Shown here in pieces: positions 1 to 64,000 of a stretch of DNA of 64,000 bases. Position 1 is the stretch's first letter; each line of letters opens with the position of its first letter. The stretch comes from Forficula auricularia (Eukaryota > Arthropoda > Insecta > Dermaptera > Forficulidae). A program made the position numbers and the translations under genes. The stretch is taken from positions 313,282-377,281 of the forward strand of contig JALMQS010000091.1 in assembly GCA_024734495.1 (NCBI GenBank), written 5' to 3'. A model generated the notes under the pieces. That model was not told where the DNA came from, did not search any database, and saw nothing but the letters and a program-made list of their open reading frames with translations.

Positions 1-172
1 GTGCGGGATGGAGTGTTGGGGTGGTGGTGTGGGTGCGGGGGCTGGGCATGGGTGCATGGTGCGGGGGGTACGGGTGCTGGGTGGGTTGGTGAGGTGGAGT
101 GATGAGGGTGGGGTTCATGGGTTGGGCGTGCCCCTTGGCTAGCAAGAGGGCCGCCGAAGGGCTTGCAGCTAG
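1..172 (+). mobile_element. Helitron-like 3' end, G-rich (truncated by window edge)
   Basis: A G-rich low-complexity stretch is followed by CAAGAGGGCCGCCGAAGG and ends GCAGCTAG, then T. The CCGCC-GAA-GGCGG hairpin a few bases before CTAG-T is the layout of Helitron 3' termini. The same terminus recurs at 45625-45908 and, on the other strand, at 63189-63345. The 5' end lies outside the window. Family assignment is inference from these three copies. Confidence 0.5.
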
Positions 173-234
173 TATATAATATAAATATAACATTCCTCGT
201 GAAAGGTTAAGGAATGTTATATTTATATTATATA
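173..234. repeat. Short perfect hairpin (25-bp arms)
   Basis: Arms 173-197 and 210-234 are exact inverse complements around a 12-nt loop, directly abutting the CTAG of the Helitron-like end. AT-rich; function unknown. Confidence 0.8.
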
Positions 235-1035
235 TACCATATGTTTTATATTATTACAAAAATGTAATTGAAACATATCAAATGCTACGTCGAAATTCTG
301 GATTGAATACATGCATACATATTTGTCCAACAAAAGGGTTGAAGCGAACCAATACTTCAGTTCAAAAATCAATAACAGATTTTTTTAAGAGCTCTGACAA
401 TGTTTAAACTGTACCTACAGTATTCTGTAAATACATATGTATTATGTACAATGTACATATTGTACATTAGATAAGTATGTATATTCTTTCATTCAAATTT
501 ATTATAATTTAATATTAATTAATGGTTTTATTTATCTGCTCCAATTATTTAACCACTAAAGTGAATTATTAACGGTTTTACCAAGTTTTCTTTTTGTTAT
601 GAACTCAAAGCACCTTTTTTTTTTGGTTCTTTTCGAAAATCTGGACACGATCCGGTCACAAGTAATCCAGATTATTGACGCTCTACTGTATTAATAGAAA
701 TAGTCATTTGTTCTTAAGATTTATTTTGTATGTATTGAAAATTCAGTAATCCGAAACACGCCGGTCCGATTTCAGAGCCGCTTCTGTATTTATAATGAAA
801 TCACGTGACCGGTACTATATGAAAAGATAAATGATATTATCAGCGTACAAACATATACTGTCGTCGTCAGCTTCCAAGGCTCGTTCCTTGAAATCTTTAT
901 GACCCTTGTAAGATGACGGATAGAGACCACGGATTATATGAAACTTAAAATCACCGAAATATGCATAATAAATACTCGAAATATGCAAAAAAAAATCGCC
1001 AAAATGTGCCAAAATATGAATAATCAAATTTAAAC
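235..1035. other. AT-rich region with two pogo-like terminal motifs
   Basis: No gene seen. On the minus strand around 645-691 a terminus of the form CAGTAGAGCGTCAATAATCTGG followed by TA resembles pogo-type ends, and another CCGG-containing terminus lies near 745-790. They may be remnants of one element; no clear partner was found. Confidence 0.3.
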
Positions 1036-1114
1036 AAACACTACAAAATAAGTTAATAGAGTAAAGGGTATGTAGTTTCACAGTGAATGAAATGAAACTC
1101 AAAGAGGTTTATAC

Positions 1115-1157
1115 AAACTCAATATATTTCGGATTATTAGTCCATCATCAGGAGTTT
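1115..1157 (-). ncRNA. Hammerhead ribozyme motif, canonical core
   Basis: Reads on the minus strand as the mirror copy of 1181-1223: stem I AAACTC/GAGTTT, core CTGATGA, stem II GGA...TCC, GAAA, palindromic stem III ATATAT, cleavage base U. All core bases required by the hammerhead consensus are present. Activity is inferred only. Confidence 0.65.
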
Positions 1158-1180
1158 ACAGGTTAAAAACTTTAACCTGT

Positions 1181-1223
1181 AAACTCCTGATGATGGACTA
1201 ATAATCCGAAATATATTGAGTTT
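1181..1223 (+). ncRNA. Hammerhead ribozyme motif, canonical core
   Basis: Stem I 5' strand AAACTC (1181-1186), core CTGATGA (1187-1193), one unpaired base, stem II GGA...TCC, GAAA (1208-1211), stem III ATATAT, predicted cleavage after U1217, stem I 3' strand GAGTTT (1218-1223), 6 of 6 pairs. The short palindromic stem III is the form known from Penelope-like elements, thought to work as dimers. Confidence 0.65.
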
Positions 1224-1371
1224 GTATAAACCTCTTTGAGTTTTATTTCATTCACTGTGAAACTACACACCTTTACTCTATTAACTAACATCATGTTTCA
1301 CCTAAAACCTACACCACTTTCCATAAGTAAAAAAAACTACAAAATAACGTTGTTTTTTTATTTTAAAAAAT

Positions 1372-2634
1372 CAGCATACAAAATTTGGTTGAGTTTGGTA
1401 CAAGGGCCTAGATTTTCATTTTTTGACCATACACCCCACCCCCCCTTCATTCTGGGCGGTTAGTTTTTCCATTTTTAGACTTCTGGGGGTCCACTAATTA
1501 TGTATACAAAATTTGGTTGAGTTTGGTAAATGGTCAAGATTTTCATTTTTTGACCCCCCCTCCACTCCCCTTAATTTTCGGTCGATATGAACCAAAATCT
1601 AATCAGCTCTTAATCTCAATGGACCAAAACTACGTGTGAAATTTGGTTTCGATATTCAAACTAGTTTTTGAGCTAGTGTTGTGCCGTCGAGAATTTTTCC
1701 CTTAAATATAAATATATTTATTCTAAAGGGTAATATTTTGGCGGCCGGCTTCCCCTTTTGATCCTCGAATGTGACCATTTAACAATGGGTATGGGATTTT
1801 ACAACTTCCTGAACGTAAATGTCAAAAGGCTCTTAACGCATGTCGATTGCAAAAGTCATTTTTGCGTGGGAAATTTCTAGAAATGGGAGGGCTCAATGAT
1901 TTTGAGATACGCCCCGCTAATTAAGAATATGGCCTATGAGAAGTAATTTTAAAATTTCGACTCTTCAGGCAGGTTTGAGTCAGTCAGAGAGTTGGCAGTT
2001 CTAAGCTGAAGCCCACTTGGGGTGGTCAGTTGTCAATTGGAGTTGAGAGACGAGTTTTAAGCTCTCCAGCCATCAGCATGGAGAAATGTAAATTTATAAA
2101 ATAACTAATAAAAAAACCAATATTAAATAATACTCTTTCTTTAAATACATCTCTCCTACTTCAATTACCATCAAATCAGCATCAGGGCTGAAACAGGTCG
2201 AATCGCTTGGGCGCGTTACCAAGACCTTTCTGTGGAGACCTTCTTCGAGATAAATCTACAAATCGTCAACCTTTCTCTGGTCAAGAAGGGTTGCAACCAA
2301 AACTCTAAAGTGTTGTCGTAACACTAGCTCGTCCACAAAAATTTGGTAACGAATAGACTAACGGACACCCATTCGGACAACCAGACAGACAGACTAACTA
2401 CTAATAGACATTTTGACAAAACAATTATTATCTCGAAAAATATAATTTTTTCGATAGTCACTTATTAGAGTTTTTTTGCAGAGCGAAATGCAATGGTTTC
2501 ACTCAATTTTTTTAATCAAAATAGTTTCAGCCGTTTTTGAGATATTTCAAAAAAAAAAGAAGGAAAAAAAACACTTTTTTCATGCAGGATTACAATACTT
2601 GATCATACCCTGTATGTTAAAGTAAAAAAAATAA
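1372..2634 (+). repeat. Dispersed repeat A, copy interrupted by a solo LTR
   Basis: Partial copy of the G/C-run repeat described at 11938-12652. It begins inside the tandem AAATTTGGTTGAGTTTGG units and ends at CCTGTATGTTAAAGTA. Bases 1677-2323 are an insertion; the repeat resumes exactly at 2324. Confidence 0.75.
1677..2323. mobile_element. Solo LTR with CTAG target duplication
   Basis: A 647-bp insertion into repeat A. It starts TGTTGTGCCG and ends GTCGTAACA (TG...CA), and is flanked on both sides by CTAG (1673-1676 and 2324-2327), which occurs once in uninterrupted copies of repeat A. A short terminal inverted TGTT...AACA and a 4-bp duplication fit a Ty3-type solo LTR. No internal coding region remains, and orientation is unclear. 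Confidence 0.65.
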
Positions 2635-2639
2635 GAGCC

Positions 2640-3400
2640 ATTTCTTGAGAATATATATCTTCAAAAAGTTATATAATAATTAATAATAAAAAAAATTCTA
2701 GTTAATTCATGATTCAGAATATTTTTTCTAGTTGATTCAATCAATCTGCGGTATTTTGTCAATTAAAGCCCGTTCAATTAATTGAATTGTGTGTCCATCT
2801 ATCTATCTATTTGTGGTGCGCTATTTAAGGAAAACAATTTTGTTGAATCTAAATATAAATTTGATAGCTGCTGCTGCAAGTCAAGGATTGTCACCAATCC
2901 AATAGAGACCATTCAGCCAATCATTCATTTCTTGCTTGGACATTAGTACTACACAACACAACACAACAAGGCTACAGCTTAGTCAATCAACTAGAAGGGA
3001 AATAATTAAGCGAGATAAAATTCATAGAAAATTAATCAATTATATGCTATGGTGTTCCGTATCACAACGATAAACCATGAACATGGAATAGGGCAATTTA
3101 AGAGGGTCCAGAACTTAAAAATTGTTTTAAATAAAATTCTCATAGTTTTCGAATTATAGGCATTTTTTTGAAAACGGTGAAAATCGCCACCCTGCCCTAA
3201 ATAATGAGATACAGTGGCTACAGATTTTAATATTTTATTATTCTAATTTTTGTTACGAAATCCTGAATAATCCTGCTATTGAACAGAATTCAAAATAAAA
3301 CCATAAGTACTATACTTTTAGAGAAAAAAGTATTTTTGCTGGACTTATGTTTTAAAAAATTTTGATCAGCTAACTTTGAATCATCTTTAATGTTTAATAA
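2640..3400. other. AT-rich unassigned region
   Basis: No coding signal. Contains a short ATCT run near 2790-2810 and, around 3040-3200, text of the type GTGTTCCGTATCACAACGAT that resembles decayed termini seen at 11593 and 19375. The 3290-3505 minus ORF crosses repeat A and is not a gene. Confidence 0.4.
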
Positions 3401-3409
3401 ATAAATTGA

Positions 3410-3511
3410 CACGTTCTGATGTGGCCATCCACTTGACTTTATCATACACTTCTCATTAAGTTTGGTACAAGGACCTAGATTTTCATTTTTTAACTGGGAG
3501 CCCACTGATTA
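3410..3511 (+). repeat. Repeat A, 5' fragment interrupted by a LINE
   Basis: Begins TTCTGATGTGGCCATCCACTT and runs to GGGAGCCCACTGA, where the poly-T of the minus-strand LINE begins. A nearly identical 5' fragment follows the LINE at 4806-4877, so the two fragments are not simply the halves of one copy. Confidence 0.6.
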
Positions 3512-4843
3512 TTATTATTTTTTTTTTTCATTTATTATAGGCAATCAGAAATTATATATTTACAGGATTTCTATGAGACAATTTTCTATGTGAAATATTT
3601 ACAATAGTTACAAGGTAGTCTTCTATGAGACTAGACAAGATAATGAAAAGAAAAGAAAAAAAAAATTATATAAATTTGTTATTATTCAGGATTGTGGAGA
3701 TCCTGGGGCCATCTTCTTTTCAGACGTCTTCTTTCGGGGATCCGGACAAATGAGTGGAGGGTCTGATTAGGGTGTGATGCCAATTTTCCAACGTGGATGT
3801 TGGCTCTTTTTCTAACGACTTCTTCCACATAAGGCACTCGGAGATCTTCGTGGATTATCTTATTTGAAATAAACCACGGTGCATCAGTACTTATTCTAAG
3901 GAATTTTGACTGGAATTTTTGTATAATATTTATATTGGACTTACATGAGCAGCCCCATAGCTCAATTCCGTATGTCCAAATAGGCTTTATAATCACTTTA
4001 TAAATTAAAAGTTTATTTTCCAGTGAGGTAGGAGATTTTCTGCTAATGAGCCAGTGCATTTGTTTAACTTTAAGGTCCATTTCTTTTCTTTTTTTTTTAA
4101 TGTGTTCCCTCCAAGTAAGCTTTGAGTCTAGGTGAAGTCCTAGATACTTAATTCAGGAACTTTGAGGAACGGTTTTATTGTTGATCTTGATCGGGGGACT
4201 TGTTTTTCTGTTTAATGAGAAGGTTATATGCTGTGATTTACTCTCATTTATCTTCATTCGCCATTTCTCGAACCATATGTTTATTTTATCATGATGACTT
4301 TGAAGAAGATAGCAAGCTTTCATTGGATCTTTGTCCGAGGTTAGTATGGCTGTGTCATCTGCAAAGGTGGCGACATGGCATTCTTGAGAAGTTGGAAGGT
4401 CTGAGGTGTATAGCAGGTAGAGGAAAGGTCCCAGAATACTGCCTTGGGAACTCCTACCTTGATTTGATGAATATTTGATACTTCGTCGTTAAGTTTGATT
4501 TGGAAAACTCTATCTTCTAGGTAGGACTTGAAAATTTCGAAGTAATGATGAGGTAGATTTTTTTAATTTTAAATAACAGTCCTTTGTGCCATACTTTATC
4601 GAAGGCCTGGCTTACATCCAAAAAAGCCGCAGTGCAGTATTTTTTATTTTCGAAGGCCGGTCTTATTATTTCTACTAATCTTTGACATTGTTGGATAGTA
4701 GAATGTTTTTGTCTAAAACCAAACTGGTGGGATGGAAGCCATTTCATTTGATTATCATCTTTTATTCTCAAATATAACATCTTTTCAAAAATCTTTGAAA
4801 TTATAGGTTCTGATGTGGCCATCCACTTGACTTTATCATACAC
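3512..4843 (-). pseudogene. Jockey-like non-LTR reverse transcriptase, 5' truncated, broken
   Basis: On the minus strand from 4843: SKIFEKMLYLRI, LPSHQFGFRQKHSTIQQ and AFLDVSQAFDKVWHKGLL (RT palm motifs), then [29 protein letters not shown] (catalytic FADD), KYLGLHLDSKLTW and the C-terminal WTYGIELWGCSCKSNI domain ending PQDLHNPE. Breaks: a frameshift in an A-run near 4560 and an in-frame TGA at about 4153-4155. The endonuclease domain is absent. A 3' UTR ends in an A-rich tail (T-rich on the + strand, 3512-3530). Retrotransposition-dead copy. Confidence 0.85.
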
Positions 4844-4877
4844 TTCTCATTGAGTTTGGTACAAGGACCTAGATTTT
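4806..4877 (+). repeat. Repeat A, short 5' fragment
   Basis: Repeats the start of repeat A (TTCTGATGTGGCCATCCACTT) seen at 3410 and is cut at 4877 by the start of the 606-bp inverted repeat. Confidence 0.6.
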
Positions 4878-4878
4878 C

Positions 4879-5484
4879 GGGCTGGTGCCCTGGCGGGCGC
4901 CGTCTCAGTCAAAATTTTTTATTCCTCTTAAAAAACCACACTCCAAATGTATACCTATAAACTCCCGAAAATACATAGTCTCTTAAAAGTTTCGCCTCAT
5001 TTTCGTCCTGACACAGCTACAGAAATGAGGCTCTAGATATGAATCTGGAAGTATTTTTTTTCTATAATCTACAGCATTGTGATATTTTTTGTGTGGAAAT
5101 AGATTTATTTAAATAAGTGGGATCGTGTGAGGAGGAGAATTATATTATATCATTTTTTTTAAAATTTGGGATCGATAATCGATATAAGGCTCCAAATATT
5201 TAGAAGAGATCAGGTGTTGTTTGTATGACAGGCTGCTCCAGTATTGCCCATGAGAAACTAGGGTCTTAAGTCGTTCAATTTTGTAAAAATCCAAAAATAA
5301 GAATAACAAAATTTAGATTTTTAAAAAATTATAAAAAAGTGGCAAATTATTAAAAAATAAACAAATAATATATAAATCAAATAAGATGTGATTGATTTTT
5401 TTTTCTGTGCGCAAAGAAAAGCGAATTGAATATTTAATTTTTGAGTGGTGAGAGGGGAGGAATAATTATCAATATATTTAATAG
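4879..5484 (+). repeat. 606-bp dispersed element, left member of an inverted pair
   Basis: Starts CGGGCTGGTGCCCTGGCGGG and matches the reverse complement of 12910-13516 nearly base for base. A GC-rich hairpin (GGTGCCC...GGGCGCC) lies at this end, a feature shared with the element at 27148, which suggests a Helitron-like terminus. No ORF inside. The match resumes after an insertion, at about 5741-5765. Confidence 0.75.
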
Positions 5485-5740
5485 TGAAAACAAAGATTTA
5501 AGTATCTTTTTGAGTGTCTTTTTTTGAAAAAAGATGAAAATTATTTCAAAAATCAACCCAGTATATAATATTATTAAATGAATTTAACTTTAAAGGACAT
5601 CTTAGATATTAGTTGAAATATTTTTACATTGCATATCAGAGAGGTTCGTCCTCTTAGGAATCGAACCCAAGCGCTAACTAAGCTTGCCGGGCCAGTAGTT
5701 TAAGATGTCCTTTAAAGTTAAATTCATTTAATAATATATT
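5485..5740. mobile_element. Foldback insertion with tRNA-like centre
   Basis: Insertion interrupting the 606-bp element; the mirror copy near 12900 lacks it. An ATATATTTAAT direct repeat flanks it (about 5474-5484 and 5735-5745). Inside are inverted arms 5567-5604 and 5700-5737, and on the minus strand between them GTTAGCGCTTGGGTTCGATTC, which looks like a tRNA T-loop/B box. Confidence 0.55.
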
Positions 5741-5805
5741 TAATGTTTCTTAATTTAAAATTTATAAAAAAAATAGAAATAATAGGAATGAAATTATTAA
5801 AGATT

Positions 5806-5890
5806 TAGATTTTTTTAACTGGGAGCCCACTGATTATGTATGCAAATTTTGGTTAAGTTTGCTCAAATGGCCTAGATTTTTTTTGAAAAT
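5806..5890 (+). repeat. Repeat A, internal fragment
   Basis: Contains ACTGGGAGCCCACTGATTATG and GGTTAAGTTTGCTCAAATGG, internal units of repeat A. No ends present. Confidence 0.55.
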
Positions 5891-6144
5891 AGAGATAAGA
5901 CTCTCCAATTTTTGGAACTAATAAAAACTAATAAAAAATTATCTGCGATTATCCATAAGCCAATCAAAGATTTCCATCTCTGGCTAATCTGTCAATAATA
6001 GAAAGTGAAGTAGCAAATTCAATGGATTTTGATGATGATATCAAACCCAATATTCTCTGTCCTGCCAGTCTCAATCCTTTAGTACTCTATCCTCAATCAT
6101 CTGACGGATTTCAGCCTTCCAGCATTTTGGTGGTCTCGCTCTTT

Positions 6145-6512
6145 TTAGACGTTCAGGGGGGGCTGATTCAGAACCTTCTTTGGCCACCTGTCTTCACCCA
6201 TTAGTTGGACATGACCATACCATACTAGTCTCTTTTTTTCAATGGTCGTTATTATATCTTGGTCCACCTTCATGATCTCACGAATCCTTTCGTTTCTGAT
6301 GTGGTCCAGTTTAGAGACTCTTGCACTTCTTCTCCAGAAATCTATTTCAAGGGATAGTAGTCTTCTTTGCTCTTTTTTTCTTAGTTCCAATGTTTCAGAG
6401 GCATATGTTGAGATACTATAGTTTTGTAGAGCCTGGCCTTTGTGGATCGATTGATGTTTTTGCTCCATAGTAGTGAGTTTAACTGACGGATCGCACTTTT
6501 CCCCTGTCCTAG
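6145..6512 (-). pseudogene. Non-LTR retrotransposon RT C-terminal fragment
   Basis: Minus-strand translation gives AIRQLNSLLWSKN in one frame, then after a frameshift TYASETLELRKKEQRRLLS, IDFWRRSARVSKLDHIRNE, MKVDQDIITTIEKKRLVWYG and HVQLMGEDRWPKK. This is the C-terminal domain typical of insect endonuclease-RT elements (the WYGHV motif). It lacks the polymerase core and has at least one frameshift. Confidence 0.75.
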
Positions 6513-6843
6513 GCTATCAAAGTAAATAGGTATACTATAATAGTTTATAAAATAGAACATTTAAAAAATGTCCTTATTACCCCCGATTCATTGTTACCCC
6601 ATTTGGAGTAATTTACCCCGGTTCCCCGACCGCTGCTCTAAAGCCTCTAATTAAGATTAGTGGAAGAATAATTTGTTTATAGTTAATAATTTGACCATCT
6701 GGTTTATTTATTAATTATTATATAACTAAAAGACAAACAATGTATTGTTTTAATTGAAAAGTTTTTGTTTTGCCGAGAGTAGCAGAGTTGTTGATTCACA
6801 AAGAGAAACAAAGAGGTTTTCCTCTGCTTGACTCTGTAGACCA

Positions 6844-7551
6844 ATGTCACTTAAACATGCAGCCTTCCATTCAATGATACATAGACTAATAAATATACCT
6901 CTATCAGAAAAAGCATACTCACAAGAATTAGAGACAATTAAAGAAATCGCGGTAAATAATGGGTACGAAGCAAGCCTTATAGACCAAATGTTAAATAAAA
7001 AAATTGAAAAATTAACACTGGAATCAGTATATTCACAAAAGAATGAAAAAGAAAAAGAAAATCCTAGAATAGTTCTCCCATATTATGGACAAATTTCGGA
7101 AAAATTAAAACAAAAAATGAAAAAATTAGGGTTCAAAACAGTATTCAAAACTCCAATTACTCTAGGAAAAGATTTAGGTTCAAATAAAAAAGACAAATTA
7201 CCAAATATAGAAAAAGAAGGGGTTTATAGTTTGAAATGCAAAGATTGCGAAGCAATATATGTAGGGAAGACAGAGAGAAATCTGAAAATTCGATTAAATC
7301 AACATATAAGAGATTTTAAAAATAAAAAATGCGAAAATTCTTTTGCAGAACATTTAAATTCAATCAATCACTCTTTCCCAGGAGGAACCGGTATTAGATT
7401 AATAAAAGGAGAAAAGAACCCAAAATTAATTAGCGCAATCGAATCTTTAAAAATTTTGAAATCATTCAATAGAAATTCAAAACTCTGTTTGAACAATCAA
7501 ATAGAGTTATCCAATAGTAATCTGCTTAAGATGTTTGCTAACAAAAGATAA
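6844..7551 (+). CDS. Penelope-like RT C-terminus with GIY-YIG endonuclease (truncated, open frame)
   Basis: 235 codons, uninterrupted. Residues 1-60 (KHAAFHSMIHRLINIPLS, IKEIAVNNGY) match the thumb/C-terminal part of Penelope-like RTs. Residues 126-221 form a GIY-YIG nuclease: GVY at 126-128, YVG at 139-141, Arg150 in the helix, and a candidate catalytic Glu at 200 (SAIES). CKDC (132-135) with His170 and His176 fits the zinc-binding pattern seen in animal Penelope-like enzymes. The first ATG is used; TGA is in frame at 6829-6831. The missing 450 or more residues of RT make it non-autonomous. It could still supply nuclease, but that is inference. Confidence 0.8.
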   Translation: MSLKHAAFHSMIHRLINIPLSEKAYSQELETIKEIAVNNGYEASLIDQMLNKKIEKLTLESVYSQKNEKEKENPRIVLPYYGQISEKLKQKMKKLGFKTVFKTPITLGKDLGSNKKDKLPNIEKEGVYSLKCKDCEAIYVGKTERNLKIRLNQHIRDFKNKKCENSFAEHLNSINHSFPGGTGIRLIKGEKNPKLISAIESLKILKSFNRNSKLCLNNQIELSNSNLLKMFANKR

Positions 7552-7731
7552 AAGAAAAAAGAAAAACCCTTCTTTTGTCAGCCTTTCTAAGGAGAAAGGA
7601 GAAAGGGAAACATATTGTTATATTTGAATGTGAACCGGATGGAATGTCTTTATTAGTTCCTAGCCAGCAGTGACGAAGGGACACAATCCATATGATATTG
7701 ACTCCATGAAAAACATTTATAATTGAAGAAA

Positions 7732-7770
7732 GACTGATGATGAAGACCAATTCTTCGAAACTATAGTCTC
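7732..7770 (+). ncRNA. Hammerhead ribozyme motif of the Penelope-like element
   Basis: Core CTGATGA (7734-7740), one base, stem II GAAG...CTTC, GAAA (7757-7760), stem III palindrome ACTATAGT, cleavage base C7768. Stem I next to the core is weak (GA/TC), with a further possible helix ATTTAT/ATAAAT outside. It lies about 180 nt after the GIY-YIG stop codon, the position expected for a Penelope-like terminal-repeat hammerhead. Confidence 0.65.
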
Positions 7771-7874
7771 AAACAAATAAATAATATATATACAGATATA
7801 TCATCTCGATATATATATGTGTGTATGTTTATTTGCATCAAGCAGAGGACAACCTCTTTGTTTCTCTTTGTGAA

Positions 7875-8177
7875 TGTATTGTTTATTTATAAACTAATGT
7901 GTTTATTTATTTAAATTACTTAGTAGATGTTTACATTTAATCTTTGATGTTCTCCATGGCTTTAATTATTATTAAAGAAGAAACTCCACCTTTGAAAAAA
8001 ACTTTACCCAAGAAAACAAAGATAATACAACGAATATGTAAGATATTTCTATCATATTTTCATATAAAAATTTATTTATCTATTAAACAGCGAGCCACCG
8101 GGTGCCATTTCTCTACTAAATTTAATTTTTCATCATTTTCTGAAATTTTTAATCTTTTGAACTTCCTTTATTTTGGA
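7875..8177. other. AT-rich spacer, no gene seen
   Basis: Between the Penelope-like element and the hAT-type MITE. Weak ORFs have no recognisable domain. Confidence 0.4.
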
Positions 8178-8185
8178 TTTCAATT

Positions 8186-8457
8186 CAGGCGCGGATCCAG
8201 ACCTCTGTTTTGGGGGGGGGGGCGGTCGCCGGTATATAAGATCTACTTTTGATCTCCGAAGTGTGTCACGATCGAATTGTCCAAGCGGGGGAGGGGGGCA
8301 GAGACGCCCCCCCTCCACCTAGAACTTTATTTTCTTCAATTTTAAAATTTAATGTTATAAAAAAAAAATTAAATAAACATATACAAAATGTTGATCTCCA
8401 ATGCTTTGGGGGGGGGGGCAGGTCGCCCCCATCGCTCCCCCTCTGAATCCGCGCATG
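8186..8457 (+). mobile_element. hAT-type MITE with 8-bp target duplication
   Basis: 272 bp. Terminal inverted repeats CAGGCGCGGATCCAGA and, at the other end, CTCTGAATCCGCGCATG. Perfect 8-bp duplication TTTCAATT at 8178-8185 and 8458-8465. Internal G-runs and GTATATAAGATCTACTTTTG are shared with the copy at 19412-19846. The overlapping glycine/proline-rich ORFs here are G-run artefacts. Confidence 0.8.
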
Positions 8458-8488
8458 TTTCAATTGGATTATTCACAGAAATTAAATA

Positions 8489-8775
8489 CAGTAGAACCTC
8501 GTTTATCCGGAATAACTGCGGGACCAAAGATAAACCGGATAATCGAAAATCCGGACTATACGGATATATGGATAATAAAAACAAAACAAATCCTCAAATA
8601 AGCGAATTTGAATTTATTATGATAAAAACAAAAACAAAAACATGTTTACATCAAAATTTCATAGAATTGTTTAAAAAAATAAAATATCTATATTTCAAAG
8701 AACATTTATGAAAATAAAAATATCTACAAATCTGATCCAGATGATCCGGAGATTCGGATAAATGAGGTTTTACTG
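8489..8775. mobile_element. Pogo/Tigger-type MITE
   Basis: 287 bp flanked by TA. Ends CAGTAGAACCTCGTTTATCC and (reverse complement) CAGTAAAACCTCATTTATCC, the terminus style of pogo-group transposons. Internally, inverted CCGGA/TCCGG motifs are seen. No transposase. Confidence 0.75.
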
Positions 8776-8872
8776 TATTCAATTTCTCGGTAAAAATGGA
8801 GAATAAATAAGTCAGTAACGTCACATGGAAACAAGCCGACTGGCTCTTAAATTTGCACTTGTATTTCATTTT

Positions 8873-9573
8873 TAACCGACTTCAAAAAAGGAGGAGGTTC
8901 TCTATTCGACTGAATTTTTTTTTTTTTTTTTGTGCCTATGTTACCTCATATCTCCGCCAATTGACAACCGATTTTGAAATTTTTTTTGCATTGGGTCCAG
9001 TCTAGCTTCCGATTGGTTCCATTTTTTCGTTTTTTTCATAGGTATTAGACCTTTTTTATTAGGTTTGTTTAGACCTAACCTCTTTGTTTATGAACCGATT
9101 TCGATGGTTCTTTTTTTATTGGAAAGGGGTGTCTTAGGGATGGTGTCATATTAATTTGGTCAAGTTCTGATGATATGATCACTATTAATAACATCACTAA
9201 AAAGAGAAAAGAAAATAATTTTTAAGAAAATAATAAAACCGACTTCAAAAATAAATGCAACAAATAAAATACACTAAAAGGTATAAAAATAATTATTATC
9301 TTATTTAGTTACAACTAAACGACGAAATATTAACATGAAATTACTTTTTGAAGTCGGTGCCAAACATATACCTTTTATGAATGGCACTCGACGGATCTTA
9401 CTTAGTACCTTTGGCGGGTACGCTCGCTTATATGTATAGTTTGTTTGGCACCGACTTCAAAAAGTAATTTCATGTTAATATTTCGTAGTTTAGTTGTAAC
9501 TAAATAAGATAATAATTATTTTATACCTTTTAGTGTATTTTATTTGTTGCATTTAATTTTTTGAAGTCGGTTT
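8873..9573. mobile_element. Repeat B, foldback element with ACCGACTTCAAAAA termini
   Basis: Starts ACCGACTTCAAAAAAGGAGG. Bases 9236-9573 form a foldback: long arms joined by an approximately 100-bp centre (GGTGCCAAAC...GTTTGGCACC), each arm ending in the GACTTCAAAAA motif. Related copies at 23668-24935 and 56332-56930 show the same order of parts, so it is a defined family. No ORF. Confidence 0.7.
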
Positions 9574-10165
9574 GTATTTTTTTCTTAAAAATTATTGAAT
9601 ATGTGATTGTCTTATCCGTTTCGGTTAGGATTCGGCTCTGTTAGGAGACTTCGACTTCAGGCGGCTGGATTTTAAGCAATTTAGGATTTTATCAAAAACA
9701 GTTCTAACATTTTTTTAAATTGGTGTACTTACTTATCAAGTGTCATTAGTTGTTAGTCCTGTATACATTTTAATCCGATTGAAATAAAGGGAGAGGGTGT
9801 AAATTAGGAGTGATGCCGCAAATTCATTATTTTAATCTTTCATATCTCGTATACGGTAAGCGGGATTTGAAACTTAAGCTATCGAGAGGCTAGAAGAAGT
9901 ACTTCAAGATTTTGGCTAAAATCGAAGAACAGGAAGTTGATGTTTACTTGAAGATTTCAGCAATTTCGTCTTTTTTCCGGTTTTCTCAATTTGAATGAAG
10001 AAAATTGGCATGATGATTTCCAATAAGGGAGAAACTAATGTCAAAGTTGTGTGGTGCACAGACCGGTTGATTTTTTCCTTTCATTCATAACAACCCCCTC
10101 AATAATTTTGAACCCGCCTTATTAAAATTAAAATCTGGTCCCCATGGTGTATGTTTATTTACATC
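9574..10165. other. Unassigned, mostly unique AT-rich sequence
   Basis: Includes TCATATCTCGTATACGG near 9838, also seen near 21880 in variant form, so a decayed dispersed repeat may be present. No gene seen. Confidence 0.35.
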
Positions 10166-10556
10166 AAGCATCATCATCATCATTGAGTATACAGTCCTAA
10201 GACTGGTTTGATGCAACAATCCGTCTCCACTCGACTCTGTCCCCCGCCAGCTGTTTGACCTCTCTAAATGTCTGGCATCCCATATCCCCAATTATTTGGT
10301 TGAAATATTCTAATCTGGGTCTTCCCCTTTTCTTTCCCACCCCCCGCCCTCCAAGATATCCCTAAGCAATCCCCCATGTCTCAGTGTATGCCCCATCATC
10401 TGATCTCTTCTCTTCTTCAGACTCTTCCACAAGGTTCTTCTTTCTCCGATTCTTCCAAGAACTTCTTCATTTGTAATTTTATCCATCCATTTGATATTCC
10501 CCTCATTCTTCTGTAGCACCACATTTCGAAAGCCTCCAATCTCTTTCTCACATCAA
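10166..10556 (-). pseudogene. RTE-like LINE 3' fragment
   Basis: Minus strand: WMDKITNEEVLGRIGERRTL, KSLKKRRDQMMGHTLRHGG, LLRDILEGG, then in another frame RLEYFNQIIGDMGCQTFREV and KQLAGDR. This is the C-terminus of an endonuclease-RT protein. The 3' end finishes in an (ATG)n tail (CATCATCATCATCAT on the + strand at about 10170). It is nested beside a Penelope-type tail (GTATGTTTATTTACATCAAGC). Further copies at 15703 and 58909 begin at the same 3' end, as expected of 5'-truncated LINE insertions. Confidence 0.8.
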
Positions 10557-11585
10557 GCATAGGAGTGATTTCCTTTTAAAAATTAACAACTCTGCTACTA
10601 GCCCAGGCAAATTAGACTTTTGCTGGCCAATAAATATGCACAAGCTGGAAATAATTTTAATCAACGTTAGGCATCCCAAATAAGAGTTATATGATTTCTG
10701 GCTGGTACTAAATTTTTGAGGGCCTAAAAACCACGAAAATTTCGGACTTTTTTTCAGATTTGTGCTTATAACTCGAAAAGCATGCGTCCTACAAAAAATT
10801 TCACTCCTACCAAAATGAAAGAGCATAAAATTTCGCGTCGAATAACGCACTAAAAAGCTATGTTTTTTTTCTAGGCATTTGCTTAAAAAGTCACTTTTGA
10901 GGATTATATCCTGTCTTGGAAAATGCTGGATATCTTCAAATCTAGAAGTTTTAACAAAAAAGTGGCTTAAGTAAAACTTCAAGCCAACAAAATTTCTTAG
11001 AAAATGAGACAAGAATCAAATTTCTAGGATGAGTGGTTTTCATTTTATGAAGGAAAAAAATTCAACCTCATTGCGGCACTGGTTACCGTTCTCCAATTAA
11101 GATGAAATTTTGCCAATCTCATTGTTTATATGGAGGTCATCACCGCAAAAATCGAAGAGTGGTTTCTTGTTATCACCTAATGAGCATAATTCACTTTTCT
11201 ACCAATTTGGTAAAAATTGCCTATCTTTGACAATAGATTGTGGCTAAACAACTGAACCGATTTTAGGTTTTAGTACTTTATTTGACGCAAAATTTTATGA
11301 TTTTTCATTTTGGTAAGAGTTGAAATTTTCTTTAGGACGCATGGTTTTCGAGTTATAGGCCAAAATCTGAAAAAAGTCCAAAATTTTCGTGGTTTTTATG
11401 CCCTCAAAAATTTAGCACCAGCCAGAAACCGTCGCAAACTCTTATTTGGGATGCCTAACGTCGATTAAAATTATTATTTCCAGCTTGTGCATATTTATTG
11501 GCCACCGGGGTCTTTTTTCGGTCTAATTTACCTGGTCTATACATTCAGCAAGGAAATCTTTTCGAAAATTAGCTAACTGTTGGGG
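10557..11585. mobile_element. Long terminal-inverted-repeat (foldback) element
   Basis: Left arm about 10557-10850 and right arm about 11265-11585 are diverged inverse complements (for example GGCATCCCAAATAAGAG and CTCTTATTTGGGATGCC, and GTGCATATTTATTGGCCA on the right). The loop is about 400 bp. The 154-codon minus ORF at 10548-11012 runs across the arm and has no domain. No transposase. Confidence 0.65.
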
Positions 11586-11937
11586 TTTATATACAGGGTG
11601 TCCCATAATTCAACGATTAATCGTGATAGGCCAGTTTACGACGGTCCACATCCTAAAATTTTTTTTAATACAATTCTCATTTTTTTGAGTTTATACGTGT
11701 TATAATCGTGAAAATGAAACACAATCTAATTTCAAAACATTATTTGATATAGTGGTTATCTATTTAATATGTCAATCAATTAGGTCTTATCTTAATTTAA
11801 TTAATCATTTGCTTTTATAGTTTTTAATGCTATAATATGTATCTAAATTAATAATGTTAAGAGTTGAGATTTTAAAGTATTTAAATCCCACATAATTAAT
11901 TATAATTATTTATTGAAAACTAATAAATAATACAAAT
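11586..11937. other. Unassigned; possible mariner-like terminus
   Basis: ATACAGGGTGTCCCATAATTC at about 11590 is a common DNA-transposon terminus style; a matching inverted terminus lies far away near 19375. Otherwise AT-rich with no gene. Confidence 0.35.
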
Positions 11938-12652
11938 AAGCTGACGTGTTCTGATGTGGCCATCCACTTGACTTTACCATACAACCTGGCCCTCACTTAT
12001 ATTTAATATTTAATAAAATTATTTATAATCATGTAGGGGGGGGGGTTAGTTTTTGCATTTTTAGACTCCTGGGACCCACTGATTATGTATACAAAATTTG
12101 GTTGAGTTTGGTAAATGGCAAAGATTTTCATTTTTTGACCCTCCGCCCCCCCCCCCATTTCGGACGGTTAGTTTTTGCATTTTTAGACTTCTGGGAACCC
12201 ACTGATTATGTAAACAAAATTTGGTTGTGTTTGCTCAAACGACCTAGATTTTTTATTTTTAACCCCCCTCGACCCCCCTTAATTTTGGGTCGATATGCAC
12301 CAAAATCTAATCAGCTCTTAATCTCAATGGACCAAAACTACGTGTGAAATTTGGTTTTGATATTCACACTAGTTTTTGAGCTAGCTCGTCCACAAATTTG
12401 GTAACGCACAGACTAACAAACAGACTAACAGACATTTTGACAAAACAATTATTATCTCGAAAAGTATAATTTTTTCGATGTTCACTTATTAGAGCTTTTT
12501 TGTAGACCTAAATGTCCATGGTTTCGCTCAATTTTTTTAATCGAAATAGTTTTAGTCGTTTTTTAGATATTTTGAAAAAAAGAAGGAAAAAAAAACACTT
12601 TTTTCATGCACGATTACAATACTTGACCATACCCTGTATGGTAAAGTAAAAA
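11938..12652 (+). repeat. Dispersed repeat A, most complete copy
   Basis: Starts CTGACGTGTTCTGATGTGGCC, then ACTTTACCATACAACCTGG, units of about 120 bp with AAATTTGGTTGAGTTTGG and G- or C-runs, GGTCGATATGCACCAAAATC, CGATGTTCACTTATTAGAGC and ends CCTGTATGGTAAAGTA. The segment ACTTTACCATACA near the start is inverse to TGTATGGTAAAGT at the end. Other copies: 1372, 16687, 28549, 54284, 55225, 60622. No protein coded; class undecided, most likely a non-autonomous DNA element. Confidence 0.75.
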
Positions 12653-12909
12653 ACTACGATGTTTCGATCAAATTTCTCAAATTTTAACTCTTAATAAAAT
12701 TAATCACAAAAATAAAAGGTTCAACAGCTTTATTATTATATATATAATAGCCTAGATTAATTTGCAGCAACGATCACGTAATGCTGCCGACAGAGAGCGC
12801 TGATGCCGTCGATATATTTGCGGTATATTTGCGGCAAATTTGAAATATAATTCTAATTTGAACTCGAATTTTGAAATGAAAGAGTCCAATTGATTTTAAA
12901 TTAAGAAAC
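12653..12909. other. Unassigned AT-rich sequence
   Basis: Includes ACTACGATGTTTCGATCAAA, related to a longer repeat at 50222 (ACTACGACGTTTCGATCAAC). No gene. Confidence 0.35.
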
Positions 12910-13516
12910 ATTAAATATATTGATAATTATTCCTCCCCCTCTCACCACTCAAAAATTAAATATTCAATTCGCTTTTCTTTGCGCACAGAAAAAAAAATTA
13001 ATCACATCTTATTTGATTTATATATTATTTGTTTATTTTTTAATAATTTGCCACTTTTTTATAATTTTTTAAAAATCTAAATTTTGTTATTCTTATTTTT
13101 GGATTTTTACAAAATTGAACGACTTAAGACCCGAGTTTCTCATGGCAATACTGGAGCAGCCTGTCATACAAACAACACCTGATCTCTTCTAAATATTTGG
13201 AGCCTTATATCGATTATCGATCCCAAATTAAAAAAAAATTATATAATATAATTCTCCTCCTCACACGATCCCACTTATTTAAATAAATCTATTTCCACAC
13301 AACAAATATCACAATGCTGTAGATTATAGAAAAAAAATACTTCCAGATTCATATCTAGAGCCTTATTTCTGTAGCTGTGTCAGGACGAAAATGAGGCGAA
13401 ACTTTTAAGAGACTATGTATTTTCGGGAGTTTACAGGTATACATTTGGAGTGTGGTTTTTTAAAAGGAATAAAAATTTTTGACTGAGACGGCGCCCGCCA
13501 GGGCACCAGCCCGAAG
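12910..13516 (-). repeat. 607-bp dispersed element, right member of inverted pair
   Basis: Reverse-complement match of 4879-5484 with few differences. Ends at CCAGCCCG. Left of it (12896-12909) the match extends to sequence that resumes after the insertion in the other copy, showing that this is the uninterrupted state. Confidence 0.75.
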
Positions 13517-14350
13517 GGTCGAGATTCGAGAGCGTGCCGAAGGCACGCACGAAAAGCTCGTTATTAATAATTTTAATAATAGTCAAAGATTAATTAAATC
13601 AAGATGAAACATAATTGTTTAACATATTAAATATAATGATATTTAATTTTTGTTCTACATTCTGTTTGAAAACGACGACAAATTTTAATCGTTAAAGAAA
13701 AAGTCGTTTCCAAGATGTTTGTGAGTCAAGAATAAAAGCTAAAGAAAGATTAATGATGTTTTGTCCTATAGAAAAAATGTTATTGACAAGGAGTGATAAA
13801 ATGAGGTATTTCTCTAACCTTACATAATGTTCAATTTATTTGTAAATAATTTATTTTTATAATCTTTTTTCTAATTTTCCTGGTTTTATCATTCTAGACA
13901 CCGAGGAAGGCAAAATAAATTGACGAAACGTCTGGCCCACTTAATAAAAAACTCTTTGTTTTAATTTATCCAATTCCCTGCAATTTCTTTTATGAAATTT
14001 ACTATGCATACGAATGATGTAACATATTAAGTAAATATCCACTATATAGATAGACAATATTTATTTATCTTCAACAATTTATGTTATACAAATGGGTTTG
14101 GATTAAACACACATCCAAATAGTACCTTTAATAAATAGGGCATTACCCAAAATAAATATAACTTATAACAAATAAATGCAAAAACTCATAAACCAGATCA
14201 AAATTTAAGATTTAAGATTTTAACAATAACAATAAAACAACAATAATAAATCCCAATCAATGCAGAGTCCTTGAGTCCGAAATGAGAGTCACATTAAAAT
14301 CTTCGAGTTGTGAGCTCATGAAGATCGTGATGTTGGATACACACCTCTGA
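13517..14350. other. AT-rich region with a decayed hammerhead-like motif
   Basis: No gene. At 13901-13932, + strand, CCGAGGA, GGC...GAC, GAAACGTC resembles a hammerhead in which the essential CTGA has become CCGA; flanks AGACA/TCTGG are weakly complementary. Probably inactive. Confidence 0.35.
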
Positions 14351-14361
14351 GACTCCAACAA

Positions 14362-15253
14362 GATGAACCTCCATTTGGACCACAATCGATCCAAAATTGG
14401 AGAGCCGAGAAGATTCCCGGGGTTGATAGAGGACAGAAACATCGATTGGCAGACATCGCTGAGATGGCTGCTACACGAGGACCTATATCCAGAGACAGAG
14501 GGGTTTATCTTCGCTATTCAAGATAGGGTAATGAAAACCAGAAATTATCAGAAACAGTTCTTGAAAATGAACGTGACAGATATTTGTAGAAAACCCGAAA
14601 TTATCAGAAACACATCTTGAAAATGAACCTGACAGATATTTGTAGAAAATGTGGTAAACCTGGGGAACTCATCGAAACACATCTTGAAAATAAACGTGAC
14701 AGATATTTGTAGAAAACCCGAAACACATCTTGAAAATGAACGAGACAGATATTTGTAGAAAACCCGAAATTATCAGAAACACATCTTGAAAATGAACGTG
14801 ACAGATATTTGTAGAAAATGTGGTAAACCTGGGGAATTCATCGAAAACATCATGTCTGGATGTTCGGCATTAGCGGACAACGCATATCTTGGACGTCATA
14901 ACCAAGTCGCCAAACTAATACACCAACAGATGGCAATCAAATTTGGAATGTTGAGCAAAGATACACCGCCATACTACAAATATGCACCATCCGAAGTGCT
15001 TGAGAGATCAAACCAATTGATGTACTGGGACAGACCAATTCTCACAGATAAGCAAGTGGCCCATAACAGACCAGATATTATCATCCTCAACAAAATCGAG
15101 AAGACAGCCGACCCTTTGACGCATAACATCAAGTCAACAGAGGACGAAAAAATAAGAAAATATGAAGACTTGGCGATAGAGATGAAAAACATGCCACATT
15201 GTGGGGAAATTCTTGAATTAAGACCATCGGGAACGTCATGCGGGCCAGGATGA
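14362..15253 (+). pseudogene. Non-LTR RT C-terminal fragment with internal tandem duplications
   Basis: Reads RWLLHEDLYPETEGFIFAIQ, DRVMKTRNYQKQFLK, then ICRKCGKPGEFIENIMSGCS, ALADNAYLGRHNQVAKLIHQ, and GMLSKDTPPYYKYAPSEVLE, WDRPILTDKQVAHNRPDIII. This is a zinc-knuckle-like C-terminus known from insect LINE proteins. Between 14550 and 14830 the segment encoding MNVTDICRK is repeated about five times, destroying the original frame. The polymerase core is absent. Confidence 0.75.
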
Positions 15254-15702
15254 ATTTCCTTTCCGCATCGACCGAACCTAATCCCACTTCATCCAAGGCA
15301 GTGTTCCGCAAAGTGTGTGACGTGGCACACTGGTGTGACGTGGAAAAATGTCAAGTTTTGTGAAGATAATGCACCTAGACATAGCTGAGACTAATGCGAG
15401 CAAGAGATGAGGGCAGTCTTATCAACGATTGCTCCAAATTTTGATCGCTCAATTAAGCAGGCTCACATTTCTCATTAAACATCTTTTCATAATATATTGA
15501 TTTTAATCAAAAATAAAGTTGTTTTTAACCGACTTAATTTTTCTTTGGTGTACCTTGAACACAAAAAGTTTGCGGAACACTGATCCAAGAGATAGGTGAA
15601 AGTTTTCCAGCAGCAATGCTGAGAAAGTGCAAAAAAATCAGCATAATAACATACATATGTACAGAATATGTACAAGTCAAATACAACAATCAATTATATG
15701 TC
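15254..15702. other. No gene seen
   Basis: AT-rich; includes GTTTTTAACCGACTTAATTTT near 15523, a fragment resembling repeat B termini. Other ORFs here lack domains. Confidence 0.35.
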
Positions 15703-16172
15703 ATCATCATCATGGAGTATACAGTCCTAAGACTGGTTTGATGCAACAATCCGTCTCCACTCGACTCTGTCCCCCGCCAGCTGTTTGACCTCTCTAAATG
15801 TCTGGCATCCCATATCCTCAATTATTTGGTTGAAATATTCTAATCTGGGTCTTCCCCTTTTCTTCCCTCCCCCTCCAAGGTATCATCCCCTAAGTAGTCC
15901 CCCATGTCTCAGTGTGTGCCCCATTATCTGACCTCTTCTCTTCTTCAGACTCTTCCATAAGGTTCTTCTTTCTCCGATTCTTCCAAGAACTTCTTCATTT
16001 GTAATTTTATCCATCCATTAAGGGATATTCATCATTCTTCTGTAGCACCACATTTCGAAAGCCTCTAATCTCTTTCTCTCCGCTTTTCTAATTGTCCAGG
16101 TTTCACACCCGTACATGGGCTATGCTCCATACATATGTCTTCAATAACAACTTCCTGTTTTCTAACTGCAGG
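15703..16172 (-). pseudogene. RTE-like LINE 3' fragment
   Basis: Same family and same 3' end as 10166-10556: (ATG)n tail, then IGDMGCQTFREVKQLAG, KSLKKRRDQIMGHTLRHGG and WMDKITNEEVLG, continuing further 5' to FEMWCYRRMMN-like text. Several frameshifts. 5' truncated. Confidence 0.8.
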
Positions 16173-16441
16173 TGTACATTCATTCATTCATTAAAAAGAT
16201 CTAAGCATCCACAAATTAAAATGTATACATCATTTGTCTGAGTAACATTAGGAAGTGAGTAATATTAGGAAATTAATATTTAAATAAATATATAGACTGT
16301 TTATTTTGAAAGTGTTGTTAAGTCCACATCTGTAATTGATGGTGAGAACTTTCACCAAGTAGATATAATTAAATATTAGAGTGTTAAATATCCAGTATCA
16401 AATAATGTTTTGAAATTTGATCATTTTGAAAAAAAAAAATA

Positions 16442-16652
16442 CAAATATTTAAAAGGATCGTTGGGAGTTGGACCAGAATTTAAATCAAACGGAAAAGTTT
16501 TTTAATTAAATGGGCCAAATGTTTCGTCACTGATTAGCCACTTCCTAAGTGGCTGAAATTGTAAATAAACAAGACAATTTTATTAATTATTTAATGTTAA
16601 TGCGTTTGATTTAAATTCTGGTCCAACTCCCTACGATCCTTTTAAATATTTG
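16442..16652. mobile_element. Foldback element with hammerhead-like centre
   Basis: Arms 16442-16491 and 16603-16652 are inverse complements (50 bp, two or three differences; CAAATATTTAAAAGGATCG at the ends). Between them, on the minus strand (about 16505-16560), CTTAGGA, a GTGGCT...AGTGAC region and GAAACATTTGG have the layout of a hammerhead but with a changed core. Confidence 0.6.
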
Positions 16653-16686
16653 ATTATGGAAATAAAAATAAATATATTATTTTTTT

Positions 16687-17272
16687 TACTTTACCATACA
16701 GGGTATGGTCAAGTATTGTAATCGTGCATGAAAAAAGTGTTTTTTTCCTTCTTTTATTTCGAAATATCTCAAAAACGGCTGAAACTATTTCGATTAAAAA
16801 AATTGAGCTAAACCATCGCATTTCCCTCTACAAAAAAGCTCTAATAAGTGAACATCGAAAAAATTATATTTTTCGAGATAATAATTTTTTGTCAAAATGT
16901 CTGTTAGTCTGTCTGTTAGTCTGTGCGTTACCAAATTTTGAGGACGAGCTAGCTCAAAAACTAGTGTGAATATCAAAACCAAATTTAACACGTAGTTTTG
17001 GTCCATTGAGATTAAGAGCTGATTAGATTTTGGTGCATATCGACCCAAAATTAAGGGGGGTGAAGGGCGGAGGGTCAAAAAATGAAAATCGTTGCCATTT
17101 ACCAAACTAAACCAAATTTTGTATACATAATCAGTGGGTCCCAGGAGTCTAAAAATGCAAAAACTAACCCCCCCCCTACATGATTATAAATAATTTTATT
17201 AAATATTAAATATAAGTGAGGGGCCAGGTTGTATGGTAAAGTCAAGTGGATGGCCACATCAGAACACGCCAG
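16687..17272 (-). repeat. Dispersed repeat A, complete shorter copy
   Basis: Reverse orientation from ACTTTACCATACAGGGTATGG to CAGAACACGCCAGCTTATTT. Contains a single tandem unit. The ORFs here are artefacts. Confidence 0.75.
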
Positions 17273-17661
17273 CTTATTTTAAAGAAAGAAGTAGTAAGTG
17301 CTATTTTAAAATATTCACCGAATGAGTAATTTTTTATTCAAATAACTTGCCATGCTAAGGTAGTACATTTTTTTTACAGTCTGAAGACTCCAAGTTAGCT
17401 GATCAAAACTTTTTAACACATTAATCCGTCAAAAATATATTTTTTCTCCAAAAGTATAGTACTTAATTTTGGTTTTATTTTGAATTGTAGTCAATAGATA
17501 GGTTATTCAGGATTGCGTAACAAAAATTAGAAAAATAAAATTTGGTAATTTGCACCATTTGATTAGTTAAGTGCAGGTTAGCGATTTTCACCATTTTCAA
17601 AAAAATGCCTATAACTCGAAAACTTTAAGACTTCTCGCGATATATATCTTAAATTGAAAGT

Positions 17662-17784
17662 TTTTTTGCAGAGAGTAGCAGAATTTTTATATATTGAAGG
17701 AGACAATAAAAGAATGTGACTATAGTCTCGTTATAAATAAATAAAATTTATAATTCCAGCAGAAGACACTCTTTTATTGTCTCC
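17662..17784. mobile_element. Penelope-type foldback relic
   Basis: Has the GAGAGTAGCAGA start seen in the Penelope-like element, arms GGAGACAATAAAAGAATGT (17699-17717) and its near inverse ending 17784, and between them ACTATAGTCTCGTTATAAAT, the stem III and cleavage site of the 32.7-kb motif. The CTGATGA-stem II part is gone, so it cannot be a ribozyme. Confidence 0.55.
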
Positions 17785-18188
17785 GATATATATCTTGTTT
17801 AAAAATCGTGATCAAAACAATTCTCGTTAATATGTTAATTATTCTTTAATATATTAATGAGAAAATTATAAATTTATTTAACCTCATTATTTCAAGTTAG
17901 AAATATATAAGTTCAGATATTATTTTCACTTAATATTTGACAAAAATCATCTGCATTCGATTTGCGATTGAATCAAATGTAGAAAACATAGGATTAACTA
18001 ATGGCAGGCACCTAACATACGTGCTAACAGACTATGGACTGGGAGATTGAATATATAACATCTCAGATTTCAAATTCATTTGGTGATCCATCCAAGTGTC
18101 AAGCTGGCTAAACGCAAAATGACGTTGGATTATAGCTAAATGGATCATATCTTTTTCATTTTCTCTTGGGCCAGACTTAAGACTCAGC

Positions 18189-18708
18189 CAGTGCGTAGCG
18201 AGCTTAACTCGCGCCCGGGGCACAATACCTTTTTAGCGCCCCCCCCCCCATTCGAAAACCATATAAAATTATATGTAAAATATACTCGCAAATTAATTAA
18301 TAAATAAAGTAAAATAAATAAAGTCATAGGCTCAAGCTAGGCTTTAAATTTGAGACAAAAAATGTAGTTGAGAAAACAAGACTAGATTTTGAAATGTAAA
18401 TGATCATCTAGAATTCTAGGCACAGGTCGAGTCAGCCCTGCCAGTAGAAAAGACAGCCATTTCTATTATGAATATTTTATTACAGTTTGATTTAGACTAT
18501 TAGTGTTCCTTTTTTTCCTTTTTATTTACGAATTAACATTTATTATATTACACTGGCACTAAATTTAAAATATATTTTCCAGAAATCAATTATAATAAAA
18601 ATAAAAATTATCCAGCAAATTTTTGTTTTGCGAACCATTTTGGCGCCCCTTTGTGAGTAGCGCTCGGGGCATGATAACCCTCCTTGCCCCCCTCTCGCTA
18701 CGCCACTG
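18189..18708. mobile_element. hAT-type MITE with perfect 8-bp target duplication
   Basis: 520 bp, flanked by GACTCAGC at 18181-18188 and 18709-18716. Ends CAGTGCGTAGCGAG and (reverse complement) CAGTGGCGTAGCGAG, with G/C-runs inside. No transposase. Confidence 0.8.
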
Positions 18709-18862
18709 GACTCAGCAGACTCCAATAGCTTCAACCAGCAGTAGTCTCGCGATATATATCTTGTTTAAAAAGTGTGATAAAAACAAATCTCGTTAATTAA
18801 GTTGATATCGATGAGGCAGTCCAAAAAAAGAAGAGGATGATGTACACTATCTTTTTATTTAT

Positions 18863-18904
18863 AAAACCGACGTTTCGGAGGGTATTCCTCCTTCTTCAGG
18901 TTTT
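18863..18904 (-). ncRNA. Hammerhead ribozyme motif
   Basis: Minus strand: AAAAC, core CTGAAGA, A, stem II GGAGG...CCTCC (5 bp), GAAA, stem III ACGT, cleavage base C, then GGTTTT. Core intact. Stem I is one C shorter than in the 26.9-kb copy, leaving one G bulged. Confidence 0.6.
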
Positions 18905-19116
18905 GAAAAGTCGGTGAAGTCAATGCGACATTCTCTCTGTCTCCTCTTTCAGTGGAAGTAAAAATAATATATTATATTTCATTCTCAGCAGAATTATCAA
19001 TTATATACTACACTATAATGTCTGCTGAGAATGATATATACAATATATTATTGTTGCTGCCACTGAAAGAGGAGACAGAGGGGAATGTCGCATTGGATTT
19101 CCTTCACTGACTTTTC

Positions 19117-19160
19117 AAAGCCCTGAAGAGGAAGGGAATAGCCTCCGAAACGTCGTTTTT
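19117..19160 (+). ncRNA. Hammerhead ribozyme motif, stem II weakened
   Basis: AAAGCC, core CTGAAGA (19123-19129), stem II of imperfect complementarity because GGAGG has become GGAAGG, GAAA (19147-19150), CGTC, GTTTTT. Core intact, helices degraded. Confidence 0.5.
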
Positions 19161-19411
19161 ATCAATAAAAAGATAGTGTAAATTTTTTTTTAGACTGCCT
19201 CATCGATATCCCACTTAATTCACTTATCAGTCCGTCTCCAAAAATTACTCCAATCTTAATTCTCGTTAATATGTTAATTATTATTTGATATATTAATGAG
19301 AAAATTATAAATTTATGAGACTTTTTTAAAAGTAAACTGACCTATCTCTGTTTATCGTTGAGTTATGGGACATCCTGTATAGAGGTGTTAAGAGAGATTG
19401 AGAGATCTAGC

Positions 19412-19846
19412 CAGGCGCGGATCCAGACCTCTGATTTGGGGCGGGGGGGGGGGGGGTCGGCAGTCACTGAGTTTTACCCCCCCCTTAATGAAAAATGGAC
19501 CCTATCTCAAACTAAATAAAAAGAGCATTATATTTTTAAATTCATTTCCTTTGTCAACATTTTTAATAGAGATGGGAAAAATCGTTCTTTTTAGGGAATA
19601 GTTCTTTTATAGTTCGTTCATTATATATGGAACTAGTTCAATTGAACTATATAGTTCAGGGGTGGCCGATGTATATAAGATCTGCTTTTTATCTCGGAAG
19701 TGTGTGGCGATCAAATTGTCCAAGCGGGGGGGGGGGTCAGAGTCGCAGAACTTTATTTTCAATTTTAAAATTTAATCTTATAAATTTTTTTTTTTAAATA
19801 AACATAACAAATCTTGAGAGACGCCCCCCCCCTGGATCAGCGCATG
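19412..19846 (+). mobile_element. hAT-type MITE, second copy
   Basis: Same family as 8186-8457: starts CAGGCGCGGATCCAGACCTC and ends ATCAGCGCATG. Flanks GATCTAGC and GATTAGCT are an imperfect duplication. Shares GTATATAAGATCTGC with the other copy. Contains long G- and C-runs. Confidence 0.65.
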
Positions 19847-20149
19847 GATTAGCTACTATGTCAACTTTCAATGTTTATTATTGCAAACACAGCTTGCAAA
19901 ATATTCATGAACAAATCAAGTAGATATTAATAGCTTGGAAATATATTTTCATCTTAAAATAAACAAATTGAAGTACCAACTGGCTGCTTTCTATTCTATG
20001 TAGAAGAGTGCAATGCAATGCATATAATTTAACCAATCAATTAATTATAATTTTATTTCTATTGCACGACATTATAAGTACCTGGAACACCGAGCTCGGT
20101 AATTTTTTTAAAAGCGATATATTAATTTTATTTTTAATTTTTAATTCCG

Positions 20150-20670
20150 CCCCTGTCTCGAATACGGCTCTTATCTATGGAGAGGAGCCTCAAAATATTC
20201 TCTTGCTACCCTGGATGCAATTCAGAAACCAGCCGTCAGGCTAATTGATGATTCTACCCTCACCGACTCCCTCGACTCGCTACCTCATCGAAGAAATGTC
20301 TCTGCCCTTTCCCTTTTCTATAGATACTATCACGGCAGGTGCTCTCATGAGATAAAATCAATAATTCCCCCCAAAGCATGCTTTGCACGTAGCACGCGTT
20401 TTGCCTACTCCCAACACTCTCTCGCGGTCAAATTGGAAAAGTGCCGGACCACTTCATTCGCCAATACGTATATCCCCATGACTTCAAGGAACTGGAACTC
20501 TCTTCCAGCGCTTATAATCTACAAACCTTCAAAACCGGAGTGCATAGACACCTACGTCTACACCCTCTCACTTAATCAACTTTCCCTTCTCTTCGGTAAT
20601 GCAAGGGTCTTTCGAGATCCATAGGGGCTGCATCTTTACTGGTGCACCCCTTCTTGCATTCGATTGCATT
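20150..20670 (+). pseudogene. LINE RT C-terminal fragment, + strand
   Basis: LDAIQKPAVRLIDDSTLTDS, LDSLPHRRNVSALSLFYRYY, HGRCSHEIKSIIPPKACFAR, STRFAYSQHSLAVKLEKCRT, RNWNSLPA: a widespread arthropod LINE C-terminus. A frameshift near 20520 puts LQTFKTGVHRHLR in another frame. Ends in a 3' UTR with an A-rich tail near 20660-20680. The inserted copy splits the older element. Confidence 0.8.
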
Positions 20671-20851
20671 AAAAAAGGTAAAAAGGTCGATTTTTAATCG
20701 AAGCCAAAATGAAATTTAATTTATATTTATCCCAACGTTTTTATCAGCTATGGTCATCATCAAGACGTGTATCACTGGCTACAAAGTTTTGATTGTAATT
20801 GCAATTAAAAATAATATTAAAATACAAAGATGGTCTTTCTTTGACCATTTT

Positions 20852-20894
20852 AAATCCTGAAGAAGGAGGGACGATCCTTCGAATTGTCGGATTT
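20852..20894 (+). ncRNA. Hammerhead-like motif, GAAU variant
   Basis: AAATC, core CTGAAGA (20857-20863), stem II GGAGG...CCTTC, then GAATTGTC instead of GAAACGTC, then GGATTT. The same variant is seen at 21774 (minus) and 57605, so it was in their common ancestor. The change removes the A15.1-U16.1 pair; activity is doubtful. Confidence 0.45.
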
Positions 20895-21414
20895 TTTAAG
20901 AGAATGAAATTGATATTCTAATAAATTATTCTATATAGAAAAATACCTTTAATTAATTAAATTGGTAAATTATAATATATATCAATATTTGTAATGATCT
21001 ATTTGTGGAATTTAAGATAAAAAAACAATTAATTTTATTAAAATAAAATTGTAAAAAATGTAATTATAAATTTTTATTCAAACAGCCACCTGTAAATAAT
21101 TATTTATTTAACAAAAACCCATCAAAAACAACTTAGCCGAATTTATCGCCCGGAGAATTTACCACTGCTCGAAGCCTTTAAAAAAACTTAATAAATTGGA
21201 TTGTATCTAACTTTCTGAGATTTGGCTCGTGATCCCGGCTTCTTTCCTTCTACTCTGTTCTTTTCACGATGGAGGGGCCATCCCATACAGGCCTTTAGGG
21301 CAGAGGTTGGGGAACTTTTTTAGTTATTACCCCAAAATATTTTTCCATAGGTCGCTATTTCCCCTACATGAAAAGCAAAAAAAAGCATGGTAAATGTATT
21401 ATATTAAACGAGCA

Positions 21415-21835
21415 ATTCTTGTATATATATTTAGAATCGGTTTGTCGAAAAAGGGCTCTAACGATTTGGATGAAATTCACGGGTTAGGCGGGTTTTTGTG
21501 TTGACAATTCGATCTATCAAGGTCTCATCTTCGGATAAGTTGTTTTTGATGGGTTTTTTGTTAATTGAAATAATTATTCACAGGTGGTTGTTGGAATAAA
21601 ATTTATAATTGCATTTCTTTCAATTTATTTTTAATAAAATTATTTGGTTTTTTATTTTAAATTGCACTAATAGATCATTACAAATGTTATTATATATTAG
21701 AATTTGCCAATTTGATTAAATAAAGGTATTTTTCTATAAAATAATTTAATAGAATATCAATTTTATTCTCTTAAAAATCCGATAATTCGAAGGATCATAC
21801 CTCCTTCTTCAGGATTTAAAAGGGTCAAAATAAGG
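21415..21835 (-). mobile_element. Ribozyme-bearing TIR element, partial, minus strand
   Basis: Same order of parts as 57600-57960 read on the minus strand: hammerhead-like motif (21774-21818), CACCTGTGAATAATTA-type segment near 21575, and the second motif CGAAGATGAGACCTTGATAG-GAATTGTC at about 21507-21545. Both termini are lost. Confidence 0.55.
21774..21818 (-). ncRNA. Hammerhead-like motif, GAAU variant
   Basis: Minus strand: AAATC, CTGAAGA, GGAGG...CCTTC, GAATTATC, GGATTT. Same variant as 20852 with one further change (G to A at 16.2). Confidence 0.45.
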
Positions 21836-21839
21836 GAAG

Positions 21840-23480
21840 GGGTGTAAATTAGTCATGTCGGAAAATAAATATTTTAATCGTTCATATCTCGTCTTCGGAA
21901 AGTCGCAGAGCCTTGAAATTTGAAACTTAAGCTATTTAAAAGCAAAAAGTTACCGAGCAAAATTTTATTTTAAATAAAAATTTAACTGGCTCATCACAAA
22001 CGGTTGCCTTCCAGTTGAAGGTCATAAATAAATAGATAAATACCCCGGGGATATTTATTATCAATCTAGACTAGCTAAAGCCTAAAATGACAGAGGACAC
22101 CTGTCATCATTTCCCTATTAATAGTATAATCTTCTTAATAAGAATTTGAATACGTAAATCACTTAATTAAAAATGAAAGTGTATTACATAACGGTTTATT
22201 AGTATTTTTAAAAATTTAATTTTTTTGGCAACCAAATAAATTAACTTTTATTTCAATTTTATTACCGAGTAATAGCAAACCACTAAGGTTTCTCATTCGG
22301 TACGGCAGGAAATTTTATTCTATTAGATATCTCTTAATATCTAAGCGAATGTCTTATTTAAACTTCTAGTGAAACCTCTTATTATATCTAAACAAGTGTT
22401 TTTTTTATCATAAAACAACTTAGATTAATTCCAAATAGCGATATCTTAATAATTAAGATATTAAAAAAAATTAACAAAAAATTTGTTTATATTATTAATT
22501 GTTTTTTTTTTAATTTTAAAACCCACTATAAGATTATAAGAAATATTAATATATATTAAAATTAGATTACCTTGTATCTTAAATCAAATATAATAATTAA
22601 TTCAACCAAATGAATAAATATTTATATAATTCATTTGATTGAATATAGATTCTACACCAAAAAAATTTACTCATCTAGTCAGAAATACAAATTATATATT
22701 ATAAATAAAAAATATTCAAGTTTATATCATTTGTTGTCGTAATTATGTATTATTTCATTTAAATATCCAACTATTAAATTTAATTATTTCACTATTTTAC
22801 CCAAATAACAATATTTTCATAATTTACTTATTGGTACTTGGTTCAAATAGCGGCATCTTAACTATTAAGATATCTAGAGTTTCTTCAAAAATATGAGAAT
22901 ACTTAAAATACGTATAACAGAGATCGATTTCGCCATAATTAACTTCACCATCTATTCATATCAAATATAATTTCTTAACTATAAATACTTATATTGTTTT
23001 TTCTACATCGCTTAATCTGACCCTGGGTGCGACCCTAATCGCAACAATAATTTAAAAAAAAAACGCCAGCAGACAAAAATTGTCAAATATTCAAAAAAAT
23101 TGAACAAATTAGGTATATAAACCTTAGGAAAAAGTTTTTACTTTTTTCTTCAGTTTATTCAGATAATTTTCCAAATCTAATTTGATCATTAACTAATGAG
23201 TTCTCTCTTATCTCTCAGTCTGTGCTTCTGTTTTTTTTTAAACGTTTGCCTATTATCTTAGATTAGCAGCTCGAAAGGAGGAACTAAGTAGTAAAACTAT
23301 TCATGTTAACCAATCTAATTAAATTGACATAATTATCACTCTCTGTCGAAAGAAGACACTTTTGACAGGTTACTTACATAAGACACGGATGAAATATAAA
23401 ACAGTAATAGACCAATCAATATAATGATGAACAAAATTAAGAATAGAAAAAAACAAAGTTTAATTTGAAATAACATTTAA
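21840..23480. other. Long AT-rich stretch without recognised features
   Basis: No coding or structural signal that I can support. Short segment AAATTTAATTATTTCACTATTTTAC and neighbouring AT blocks look unique. A single TTAAAACCCACTATAAG near 22518 resembles one unit of the intronic minisatellites. Confidence 0.4.
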
Positions 23481-23489
23481 ATTAGATAA

Positions 23490-23545
23490 ACTTTTATAAG
23501 AATGCACGACGTTTCGAGGTATATCTGGAGTCGTTTATATGTGCA
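23490..23545 (-). other. Decayed hammerhead-like segment
   Basis: Minus strand ACTCCAGATATACCTCGAAACGTCGTG keeps the GAAACGTC half, but the CTGANGA half is not recognisable. A related fragment ACGACTCCAGGAATACGTC is at about 24998. Confidence 0.25.
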
Positions 23546-23667
23546 GGGGTCGACTTTGGTTTTCAAATTTTTTTTTTGATGTTAAAAGTGTAAATTCTAA
23601 AAACTCATAATATTTAAATTTAAATAAATGCATTTTTGAGCTTTCAAAAATAATATTTAAGAAAAAA

Positions 23668-24935
23668 AACCGACTTCAAAAAAATTAAATGCAACAAATA
23701 AAATACACTAAAAGGTATAAAATAATTATCTTATTTAGTTACAACTAAACTACGAAATATTAACATGAAATTACTTTTTGAAGTCGGTGCCAAACAAACT
23801 ATACCTATAAGCGAGCGTACCCGTTAAACGTACTAAGATCCGTCGAGTACGATTAATAAAATGTATATGTTTGGCACCGACTTTAAAAAGTAATTTCATG
23901 TTAATATTTCGTCGTTTAGTTGTAACTAAATAAGATAATAATTATTTTATACCTTTTAGTGGATTTTATTTGTTGCATTTGATTTTTTTGAAGTCGGTTT
24001 TATTTTTTTCTTAAAAATTATTTTTATTTTTCGTTTTTTAGTGGTGTTATTAATAGTGATCATATTATCAGAACTTGACCAAATTAATATGGCACCATAC
24101 CTAAAATACCCACTTTCTAATAAAAATAAATTGCAACGAATCGTTGCTAAACTTTATCCAATGTACTATCTGATTCTATGGTAAAGTACTTTAAAATATA
24201 ATTTTACAAAAAACTTTATATGACCTTTTTTATGGTCCTCAAGGTAATTAATCATAATTTTAAATTTCATTATAATTAGTTTAGTCATTTTCAAAATATT
24301 TAGAAAAAACTAAAAAAGTACTGAAATAAAGTACTAATTTTTGTGGGCCGATATGTACCTAAAACTAATCAGCGCTTCATTTTTTTAAAGTAATTGTAGG
24401 TTTTCAATTTCATTTCAATTGGTTGTACGGCGTGGAAAAAATCATGGCCGAAAAAAACGATAACATACATCCATACATCCGCACGCACTTCCTGAAAAAA
24501 TCGCACTTTTTGGACTCTGGACGAGACCCCATGTAATTTTTGGCAAAACCGTCACGTGCTAAAATTCAACCTAAATGAATACTACAATTTCTGACTTTAA
24601 TTGAGACCATGGGTTCCGTAGTCTTTACCTGACGACCCTTTGAAGTCGCGCTTTCCACGAGACCGATTACAATACTTTACCCATGCTTCGCATTGGATAA
24701 AGTAAAAAGAATCATCGAAATCGGTTCATAAACAAAGAAGTTAGGCCTGAACAAACCTAACAAAAATGGTCTAATACAAAAATGGGACAAATCGGAAGGA
24801 AGACTGAACCCAATGCAAATTTTTTTTTTTTCAAAATCTGTTCACAATTGGCGGAGATATGAGGTAACATAGACACAAAAAAAAAAAAAAAAAAATCATT
24901 CGAATAGAGAACCTCCTCCTTTTTTGAAGTCGGTT
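23668..24935. mobile_element. Repeat B, copy with an insertion
   Basis: Foldback part 23668-24000 with ACCGACTTCAAAAA ends and the GGTGCCAAAC centre, then the second part ending CCTCCTCCTTTTTTGAAGTCGG at 24930. An unrelated segment, about 24122-24715, between AAACTTTATCCAATG and GGATAAAGTAAAA, interrupts it and has its own inverted ends; similar text occurs at 39720. Confidence 0.65.
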
Positions 24936-25017
24936 AAAAATTGAAAACCACAGTTAGCCCCATCAGTCTATCTTAAGACTTAAATCTGCAATTGAAAACG
25001 ACTCCAGGAATACGTCC

Positions 25018-25075
25018 GGGGGGGGGGGGGGTACGGTCCGTACCGGGGGCACATATTTTGGGGCGTTATTTTTTA
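25018..25075 (+). other. Long G-run with short palindrome
   Basis: More than 15 consecutive G followed by TACGGTCCGTACC and another G-run. Possible quadruplex former. Directly upstream of the hAT-like fragment. Confidence 0.5.
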
Positions 25076-25321
25076 TATTTAGTTATAGTTGTAAAAAACA
25101 ACTTGTTCACTTCATAAGTTTACTATTCGATTTCCACGAATTATGAATTACTATATGATTTCGAATATTTTTCCTCGTCGTCAAGTCAATCTATGGTAGA
25201 AAATATTATTTCTAAAAATTTTGCTCGGACTATTTTCCTGGTCTTCAAGGTTCGTTTGCAATTCAAAACTTAGACGCCGATTTCAGTGAAGGAGTAAAAC
25301 GTCCTAGTAATACAATCAAAG

Positions 25322-25560
25322 CCAAAAGTGAAACAAGAAAGCTTAATCACGAGGGTTTTTTTTCTTCAAATTTTTCCTAATGGTGAAAAACTGTTAGTAT
25401 CGTGGATGGTGTATTCAACATCGAAGAAAAGTATTTATTGTTTTTGCTGCAAACTGTTTGATGATCTTTGTCAATCAAGTTTTAACAGGGAAAATGGTTT
25501 TAACAAATGATGGAAACTTAATTCTTTAAAAAAGTATGTTGTATTTTTATAAAAGTTGCA
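25322..25560 (+). pseudogene. hAT-family / ZMYM-type TTF zinc-finger fragment
   Basis: Open frame TRVFFLQIFPNGEKLLVSWM, VYSTSKKSIYCFCCKLFDDL, SFNRENGFNK, then TGA and WKLNSLKK in the same frame. The W(M)YS..K..IYCFCCKLF pattern is the TTF-type zinc finger at the N-terminus of hAT transposases and related ZMYM-like proteins. The nonsense codon at 25508-25510 and lack of a dimerisation domain show a relic. Confidence 0.6.
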
Positions 25561-25914
25561 TTTATAAGTATATCAACATATGGGGCGGGCATCCTTTATT
25601 ACTGCCTAATTTAAATATGGCATCCAATGGTAAAAAGTCCCCACCTATAGTTTTTCTCAATTACAATTATTTATTGATGTTTATTAATTTATAAAAACCA
25701 CCATTTGATTAACTTAGAAAGGGGAGTAAATTGGAGACCGTCCCCGGTCGGCAAACATTCTAGGTAGGCCACTCTACGTCATGCATTCTGATAATCTCAT
25801 TAAAATAATTGAAGTGGCTTCAGCCGAAATATCTTTACTGATAAACAACAACTCAACCACCGAAATATCAAATCTTCAACATGAAATATTCCATTAATAA
25901 GTTATTTTTTATAA

Positions 25915-26010
25915 GGGTTCAAATCTTAGACTATGAAATATATAGACACGCCCTGGTGTCGATTTGGTGAGGCCAACATCAACTAGAGAATGTGACGTCA
26001 TCTGTAGGTA
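25915..26010 (-). repeat. Short repeat, inverse of 26412-26515
   Basis: Contains ATATATAGACACGCCC and AATGTGACGTCATCTGTAGG; the inverse arrangement GGGCGTGTCTATATATTTCA and AACGTGACGTCATCTGTAGG is at 26412-26510. Two facing copies of a roughly 95-bp repeat that includes the CRE-like TGACGTCA. Confidence 0.5.
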
Positions 26011-26411
26011 GGAACACCCAGAAATAGCATGGCCACTATAGGAATTATTATACATTGAGATAAATTTATCGTAGTTTTGATTATTTATTTTGGATTCCAA
26101 TAATCGCAAACTAATATTATATTTATTTATTTATTTATTCATTCATAATTCTTACAATTTAACTTTACACAATGCTCTGAGGAAGTTTGCCTCATATGAG
26201 CAGTAAAAAATAATAATTAACATAAAACAAAGAGGAGAAAAATAAAAACAAGTGTGTGCGAAAAAGAAAGAAAGCTCCAGCGAAAGGAAGGTGAGAGAGC
26301 CAGCAGGAGGGAAAAGATACACCATAAAAGAGAGACGCCAAAAAAGAGACGCTCATTCCCGAGACCCGCCCCCGCGAATACATGCCATATTAATATTACC
26401 AAAATATTTAT

Positions 26412-26515
26412 GCGAGAACGTGACGTCATCTGTAGGCGATGTTGGCCTCACTTCACTCTGTGTGGAGAGTAGCAGAGGGCGTGTCTATATATTTCATGGT
26501 CCAAGGTTCAAATAA
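26412..26515 (+). repeat. Short repeat, partner of 25915-26010
   Basis: See partner. The region between them (26011-26411) holds an AG-rich tract whose overlapping ORFs are low complexity and not genes. Confidence 0.5.
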
Positions 26516-26665
26516 AGAGTCATGTAGCTTTTGATATTTGTTTTATCTAAAAATTCCCTCTAATAAGATTGGAGTAATTTATGAAGACGGACTGATAAGT
26601 GTATTAAGTGGATATCGATGAGGCAGTCCAAAGAAGAAGATAATTTACACAATCTTTTTATTCAT

Positions 26666-26705
26666 AAAACCGACATTTCGGAGGCTATCCTCCTTTCAGG
26701 GTTTG
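26666..26705 (-). ncRNA. Hammerhead motif, broken by 2-nt loss
   Basis: Minus strand reads CTGAAAGGAGG where the intact copy has CTGAAGAAGGAGG, removing G8 and A9 of the core. The rest (CCTCC, GAAATGTC, GGTTTT) is preserved. Confidence 0.45.
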
Positions 26706-26892
26706 AAAATCAGTGAAGGAAATCCAATGCGACATTCCTCTCTGTCTCTTCTTTCAGTAGCAGTAACAATAATATCAGCAGAATTATAATGAAGTAATTC
26801 TGCTGAGATTGAAATACAAGATATTATTGTTACTGCTACTGAAAGAGGAGACTGAGGGGAATGTCGCATTGGATTTCCTTCACTGACTTTTC

Positions 26893-26936
26893 AAAACCCT
26901 GAAGAAGGAGGGAATAGCCTCCGAAATGTCGGTTTT
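26893..26936 (+). ncRNA. Hammerhead ribozyme motif, best canonical copy
   Basis: Stem I AAAACC (26893-26898) pairs with GGTTTT (26931-26936), 6 of 6. Core CTGAAGA (26899-26905), A, stem II GGAGG...CCTCC (5 bp), GAAA (26923-26926), stem III A-TG-T with one wobble, cleavage base C26930. Every conserved hammerhead position is present. Confidence 0.7.
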
Positions 26937-27147
26937 ATGAATAAAAAGATTGTGTAAATTATCTTCTTCTTTTTTTTGGACTGCCTCATCGATATCAACT
27001 TAATTCCCTCTAATGTTTCGGCTATTGGTTATTAAGACCGCAAGAATTTGGAAGATAAAAACGTTTGTTTTTTTTTAATTCAAATTTTAAATAGGTAAAA
27101 CAAAGAAATAACTTTAAAAACATGGTTTCATTTAAATAATATATATT

Positions 27148-27215
27148 ACTAGTTGACGACCGGGCCTTCGATTCGGCGTCACCTAGCCCCTGGCGGGGAG
27201 CGTCTCGTTCATACC
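27148..27215 (-). mobile_element. Helitron-like terminus candidate
   Basis: Minus strand ends in GACGCCGAATCGAAGGCCC, then GTCAACTAG followed by T: a stem-forming GC-rich segment just before CTAG-T. CCTGGCGGGGAGCGTCTC resembles the end of the 606-bp element. Extent of the element to the right is unknown. Confidence 0.35.
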
Positions 27216-27449
27216 AATTTAATAATTGAAATTTAAAATCTTACTGTAAGTATCGAAAGAATGTGCTGAATGAAATTGATTCAAAAATAAGGAAGAATAA
27301 GGAAAGATTTATTTAACACATTGCCTAAGCACGATCACTATCTGACCAATCAGAATCGTTCTAATAATTTAACGCTTTGGCATTGGCTATGCACTGGCCA
27401 ATCAGATCGTTTCCACATACATATCCACATACTTTTCTATTTTATATAT

Positions 27450-27476
27450 ATAGATAGATAGATAGATAGATAGATA
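27450..27476. repeat. (TAGA)n microsatellite
   Basis: About six to seven tetranucleotide units. Confidence 0.9.
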
Positions 27477-27639
27477 AGAGAGAGTTTCCTATATCGTACC
27501 ATCGCCTAAATCGTACCACTTCAATATTTCTTAAAATACTGTAAACTACTGCAATATACCGGGTAAACCTCGAACTAAACTTCATTCCAGCCATCCTAGT
27601 GAAAAATAAGTGCTCTGACGCTCTAAGTTTCATTGTAGT

Positions 27640-28548
27640 GTTGATTTGTTTAAAATTCAGTCCTTTGATGTAGATTTTTGTGTTGTGCTATAAGGAGATA
27701 CTGAACAAGAATTAAAACTTTTATAAATTTATAAATTATGTAATTTGTCAAACTAAAAAAAATAAAGTTACATGTAATATTTGAGCCGTTTATTTTGAAA
27801 GTGGCCTAATTCCAATTTTGAAAAAAATGAGTTAATGGCAGATTTAGCTAGTCATAGATATCTTCTTTTCAAATTTATTAAATCATAGCCAAAGGAGTAC
27901 CTACAATATCATCATGAATTCGTCAAAATAAATACATCAAAATATATATAAATATATGTATTTATAAAAATATAAATACAAATATCTCAAAATAACAAAT
28001 AATGAACTTAGGCCATTTTCAAAATAAACGGCTCATTTATTCCTTGATATTTTGACAAAATATAATAAAATTATTGTGAATAAAATATAAAACGTGGTAC
28101 AATATAGGCAACTCTCCCTTAGGTATATCCCTAATATATTATTTTTATTGGTTGATCAAGAAAGCACTGATGCAATTATTAATTTTGTCAAAAATTGAAA
28201 CTCCAATTATTAAGAATTTAAATTTTAAATTATAAAACAAACAAAAAAAACATTAATAAACTGTTTTATTTTGAAAACTAAAAATATAATTATTGATGTG
28301 AAACATCTTTAGCGACGTATCAGTTTGAATTTTTTGTTACAATAAAGGGGAAATGACCTAATAGAAAGGAAATAAAAGACAACATTGATTTAAAAAAAAT
28401 AATAATTTAAATTTTTCTAATTTTAATCAATTTTATTTGTCGTAAACAATTAGTGGGTTTTAAAATTAAAGTTTCACCTCCCCCGAAAGTTTATGTGGAA
28501 GAGGCTCATGCATTTTTTAAATATTATTTGCGATTTGAAACAATTTTT
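27640..28548. other. AT-rich stretch without recognised features
   Basis: No gene. Two segments near 27785 and 28015 are facing versions of CCGTTTATTTTGAAAGTGGCC, suggesting a decayed inverted-repeat element of about 250 bp (27784-28035). The single unit TTAGTGGGTTTTAAAATTAAAG at 28450 is homologous to the intronic minisatellite unit. Confidence 0.4.
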
Positions 28549-29246
28549 TTACTTTACCATACAGTGTATGGTCAAGTATTGTAATCGTGAATTAAAAAAG
28601 TGTTTTTTTTTCTTCTTTTTTTAGAAATATCTGAAAAACGGTTGAAACTAATTTGATTTAAAAAATTGAGCGAAACCATGGCATTTCGCTCTATAAAAAA
28701 GCCCTAATAAGTGAACATCAAAAAAATTATATTTTTCGAGATAATAATTGTTTTGTCAAAATGTCTGTTAGTTAGTCTGTGCGTTACCAAATTTTTCTGG
28801 ACGAACTTACTCAATAACTAGTGTGAATATCGAAACCAAATTTCGCACGTAGTTTTGGTCCAATGGGATTAAGAGCTGATTAGATTTTGGTGCATATTCA
28901 CACAAAATTAAGGGGGGTAGAGGGGGGGGGGGGTTAAAAATTAAAAATTTAGGCCGTTTGAGCAAACTCAACCAAATATTGTATAAATAATCAGTGGACC
29001 CCTAGACGTCTAAAAATGCAAAAACTAAGCCCCCGAAATGGGGGGGAGGGTCAAAAAATGAAAATTTTTGCCATTTACCAAACTCAACCAAATTTTGTAT
29101 ACATAATCAGTTCCAGGAGTCTAAAAATGCAAAAACTAACCCCCGCCCTACATGATTATAAATAATTTTATTAAATATTAAATATAAGTGAGGGCCCAGG
29201 TTGTATGGTAAAGTCAAGTGGATGGCCACATCAGAACACGTCAGCT
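28549..29246 (-). repeat. Dispersed repeat A, minus strand
   Basis: From ACTTTACCATACAGTGTATGG to CAGAACACGTCAGCTTATTT, with two tandem units and several G-runs. Same ends as the other complete copies. Confidence 0.75.
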
Positions 29247-29490
29247 TATTTTTTCACATGAATGATCCAATGAAGCCAAACTATTAAGAATTTGTTTGTT
29301 GTTTATAGTGAATTAATCCGGATTGAAATAATCCAATAGTTTATAGTGTGTTAGATTTAATGTGCGCCCTCCAAGTCTCTCTCTACGAGAGAGGAGGATG
29401 ATTTCTGGAAATCGATTTCCAGAGGTTAGTTAGGTGTAGTGGCGCATGCCTGGGTGTCCTCTACTCTGCTCTGCTCTTTTGAACCGGGTC

Positions 29491-29511
29491 GATAGCCAGC
29501 CAGCCAGCCAG
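29491..29511. repeat. (CCAG)n microsatellite
   Basis: Four to five CCAG/CAGC units in a locally GC-rich block (29380-29560) that holds no recognised gene; the GGAAATCGATTTCC palindrome lies at about 29397-29410. Confidence 0.7.
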
Positions 29512-30151
29512 CGCCCAAACTGGGGGGCCGTCTGACGTCACCGGCCAAAATACTGCAGTAACACCCTTCTATACAAAAATAAATCCAAATGGATGGGAAT
29601 CAAATTGGAAAACAACATGTTCTGGAAAAATTAAAATCAATCTATTTTCTTTTTGATAGAATAAAACGAGAGAGCTTATTAATACATCTAGCGATCCATT
29701 TTCATTTGAATAAGCATAATTTGCAAATACAGGGTGGGGCATAAAGATCTACCACATTTTGAAGAGGTATAAAAAATGAAAAAATTTAACTAGAAAAAAA
29801 CTGAATTTATTTTTGAAAAGAATATAAAATATTTTTTTTTTTTTTTAATATGTTTTCAACATTAGGTATATCAGACGAAAAAAAGGTGTAGGGGGGTCAA
29901 AAATGAAAATTCTAGCTCTTTCAACCAAACTCAAACAAATTTTGTATACATATTCTGTGGACAACCAGAAGGCTTGAAATTCAAAAACTAACACTCCGAA
30001 ATGGAGGAGGGGTCAAGTCCTTTTGACCAAATTATATATACAACATTTGGTTAGTTTTTGCATTTCAATCCTTCTGGGGGTCCACAGAATATGTATACAA
30101 AATTTAAAATTTAGGGAACGCGGTGTTGGTTTATAGTGAAACATTGTTAAA

Positions 30152-30342
30152 ATTAAATTAGGTTGGAGTTGGTGGTGTTTCACAAGGAGAAAAATTAAAA
30201 TACAAAGTTTTTTAGTTTACTTTGACGTCAATGTTCTCCTGAAGATGAGTTAAGAGCTCGAAATATATAGAGTAAACTAAAAAAATCTTTGTATTTTAAT
30301 TTTTCTCCTTGTGAAACACCACCAACTCCAACCTAATTTAAT
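30152..30342. mobile_element. Foldback element with central hammerhead
   Basis: Arms 30152-30207 and 30287-30342 are inverse complements with essentially no differences. The loop holds a single hammerhead motif on the + strand. Same architecture as 16442-16652 and 46808-47314. Confidence 0.75.
30213..30278 (+). ncRNA. Hammerhead ribozyme motif
   Basis: Core CTGAAGA (30239-30245), one base, stem II GAG...CTC, GAAA (30260-30263), stem III ATATAT, cleavage base A30269. Stem I CTC/GAG beside the core continues, across an internal loop, into AGTTTAC/GTAAACT and then the foldback arms, so stem I can be very long. Confidence 0.6.
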
Positions 30343-30679
30343 TTTATACAAAATTTGGTTGAGTTTGGTAACAAGGGCTAGAATTTTCATTTTTGACCCT
30401 CCCCTCTATTTTGGGTGGTTAGTTTTTGCATTTATAGCCTTTTTGGGGCCCACAGAATATGTATACAAAATTTGGTTGAGTTTGGTCGAAAGGCCTAGAA
30501 TTTTAATTTTTGACAAATTTTTGAAAAATTTATTTTATGTTTAAAATTTGAATTTTTATTTAAATAAAACATGTTTTATGTTCTTTTCATAAATATGTTC
30601 AGTTTTTTTTTCTAGTTAAATTTTTTCATTTTTTTTATACCTCTTCAAAATATAGTAGATCTTTATGTCCCCACCCTGT

Positions 30680-31250
30680 ATATTCGAAGTATTTTCCTTT
30701 AGGGAGACTGTCTAGTAGAATTTCAATGGTTATCATTACAACGGCTTAAAATCTCTGTATAAAATCATTCAAATAAATACTTTCCACATTTTGGAATCAG
30801 AAGTTCTAAAGCTATCTAAAGAAGCAAAAATCTAATCAATTTGAATTTCTTCCAAAATAAATCATTCGTTTAAAATTCCAATAAGATTTTTGATTTATGA
30901 TAATATAAATATATATTATCTAAATTTCAAGTTGTTATCTAATTTAATTTATGAGCTACAATAGATAGAGTACTTTGATGACACATTTTTGATATAGTTT
31001 CTTTTGAGTATGTATATGTGATTTCGTAATATTTATTTTTTTAAAGTAGTTTCAAGTGTTATTAGATGCAAACGCAGACAGAATTAAATATCTGAGCATC
31101 AATCTGAGTAAGCACCAATGAATGCATTTACGTAACATAAAGAGCCTAAAATTTAGGCAACCAGTTGTTAAGGCAAGCATGGCAGGCGATTTCGAAATCT
31201 CTTCTAAATGATATAGAAATAAACGAGGAGTGATCCGCGATTGGAAGTAG
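30680..31250. other. AT-rich spacer, no gene seen
   Basis: Runs from the TIR element to the satellite. No coding signal. Confidence 0.4.
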
Positions 31251-31254
31251 GTGT

Positions 31255-32150
31255 GCACCTCTTTGGAAGTAGTTGGAAATATTTGGAAGTACTTGGAAAT
31301 ATTTGAAAGTACTTGGAAATATTTGAAAGTAGTTGGGAATATTTGAAAGTACCTGGAAATATTTGGAAGTACTTGAAAATATTTGAAAGTACTTGGAAAT
31401 TTTCGAAGTACCTGGAAATATTTTGAAGTACTTGGAAATATTTGAAAGTAGTTGGGAATATTTGAAAGTACCTGGAAATATTTGGAAGTACTTGGAAATA
31501 TTTGAAAGTAGTTGGAAATATTCGGAAGTACCTGGAAATATTTTGAAGTACTTGGAAATATTTGAAAGTAGTTGGGAATATTTGAAGTACTTGGAAATAT
31601 TTGAAAGTACTTGGAAAAGTAGTTGGGAATATTTGAAAGTACCTGGAAATATTTGGAAGTACTTGGAAATATTTGAAAGTAGTTGGAAATATTCGAAGTA
31701 CCTGGAAATATTTTGAAGTACTTGGAAATATTTGAAAGTAGTTGGGAATATTTGAAAGTACTTGGAAATATTTGAAAGTAGTTGGGAATATTTGAAAGTA
31801 CCTGGAAATATTTGGAAGTACTTGGAAATATTTGAAAGTACTTGGAAAAGTAGTTGGGAATATTTGAAAGTACTTGAAATATTTGAAGTATTGGAAATAT
31901 TTTGAATACTTGAAAATATTTGAAAGTAGTTGGAATATTTGAAAGTACTTGAAATATTTTGAAGTACTTGGAAATATTTGAAAGTAGTTGGGAATATTTG
32001 AAAGTACCTGGAAATATTTGGAAGTACTTGGAAATATTTGAAAGTACTTGGAAATATGAAGTACCTGGAAATAGTTTGAAGTACTGAAATATTTGAAGGT
32101 ACCTGGAAACATTTGAAAGTACCTGGAAATATTTGGAAGTACAAGTGGAA
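31255..32150. repeat. 20-bp satellite/minisatellite array
   Basis: About 45 tandem copies of a unit near TACTTGGAAATATTTGAAAG, with variants CCTGG, GTTGGG and length changes of 1-3 bp. Since 20 is not a multiple of 3 and the unit has no stop codon on the minus strand in any frame, ORFs of 302-399 codons result (FQVLSNISKYFQIFP). They are by-products of the repeat: no start context, no domain. Confidence 0.9.
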
Positions 32151-32280
32151 GTAGGTGTAGAGCATATTAGGTCGCGGTTCACCCCTCGGAAATAAACGAT
32201 ATTTCTATAATAATTTCTTAGAACTTTTTCTCCCCTCTGATCATCCTCCACTCGATCAACCCTATTCTCTTCCCTTACCC

Positions 32281-32325
32281 CTGAAAAAAGAGGGTCGATC
32301 CTTCGAAACGACGGTTTTTTTAAGA
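32281..32325 (+). ncRNA. Decayed hammerhead-like motif
   Basis: CTGAAAA (core G8 lost), AGAGGG...CCTTC, GAAACGAC, GGTTTT. Related to the 57605 family, including the following TTTAAGAATATG. Inactive by inspection. Confidence 0.4.
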
Positions 32326-32671
32326 ATATGCAAATGACGTTCTAATAAATTCTTTTATTCTGAATTTATAGTTTTCATTATTTTTGAGAAGCCCCTTCAT
32401 CAATTCAACTTCATTTAATTCTATCAATACTACCACTTCATCTTCAATAGAAAATAGCACTAATTAATTATGTTTTTAAAATTAATTAACAATTTATTGA
32501 ACCAGTCATCTAATTAATTGAATTTCATAATTTTAATAAAATCTAATATTTGCAATTAACTACTAGCGGGATTTAAAATAAATAAAAAACAAAACAATTA
32601 ATTAAAAAACGAAATTTGAAAAAAGTAATTAGTGTCTCCTGGTGGAATTATAGATTTTTCATTATTTATAA

Positions 32672-32711
32672 CGAGACTATAGTTTCGAGGTTTTCCCTCT
32701 TCATCAATCTA
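32672..32711 (-). ncRNA. Hammerhead-like motif, C3 mutated
   Basis: Minus strand TTGATGA, A, GAGG...CCTC, GAAA, ACTATAGT, C, TCG. Same as the Penelope-like motif at 7734 except that the first core base C is T. Stem II is intact. Confidence 0.5.
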
Positions 32712-32790
32712 TTACGAATTTATTCAGGATTAATGTAATAGCCACATAATATATTAATAATTAATACATAATTCCTGTAGAATAAATGTA

Positions 32791-32836
32791 ATAGATTGAT
32801 GAAGAGGGAAAAGCTCTCGAAACTATAGTCTCGTTA
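32791..32836 (+). ncRNA. Hammerhead-like motif, C3 mutated
   Basis: TTGATGA (32796-32802), GAG...CTC, GAAA (32819-32822), ACTATAGT, C32830. Identical core substitution to its mirror copy, so it predates the inversion or was copied. Confidence 0.5.
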
Positions 32837-33138
32837 TAAATAAATTAAAAATTTATGATTCCACCAGAAGACACTTTTAGTGTCCCTTCAATTTATAAAA
32901 AAAAGTCTTCTACTCTCGGCAAATACTTTCAATTTAAAGTAATTAGTTATTATATTCATTTTTATTGACACACCCACCCGTGAATAATTGCTTTAATTAA
33001 TAAAAAAACAATCAAATTAAAGTTATTTGAAGATGAGACCCTGATTACCCCAAAAACCCATTAAGCGGTGATTTTTATCGAAATTTTTCGAGCAGGTTTC
33101 GAGAAATCGATTCTATAATCGCTCATTTAATAGAAAAA

Positions 33139-33965
33139 AGACAAGATGCGAAGCCCGTCTTTGGCGGGCATCTTACTGTTTGAACTCCTTAATGGGATTT
33201 AATATCATAATTTAAATTTCCTAATTTTATTTGTCATGAACAATTTATTAGTGGGTTTTAAAATAATCATTTAAATTTTCTAATTTTAATAAATTTTATT
33301 TATCACGAACTATTAGTGGGTTTTGATTTAATCATTTAAATTTCGTAATTAATAATAAGTTTGTTTTGTTATGGACTATTAGTAGGTTTTAAAATAATCA
33401 ATTAAATTTCCTAATTATAAAAAGTTTGATTTGTCATGAACTATTAGTGGGTTTTAAAATAATGATGTAAATTTCCTAATTTTAATAAATTTTATTTGTC
33501 ATGGACTATTAGTGGTTTTAAAAAATAATAATTTAAATTTCCAAATTATAATAAGTTTGTTTTGTTATGGACTATTAGTAGGTTTTAAAATAATCATTTA
33601 AATTTCCTAATTATAATAAGTTTGATTTGTTATGGACTATTAGTAGGTTTTAAAATAATCAATTAAATTTCCTAATTTTAATAAATTTTATTTGTCATGA
33701 ACTATTAGTGGGTTTTGAAATAATCATTTAAATTTCCTAATTATAATAAGTTTGATTTGTTATGGACTATTAGTAGGTTTTAAAATAATCAATTAAATTT
33801 CCTAATTTTTAATAAATTTTATTTGTCATGAACTATTAGTGGGTTTTGAAATAATCATTTAAATTTCCTTATTTTAATAAGTTTTATTTGTTATGAACTA
33901 TATATATTAGTGGGTTTTAAAATTAAAAAAAATCCTGTCAACGTCTTCGCGCAAGCCGTATATAA
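33139..33965. mobile_element. Helitron-like element with internal minisatellite, copy 1
   Basis: Left terminus CAAGATGCGAAGCCCGTC with hairpin CCCGTCTTTGGCGGG. Centre 33190-33925: about 11 diverged tandem units of roughly 60-67 bp containing AGTGGGTTTTAAAATAAT and ATTTGTCATGAAC. Right terminus GTGGGTTTTAAAATTAAAAA then GTCTTCGCGCAAGCC. Same three-part layout as 42742-44155. The design (hairpin end, variable central tandem array) resembles DINE-1/Helentron-type elements; family name is inference. Confidence 0.6.
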
Positions 33966-33984
33966 TAATTTAATATAAAAAGAT

Positions 33985-34060
33985 AAAATAACTCTGAATT
34001 TTCGATCTGCTTATTCTGCGATCTTTCTCAAGTATGAGCGAGCACTCAATCCAATTTTAG
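33985..34060 (-). other. Decayed hammerhead-like segment (CTTGAGAA family)
   Basis: Minus strand ACTTGAGAAAGATCGCAGAA, GATCGAAAATTC. A second copy at 50222 reads CTTGAGAACGGTCGCAGAA, GATCGAAACGTCG. GATC stem II and GAAA remain but the core is CTTGAGA rather than CTGANGA. Confidence 0.35.
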
Positions 34061-34099
34061 ATTAGCTCTATTTGAATTGGAAATGAATAGAAAATACAC

Positions 34100-34690
34100 A
34101 TATAATAAAATATAACGTTTAAATGTTTGTTGTTTCTAAATGAAGCGGATATTTCTAATAAATATATGTTGTCATTTTTGCATGTGGTCTAGTCTAGACA
34201 CTTATTAATAACTGTTTCATTATAAGCCGAATACAAATTAAATATATAATGAATAAATAAATGTTTGAAAGGCACACAAATTAGCAATGACCTCCTCCCA
34301 ATTAAAATGGAGACCTATTTTCACAAACATAAGGGGTTAATGAATGTTAACTAGTCAAGGAAATTAGTTAGTTAATTTCCCTTTGCAATTGAAAATAAAA
34401 ACATCACAAACCGTTCGTTCATTGAATTCAAAGAAATCTCTTAACATATCATCTACTACTGCTGAGTGGATTTTATTTTTTATTCCTCAATTATATTATA
34501 TAATATTAATTTGAAATAAGAAATAAAATCACTTAAAAGAGTTCTCTATAGAAATAATTTTTAAATAAATAAATATATTGATCAACATGAACAATGTTCT
34601 GTACAAACTGATGGGCTCGGCACATTGGTGGGGGAGTACCTTTTGACATCTGTAATTAATAATAACTCACTGACTTGCCTATTGCGTGAT
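34100..34690. other. AT-rich sequence, no exon found
   Basis: Searched for the cytoplasmic exon of the ATPase beta gene (would end in TGGG before GT); none seen here or further upstream. Confidence 0.4.
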
Positions 34691-34699
34691 CCCACAGTT

Positions 34700-34743
34700 T
34701 CCACTGAGGAAGAGATGCCGAAAGCGCTCTCGAAATATTTGGA
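34700..34743 (+). ncRNA. Hammerhead ribozyme motif in the sense strand of the intron before exon 2
   Basis: Stem I TCCA/TGGA (34700-34703, 34740-34743), core CTGAGGA (34704-34710), A, stem II GAGA...TCTC (4 bp), GAAA (34732-34735), stem III A-TA-T, cleavage base T34739. All consensus core bases present. It lies 213 nt before exon 2 in the gene's transcribed direction, so it should be in the pre-mRNA if the first exon lies upstream. No inverted partner seen nearby. Confidence 0.6.
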
Positions 34744-34955
34744 TTAACCATTCGAATAATAAAATAAATTACTGGAAAGAAGCAATTCAATTTATTTATC
34801 CTTTAACAATAAAAAATTGATTAAGTAAATTTGAAAAATCACAAAAATGATGCCGTATTCGATGAAATTTGCAAAAAAAAGCTAAGATTAAAATAAAATT
34901 TCAAAAAATAAAGGGTACTTTTTAATCTATGTGTATTTTTGTTGTTTGTTTTTAG

Positions 34956-35096
34956 GGAAAATTCTTCTCTTCTATGTCCTGTTCTACACGGCTTTGTCGG
35001 GTTTCTTCGCCGCTTTGTTAACCATTTTCTACCAGACGTTGGATTTGAAAATTCCCAAATGGCAATTGGACAGCTCGCTCATCGGGGATAATCCAG
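34956..35096 (+). CDS. nrv: Na+/K+-ATPase beta exon 2 (transmembrane exon)
   Basis: Acceptor TTTTTAG ends at 34955 and donor GTAAG starts at 35097. The exon enters completing a split codon (last two bases GG) and leaves in phase 1. It encodes the whole membrane helix and the start of the ectodomain up to IGDNPG. The reading frame is open upstream through the acceptor, but that part is pyrimidine tract rather than coding. Confidence 0.95.
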
Positions 35097-38000
35097 GTAA
35101 GCATTTGATATTAAATAAATAAATCTTTATTACTCGATCTGTTTAGAGGCACAACTCCTCGGTAGATAAGCCAACCTAACATCAATACAATTTAACTACA
35201 GAAATTAATAAACATCAATACAAATCAATTACAAGAAAAAAAAATAGAAATGTATGCTCATTAACAAATAATATGAACATAGATTTCCATCAAAAGACAA
35301 AATAAATAGTAAATAAATAAATAAATTTGCCATCCATCTGGATTTTTTATTTTTTTATTTTTTTGATAATAAAATAATAATAGCCATACGAGCCCCCGTC
35401 CCATCTCAATTGGCCCACCAATATTTTTCTTTTTAAATAAAATTATGCTAATTCACGGTAAATTTAATTTAAATATTTATTTTTATTTTCATTTGGAACA
35501 ACATTTTAAACAATTTAAAACATTTTATTGTAACATTTAACTTAAAATTATTTTTTAATTGTTAAAACATATTTTTATATAAAAAATAGTTCTTTGCTTT
35601 TCACGATTTTTTTTTAAGAATCTTTGAATATGTGAAATAATCAAGTAGGCTTTGCCTTTTTCCAACAAAAGAAAGTTTGTTTTGTTTATTATTAGTAAAA
35701 ATGACTCGTGGAAAGGTTGTTGATGAAAAAATTCGCTCAATTATTATCAATTTATTTAAAAAGGGAAAATCAAACGCGGAAATTGACGATCTAGTTAATT
35801 TATCAAAGTTTACTGTCAGAAATATTATTCGAGTTTATAAAACAACTGGTACAATAGCTACAAAACCTCGGTATGCGTCGAAATTCAAAATATCAGATGC
35901 TGATAGACGGGCATTGAAGAAGATTATTAGAAAAAACAGGCGTTCGAACTATGGTGAATTATCTGTTCTTTGGAGCGATTCTGTGGGACGAAGTGTTTCA
36001 AGATCCACGTGCCATAGAGAAGCCCTTAAGTTAGGTTTTAAAACTTACAAGGTAATTTTATTGCAACTTATTCCAAATTTTTTTTGTAATTTTACTAATT
36101 TTTTTAGGCGAAAGAAAAGCCACTCTTGACATTAAAACAAAAGAAAAACCGGCTTAAATGGGCTAAAAGTCACATTAATTGGACGAGTGATGAATGGAAT
36201 AGTGTCCATTGGAGTGATGAGTCTCGTTTTGAAGTTTGTGTTGGGGACAATCGAAGCAGAGTTATTCGTCAGAAAAATGAAGCTTTCAATTCAGATTGTT
36301 TAAAAAAAGAAAGTAAAATTTCCTGCTTCAGTTATGGTATGGGGTTCAATGTCTGCTAGAGGTGTTGGAAAACTTCACTTCATTGATGGAATTGTAAACA
36401 CCAATAAATATTTAGAGATTTTGAAAAAATCGTTACTTCCAACAATGACAGATGCATTGCAGAATAATAATAATTTTGTGTTCCAACAAGACCGGGCGGC
36501 CTGCCATAGATCAAGAAAATCTTTAAAATGGCTTTCTGATCATAATGTTCCACTTTTGGAGTGGGTGGCAAACAGTCCCGACTTGTCACCAATAGAAACT
36601 CTTTGGCACACAATGAAAAAGCTATTACGCGATACAACCAGCTAGAAACGTAGTCGAATTAAAACACAAACTTCAAAATATTTGGGATACTTTCACTCAA
36701 GATGAGTGTCAAAACTTAATAACTACGTTGCCCAAAAGAATTCAAGCCGCAATTAAAAATAAAGGCGACATCACACAGTGAGTAAGGTTTTTGGAATTTG
36801 TATGTTTTCCTTGTTTTTAACAATTAAAAAATAATTTTAAATTAAATGTTACAGTAAAATGTTTTAAATTGTTTAAAATGTTGTTCCAAATGATAATAAA
36901 AATAAATATTTAAATTGAATTTACCGTAAATTATCATAATTTTATTTAAAAATAGAAAAAATATTGGTGGGCCAATTGAGATGGAACGGGGCTCGTATAT
37001 GGTGGCATTAAGACATTAAATATATTTTGATTCCGATTTTTTTTGAGCCTCGTCTTCTAATTTTGTTCATTACTTATGTTGTAAATTGATAGTAAAAAAA
37101 AAAATCAAGTATAAATATTAATATATAAAGCTCGGTCGAAAAGGTTAAAAACATGAATCAATAAAAAATCTTCAAAATTCTTGAGCGTTCTTTAAAAATT
37201 CATATTTTAAGTTGAAATTTTCATGTGGATATTTAATTTGTTTTTTTACATATAGAACCAATTACTGTATAGAAAATAAAAAAATTTGAAAAAAAAAATA
37301 GATTTTGTTACATTTTTTGAGATTTTTAAAATTCTCGAGTTAAAATTTGGAGACGGTTCTTAAAATATTGAATACTCATGCGTGACTCAAAAAAGAAAAA
37401 TATTCGGTAAAAAGAGTCACATTCTCTGATAGCACACTCGCTCTGGAAGATGTCTAATAAACACCTAGATATCTTATAGACATCTTAAAAACATCTTAGA
37501 CGCAACAAGACCTGAATAAGACATCTGGATAGAGCAGAGCGTGTTATCAGGGTTATTATGTACTTATTTTAAAATTTATAGCGAATTAAAAATCTACTCT
37601 TATTAAACGAGCAAAAATTGTATATTTATTTATATATATATATTTGTATCTTGGTTCTATTTTGAAAACGACTCTACCAATTTTGATGAAATTCACGGGT
37701 TAGGGGGTTTTTGGGTTGACAATCCGATCTGTCACGGTCTCATCTTCGACAAAATTGTTTTTGATGGTTTTTTTACGTAATCAAATTAATTCTTCTCAGG
37801 TACACAAATGACAATCTTATCTTAGGGATTTAAAAGGGTTTTCTTTTACTTTTGTACCCAGATAGACAATGGGTTGATAATTGTTCTCAAAGGCCTTGAA
37901 GAAGTATTGTGATTGTGGATTTTAACATATTTTGTTCTCCATAAACGTTAGAAATATTAATAAACGTTTTATAATTGTTTTTATAAAGAACTTTATTTAT

Positions 38001-41000
38001 TTAATAGATTAAAAAATAATCAAGAATTTATTTTAAAATATATTTCTCATAAGCACTTCTCAATTTTCTGAAAAAACAACACATTTTGATAGGTTTTATT
38101 TATTAACAATTGGATGAATAAAAATGAATCATATGGTTGAATCAAAACAGGTGCAGGAGGTGGGAGTGCAGTGGTGGGGGACCGGGGGTGGGGTCGAGTG
38201 GGGTGGAGGTGGGGGGGGGATACAGTGGGCGAATATTATATATTTTTGTATTTTTTTTTAATTTGAAAACGACTCTCAAATAAAAATCGACCTTTTTATC
38301 AGAATTTTAAATTAAAAATAATATTAAAATAAACATTTTAACTGAAGGAAGAAGTTACCGAGCATCGCTCGGTGCCTCAAATTACTTAATATTAAAACAT
38401 GTACTTACTTTGTTTCAGGTTTAGGATTTCGGCCCATGCCCTCTGAGGATAACGTCGAAAGTACACTCATCTGGTATAGAGGCAGCGATGATAATAATCA
38501 TAAATACTGGACTGAAGAACTGGACAAATTTCTTGAACGTAAGCATCTGAAAAAAAAGAATGATTTTAAAAAATTGATCTAAAATTTGAAAATTAAATAA
38601 TTATTGATTAAGGGTGTCCAATTGACCCGACATAAAATCATAAACATTGAGATTCTTATGTACTTACTGGAAAACGTATCTGAGATAAAAGAGCTAACTT
38701 TTCTAAATTAAATTTAACCTACCCGAATATACATATATTAGCTAGACTTATAGAAGAAGCTGATTTTTAATAATGAATTTGAAACTATAGAAATCAAGAT
38801 TTACAGAAAGATAATAATTATATTAGAAGAAATTATCTCTTGGGTGAGAGAGACGGAATGGTAGAAATTTTAATTGAGAATTGATAGAAAGGCAGTCCAA
38901 GGACAATGAAAAAATAATAGATTTATTGGACAGTCATTTTTTGTCCTACTCATAAACAGACGTTTCGGAGGATTCTTCAGGATTCTTGTATGTTTCCCTC
39001 AGTGACCCCTTTTAAACTCTGAAGAAGGAGGGAAAATCCTCCGAAACCACGGTTTATGAGTAGGGAGGGAAATGACTGTCCAATAAATATATTTTATTTG
39101 AGATAATTTTTTTCATTATCCTTGGACTCCCTTTGCATCAATTGTCAATTGATAATAATTAAACAATAGTAGGTACTTTATTCCATTACTTTCTTAGTTT
39201 TTTCTAAATATCTTGAAAATGACTTAACCAATTTTGATGAAATTTAATATTCTAATTAAATACCTTTGGGGCCAGGAAAAAGGTTAAAGTTTTTAGTAAA
39301 TTTATATTTTAAAGTACTTTACTCTAGAGTAGGATAGTACTTTTTTAAATTCTTTAAAATTTATTCATTTGATCGTTTTAATATAGCTCATTTAACCTTG
39401 CTTATGTAAGAATGGATAGGCTTCTCTCTGTACAATGCTAAAAATTTGAGACGAAATTTTATAAGTAACCATAGCAACTGCGTTGTTTTCTTATCCGTTA
39501 CCTTTGCTTAAGACATAGAGGAATCAACATAAAATCAAAAATAGGGATTATTGATTCTCATCTATTAATTGAGGAATAACCATTCATGATTGAATTTTTG
39601 ACGTTTCGGTTATTATTGGTAACCATTCCTGAAGAGTAAGTCAATATATGGACTGCAAATAGCCAGTGATATCTGATTAATAATAATGGAATAAACATAA
39701 TAATATTTCAAATGACTTTGGATAAAGTTTAGCAACGATCCGTAGCAATTTATTTTTTTCGTTATTATAGGTTCATTTTTCTTATTTTTTTAGTTTGAAA
39801 ATTTTATAATTTTAATTTTTTACCCCCCCCCCTTAATTTTGGGTCGATATGCACCATATAATAAAGTTTAACAACGATCCGTTGAAGTTTATTTATTATT
39901 TAAAAATCTATCTTCATAACATAATTTTATTTTTATTTTATTTTATTTTATATCAGTAGACGGACAAAAGTGTCTTTATACATAACAATACAAGTACAAA
40001 ATAAATTTACAAAAATATAAGCTGATACGTTAATCATAATATAAACATACAAGAAATACAAAAATATAAGGTGATACATTAGTCTTAATACAAACATACA
40101 CAAATTTCGAAAATAAAAGGTGACACCCCAATCACAATACAAACACACACATGATCCAGAAAGAGAGTGCAAAAAAACAGAATAACAACAATCACAAGTA
40201 CAAAACGGAAATTGAACATTGACAGACCGCAAGCAAGATATCGCCAATCACAGGCAATTCGATTACTCAAAACAGATAGTATGGAAATATTTATGTAATT
40301 TAATAGATAGATTATGTATTTTAATAGTTATATGTGTCACAAAAATAGTAAAAAATCCATTACTTAATCAATAGAACAATTGGTTAATTTTAAACTAGAC
40401 TAATTCCATCATAAAGTATTAATGTCATAGTACGAGACAATACAAAAATTCAAAATGATGTTTATACAATTTCTTTTATAGAAAAAACTTATTTTTCAAT
40501 TTAAAATGACTAATACATTTTTATAAATTGTATGTATTGCGTGACAATAAAATAAGCTATAAATTATTTATACGATAAAGGATAAACTAAAGCGGCGATA
40601 AACTTCTAGCGATTAATTGTTGGTGATAACTTTCCTAGACATGAAAATTATTTTCCGTTGTATTTTGTAAATAACAAATTGATAAATAAAACCAGCCACC
40701 CTGAAGATATATTTCTAAATGGTAGGCAGGGAGATAAGGAGTGAGCATATGGCTAGAAAAGTGTCGCCTGCCTACGTCATCGCTGACTCACAATCCGCCA
40801 TCTTGAGGCGATCAACAAATTGAGATTTCCATATGGTCCTATACTAAAATATATATATAATTTTACCTTCGATTTTCAAAATTATAAGGTCTCCTAAATA
40901 AAAGAAAAACTAATAAAAGAACTATCTTAAATTATAGTTTTTTGATTTTTACAGATATCTAGAGTAAATTGAAATTAAAATGAGCAAATAGAAATTTTTT

Positions 41001-44000
41001 TATTTGATGAAAAAATATTCTTAAAAATTCAAAACATTCTTAATTAAAGCGGTATAAATTATTGTACTAACAAAAATAGAAATAAAAACTCCTCGAATAA
41101 AGTACGTATTTATATATATATTAGACTGGTCGTTAAAAATTTAATTTTTTCCGATGCCCCCTAAAATGCTTCCTTTTGATGAGAACACGCGAGGTATTTT
41201 TTTCTTTTTTATTAAACACAAAACGTTTCGCAAGACGATCTAAGTGCATTTTTTGGTAAAATCATGTTTTTTTTTTTTGGAAATTTTTTATCACAAATAG
41301 TATTTTTCCTGAAATATAATATAATAATATAGTCAATGATTTGTATAGTACAACTAAGAGAAATTTTCGCTATACGCGACATATTTTTTATAGAAGCCTA
41401 TAGACGTATGAAAGGATCGGTAATTTAATAAATATAGATAATGATTATACATTAACCTGCTAAGTTACTGGGAAATTGTTGGGAAAATAATGATAATAAT
41501 AATGTAACATTGTTAATATTATCCAAATTATCAAAAAATTATTATTATTGGTTATAAAATAAAAATATTCCAAAAAAAAAACAAAAAACATGATTTTACC
41601 AAAAAATAAACTTAGTTTATGAAATTTTCCTTCTTTATAAAAGCTTGAAAAAAATTCACTTTAAAAATATTAGTTCAATGCACATGTTTTAATTGAAAAA
41701 GTTTTTGTTTTGCAGAGAGTAGCAGAGTTGTTGATTCACAAAGAAAAAGTTAGACTTGATGCAAATAAACATACACACATGTATATCGAGATGATATATA
41801 TATATATATATATACAGATATATCATCTCGATATACATGTGTGTATGTTTATTTGCATCAAGCAGAGGACAACCTCTTTGTTTCTCTTTGTGCACATGTT
41901 TTACTAGAAATAAATAATTTGTTTAGAAAATACCTGTTTAAAAGTAAAAATAAAAAAGTCTGTTAACCTCAAAACACATGTCAAAACAACTTTAGAATAC
42001 TCACTTATTAAGTTAAAAAATATAAAATTATTTCACATTAAAATGAGATGAATATACACAAAATAGTCCTAGGAACATATACTGTATTTTATATTAAAGA
42101 AAAGCGTGCTTATATGAGAGTATTAGCTCTTTGTTAAACATGTATTTCTCATTTGATAACGTTGTGTTTGGAAATCTTTTGATCAAGACAAGATGGCGGT
42201 CGAGCCTCCTCTTCTCCCCGCTTCGGGGGACAATTTCCTCGCCTAAGTTCTAAGCTTACAGGCACTCACTATCTCCATGATGGTAGTTAAGGTAATAATT
42301 TTGTATGTTGTTTGTTTAGCGTACCGGCGTCGTGGTGAGGACGTAGTTGGGTCAGCGAATCGCCAGCACTGTGACTACGAGTCCCCCCCAAGCGAAGGGA
42401 AAGTTTGCGAAATTGATATTTCCTCCTACAACCCTTGCACAACCGATAATCATTACAATTATCAAAAGAGTGCGCCTTGTATCTTTCTGAAATTGAACAA
42501 GATTTTCAATTGGAAACCGCATTTTTATAATGATACAAATACCTTGCCGGAAGGAATGCCCGAAGATCTCAAGACTCATATTCGAAACGAGAAAAATAAC
42601 CATGCTAGCAGGGTAAGGGAACTCAATCACTTCAAACATATTTATTTATTTATTTGTTTTCTCAAATAGCTTTAATAAGAAGAATAAAAATCATTTCTCT
42701 AAATAAAGAATTATATAGGCAGTTTATGGTATTTTAATACAAGCTGTGAAGTCCGCCTTCGGCGGACAAGGTGGGCATCTTGCTGGCCAGGGGGTTACGC
42801 CGTTACCCTCTCTGGACTCCATGGTGGGCTTTAAAATAATAATTTAAATTCCCTACTTTTAATCAATTTTATTTGTCATGAACTATATTAGTGGGTTTTA
42901 AAATAATAATTTAAATTTCCTAATTTTAATCAATTTTATTTGTCATGAACTATATTAGTGGGTTTTAAAATAATAATTTAAATTTTCTAATTTTAATCAA
43001 TTTTATCTGTTGTCATGAACTATATTAGTGGGTTTTAAAATAATAATTTAAATTTTCTAATTTTAATCAATTTTATTTGTCATGAACTATATTAGTGGGT
43101 TTTAAAATAATAATTTAAATTTGCTAATTTTAATAAATTTTATTTGTCATGAACTATATTAGTGGCTTTTAAAATAATAATTTAAATTTACTAATTTTAA
43201 TAAATTTTATTTGTCATGAACTATATTAGTGGGTTTTAAAATAATGATTTAAATTTTCTAATTTTAATCAATTTTATTTGTCATGAACTATATTAGTGGG
43301 TTTTAAAATAATAATTTAAATTTTCTAATTTTAATCAATTTTATTTGTCATGAACTATATTAGTGGGTTTTAAAATAATAATTTAAATTTTCTAATAATC
43401 AATTTTATTTGTCATGAACTATATTAGTGGGTTTTAAAATAATAATTTAAATTTTCTAATTTTAATCAATTTTATTTGTCATGAACTATATTAGTGGGTT
43501 TTAAAATAATAATTTAAATTTTCTAATTTTAATCAATTTTATTTGTCATGAACTATATTAGTGGGTTTTAAAATAATAATTTAAATTTTCTAATTTTAAT
43601 CAATTTTATTTGTCATGAACTATATTAGTGGGTTTTAAAATAATAATTTAAATTTTCTAATAATCAATTTTATTTGTCATGAACTATATTAGTGGGTTTT
43701 AAAATAATAATTTAAATTTTCTAATTTTAATCAATTTTATTTGTCATGAACTATATTAGTGGGTTTTAAAATAATAATTTAAATTTTCTAATTTTAATCA
43801 ATTTTATTTGTCATGAACTATATTAGTGGGTTTTAAAATAATAATTTAAATTTTCTAATTTTAATCAATTTTATTTGTCATGAACTATATTAGTGGGTTT
43901 TAAAATAATAATTTAAATTTTCTAATTTTAATCAATTTTATTTGTCATGAACTATATTAGTGGGTTTTAAAATAATAATTTAAATTTTCTAATTTTAATC

Positions 44001-47000
44001 AATTTTATTTGTCATGAACTATATTAGTGGGTTTTAAAATAATGATTTAAATTTTCTAATTTTAATAAATTTTATCTGTTGTCATGAACTAACATATTGG
44101 TGGGTTTTAAAATTAAAAAAAATCACGTCGGCGTCGTCGCAAGCCGATTATAATAAGTACCTAAAGATAGATGGATAAAACAAAATTTCTAAGAAAATCA
44201 TAAGAGGTTGTCATCTACTAGATCCGAGATAGAATGAATTATTTTTAATTATATGTCAGAAGGGTTGTTTTTCCCCAATCGGGACTCCTGGCCAATTGTC
44301 TAACCTGTGAGGTGACCCCCTCTGACATTGTATATCACGCTGAATATTTCACTCAAAGATGTAAATCTTCATTTGTAAATTTTTGCGGTCTAATGATGAA
44401 TCCAAATTTATACACATAGCCATGTCATATAGTTAAAAAAAGCTGGCTGAGTGTTTCGAATTTTGGATATCTCCAAAATTCATAAGTCAATGGAATTACA
44501 CATATATTAAAAACAAAATTTGCCCGCCTAAGCATGTGTGTATTGTTAATAATAAGGTTAATTTCGAATACAAATCTTTGTTTTGATAATATTAATAAAA
44601 ATAATATTGAGATAAATTTTTTGTCATTATAAAAACATTTATTTAACACAAAAACGATTTCAAGAAATTGAGTTGGAATTCTACACTAGTGCTTTTGTTA
44701 TATTCTGTTGGCTGCAAATAACTTTTATTTTTTTACATTTATAAATAACTAATTAACTAGACTGTCAAATCTATTGAAAAATGTATCATTCGATTCATAC
44801 AAATTGAATTATTGATCTGTATAAATTTATTGAAAATGGTATAATTTGTATAGAAGTTATAGCTCTTTTAAAAGGTAGGTCCATTTAATTCCAAGTTAAA
44901 GGGACAATTTTCAATAATATTTTTCTCAGTAATGGGACAGCCGATGAACTTCAAATTTTAGGAATCTATATATATCTATGTATAAAATTAAGGTTTTGTC
45001 TGTACATTGCTCCAAATCACGCCAAATTTTGGTTGCACACGTTTCAAGCAAAGTTATGAACGAAAACACCCTCAACAAAATTCCTGTCTGTCTGTCTGTA
45101 TGTATGTATGTGTGTATGTCTGTTTCAGTGGTTTCCGAAAAGTTGCTCACGATTCACGTAAAAACGGCTGAAGGGATTATTATGAAATTTCATATTTACA
45201 TCAGATGTCTTCGAACTTACGTTTTTAGCTATATAACGTTTTGATATTTTGACCCCAGAAGGGGGTTTAGGGGGCGCACGAATGAATATTATCAAATAAC
45301 TCCTAAACTATTAACCATACGGCAAATTTTATGAAAAACAAAGTTGTAGGGGAGGTGATTTCTGATAACTTTTGTTTGAAAAAATTTCCCAAAAAACCAC
45401 CCAAAAAGGGGAGGAGGATAAAATGTAAATCCTTGCCCTTGGAGCAAACTCAACCAAATTTTGTATACATAATCTCTGGGTCTCTAGATAGGTAGAAATG
45501 CAAAAACTAACCACCCAAAATGGGGGGCAGGGTCAAAAAATGAAAATTCTTTCTCTTGGGCCAAACTCAACCAAATTTTGTATACATAATCTGTGGGTCA
45601 CTAGAAGGCTAGAAATGCAAAAACTGTGAGGGTGGGTGCGGGGGTGGAATGGGGATGGGGTGAGGAGTGAGGCGGAGTGGGGGGAGTCCAGGGGGCTAGG
45701 CGGGGGTGTTTCGCGCAGGGTTGGAGGGCACGGGGTGGTGTCCGGGTGGCGTTGTGGGGGCGGGGGTTGTGAACGGGTGTCATGGTGCTGGGGGTGGGGG
45801 TGCTGGGTGGGTTTCGGGAGGAGTAAGGGTGGGGTTCGAGGTCTGGGGGTCCAGGAGGCGTGCCCCCTGGCCAGCAAGAGGGCCGCCGAAGGCGGGCCTT
45901 GCAGCTAGTATATAAATAAATACATCAATGATTCAATGGTAAAAATTTGAGAATTTTCTTATAAAAATAATAAACAGTCCCGAACCTCCTGAAAATGAAT
46001 AAACAAGAAATTTTTTAAAATTTATTAGGCAGAAAAATTTCAAAATAATATTTAATATGCGAGTTCTTTTTAAATAATAATAAATGGGTTTTGATTTCAT
46101 TTCATAGAACGTTTTCTTATCTATTCTGATTCATTTGTTTACTGATAGTGAGTGTTTTAGTTATACATATAGCAAAGATCCAATATTTTCTTAATATTTA
46201 CTGATGTAATGTGTGTGTTTTTTTCAGCTGAACACTGTGTGGGTGAGCTGCGAGGGCGAGAACCCGGCTGATGTTGAGAACATCGGGCCAATTCAGTATA
46301 TCCCGAGCCGGGGATTCCCAGGGTATTATTTCCCATTCGCCAACATCGAGGGCTACCTCAGTCCCCTAGTTGCCGTCTTTTTTGAACGGCCCTCCCGTAA
46401 GTTGTTCATTTACAAATATACATACTAGAAACTATTGGTAAGTGATTCTTGGTACTAACCAGTCTCGTGGCCAAAAATATAACTGAACTACTCGGGTCAG
46501 CTGCACAACTACTATCAATCATGCCGAGGATAATTTTTCACAATTGAGATGACGAAGAATATTTAAATAAAGCACTCAAGCATGAGACAGGGACCGTGCG
46601 TCACGACTTTAGCGCCAACTAGCGATTAAAATGTAAGCTTTGGGGATGATTTATTAAACGCCCAAGACAAAGTGATAGACTCTAGACTCCGTGCACTCTT
46701 TTATCTATGATATATACTATAATCAAATATTTGCCCCAATTCGCCCAAATTATTTGAATAAATAAACACAAGAGAGCGCTACCTTCGGCAGTAGTGCTGA
46801 GGCCTCTCTTCGGGATAACTTTAGAAATCTCGTCATCCATTGCCGGACACTTATGACAGTTGCTACCCCCTGCCAGACACCCCTAAACTTTAAGAAACTC
46901 AAGCTTGAGTGGTTTGCCATAAAAGAATTTAGTCTTTTTGATTTTAAGTCGATTCTTCCACGTTTTCAGTAGAATAGTCAAAACAACAAAAATGGAATGC

Positions 47001-47857
47001 AATAAGGTTATTCCTCTAGTATTAGATAAGAATCGATGGTTATTTTTGATTTTAAGTCGATTCCTCCATGTCTTCACCAATGGTTATCAATAATAACCGA
47101 AATGTCAAAAATCTATGTAAAAACCATTAAAACTGTCCGCCTATTGAGGTAACATTTTTTTATAGGTCGCCAAGTAACATATATAAAATTTATCTTTTAT
47201 ATTATAACGAAAGTATAATTATAATTTATTAAAGTTTAGGGGTGTCTGGCAGGGGGTAGCAACTGTCATAAGTGTCCGGCAATGGATGACGAGATTTCTA
47301 AAGTTATCCCGAAGAAAATATAAAAAAATTGAGCTTTATACTTTAACGAATTTAAAGTAATTATTTTATACACCTTTATTACCTGTTACCTGCCAAAGTA
47401 ACCACAACCCAAACTCTATAGTCGCTGGTCGTTCTTACCTGTATAGGGGACATGCACAGAAAAACTTTCAGCTTTTATAAAATAACGAAGGTCTGGCAGT
47501 CGTGGGCTCTTGGGCTATAATCATCTGTGGAGCACTAGGTTAAAGACGCTTGAAACTTGGGGTATTTTTTTTTTATTTATTTCTAACCATATGAACCCCT
47601 GTCAGCGTAAATATTCAAAAATCTCCGAAATAAGGAGCACCCTAATAAGTACAGACAAAATAATTGATTGTATTTTTTTCTTTTTCTTTTGTTTTATTTT
47701 TTTTTTTAATTAAAAAATAAAATTTGATTTTTTTTGTTTGTTTGTTTTTTTAGCCGGTGTCCTGATAAACATCGAATGTAAAGCATGGGCACATAACATA
47801 ATCCACGATCGTTACGAACGTCGAGGCTCCGTACATTTTGAGCTGATGGTTGACTAA
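34956..47857 (+). CDS. nrv: Na+/K+-ATPase subunit beta (nervana-type), exons 2-6, N-terminal exon missing
   Basis: Beta subunit of the plasma-membrane sodium pump, a type II single-pass glycoprotein needed for folding and delivery of the alpha subunit. Joining five exons (34956-35096, 38419-38538, 42320-42612, 46228-46396, 47754-47857) gives 275 residues plus TAA with no frame break. Seen: a membrane segment (residues about 3-25, [16 protein letters not shown]), then the family's FYQTLD and IPKWQLD stretch, [17 protein letters not shown], six ectodomain cysteines (105, 117, 127, 141, 193, 250) expected to form three disulfides, one N-glycosylation sequon (N158-D-T), [11 protein letters not shown], the [13 protein letters not shown] motif, and a C-terminal [10 protein letters not shown]. 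Family members are about 300-325 residues, so the 40-50 residue cytoplasmic tail lies in an upstream exon not found here. Which insect paralogue (nrv1, 2 or 3) is not decidable. Introns are full of transposons but all splice sites are clean, so the gene looks functional. Confidence 0.95.
35701..36781 (+). pseudogene. Tc1-like transposase with a 56-nt intron, two frameshifts
   Basis: N-terminal helix-turn-helix domain ([38 protein letters not shown]), then HWSDESRF (first Asp), [20 protein letters not shown] (second Asp), [11 protein letters not shown] (Glu, 34 residues after), so a DD34E transposase. Residue 117 is followed by GTAATTT...TTTTTTTAG (36052-36107); removing it joins TYK to [19 protein letters not shown] in frame, so this is an intron. 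Breaks: +1 base in the A-run near 36301-36308 and a second shift at about 36640, after which [18 protein letters not shown] and the stop at 36779-36781 follow. Inactive but young. Confidence 0.88.
36052..36107 (+). other. Intron within the Tc1-like transposase
   Basis: Phase 0, GT...AG, T-rich acceptor. Supported by the conserved protein sequence on both sides. A frame-preserving deletion in relatives is the alternative, but GT-AG boundaries at the exact join make an intron much more likely. Confidence 0.75.
37000..38418. other. Intron 2 remainder with ribozyme-family fragments
   Basis: No exon. 37690-37790 (minus) carries CGAAGATGAGACCGTGACAG and GGATTGTCAACCC, the second motif of the 57345 family, and 38355-38378 has ACCGAGCATCGCTCGGT, its terminal hairpin. 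A G-rich stretch at 38155-38220 is low complexity. Confidence 0.5.
38419..38538 (+). CDS. nrv: Na+/K+-ATPase beta exon 3
   Basis: Acceptor TTTCAG ends at 38418; donor GTAAG begins at 38539. Phase 1 in and phase 1 out. Encodes [20 protein letters not shown] and an acidic/polar stretch ending DKFLE. It is too short to stand out as an ORF; it was found by following the split glycine codon from exon 2. Confidence 0.93.
38868..39150. mobile_element. Foldback element with two damaged hammerheads (intron 3)
   Basis: Arms include GGCAGTCCAAGGACAATGAAA at the left and TTTCATTATCCTTGGACTCCC at the right. Minus motif at 38955-38990 lacks the 5' half of stem II (CTGAAGAATCCTCCGAAACGTC). Plus motif at 39014-39056 keeps CTGAAGA, GGAGG...CCTCC and GAAA, but the cleavage segment is CCAC rather than CGTC. 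Confidence 0.65.
39590..39645 (-). other. Decayed hammerhead-like segment (intron 3)
   Basis: Minus strand CTTCAGGAATGGTTACCAAT, TAACCGAAACGTCAAAAA: stem II GGTTA/TAACC, GAAACGTC and stem III survive, but the core is CTTCAGGA. Related segments occur at 47065 and 57320. Confidence 0.35.
39955..40165. repeat. Three imperfect tandem repeats of about 66 bp
   Basis: Each contains ACAAAAATATAAGGTGATAC-like text followed by AATACAAACATACA. Generates a Cys/Tyr/Phe-rich minus ORF (39948-40247) with no domain. Confidence 0.6.
40270..41685. other. Intron 3, AT-rich, no feature supported
   Basis: Nothing beyond AT-rich sequence; facing copies of ACATGATTTTACC/GGTAAAATCATGTTTTTT at about 41265 and 41590 suggest a decayed inverted-repeat element between them. 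Confidence 0.4.
41686..41905. mobile_element. Penelope-type terminal foldback without coding part
   Basis: Left TTTTGCAGAGAGTAGCAGAG and CACAAAG as in the Penelope-like element at 6753; right CAACCTCTTTGTTTCTCTTTG. Between them a near-perfect hairpin with arms GATGCAAATAAACATACAC and its inverse, meeting at an (AT)n centre. No CTGANGA core seen. Confidence 0.65.
42320..42612 (+). CDS. nrv: Na+/K+-ATPase beta exon 4
   Basis: Acceptor TTTGTTTAG ends at 42319; donor GTAAG starts at 42613. Enters in phase 1 (split proline codon) and leaves in phase 0. Carries four of the six conserved cysteines, the single N-D-T sequon, and the [11 protein letters not shown] stretch typical of the family. Confidence 0.95.
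42742..44155. mobile_element. Helitron-like element with internal minisatellite, copy 2 (intron 4)
   Basis: Left terminus AAGCTGTGAAGTCCGCCTTC with hairpin GTCCGCCTTCGGCGGAC, then CTTGCTGGCCAGGGGG as in the G-rich Helitron-like ends. Centre 42829-44100: about 19 tandem units of 62-69 bp (AGTGGGTTTTAAAATAATAA, ATTTGTCATGAACTATAT), far more uniform than copy 1, showing recent homogenisation. Right terminus GGGTTTTAAAATTAAAAAAA, GTCGTCGCAAGCC. Confidence 0.65.
44156..45380. other. Intron 4, no gene; simple repeats
   Basis: Contains a CTGT/ATGT run (45080-45125). AAATTAAGGTTTTGTCTGTAC to TTTTGACCCCAGAAGGGGG (about 44985-45270) looks like a decayed dispersed repeat. The ORFs are not genes. Confidence 0.4.
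45390..45625 (-). repeat. Repeat A, internal tandem units
   Basis: Two units with AAACTCAACCAAATTTTGTAT, each followed by TGCAAAAACTAACC-type text. Cut at 45625 by the Helitron-like element. Confidence 0.6.
45626..45908 (+). mobile_element. Helitron-like element, G-rich (intron 4)
   Basis: A 260-bp G-rich block with GGGGGTG and GGTGTCATGG motifs, then GGCCAGCAAGAGGGCCGCCG and hairpin CCGCC/GGCGG, ending GCCTTGCAGCTAG followed by T. Same 3' end as 1-172 and 63189-63345. The proline/glycine-rich ORFs here are compositional artefacts. Sharp composition change from the AT-rich intron at both edges. Confidence 0.55.
46228..46396 (+). CDS. nrv: Na+/K+-ATPase beta exon 5
   Basis: Acceptor TTTTTTTCAG ends at 46227; donor GTAAG starts at 46397. 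Phase 0 in, phase 1 out. Encodes [17 protein letters not shown] and the aromatic [20 protein letters not shown] region, the most conserved part of the ectodomain. Base composition is much more GC-rich than the surrounding introns, as expected of constrained coding sequence. Confidence 0.96.
46808..47314. mobile_element. Foldback element with perfect 85-bp arms (intron 5)
   Basis: Arms 46808-46892 and 47230-47314 are exact inverse complements as far as I can read, so the insertion is young. Centre of about 337 bp with two degenerate hammerhead-like segments (46940-46985; 47065-47110: GGTTATCAATAATAACC, GAAATGTC). Fills much of the 1.36-kb intron between exons 5 and 6. Confidence 0.75.
47754..47857 (+). 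CDS. nrv: Na+/K+-ATPase beta exon 6, C-terminus and stop
   Basis: Acceptor TTTTTTAG ends at 47753. Completes a split proline codon, then [15 protein letters not shown] and the C-terminal [10 protein letters not shown] followed by TAA at 47855-47857. Contains the last conserved cysteine (residue 250 of the joined fragment). Confidence 0.95.
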
Positions 47858-48265
47858 ACATTTTCTAAAATTAAAAAAAAAAACATAAAAAACGACATCG
47901 ATGTCGGCACGATGCGTCGTTCTGTTAGTACTTAATTAATTAATTAACGAATTCAAAATATACAATACATCCACAAATAACATCAAGCGGACAACTATTA
48001 AATTAATTAAGTTAATTATACATATATATATTTAGTAGAGAAAGATTTTAGTATTGATTGACTCCCTTCCCTGCCTCATATATCGCTAGATTGACCCCCC
48101 CCCCCCCCCCCGGCCCCCTTAATTAAGCACCCGTGTCCCGTCCATCCAAAAAACAACAAATAACGATTTGTTATCAGTTTGATGTTCTTTGTATCCCCCT
48201 CACTCATTCTCTCACTCACAATGTGCAATCATTTTTTTATTTATTATATTTTAAGAAAAAATAAA
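47858..48265 (+). other. nrv: 3' UTR of the Na+/K+-ATPase beta gene (minimum extent)
   Basis: Sequence after the stop shows no protein-coding signal. The first good AATAAA is at 48260-48265, a second at 48401-48406. A C-run lies near 48095-48110. The true 3' end cannot be read from sequence; this is the shortest reasonable UTR. Confidence 0.5.
48260..48265 (+). terminator. Candidate polyadenylation signal AATAAA
   Basis: First canonical hexamer downstream of the stop codon, in A-rich context; an alternative lies at 48401-48406. Such hexamers occur by chance in DNA this AT-rich. Confidence 0.35.
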
Positions 48266-48445
48266 CCAAAAAAAAATAATAGTATGTAAAATAGACATAA
48301 ATAATACAAAAAGCTTCAGCTCTTTTGTAGTAAATATTTCTAGAAATTAGTTTGGGCGTTAAGTCTCTTCTCTTTAAATATTGATTGAGTTTTTAAAAGG
48401 AATAAACCGTATGAGATAATAAAATGATCCGGAGAGAGCAATTCC

Positions 48446-48604
48446 GAATACACTACACTCTAGCGGACTGTCCGCTAATCAGAAATAAAGTAGGCGGGGC
48501 ATAAAAACCGCTTATTTCAAAACAATTGGACTAAACTGCACTTGTGGCCACACCCACTTTATTAGTGAACCGTCTCCTATAGTAGTGTATTTGGACCAGA
48601 GCAA
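48446..48604. mobile_element. MITE, first of a tandem pair
   Basis: Terminal inverted repeats AATACACTAC...CTAGCGGACTGTC at the left and, inverted, AATACACTAC...GGAGACGGTTCAC at the right, with AAAGTAGGCG/CGCCCACTTT further in. Followed at once by a second copy. No coding capacity. Confidence 0.7.
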
Positions 48605-48765
48605 TCCTGAATACACTAAGCTCTAGCGGACTGTCCGCTAATCAGAAATAAAGTAGGCGTGGCATAAATACCGCTTAATTCAAAACAATTGGACTAAGCT
48701 GCACTTGTGGCCACGCCCACTTTATTAGCAAACAGTCTCCTCTAGTAGTGTATTTGGACCTTTAT
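48605..48765. mobile_element. MITE, second of a tandem pair
   Basis: About 90 percent identical to the first copy, same orientation (GGCGTGGCATAAATACCGC, TGTGGCCACGCCCACTTTAT). A related copy is at 51885-52015 and a fragment at 51225-51285. Confidence 0.7.
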
Positions 48766-48769
48766 ATTC

Positions 48770-49495
48770 AAGAAACGTTTTTAAAGATTTTTTTGCCTGG
48801 ATTTTATATAAATTATTCAAAGCCTACATACTTTGAAATGTTTTGATAAGAATGCGCAAATTGGCATTTATATACTCTTAAAATGAATATTTATATTGTA
48901 ATTATATGCATTTAGCTAAGCTAATTATATTATAGTAATATTAACTGTACTATTTACTCGACTATATATATATGATTAAGAAATGTTATTAATATTAATA
49001 ATTTAGTGTTAATATTTATTGCAAATTCAATGGTGTTGTGCGATGATCAATTCAATTCATGATTTTATAAAAATCGATAAAAATACAAAAAATAATCTAC
49101 GTTTCTAATAATTGAGAAGATACCGAAACATCTCCGATTTGTTTTAATATATTTCGGAAATGTATATAAAGAGAACTTAAAAATTGAAACGTCTCCAAAA
49201 GCTTGTTCATAATATTATATTAGAATTAAAAAAAAAATTGTATTAAGTTGTTCATAAAAATATTTGTACTAGTTGTTAAGGTTTCAATCAGTTCTAGAAT
49301 TTAAATTTACTATCGTAATTAATAAATTCCGCCATAAATATTAACATCCACAATTACGTTAGTAAATTTATAAAATTCAAAGAATTGTAGTATAAAATAT
49401 TTAAATAATTGAACCGTTAAAGTTGAATAATTTTATGATTGCTCATTCTGCAGTTCTATAAATTATTTTTTATTATTTTTTAAAAAAAATAAAAA
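48770..49495. other. AT-rich sequence downstream of the ATPase gene
   Basis: No gene or repeat recognised; may include the distal 3' UTR if a distant polyadenylation site is used. Confidence 0.4.
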
Positions 49496-49501
49496 AATTG
49501 A

Positions 49502-49593
49502 ACACCCACCAGGATTCGAACCCGCGTCTCTGAGGTAAGGATAGCGCATTCTCGGCCAGTGAGGAAGGACGCGGGTTCGAATCCTGCTGGGTG
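49502..49593. repeat. Foldback of two tRNA-like 3' halves
   Basis: Minus-strand GACGCGGGTTCGAATCCTGG (left) and plus-strand GACGCGGGTTCGAATCCTGC (right) face each other, each with the GGTTCGAATCC B box and GGGTG acceptor-like end. No anticodon stem or A box in the right place, so it is not a tRNA gene. Confidence 0.6.
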
Positions 49594-49599
49594 ATCATT

Positions 49600-50090
49600 T
49601 TTTTTTTAAATAATAAAATAATTAGCAGTCAAAAATTATTAAATTTATTCAACTCTAGCGGTATTATTTAAATAAATTAAAAAACTAATGTTTAAATAAT
49701 AAGAATTTATCTGAAGTATATATAATGTTATTATTAATGATAAAAGTATTAATTAATATTTTAGATTTTTCTAAAGTATGGTGATTTTGTATAAAATGTA
49801 TTCATTTGTATTAGAAATTGTAAATTTTTGATATAAAGGAATAATAAATATTATTATATTTAAGAAGTCATTTCGAAAGAATTAAAAATAGAGATGAAGC
49901 GCTATCATTGTAAAATACGAATGTATGAATATGTATTGAATGATATTATTACTAATACTAGTATTTAAATATGGAAATTGATTCACTAATTATTTATTAT
50001 TATTATCAGTAATTCGATTTATGTTGCTAGGCGTGTTGGAAAAAAAAATTCTTGAATATAAGACTCAGATTAAAATACTTAAAAGTAATG
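49600..50090. other. AT-rich sequence, nothing recognised
   Basis: No coding or repeat signal that I can support. Confidence 0.4.
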
Positions 50091-50091
50091 C

Positions 50092-50730
50092 TGTGACGTA
50101 ACTAGGAAGGTACAACAGGTGCACCTGCACAGGGCCCTATAGACAACTAACAAAGTAGCTTTTTTATTAAAATCACACATAATTAATTATAATTATTTAT
50201 TGAACACGAATAAATAAAAACTACGACGTTTCGATCAACTTATTCTGCGACCGTTCTCAAGTGTGAGCACTCATTCTGATTTTAGGTTAACTGAAATGGC
50301 AACGTATTGTCAAGCTTTGTACAGTCAAGTCAAAAAGCAGTAGACTGACGACCCCAGCACCCTCTATCGGAATGAGCATTACATTATTTGTGATTTTAAT
50401 AAAATTTCAACTCTTAATAAAATTAATCACAAAAATAAAAGATTCAATTTCTGATAAAGTAGCTTTATAATTAAGTTATGCAACTGTTATGTTCTGTTAC
50501 TGTTTTATGAGAGTTCCTCCATTCCTCATATAAAACATCAACAAAACATAACCTGAAATTATAAAGCTACACTTTGCTAGTTGATAGGGCCCTGAAAAAC
50601 CCTCGAAATAAACAAAAACGCATAGTTTAAATGGTAAAATATTAAATCACTAAATACTATAGTGAAATTAAATTTTAGAAGGGTCCGAATTTAAACCCAC
50701 GGCCTTTGAAACCCTAATTACGTCACTTCT
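50092..50730. mobile_element. TIR element, GTGACGTAA termini
   Basis: Left TGACGTAACTAGG and right CCTAATTACGTCA are inverse. Inner inverted GGGCCCTATAGACAACTA and TAGTTGATAGGGCCC support it. Contains the CTTGAGAA-type segment at 50222-50290. Target duplication not visible. Confidence 0.5.
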
Positions 50731-50734
50731 CTCG

Positions 50735-51230
50735 TTGGATCATATAAAAACAAACAAACGGTTTTTCCTTTGAAGCTGGTAACAAGTTTAATTTTTATTA
50801 ATAATATCAAGTATAATATTATCATAAAATAAAAGATTGTTGACGAAATAATGCACAAATGAACAAATTTGTAGTGAGAATTTAAAGAGAAAAAAGTATC
50901 GCCCAAACTTGTAGATGTCTCTTTCTAATGTATGTTTTAGAGTTAAAATAAAAACCATACATCCAGCACATTGAAGTGTACCAAACAGGCAACAGTCTTG
51001 ATCTGAAGTGTTTTTCAAACAAATATCGAATTTTAGTGAAAAATAAGAAAACCAAGTTTGAGATGGGACCATACAAAGGGTTGGAAAACATAAAAAGAAT
51101 ATGTGAACGCTATTTTTGATATTTACTTCAAACACACATTGAAATAGGGTTGCCCTTAAAAACAAATGACTTTATTTTTACTAAAGTCTTGGGGTTCAAA
51201 TGCATTACTAGAGAATTTATTTAATAAATA
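50735..51230. other. Unassigned sequence with overlapping short ORFs
   Basis: Minus ORFs (50788-51165 and others) are Cys/Phe-rich with no domain. Treated as non-coding. Confidence 0.4.
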
Positions 51231-52015
51231 CTGCCCGCTAATCTGATTAAAGTGGCCGTGACATCTCCTCCGAACGGTACTCTTACGGCCTCATAGACTA
51301 ACTATAATTTATTTATATTATTTGTAATTTTTTTGTATTGTTAATTATTGATTATTTTCTCTAATATAATAAATATTTCCTTCTGATAATTAAGTTGCTC
51401 TTTTTGGAAAATAAATATAAACTAACCATGAAAAGAACATTAGGTGAGTCCGCTTGAAAAAACCAGACTTTGAGATTTTTTCCTCCAAAAAGTGGGATTC
51501 ATAATAGTTACTCGACTTAGCTGTTGAGTTGGGTTGAAGGTTTCTTCTTGATGGGTCATTTTTTTGAATAAAATCATGTCGGGGTCACCAACATTGGTTT
51601 TAGAATAAAATCATGACGGGGTCACCAACATTGGTTCTAGTTTAAATTATATTTTCCAAAAAGAAGAACTTATTTATCAGAAGGAAAAATTTAAAAATAA
51701 TCAAATAACTCAGAATACAAAAAAAATTAGAAATAAAAAATAAAATATTGTTGAAATTTTATTAAAATCACACATAATTATAATTTTATTTATTGAACAC
51801 GAATAAATAAAATGATAAATATAAAAGATTCAACAGCTTCATTACTGAAAAATAAAATATGGTTCGTGACGAGTACCGAGCTCGGAGGCGGTGTCACGGC
51901 CACAATATTAAACTGGGCGTGGCATAAGTGGCGCCTATTTAAAATACAATCAGACTAAGCTACACTTGTGGCCACGCCCACTTTAATCAGATTAGCTAGT
52001 AGTGTATTTGGACCC
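51225..52015. repeat. MITE fragments related to 48446
   Basis: 51885-52015 matches the MITE right half (TGTGGCCACGCCCACTTTAA, TAGTAGTGTATTTGGACC). 51225-51285 is an inverted piece of the same. Between them TCATGACGGGGTCACCAACATTGGTT is present as a local duplication (about 51575-51640). Confidence 0.5.
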
Positions 52016-52019
52016 TTAG

Positions 52020-52975
52020 AGAGTGAAAAACAACAACATGAATAAGTATGAAAAAGCTCATTTTGTATTTTACATTATTCGATGTCATAATTAAAAAAAT
52101 GTTTCCGAATAATGAAAATCAAAATTGAAAAACCATAGAGTATAATAGAGTGGAAGGCTTCATAAAGAGCCAATGTATTGTTGCGTATATGAGTTTCAGT
52201 GATCTCTGGTGGGTCCATTGGGGGATGTATGAAATAAAAAAGTATATCTAATTAACCTATACTCTTCTGAGATAGAAATTTTTAAAAATATTGTTAAATA
52301 GATTGACTTTGACAGTAAGAACAAAGAGATTGCCACTTTGAGCCGCTAGAGAGCACTGTGCGACTATATACGGCTAGTATCCACTCTATCTAACCTCTTT
52401 GGGAAAAACATTCTCTTACTCTTCATCTAAATAATCTCTACCATTAATTATTTGTTTTATTAATCATCTCTTTATGATTACCATCAATCTATTTTTTGAG
52501 ATTATCTCTAACATACAAACACCCAACAAAGTGAAAATAAAGTATTTAATATTCTCATTGAGAATATAAATTAAAAATTAAAAAATTCTCAATGTTCGCT
52601 CATTTCGCTCCTAGAAAGTATGTTGTTGTTCATGTAAAACAAAAACAAAAAAAAATATTAGTTTTAGAATAACACGAAATTACGAAAATAAAAAAAATAA
52701 AAATGTAAGAAAAAGATAATCTCTATCTCTTTTTGAAATACATAGAAAAATTATTATTGTCTTTTTATTAATATTATATAATTATATTATTATATATGCT
52801 ACTGTTGTAAATAAATCGTTATTAGTGAATATATATTGCAAAAAAAGAAAAAAAAATATAAATATTTAAACGAAATAAATATTATATATATTATATTATT
52901 GTTGAATATAGTATATATGATAATGAACGAAATTGATATTATTATTTATTATTATCATTTATTTATTTATTTTTT
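52020..52975. other. AT-rich stretch without recognised features
   Basis: No gene seen. Confidence 0.4.
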
Positions 52976-52979
52976 ATTT

Positions 52980-53600
52980 AATTCCTTCGTTTGTGTTTTC
53001 TAATTATTTTGGTAACTGGAAATGCATATACGCCAACTGGTGATGAAAGCTTGAACTAGCATAATTGGGTCTGCTGACTAAATGACATATATGCAAAAAC
53101 CACTGTTTATTTATTCTTTGATTACACATAATGATATTTGTGAAAAAAACCCCTGAATAATCGTTTCCCTGGTCAGCCAAGGCCTTTGAGCAAAACTAGC
53201 TCGCGAATTTTATTCGGGAAGCATCGTATTGATTTCACAAAAACTATCAGTTTGGTGTTAATCCATTAAATCCAACAATACATGAGAAATATAGAAGAAA
53301 AATTCACAACAAAAGTAGCAGGTTTTTAAATTAGATATGAATTACACATAATTTTTTCATTTTAATTATTTTTGAAGTGTGAAGCTTATTCATATTCAAT
53401 TAATTTGATGAAACTGAACGAAATTGAAATTATTATTTATTTTTTATTTAATTCCTTCGTTTGTGTTCTAACTATTTTAGTAACTGGAAATGCAGATACG
53501 CCAACTGGTGGTGAAAGCTTGAACTAGCACAATTGGGTCTGCTGACTAAATGACATATATGCAAAAACCAATGTTTATTTATTCTTTGATTATGCACATG
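52980..53600 (+). repeat. Repeat C, two copies
   Basis: Two direct copies of a unit with CCTTCGTTTGTGTT, AACTGGAAATGCA, ACGCCAACTGGTG and TGACATATATGCAAAAACCA (at about 52982 and 53453). The first continues with CGTTTCCCTGGTCAGCCAAGG. Further copies at 58130 and 58463-58692. Confidence 0.65.
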
Positions 53601-53601
53601 G

Positions 53602-53825
53602 TCGCTGATCTTACAAAACCTCGTAAGTACGATTTTTTGTCAAAAACGTATTATACGTTTATACCGACGCGCATCTGTCTATTGAAACCATATTATTCTA
53701 TTCCAATTTAATTTTCGGCTACGAAATATTGCATTGTATTTGTATGTATTGTCGTTTAAAATGGTTTTTTTTGTTTTCTGACAAACAATGAATTTAGGAC
53801 TTAATAGGTTTTGTAAGATCAGCGA
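53602..53825. mobile_element. MITE with 20-bp TIRs inside repeat C
   Basis: TCGCTGATCTTACAAAACCT at the left is the exact inverse of the right end. It interrupts repeat C, which resumes with TGACATTTGTGA. Confidence 0.7.
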
Positions 53826-53829
53826 CGAT

Positions 53830-54283
53830 ATGACATTTGTGACAGAGACCCGACTGCGTTAGTTTCAATTTATACCACATGGCGGCAACACCGTACTTAA
53901 CATTTACCAATTGTTTCGAAATATAATAGGTAGTTTATTGTTGTTTATCATAGCGCAAAGAGTGCTCAGGCCAAGTTCGAGCATTGACCATTGTTGTTTT
54001 TTAACGACTGGGAACAAACTCGATATCCTCTTCAAACAGAGCTTTCTCATGGATAATGCCAATGTAAAATGGTAAATACACTGCCTTCTCATATCTTTAA
54101 GTGGTCAACTATCTCACGAAACTATAATTTACGATCGGGCAAAATTATTTTGTTTTACTTTTTTATGTTTTCTTGAACAACTGCAGAATTTGGGCGTTCA
54201 GCATCATCGTTAATTGTACGGCCACGTTTAAAATCATCAAACCACTTCTCTGGCCCATTTGTCGTGAAGTTATGGTCATTAAA
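53830..54283. other. Degenerate transposase-like segment
   Basis: Minus-strand text around 53904-54260 (CIYHFTLALS...LCAMINNNKLP; Pro/Trp-rich text upstream) could be a decayed mariner-type transposase, but I cannot place motifs with confidence. Confidence 0.25.
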
Positions 54284-55052
54284 ATAATTGACTTTACCAT
54301 ATGCCTGACCTCACTCTTATACCATATTTAATTTAATAAAATCATTTATAATGATTTAAGGGGAGCGGGGGTCAAAAAATGAAAATCTAGGCCCTTGGAC
54401 CTAACTCAACCAAATTTGGTTGAGATTGGTCCAAGGGTCTAGATTTTCATTTTTGGCGAGGATTAGTTTTTGCAATTTTAGTCTTCTGGGGCCCCACTGA
54501 TTGATGAGTTTGGCCAAGGGCCTAGTTTTTCATTTTTTGACCACCACCCCCCAATTTGTCCCCAAAAAAATAAAATAATCTTTTCGTTATTATAAGTTCA
54601 TTTTATAGTATAATATTTCATTTCTCTGTTGTTTTTTTTAGTTTGAAAATCTTAGCGTTTTAATTTTTAGCCGCCTCCCACTTAATTTTGGGTTTATATC
54701 AACCAAAATCTAATCAGTCCTTAATCTCAACAATGCAACAAAACTACATGTGAAATTTCGTTTTGATATTCATACTAGTTTTTGAGCTAGTGCGTCCACA
54801 AAATTTTGGTTACGCACGCACAGACCAACAGATATTTTGACAAAACAGTTAATATCACGAAAAATATAATTTTTTCGATGTTCACTTATTAAGTCTTTTT
54901 TGTAGACCGAAATGCCATGGTTTCTCCCAATTTTTTTTAATCAAAATAGTTTCTGCAGTTTTTGAGATATTTCGAAAAAAAGAAGCAAAGAAAAAAAAAT
55001 TTTTTCATTCACGATTATAATACTTGGCCATACCCTGTATGGTAAAGTAGAA
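54284..55052 (+). repeat. Dispersed repeat A, diverged copy
   Basis: GACTTTACCATATGCCTGACC to CCATACCCTGTATGGTAAAG; more diverged than its neighbours. Confidence 0.7.
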
Positions 55053-55084
55053 ATCGGAGATGCAAAAGAAAAATAGTATATGAT

Positions 55085-55155
55085 TTGCCGTGGAATGACC
55101 CATATGTTTATTTGCATCAAGCTGAGGACGACCATCATGGATCTCTCTTTATGAA
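55085..55155. repeat. Penelope-type terminal fragment
   Basis: ATGTTTATTTGCATCAAGCTG and ATCTCTCTTTATGAATG match the right end of the Penelope-like element at 6753-7874. Confidence 0.45.
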
Positions 55156-55224
55156 TGAACACTTCGGCATAACAAAAATCTTTTCAATTGAATATTTTTC
55201 CACTTGAAACATTAAAAAATAAGC

Positions 55225-56040
55225 TGGCGTGTTCTGATGTGGTCATCCACTTGACTTTACCATACAACCTGGCCCCTCACTTATATTTAATATTTAATAA
55301 AATTATTTATAATCATGTAGGGGGGGGGTTAGTTTTTGCATTTTTAGACTCCTGGGACCCACTGATTATGTATACAAAATTTGGTTTAGTTTGGTAAATG
55401 GCCAAGATTTTCATTTTTCGACCCCCCCCCCCCCATTTCGGGCGGTTAGTTATTGCATTTTTAGACTTCATCGGTCCCACTGATTATGTATATAAATTTG
55501 GTTTAGTTTGGTAAATGGCCAAGATTTTCATTTTTTGACCCTCCGCCCCCCCCCCATTTTGGGTGGTTAGATTTTGCATTTTTAGACTTCTGGGGGTCCA
55601 CTGATTATGTATACAAAATTTGGTTGAGTTTGCTCAAACGACCTAGCTTTTTATTTTTTAAGCCCCCTCGACCCCCCTTAATTTTGGGTCGATATGCACC
55701 ATAAATCTAATCAGCTCTTAATCTCAATGCACCAAAACTACGTGTGAAATTTGGTTTCGATATTCACACTAGTTTTTGAGCTAGCTCGTCCACAAATTTG
55801 GTAACGCACAGACTAACTAACAGACATTTTGACAAAACAATTATTATCTCAAAAAATATAATTTTTTCGATGTTCACTTATTAGAGCTTTTTTGTAGAGC
55901 GAAATGCCATGGTTGCGCTCAATTTTTTTAATCAAAATAGTTTCAGCAGTTTTTGAGATATTTCGAAAAAAGTAGGAAAAAAAAGACTTTTTTCATGCAC
56001 GATTACAATACTTGACCATACCCTGTATGGTAAAGTAAAA
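55225..56040 (+). repeat. Dispersed repeat A, complete copy with three units
   Basis: From CTGGCGTGTTCTGATGTGG to CCTGTATGGTAAAGTA. Units begin after each C- or G-run at about 55320, 55425 and 55550. Confidence 0.75.
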
Positions 56041-56331
56041 AATCAAGATAAAAAGTCATAGAGAACCAGAGCCCCTGAGGACGCCAATGGATAAAATCTT
56101 AATTTTTTATAATATTATTTATTTACTTATTTTTTATAAGAGTAATAAGTAATGAGAGTGTAGACTAGTAGAGAGAGAGTCGACCTTGGAATATAGGAAA
56201 AGTTGAGTTCATTTTCATCATTGATGATGTGGACATATTCAATGAGCTTTTCGCTCTTAGAAACGGCTCTATTCCACAGTACTATCTATAGGATTTAATT
56301 AAAAAAAAAAAAAAATTATAAGAAAAAAATA
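56041..56331. other. No feature seen
   Basis: AT-rich spacer between repeat A and repeat B. Confidence 0.4.
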
Positions 56332-56930
56332 AAAACCGACTTCAAAAAAATTAAATGCAACAAATAAAATACACTAAAAGGTATAAAATAATTATTATCT
56401 TATTAAGTTACAACTAAACTACGAAATATTAACATGAAATTACTTTTTGAAGTCGGTGCAAAACATATACCTTTTATGAATCGCACTCGACGGATCTTAC
56501 TTAGTACGTTTGGCGGGTAGGCTCGCTTATAGATATAGTTTGTTTGGCACCGACTTCAAAAAGTAATTTTATGTTAATATTTCATCGTTTAGTTGTAACT
56601 AAATAAGATAATAATTATTTTTATACCTTTTAGTGTATTTTATTTGTTGCATTTAATTTTTTTGAAGTCGGTTTTATTTTTTTCTTAAAAATTATTTTTC
56701 TTTTTCTCTTTTTAGTGATGTTATTAATAGTGATCATATCATCAGAACTTGACCAAATTAATATGACACCATCCCTAAGACACCCCCTTTCGGATAAAAA
56801 AAGAATCATCGAAATCGGTTCATAAACAAAGAAGTTAGTCCTGAACAAACCTAACAAAAAATGTCTAATACCTATGAAAAAAATGGGACCAATCGGAAAC
56901 TAGACTGAACCCAATGCAAATTTTATAGTA
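56332..56930. mobile_element. Repeat B, third copy
   Basis: Foldback 56332-56682 with ACCGACTTCAAAAA ends and GGCACCGACTTCAAAAAG in the right arm, followed by the second part up to AACCCAATGCAAATTT, where it is truncated. Confidence 0.7.
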
Positions 56931-57604
56931 TTAATTTAATAATAAATCTATGAATATTTTCATTATTATTAGACTTGTCATATAGGTAGTGTTTCCAGAA
57001 TCCGAGAATCCTTATTTTGTCTTCGATAAACTATGTATTTGAAATATTGACACGTGTCTTTTCAATATTAATAATCCAGAAGAAATTCTTCAAAATTTTC
57101 ATGAATTAATTCTCCCTTTAATATAGTAGCCGGAGGACCAAGCTTCGCTCGGTAATTTGTTTGTTTTTAATTATTGTTTATTTAATCAACCACTTGTTTT
57201 ATTTTGATTGAACCACACTATTCATTTTTATTCAACCACCTACTAATAAGTAGTTTAATTAAAAAACCTATCAAATTATTTTTTTCCCAAAAGTGAGATC
57301 TAGTTTTAAGTCTATTCCTCCATGTCTTCAGCACTGGTTACCAATAAGTACCTGGAACACCGAGCGATGCTCGGTAATTTTTTGCTTCAGTTAAAAGCGA
57401 TATATTAATATTATTTTTCATTTTAAATTCAAATAAAAATGTCGATTTTTATTCGAAGCCAAAATAAAATTTAATTTATATATTTGCCAACGTTTACACC
57501 CCCTATGGCTAGCATCAAGGCGTATCACTGGCCACAAAGTTTTGAATGTAATTGCAATTAAAAATAATATTAATATACACGGAGTTTCTTTCGATGACCC
57601 TTTT

Positions 57605-57648
57605 AAATCCTGAAGAAGGAGTGTACGATCGTTCGAATTGTCGGGTTT
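57605..57648 (+). ncRNA. Hammerhead-like motif, GAAU variant
   Basis: AAATC, CTGAAGA (57610-57616), stem II partly mismatched, GAATTGTC, GGGTTTT. Same variant as 20852 and 21774. Confidence 0.45.
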
Positions 57649-57889
57649 TTTAAGAGAATGAAATTGACATTCTAATTAATTATTTTATAGAAAAATACCT
57701 TTAATCAATTAAATTGTCAAATTCTAATATATAATAATTGTTGTAATGATCGGTTTGTGGGATTTAAAAATAAAAAAACCAAGTAATTATTAAAAGGAAA
57801 TTGAATAAAAATGTAAGTAATTAGATATTTTTATCAAGACAACCACCTGTGAATAATTATTTCAATTAACAAAAAACCCATCTAAAGCA

Positions 57890-57935
57890 ACTTAGCCGAA
57901 GATGAGACCTTGACAGATCGAAATGTTAACACAGG
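57890..57935 (+). ncRNA. Second hammerhead-like motif of the same element
   Basis: CCGAAGATGAGACCTTGACAG, ATCGAAATGTTAACAC: core CCGAAGA (U4 changed) and GAAA. The copies at 21507 (minus) and 37700 (minus) carry GAATTGTCAAC or GGATTGTCAAC at the same place. Stem II is poor; a relic or a divergent form. Confidence 0.35.
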
Positions 57936-58129
57936 TATTTTTTATTGAATATTTAATTATTAAAAATAATATTAATATATAATACTTTGAACTAAAGCAA
58001 AAAATTACTGAGCAACGCTCGGTGTTCCGGGTACTAGGATATCTAATCGAAAAGTTAAAAATTCAATGTAAATTTCACGTCCAGATCGTACTGAGTAACA
58101 AGTGAATAAAAAAAAGTAAAAAAAAAACC

Positions 58130-58692
58130 TGATTAATCCTTTCCCCGGTGAGCCAAGGCCTTTGAGCTTAAAACTACCTCTCGAATTTTATTCAGGAAGC
58201 ATCGTATTGATTTCACAAAAAATATCAGTTTGCTGTTAATCTATTAAAACAAAGAATACATGAGAAATGTAGAAGAAAAATTCCCAACAAAACTAGCAGG
58301 TATTTAAGTTACATATAAATTACCCATCATTTTTTATTTTAATTATTTTTGAAGTTTAATATTTGTTCACATTCAAAATATTTAATTAATTTGATGATAC
58401 TGAACCAAATTGAAATTATTATTTATTATTATTATCATTTATTTATTTATTTTATTTAAATCCTTCGTTTGTGCTTTAACTATTTTGGTACCTGGAAATG
58501 CAGATACGCCAACTGGTGGTTAAGTTTTGAACTAGAACAATTGGGTTGGCTGACTAAATGACATATATGCAAAAACCAATGTTTATTTATTCCTTGATTG
58601 AATAATGACATTTGTGAAAAAACCCCTGAATAATCGTTTCCCCGGTGAGCCAAGGCCTTTGAGCTTAAAACTACCTCTCGAATTTTATTCGG
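58130..58692 (+). repeat. Repeat C, further copies, second one split by a hAT element
   Basis: 58130-58345 carries CCGGTGAGCCAAGGCC, AATACATGAGAAATGTAGA. 58463-58692 begins CCTTCGTTTGTGCTTTAAC, and its continuation is at 60142-60310 (GTATTGATTTCACAAAAAAT). Confidence 0.65.
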
Positions 58693-58908
58693 GAAACATG
58701 CAGGGACGGATTTCCCACTAGGCACACTAGGCCAGTGCCTAGAGGCGGCACGGCCCTACGGCATAATTACAAAATTTTATAATAAAGAAATTTTAAAAAA
58801 TAATTTTTTTATTCATTTTTATGTAATTTTATTCCTATTTTAAAAGTAAGAAAAAAAGACTCGTTATTTAAATTGTGCAGTAAAAATTAGTGTTTAATTT
58901 TGTTTATA

Positions 58909-59208
58909 TATCATCATCATCATCATTGAGTATACAGTCCTAAGACTGGTTTGATGCAACAATCCGTCTCCACTGACTTCCTGTCCCCCGCCAGCTGTTT
59001 AACCTCTCTAAATGTCTGGCATCCCATATCCCCAATTATTTGGTTGAAATATTCTAATCTGGGGTCTTCCCTCTTCCCTTTTCTTTCCCACCTCCCCCTC
59101 CAAGATATCCCTGGGCAGTCCCCCATGTCTCAGTGTGTGTGCCCCATCATCTGACCTCTTCTCTTCCTCAGACTCCTCCACAAGGTTCTTTTTTCTCCGA
59201 TTCTTTTT
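58909..59208 (-). pseudogene. RTE-like LINE 3' fragment
   Basis: Same 3' end as 10166 and 15703, with (ATG)n tail, then RLEYFNQIIGDMGCQTFREV and KQLAGDR. Shorter 5' truncation. Confidence 0.75.
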
Positions 59209-59385
59209 ATTTCAAAAAAGATTAAAACTATTTTGATAAAAAAAAAAAAAATAGGCAAAAACACCAATTTTTTCCTTCCGATTATTTAGATTTTAATTTT
59301 CTTTATTTTCTTTGAAAGACGGACTGTTAAGCGAAATAAAAGTGGGTTATAATGAAAGCCAGACCATAAATTATTTACTTTTATT

Positions 59386-59434
59386 CAATTTCCGACGTTT
59401 CGGAGACTTTTTCTTCTCCTTCTTCAGGGTATTG
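59386..59434 (-). ncRNA. Hammerhead ribozyme motif, canonical core
   Basis: Minus strand: stem I CAAT..CC/GG..ATTG with a small internal loop, core CTGAAGA, A, stem II GGAGA...TCTCC (5 bp), GAAA, stem III ACGT, cleavage base C. Confidence 0.65.
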
Positions 59435-59567
59435 AATAGTTATTGATGGGTGAGTATAACTTGGTTCCCATTTGTCTCTCCTTTCAGTGATAGAAACAAT
59501 ATTACAACTTGTAATTTACAAGAGAGACAAATGGGAACCAAGTTATACTCACCCATCAACAACTATT

Positions 59568-59616
59568 CAATACCCTGAAGAAGGAGAGGAAAAAGTCTCC
59601 GAAACGTCGGAAATTG
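59568..59616 (+). ncRNA. Hammerhead ribozyme motif, canonical core
   Basis: Mirror of 59386-59434: CTGAAGA (59575-59581), GGAGA...TCTCC, GAAACGTC, stem I CC/GG plus CAAT/ATTG. The two arms differ at only one or two stem II loop positions, so both copies are near-intact. Confidence 0.65.
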
Positions 59617-60309
59617 AATAAAAGTAAATAATTTATGGGCTGGCTTTCATTATAACCCACTTTTATTTCGCTTAACAGTCCGTCTTTCTAAGAAAATAAA
59701 GAATTATAACCTACTTATTTAGATTTTAAAATTCTTTAAAATTCCAAAATGTTTATAATAAATGTTTTTTTTTTTTTTTTTTTATAAATTTTATTAAACC
59801 AATTATTTTACATTAATTAATGTATACATTGTATTTTTGCTTCGATTCCGGAGATTACTTCTCCACCATCGATTGTCCTTATTCATCTTTAGTCCTTATT
59901 TTTAATAAGAGGAAAAATCTAAATAGATAAAAAAACCTCTTTTCCGATAATTATTTCAATTCCATTATTCCCCAATCAAGTCGATTGGTTTTAATCCTCA
60001 TCTCATTTCCTCTCCATAATAAATGTATACATTTTTTTATTTAAATAATGACTTTGGCAGAGATGTGACATGTTTCAAGGGGGCGGTAGTCAGAATAGTG
60101 CCTAGGGGCCAAATATTTATAAATCCGTCTCTGGAAACATGGTATTGATTTCACAAAAAATATCAGTTTGGTGTTAATCCATTAAAACAAAGAATACATG
60201 AGAAATGTACAAGAAAAATTCACAACAAGTATAGTAGATATCTAATAAATTACCCATCATTTTTTATTTTAATTATTTTTCAAGTGTAAAGCGCTTGTTC
60301 ACATTCAAA

Positions 60310-60620
60310 ATATTTAATTAATTTGTGGTATTCATAATAATAATAATAGTACTAGATAATAGATATTATTTAAATATTTATCAAATTCTATTTATCTAGT
60401 TTAACGATTTAGTCATGTCGAAGGCCACTTTGTTTCCTCTTATCTCTCTCTTTCTCTCTCCATTTAATGAAAATGCATTCATCATCAAATAATATTATTT
60501 AGGAGCAATCATTTTTACAAACGATTTTTTCTTTTTAGTTTAAATTTTAGATGATAAATTTCTTAAAAAACAAAAAAAATAAAAAATATCAGACTAGATA
60601 CTACTATAAGTAATATGAAG
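60310..60620. other. No feature seen
   Basis: AT-rich, with a CTCTCT run near 60444-60460. Confidence 0.4.
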
Positions 60621-60621
60621 G

Positions 60622-61938
60622 GTATGGTCAAGTATTGTAATCGTGCATGAAAAAAGTGTTTTTTTTCCTTCTTTTTTTCAAAATATCTCAAAAACGGCTG
60701 AAACTATTTTGATTAAAAAAAATTGAGCGAAACCATGGCATTTCGGTCTACAAAAAAGCCCTAATAAGTGAACATCGAAAAAATTATATTTTTTCGCGAT
60801 AATAATTGTTTTGCCAAAATGTCTGTTAGTCTCTTAGTCTGTGCGTTACCAAATTTTATGGACGAGCTAGCTCAAAAACTAGTGTGAATATCGAAACCAA
60901 ATTTCACACGTAGTTTTGGTCCATTGAGATTAAAAGCTGATTAGATTTTGGTGCATATCGACCCAAAATTAAGGGGGGTGGAGGGGGGTTAAAAATTAAA
61001 AATCTAGGTCATTTGAGCAAACTCAACCAAATTTTGTATACACAATCAGTGGGAAAACTAAAAAACTAAAAAACTAAAAATGCAAAAACTAACCGCACAA
61101 AAAGGGATGGAGGGTCAAAAAAAGAAAATCTTGGGTTTTTACCAAACTCAACCAAATTTTGTATACATAATCAGTGGACCCCCAGAAGTCTAAAAATGCA
61201 AAAACTAACCGCCCAAAATATGTGGGGGCAGGGGGTGTAGGGTTAAAAAATGAAAATATAGGCCCTTGTACCAAACTCAACCAAATTTTGTATACACAAT
61301 CAGTAGGACCCCAGAAATCTAAAAATGCAAAAACTAACCGCCCAAAATGGGGTGGAGGGCCAAAAAAAGAAAATATTGGGCATTTACCAAACTCAACGAA
61401 ATTTTGTATACCTAATCATTGGGATCCTAAAAGTCTAAAAATCCAAAAATAACCGCCCAAAAAGGGGGGGGGGTGTAGAGTGTCAAAAAATGAAAATCTA
61501 GGCCCTTGTACCAAATTCAACCAAATTTTGTATACATAATCAGTGAACCCCCAGAAGTCTAAATATGCAAAAATTTACAGCCCAAAGGGGGGGGGGGCAT
61601 GGTCAAAAAATCAAAATCTAGTCTCTTGTACCAAACTCAACGAAATTTTGTTTTCATAATCAGTGGGACCCCAGAAGTCTAAAAATGCAAAAACTAACCG
61701 CCCAAAATATGTGGGGGCAGGGGGGTGTAGGGTTAAAAAATGAAAATATAGGCCTTTGTACCAAACTCAACCAAATTTTGGATACATAATCAGTGGGCCC
61801 ACAGTAATCTAAAAATGCAAAAACTAACCCCCCACCCCTACATGATTATAAATAATTTTATTAAATATTAAATATAAGTGAGGGGCAAGGTTGTATGGTA
61901 AAGTCAAGTGGATGGTCACATCAGAACACGCCAGGTTA
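60622..61938 (-). repeat. Dispersed repeat A, expanded copy
   Basis: From GGGTATGGTCAAGTATTG to CAGAACACGCCAGGTTATTT. Contains about seven tandem units of 110-130 bp, each with AAACTCAACCAAATTTTG, TGCAAAAACTAACC and a G-run, against one to three units in other copies. The small ORFs are artefacts. Confidence 0.8.
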
Positions 61939-61939
61939 T

Positions 61940-62540
61940 TTTTCAAAATATAAATTATAAACAAAAGAAATCTAATTACCTAAGTTACCTACTTATATGT
62001 AATGAATGAGTTGTTCATCCATCACTATTGAAAATATATCTGCTAATAGAGTAAAATAATAAAACAAATAGTATTAGTAATAAGTGATGATTCCAGTGAT
62101 TGCATAGCTAAATGATTAAGAATATAAAATGATCTTTAGGATAGCAGAGTTTTAGTCACGAGGAGAATGAATGAATCATTCAACTTGTATGGTAAGTCAT
62201 CATAAGGTTATCACTCCGAGGGTAGAGGTTGACGTAACTCGTCCATCTGGTTTTATTCCAAGCCAATTCTTTCACATTCCCAAATGCACAACCTTCAATT
62301 ACTGGGGAAAAATTATAATATAATATAAATATTGGCCTTCTCTTTATTACCATATCCTTCAAAATATATAATTGTAAATAATGCTGTTGAGATGTTTTTC
62401 ATAAAATGTGGATCCCGACCTCATTTCGATTCTCGAAAATGAAATTTGGGATCCCGAAAAATTTGACAACAGAATAATTTTCTGAACACGTAATAATAAG
62501 TAAATAAATATATACATTTTACAATGTACTATAAAATATA
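61940..62540. other. No feature seen
   Basis: AT-rich; no recognised repeat. Confidence 0.4.
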
Positions 62541-62546
62541 TATATA

Positions 62547-62674
62547 CGAGCCCCGTCCCATCTCAATTGGCCCACCAATATTATTTCTTTTTAAATAAAA
62601 TTATGCTAATTCACGGTAAATTTAATTTAAATATTTATTTTTATTATCATTTGGAACAACATTTTAAACAATTT
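62547..62674 (+). mobile_element. Tc1-like left TIR fragment
   Basis: Matches the left TIR of 35389-36995 (CGAGCCCC, ATTGGCCCACCAATATT) for about 128 bp, preceded by TA, then stops abruptly at an unrelated GC-richer segment. Confidence 0.8.
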
Positions 62675-63180
62675 GTACGGACGTCGCCTACTAATTCCGT
62701 TTTCTGCCACCGGAGGCCGCTGGCCATTCATTATTACTCCTGATCTAAGTGAGATTCTTCGCTGTATGAAATACCTTGGCGAGCGGATAGTAAATCTTTC
62801 TGATGAAGAAACCAATGAAAGTCCTCAGAGCTTGGAAAAAACAACAACATTAAAGACAAAATCGAGCAATCCATCTGGCGAAAATAAGAGCCAGAATAAG
62901 TTTTCACTCTGTCTAAGATGACCGAGATGGCAGAGATGTCGGTTGAGGATCAGGCAAACAAGGTTCAAATGCTTGATAAAGTGCTGGAGTTCTAGAGACG
63001 GTGAAGAGAACTCCCTGGTTCATGACATTTGGCCGGAAGGCCAGGCGAACTCTTCAGGGGACAACAGGCCTGCCCCGCAGGAGGAAGACGAGCAAACCAG
63101 CCAGAGCTCAGAGACTGATTGCTGATTTAAAGTGGAGAGACCATGGCCCGGGACCCAAAATCTGAACCGGGCCTCTTATT
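62675..63180 (+). other. Unrecognised GC-richer segment with open frames
   Basis: Open frame 62673-62921 (FSATGGRWPFIITPDLSEIL, MKYLGERIVNLSDEETNESP) and, in a shifted frame, TPWFMTFGRKARRTLQG and LIADLKWRDHGPGPKI. Composition is unlike the surroundings. I do not recognise a family; it could be a decayed retroelement gag or a captured gene fragment. Bounded by a Tc1 TIR at the left and a Helitron-like end at the right. Confidence 0.3.
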
Positions 63181-63188
63181 TTATGGAA

Positions 63189-63345
63189 CTAGCAGCAAGG
63201 CCCGCCTTCGGCGGCCCTCTTGCTAGCCAGGGCGCAGGCCTCCTGGACCCCCAGCCCTCAAACCCCACTCCAACCCACCAACCCCCACCCCTCCATTCCG
63301 CACCCTAACCCACTAACCCCTCTAGGGATGGGTTATACTTGTTAA
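63189..63345 (-). mobile_element. Helitron-like 3' end, minus strand
   Basis: CTAGCAGCAAGGCCCGCC and hairpin GCCCGCCTTCGGCGGCC, then a C-rich tract with CCCACTCC and CCAACCCCC. Inverse of the termini at 1-172 and 45626-45908; preceded by A, as expected for insertion into AT. Confidence 0.55.
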
Positions 63346-64000
63346 ATCGCGTACCAGGGCTTAAAAGTACGTCCACCTTCTCATACCAGGTGCAGAAACT
63401 AGGTATCAAAATACTTTCAAAGTATTTTCTGTCCAACGCAACGAGTCGAATACTTGCTTCCTTGCAAGTTTAAACCTTGTTGTTATATAGATAAGATTCA
63501 AAATATTCCAAAATACTTTGAAAGTATTTTATTTCACGTATAAGCACAATCTGAACCTTACCTGTATGAATATAAGATATAATTTTGCATTTTGCAATTT
63601 TGAGGTTTAAGTACTTGCTTCACAGTTCGCGTAGGCTTCTGTTCCTTCCCGGGCCACCAAATTAACGGCGAGATGTTTTCTCTGAATGGGTTTCGTTAGA
63701 TAGCTAGGCTGGTGAGACAACGTACTGGCTGAACTCTACTTGCTTCTTCCTCTCAGATCTACGCGACCATTAATTGAAAGTATTGTGTGTTCAATTAATA
63801 CATGACATAAAATAGGTATAATACTTCACGCTCTGTAGGTACACAATATTATGTATAAATTAAGAATGTCTAAAAAAAATTACCAACAGTTTTAATATTT
63901 TTTTTTGTACAGAAAAGTCAATTATAAGAAACTAATTTCAATATTTTTTCATTTGGTTCACTACTTTTTTCAAAATTAATTATTGAAACTATTTTGTTTG
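63346..64000. other. No gene seen
   Basis: Contains CAAAATACTTTCAAAGTATTTT (63408) and a near copy at 63506, a local repeat of unknown meaning. Confidence 0.35.

What the first reader, a model, noticed from the sequence alone, without database searches (positions are those of the whole stretch)
1036..59700. A population of hammerhead-ribozyme foldback elements
Reading both strands for CTGANGA - stem II - GAAA - short palindrome - cleavage site gives about 17 motif instances, nearly all inside inverted-repeat elements at 1.1, 16.5, 18.9, 26.7, 30.2, 32.7, 38.9, 46.9 and 59.4 kb. Seen: core, stems and their repeated placement. Known: Penelope-like elements carry minimal type I hammerheads with palindromic stem III. 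Inferred: these are non-autonomous foldbacks built from Penelope-like terminal repeats, in several sequence families (stem III ACGT, ATATAT, ACTATAGT). I know of no description of such a set for this locus.
Basis: partly seen in the sequence, partly recalled or inferred. Interest (0 to 1): 0.9.

Follow-up and report, generated by a model that had tools for sequence, protein, structure and literature searches.

The report
Two-ended Penelope foldbacks with hammerhead-like motifs
This genome holds 17,036 copies of one hammerhead-like RNA motif, many of them in hairpin-shaped repeats that appear to be ends of Penelope-type retrotransposons, and the flanks of those repeats suggest that each was likely made in one event by copying RNA into both broken strands of the target DNA.

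Summary
No Rfam hammerhead model matches, even at E 10. The motif nevertheless has the hammerhead layout, with one extra base between A9 and stem II: 8 hits against 0.08 per shuffle, and 0 with normal spacing. Genome-wide one such pattern occurs 17,036 times, against 77 with no extra base and 105 with two. Stems I and II covary across nine chosen families. For the ACTATAGT families the motif sits in the pseudo-LTR of an 858-aa RT/GIY-YIG Penelope-like element (PLE), a piece of which lies at 6.7-7.9 kb.

The foldbacks are head-to-head pairs of PLE-like 3' ends. In 30 of 31 scored insertions exactly one arm carries a ~40-nt tail, and duplications of about 8-20 bp bracket the pair. ORF-bearing PLE copies show the same anatomy. 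I infer two-ended target-primed reverse transcription: each nicked target strand likely primes on sense RNA at a different start site.

Head-to-head pLTRs and tails were known in rotifer PLEs, where antisense self-priming was proposed. The one-tail rule, and arm differences at common polymorphisms, argue against that for some copies. Not supported: motifs at 16.5 and 46.9 kb, and a PLE origin for 1.1 and 30.2 kb. Self-cleavage is untested.

The parts
6739..6750 (+). left target-site duplication AATGTATTGTTT of the window's PLE insertion
   Evidence: repeated at 7873-7884
6751..6831 (-). short inverted arm: PLE pseudo-LTR 3' end WITH tail
6832..7551 (+). 3' part of PLE ORF, GIY-YIG endonuclease domain
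   Evidence: PF01541 E 1.2e-6; genome copies with open frames of 858 aa and more
7734..7768 (+). hammerhead-like motif, stem III ACTATAGT; predicted cleavage after C7768; this copy has one broken stem II pair
7873..7884 (+). right target-site duplication; right arm ends here WITHOUT tail
18788..19270 (.). foldback 18.9: TSD TCTCGTTAAT at 18788-18797 and 19261-19270; tail on the right arm only
   Evidence: (by eye)
18869..18899 (-). hammerhead-like motif, left arm of 18.9
19123..19154 (+). hammerhead-like motif, right arm of 18.9 (no extra base in this copy)
26552..27014 (.). foldback 26.7: TSD AATTCCCTCTAAT at 26552-26564 and 27002-27014; tail on the left arm only
   Evidence: (by eye)
26899..26930 (+). 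hammerhead-like motif, 6-bp stem I, predicted cleavage after C26930
32622..32946 (.). foldback 32.7: TSD AAAGTAATTAG at 32622-32632 and 32936-32946; tail on the right arm, resembling the 858-aa PLE tail; motifs damaged (TTGATGA)
   Evidence: (by eye)
34704..34739 (+). solitary hammerhead-like motif, stem III ATAT
38810..39161 (.). foldback 38.9: TSD GATAATAATTA at 38810-38820 and 39151-39161; tail on the left arm only; decayed motifs 38980- and 39019+
   Evidence: (by eye)
41679..41903 (.). foldback 41.7, same PLE pLTR truncated before the motif: TSD TGCACATGTTTTA at 41679-41691 and 41891-41903; tail on the left arm only
59282..59729 (.). foldback 59.4: TSD TTATTTAGATTTTAA at 59282-59296 and 59715-59729; this copy has tail sequence on both arms
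59394..59427 (-). hammerhead-like motif, left arm of 59.4
59575..59608 (+). hammerhead-like motif, right arm of 59.4
1051..1286 (.). palindrome 1.1 with outward motifs 1151- and 1187+ (stem III ATATAT, 3-bp stem II); no tail or TSD recognised, PLE origin unproven
30144..30351 (.). palindrome 30.2 with motif 30239+ (stem III ATATAT); no tail or TSD recognised, PLE origin unproven

Best explanation
The foldbacks are head-to-head pairs of what appear to be Penelope-like pseudo-LTR 3' ends, each pair bracketed by a short duplication, and they were likely made by two-ended target-primed reverse transcription of sense PLE RNA. Shown here: both arms point their 3' ends outward, exactly one arm carries a ~40-nt tail in 30 of 31 scored insertions, and words of about 8-20 bp are repeated on the two sides of the pair. 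Also shown: each arm carries (unless truncated or decayed) a hammerhead-layout motif, nearly always with one extra base after A9, and ORF-bearing PLE copies have the same end layout. Inferred: the GIY-YIG enzyme makes a staggered cut. One 3' end primes at the tail start site, the other at the short start site. Two antisense cDNAs run inward, stop early and are joined, with 3-5 bp of inverted microhomology in three of the five PLE junctions read. When both cDNAs stop within the pseudo-LTR, the product is a short ORF-less foldback. Predicted, untested: the motif self-cleaves as a dimer through its loopless palindromic stem III.
For: Motif spacing. Covariation among nine representatives that I chose: 32 of 32 stem II cells in the eight with >=4 bp (permutation P 1.5e-4), 22 of 27 stem I cells (0 of 20,000 permutations) (I also set the stem boundaries). 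PLE protein: RVT_1 plus GIY-YIG, tandem units with the motif between ORFs. Orientation, in two lists capped at 150 hits: 20 distinct divergent ORF pairs, 0 convergent within 12 kb (13 and 11, 4 shared). One tail: 10 of 10 readable ORF pairs by eye (9 by script; C845's tail has a changed base; 3 further pairs unreadable), 14 of 14 fetched foldbacks (13 by script), 6 of 7 window elements. TSD: longest shared word >=10 in 10 of 12 ORF-family insertions vs 0 of 132 mismatched flanks; >=11 in 13 of 14 foldbacks vs 7 of 182. Two templates: 7 of 19 arm differences fall on common polymorphisms, P 8.6e-6 (ten pairs; with the three edited-looking pairs put back it is 8 of 49). Unequal arms and differing centres. 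PMC11167929 (passages and the main-text section read): a PLE protein cuts and extends both strands and starts internally at two sites that bound the 'tail'.
Against: Arms differ at 0-1 of ~1 kb in 6 of 13 pairs, while any two of 50 rows differ by a median of 30. So both arms often come from one source locus, and self-copying is not excluded for those; gene conversion could also make the polymorphic differences. Three centre types recur at two loci each. Foldback 59.4 and its paralogue L002 have tail sequence on both arms. The 20857+/21812- pair and C3:855636+/855875- are convergent. C57, C839 and C817 have short, imperfect or filler-separated duplications. 1.1 and 30.2 kb lack tail and TSD. 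PMC11167929 saw no strand difference in start site, so the one-tail rule needs extra coordination. Rfam finds no hammerhead. ViennaRNA dimers of three motifs favoured one long duplex, not paired stem III hammerheads. No RNA evidence was available.
Confidence: 0.72

Rival explanations
1. Self-priming: a PLE RNA or cDNA snaps back on itself (Arkhipova et al. 2013 proposed an antisense template), so one molecule yields both arms and the hairpin is then inserted.
For: Arms are nearly identical in 6 of 13 pairs; inverted microhomology of 3-5 bp in three of five centres; proposed in PMC3846280 (passages and Discussion read).
Against: It does not predict exactly one tail with two fixed 3' ends (30 of 31), nor arm differences at common polymorphisms (7 of 19, P 8.6e-6); snap-back of a target-linked cDNA would copy the same 3' end (my reasoning).
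Confidence: 0.13
2. Unit copying: once formed, a foldback is transcribed and its palindromic RNA is reverse transcribed as a whole, so most copies descend from a few masters.
For: 59.4 family: 40 scored places match across one centre, though several lie inside the same larger repeat; L086/L097, L089/L096 and L095/18.9 share centres; L054 has 10 arm differences all readable as A-to-G on one strand across both arms.
Against: Other centres differ, with unequal arms (L084, L085, L091, L092, L094 among 16 compared; L051-L055). Shared centres could be junction hot spots.
Confidence: 0.09
3. Successive insertion: a second PLE copy inserts into or beside the 5' end of an older one in the opposite orientation.
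For: PLEs favour AT-rich targets and the Anolis enzyme cuts at its own ORF-pLTR junction in vitro (PMC11167929).
Against: The duplication brackets the whole pair; all 20 ORF pairs are divergent; one tail per pair.
Confidence: 0.04
4. The motif is not a ribozyme: it is a conserved binding or priming structure that only resembles a hammerhead (a separate axis from the insertion mechanism, so not part of the same sum).
For: No Rfam match; one extra core base in 17,036 of 17,218 matches of the three spacings; dimer folding uninformative; PMC11167929 found HHR mutants still insert in vitro and cleavage only with protein present.
Against: Core letters, G-C first pair of stem II, A15.1-T16.1, H17 and covarying stems I and II; a related PLE motif does cleave (PMC11167929).
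Confidence: 0.25

Closest known systems
Endonuclease-containing Penelope retrotransposons of Adineta vaga (Arkhipova et al. 2013, PMC3846280; passages and Discussion read)
   Same: Head-to-head inverted pLTRs, a ~31-bp tail on one of them, 8-10 bp TSDs, palindromes at junctions, 5' truncation.
   Different: There a low copy number, tail called optional, antisense self-priming proposed. Here many ORF-less pLTR-like foldbacks, one tail in 30 of 31 scored cases, and the hammerhead motif placed in the arms.
Poseidon PAc of Anolis (Mob DNA 2024, PMC11167929; passages and main-text section read)
   Same: pLTR/ORF-start hammerhead, GIY-YIG plus RT, extension of both target strands, two internal start sites bounding the tail.
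   Different: In vitro enzyme work; inverted or foldback genomic products are not discussed in what I read.
PLE minimal hammerheads acting as dimers (Cervera and de la Pena 2014; Lunse et al. 2017; neither held, known from citations, recall and reviews PMC6155905 and PMC7761336, passages)
   Same: Minimal type I motif lacking helix III, in PLE pLTRs; dimeric cleavage.
   Different: I could not check whether their consensus has the extra base after A9; placement in ORF-less foldbacks not mentioned in the passages read.
Metazoan non-LTR retrozymes (PMC7229834, passages read)
   Same: Short non-coding repeats with type I hammerheads, PLEs suspected as helpers.
   Different: Retrozymes are direct tandem repeats expressed as circles; these are inverted pairs.
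PLE structural peculiarities in the TE curation guide (PMC8969392, passages read)
   Same: Mentions inverted pLTRs and short 3' extensions in individual PLE copies.
   Different: No mechanism, no foldback class, no hammerhead in the passages read.

Membership tests
Penelope-like element (source of the arms) | RT and GIY-YIG endonuclease in one ORF | tested here: met
   857-aa translation from L050: RVT_1 E 2.1e-15, GIY-YIG E 8e-6
Penelope-like element (source of the arms) | Tandem units with pseudo-LTRs | tested here: met
   ~2908-bp spacing in C618
Penelope-like element (source of the arms) | Optional 3' tail and short TSD | tested here: met
Penelope-like element (source of the arms) | ORF linked to the window's GGA-stem ACGT foldbacks | not tested
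   anatomy matches but an ORF-bearing copy of these very families was not sought; a different ACGT family is ORF-linked (L074-L077)
Hammerhead ribozyme, type I | Conserved core CUGANGA ... GAA ... H17 with three stems | tested here: met
   8 vs 0.083 expected, but only with one extra base; stems covary in chosen representatives
Hammerhead ribozyme, type I | Canonical spacing of A9 and stem II | tested here: not met
   0 hits in window with stem II >=4 bp (one, 19123+, at >=3 bp); 77 vs 17,036 in genome
Hammerhead ribozyme, type I | Match to an Rfam hammerhead model | tested here: not met
Hammerhead ribozyme, type I | Self-cleavage | not testable with these tools
   no wet work
MITE or foldback DNA transposon | Both termini identical with a fixed-length TSD | tested here: not met
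   termini differ by one tail; shared words of 9-18 bp in 14 foldbacks
Retrozyme | Direct tandem repeats of ~170-400 nt | tested here: not met
   0 tandem pairs within 700 bp among the first 100 pattern matches

The most novel reading that the evidence does not exclude
Two-ended insertion is the normal, built-in integration mode of Penelope elements: two RNA 3' ends, held together by the loopless palindromic stem III of their hammerheads, are loaded asymmetrically so that one target strand always starts at the tail site and the other at the short site. Foldbacks are then the default product and tandem PLEs the long-template case.
Probability: 0.18. Interest if true: 0.85.

Novelty: new variant of a known kind. 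Interest (0 to 1): 0.62.

Why it matters
How Penelope elements integrate, and why they are so often inverted, is open. A genome with a very large number of small, complete two-ended insertions fixes both ends, the duplication and the junction of each event, so two-ended priming can be tested against self-priming by counting. The constant extra core base and loopless stem III also give a sharp biochemical question about the ribozyme.

Tried and rejected
Rejected: chance; canonical hammerhead; a DNA foldback transposon (unequal ends); the idea that the two arms of a pair always come from different RNAs (one search shows 6 of 13 pairs with 0-1 differences, so I claim it only for some pairs). I first counted L054 and L055 as two-template pairs because their motifs differ; one search showed mostly private, one-directional changes, and I dropped them, with C831, before the count. 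An A-to-G type excess between arms of the window's own foldbacks was looked for and is not clear. Dimer folding gave a long duplex and is uninformative. An alignment-wide pair count was not obtained (error; MAFFT misplaced loops in A1), so covariation was counted in a script on nine representatives that I chose. A search for PLE ORFs of the GGA-stem families was not made. The 28 other loci of the 59.4 family (L002-L029) were not scored for tails in the count of 31, being copies of one family partly inside a larger repeat; by eye L003-L006 have one tail and L002 two (output cut in the middle).
Literature: 8 searches. None listed a paper whose title or abstract start describes ORF-less PLE foldbacks with hammerheads, but the two key papers (Cervera 2014, Lunse 2017) are not held and subscription work is mostly absent. 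I therefore do not claim that it is unpublished.


Full report
WHAT IS THERE. The window is 64 kb of a 1.06 Gb genome in 845 contigs (C827:313282-377281). The closest homologues of its PLE protein that bear an organism name are insect proteins (Parnassius, Diabrotica, Bemisia among the first), so it is likely an arthropod. Rfam gives no hammerhead at the curated threshold or at E<=10, and none in short stretches around single motifs. A layout scan suggests why. With canonical spacing and stem II of at least 4 bp it finds 0 hits (a looser first scan found one, 19123+). With one extra base between A9 and stem II it finds 8, against 0.083 per dinucleotide shuffle (60 shuffles). In the whole genome the pattern CTGANGA-N-GGA...TCC-GAAACGTC occurs 17,036 times. 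Without the extra base it occurs 77 times and with two extra bases 105 times. The reversed control is 0 in all three.

IS IT A HAMMERHEAD LAYOUT? Nine family representatives, chosen by me from instances that show the layout, were compared. In the eight with at least 4 bp all 32 stem II cells pair, counting G-T (permutation P 1.5e-4). The first pair is G-C in 9 of 9. Stem I's first two pairs form in 9 of 9 and change type (A-T, C-G, G-C, T-A, T-G); over three pairs 22 of 27 cells pair, reached by none of 20,000 permutations. I set the stem limits myself, which favours the structure. Stem III is a palindrome without loop in 7 of 9 (ACTATAGT twice, ACGT twice, ATATAT twice, ATAT); 26899 has ATGT and 20857 TTGT. 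A loopless palindrome could hardly close in a monomer (my inference). ViennaRNA folds the 26899 monomer with stems I and II as drawn, but for dimers of three motifs it prefers one long duplex, so folding does not show the stem III dimer.

WHERE IT BELONGS. The ORF at 6832-7551 has a GIY-YIG domain, and a motif stands 183 bp downstream at 7734. In the genome the same element reaches open frames of 858 aa and slightly more, has RVT_1 and GIY-YIG, and forms tandem arrays of ~2.9 kb units with the motif between ORFs. Of 12 further GIY-YIG loci picked from the 150, ten match a loose form of the layout downstream, in three families with different stem II (L074-L077; L079; L078 and L080-L083). L076 has a damaged stem II, L073 a truncated motif and L072 none. 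The class L074-L077 has stem III ACGT.

ANATOMY OF THE FOLDBACKS. Of 150 scored hits of the PLE C-terminus (9,924 candidates, so a capped list), 13 neighbouring pairs within 12 kb are divergent, 9 tandem, 0 convergent. The GIY-YIG search, also capped at 150, gives 11 divergent, 2 tandem, 0 convergent. Four divergent pairs are shared, so there are 20 distinct ones. I fetched the 13. Both outer ends could be read in 10. The other three (C563, C760, C831) run into arrays or were unreadable. In all 10 one arm ends at or just after ...TTTCTCTTTG and the other goes on through the ~40-nt tail ...ACTTTTCA (the script, missing C845 where one tail base differs). The window's own PLE (6751-7872) and the pure foldback at 41692-41890 show the same. 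The longest word shared by left and right flank is >=10 bp in 10 of these 12 insertions and in 0 of 132 mismatched flank pairs. C57 (8) and C817 (9) fall below. C839's 20-bp word is separated from the arm by filler.

THE MOTIF-BEARING, ORF-LESS FOLDBACKS. Of the first 100 pattern matches listed, 15 neighbouring pairs lie within 700 bp: 14 divergent, 1 convergent. I fetched all 14 divergent ones. Each has a tail with a CAGTCCGTCT-like word on one arm only (13 by script, L089's word is damaged and was read by eye), and a flank word of >=11 bp in 13 of 14 against 7 of 182 mismatched pairs. In the window, 18.9, 26.7, 32.7 and 38.9 kb have one tail and 10-13 bp duplications, found by eye and each present exactly twice in the stretch scanned; these four have no control of their own. 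The tail of 32.7 resembles that of the 858-aa PLE. 59.4 is the exception: a 15-bp duplication, but tail sequence on both arms. Its paralogue L002 also has two, while L003-L006 seem to have one (by eye). Summed, exactly one tail in 30 of 31 scored insertions (10 ORF pairs, 14 foldbacks, 7 window elements). If arms chose independently with probability one half this has P 1.5e-8. Paralogues of 59.4 were left out of that count, and 1.1 and 30.2 kb were not scored, as neither tail nor duplication was recognised.

MECHANISM. Both outer ends are PLE 3' ends, so each target strand's 3' end was extended with antisense DNA, as if on sense RNA. The Anolis PLE protein does cut and extend both strands in vitro, starting internally at two sites that bound the tail (PMC11167929, passages and the main-text section read). 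I therefore infer two-ended target-primed reverse transcription, with early stops giving short foldbacks. Junctions in the five ORF pairs read through differ from one another, with unequal arms; three overlap by 3-5 bp, one has a 1-bp gap, and L052 is complex. Among 16 foldbacks compared, several centres are not shared (L084 50+45 for 92 bp; L091 64+133 for 194 bp), and three centre types recur at two loci each. The rotifer paper saw the same head-to-head form and proposed antisense self-priming (PMC3846280). The one-tail rule is not expected from that. In ten pairs 7 of 19 arm differences fall on polymorphisms common among copies (P 8.6e-6; three pairs with edited-looking changes dropped; 8 of 49 with them), which needs two templates or gene conversion. 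Against this, 6 of 13 pairs have arms with 0-1 differences while any two of 50 rows (the window copy counted twice) differ by a median of 30. The templates often come from one locus.

WHAT IS NOT SHOWN. No cleavage, transcription or transposition was observed. The role of the motif in the insertion is unknown; in the Anolis system HHR mutants still inserted (PMC11167929). Whether the extra base is already described could not be checked.

VERDICT. A real and very abundant motif class: known ingredients (PLE, minimal hammerhead, inverted pLTR, tail) in an ORF-less form with a consistent end rule that makes two-ended insertion the best reading.

Noticed in passing
L054, L055, L068 (PLE arms; one search names L054_1441+, L055_2549+, L068_288-): Private changes run mostly in one direction: 9 T>C of 11, 6 A>G of 7, 6 A>G of 11. 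In L054 the ten arm differences all read as A-to-G on one strand across both arms, as expected of A-to-I editing of a hairpin RNA before reverse transcription.
   Followed up: partly
window 20840-21829: A ~300-bp inverted pair with motifs 20857+ and 21812- facing inward, opposite to the other pairs; stem III reads TTGT/TTAT.
   Followed up: no
window 59440-59520 and 26740-26770: Antisense to the motif the arms contain intron-like borders (GTGAGT...TTTCAG, and CTTCTTCAG as the reverse complement of CTGAAGAAG), read by eye.
   Followed up: no
window 31052-32341: Long repetitive open frames (YFQVLSNIS-type repeats) from a tandem array on the - strand.
   Followed up: no
window 9214-9596, 23646-24025, 56301-56705: Three related near-perfect palindromes of ~400 bp sharing ACCGACTTCAA near their ends: another foldback family, with no CTGANGA inside.
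   Followed up: no
window 35386-36998: Inverted repeats of ~185 bp (94%) around an ORF (35641-36129) with weak, below-cut-off matches to transposase HTH domains.
   Followed up: no
L007-L029 flanks: Many 59.4-type foldbacks lie inside a larger repeat with constant flanks, so part of that copy number is passive.
   Followed up: partly
window 41755-41862, 1124-1215, 59437-59565 and other palindromes: Rfam's sub-threshold matches in the window are mostly microRNA hairpin models hitting the foldbacks, a likely artefact of perfect palindromes.
   Followed up: no
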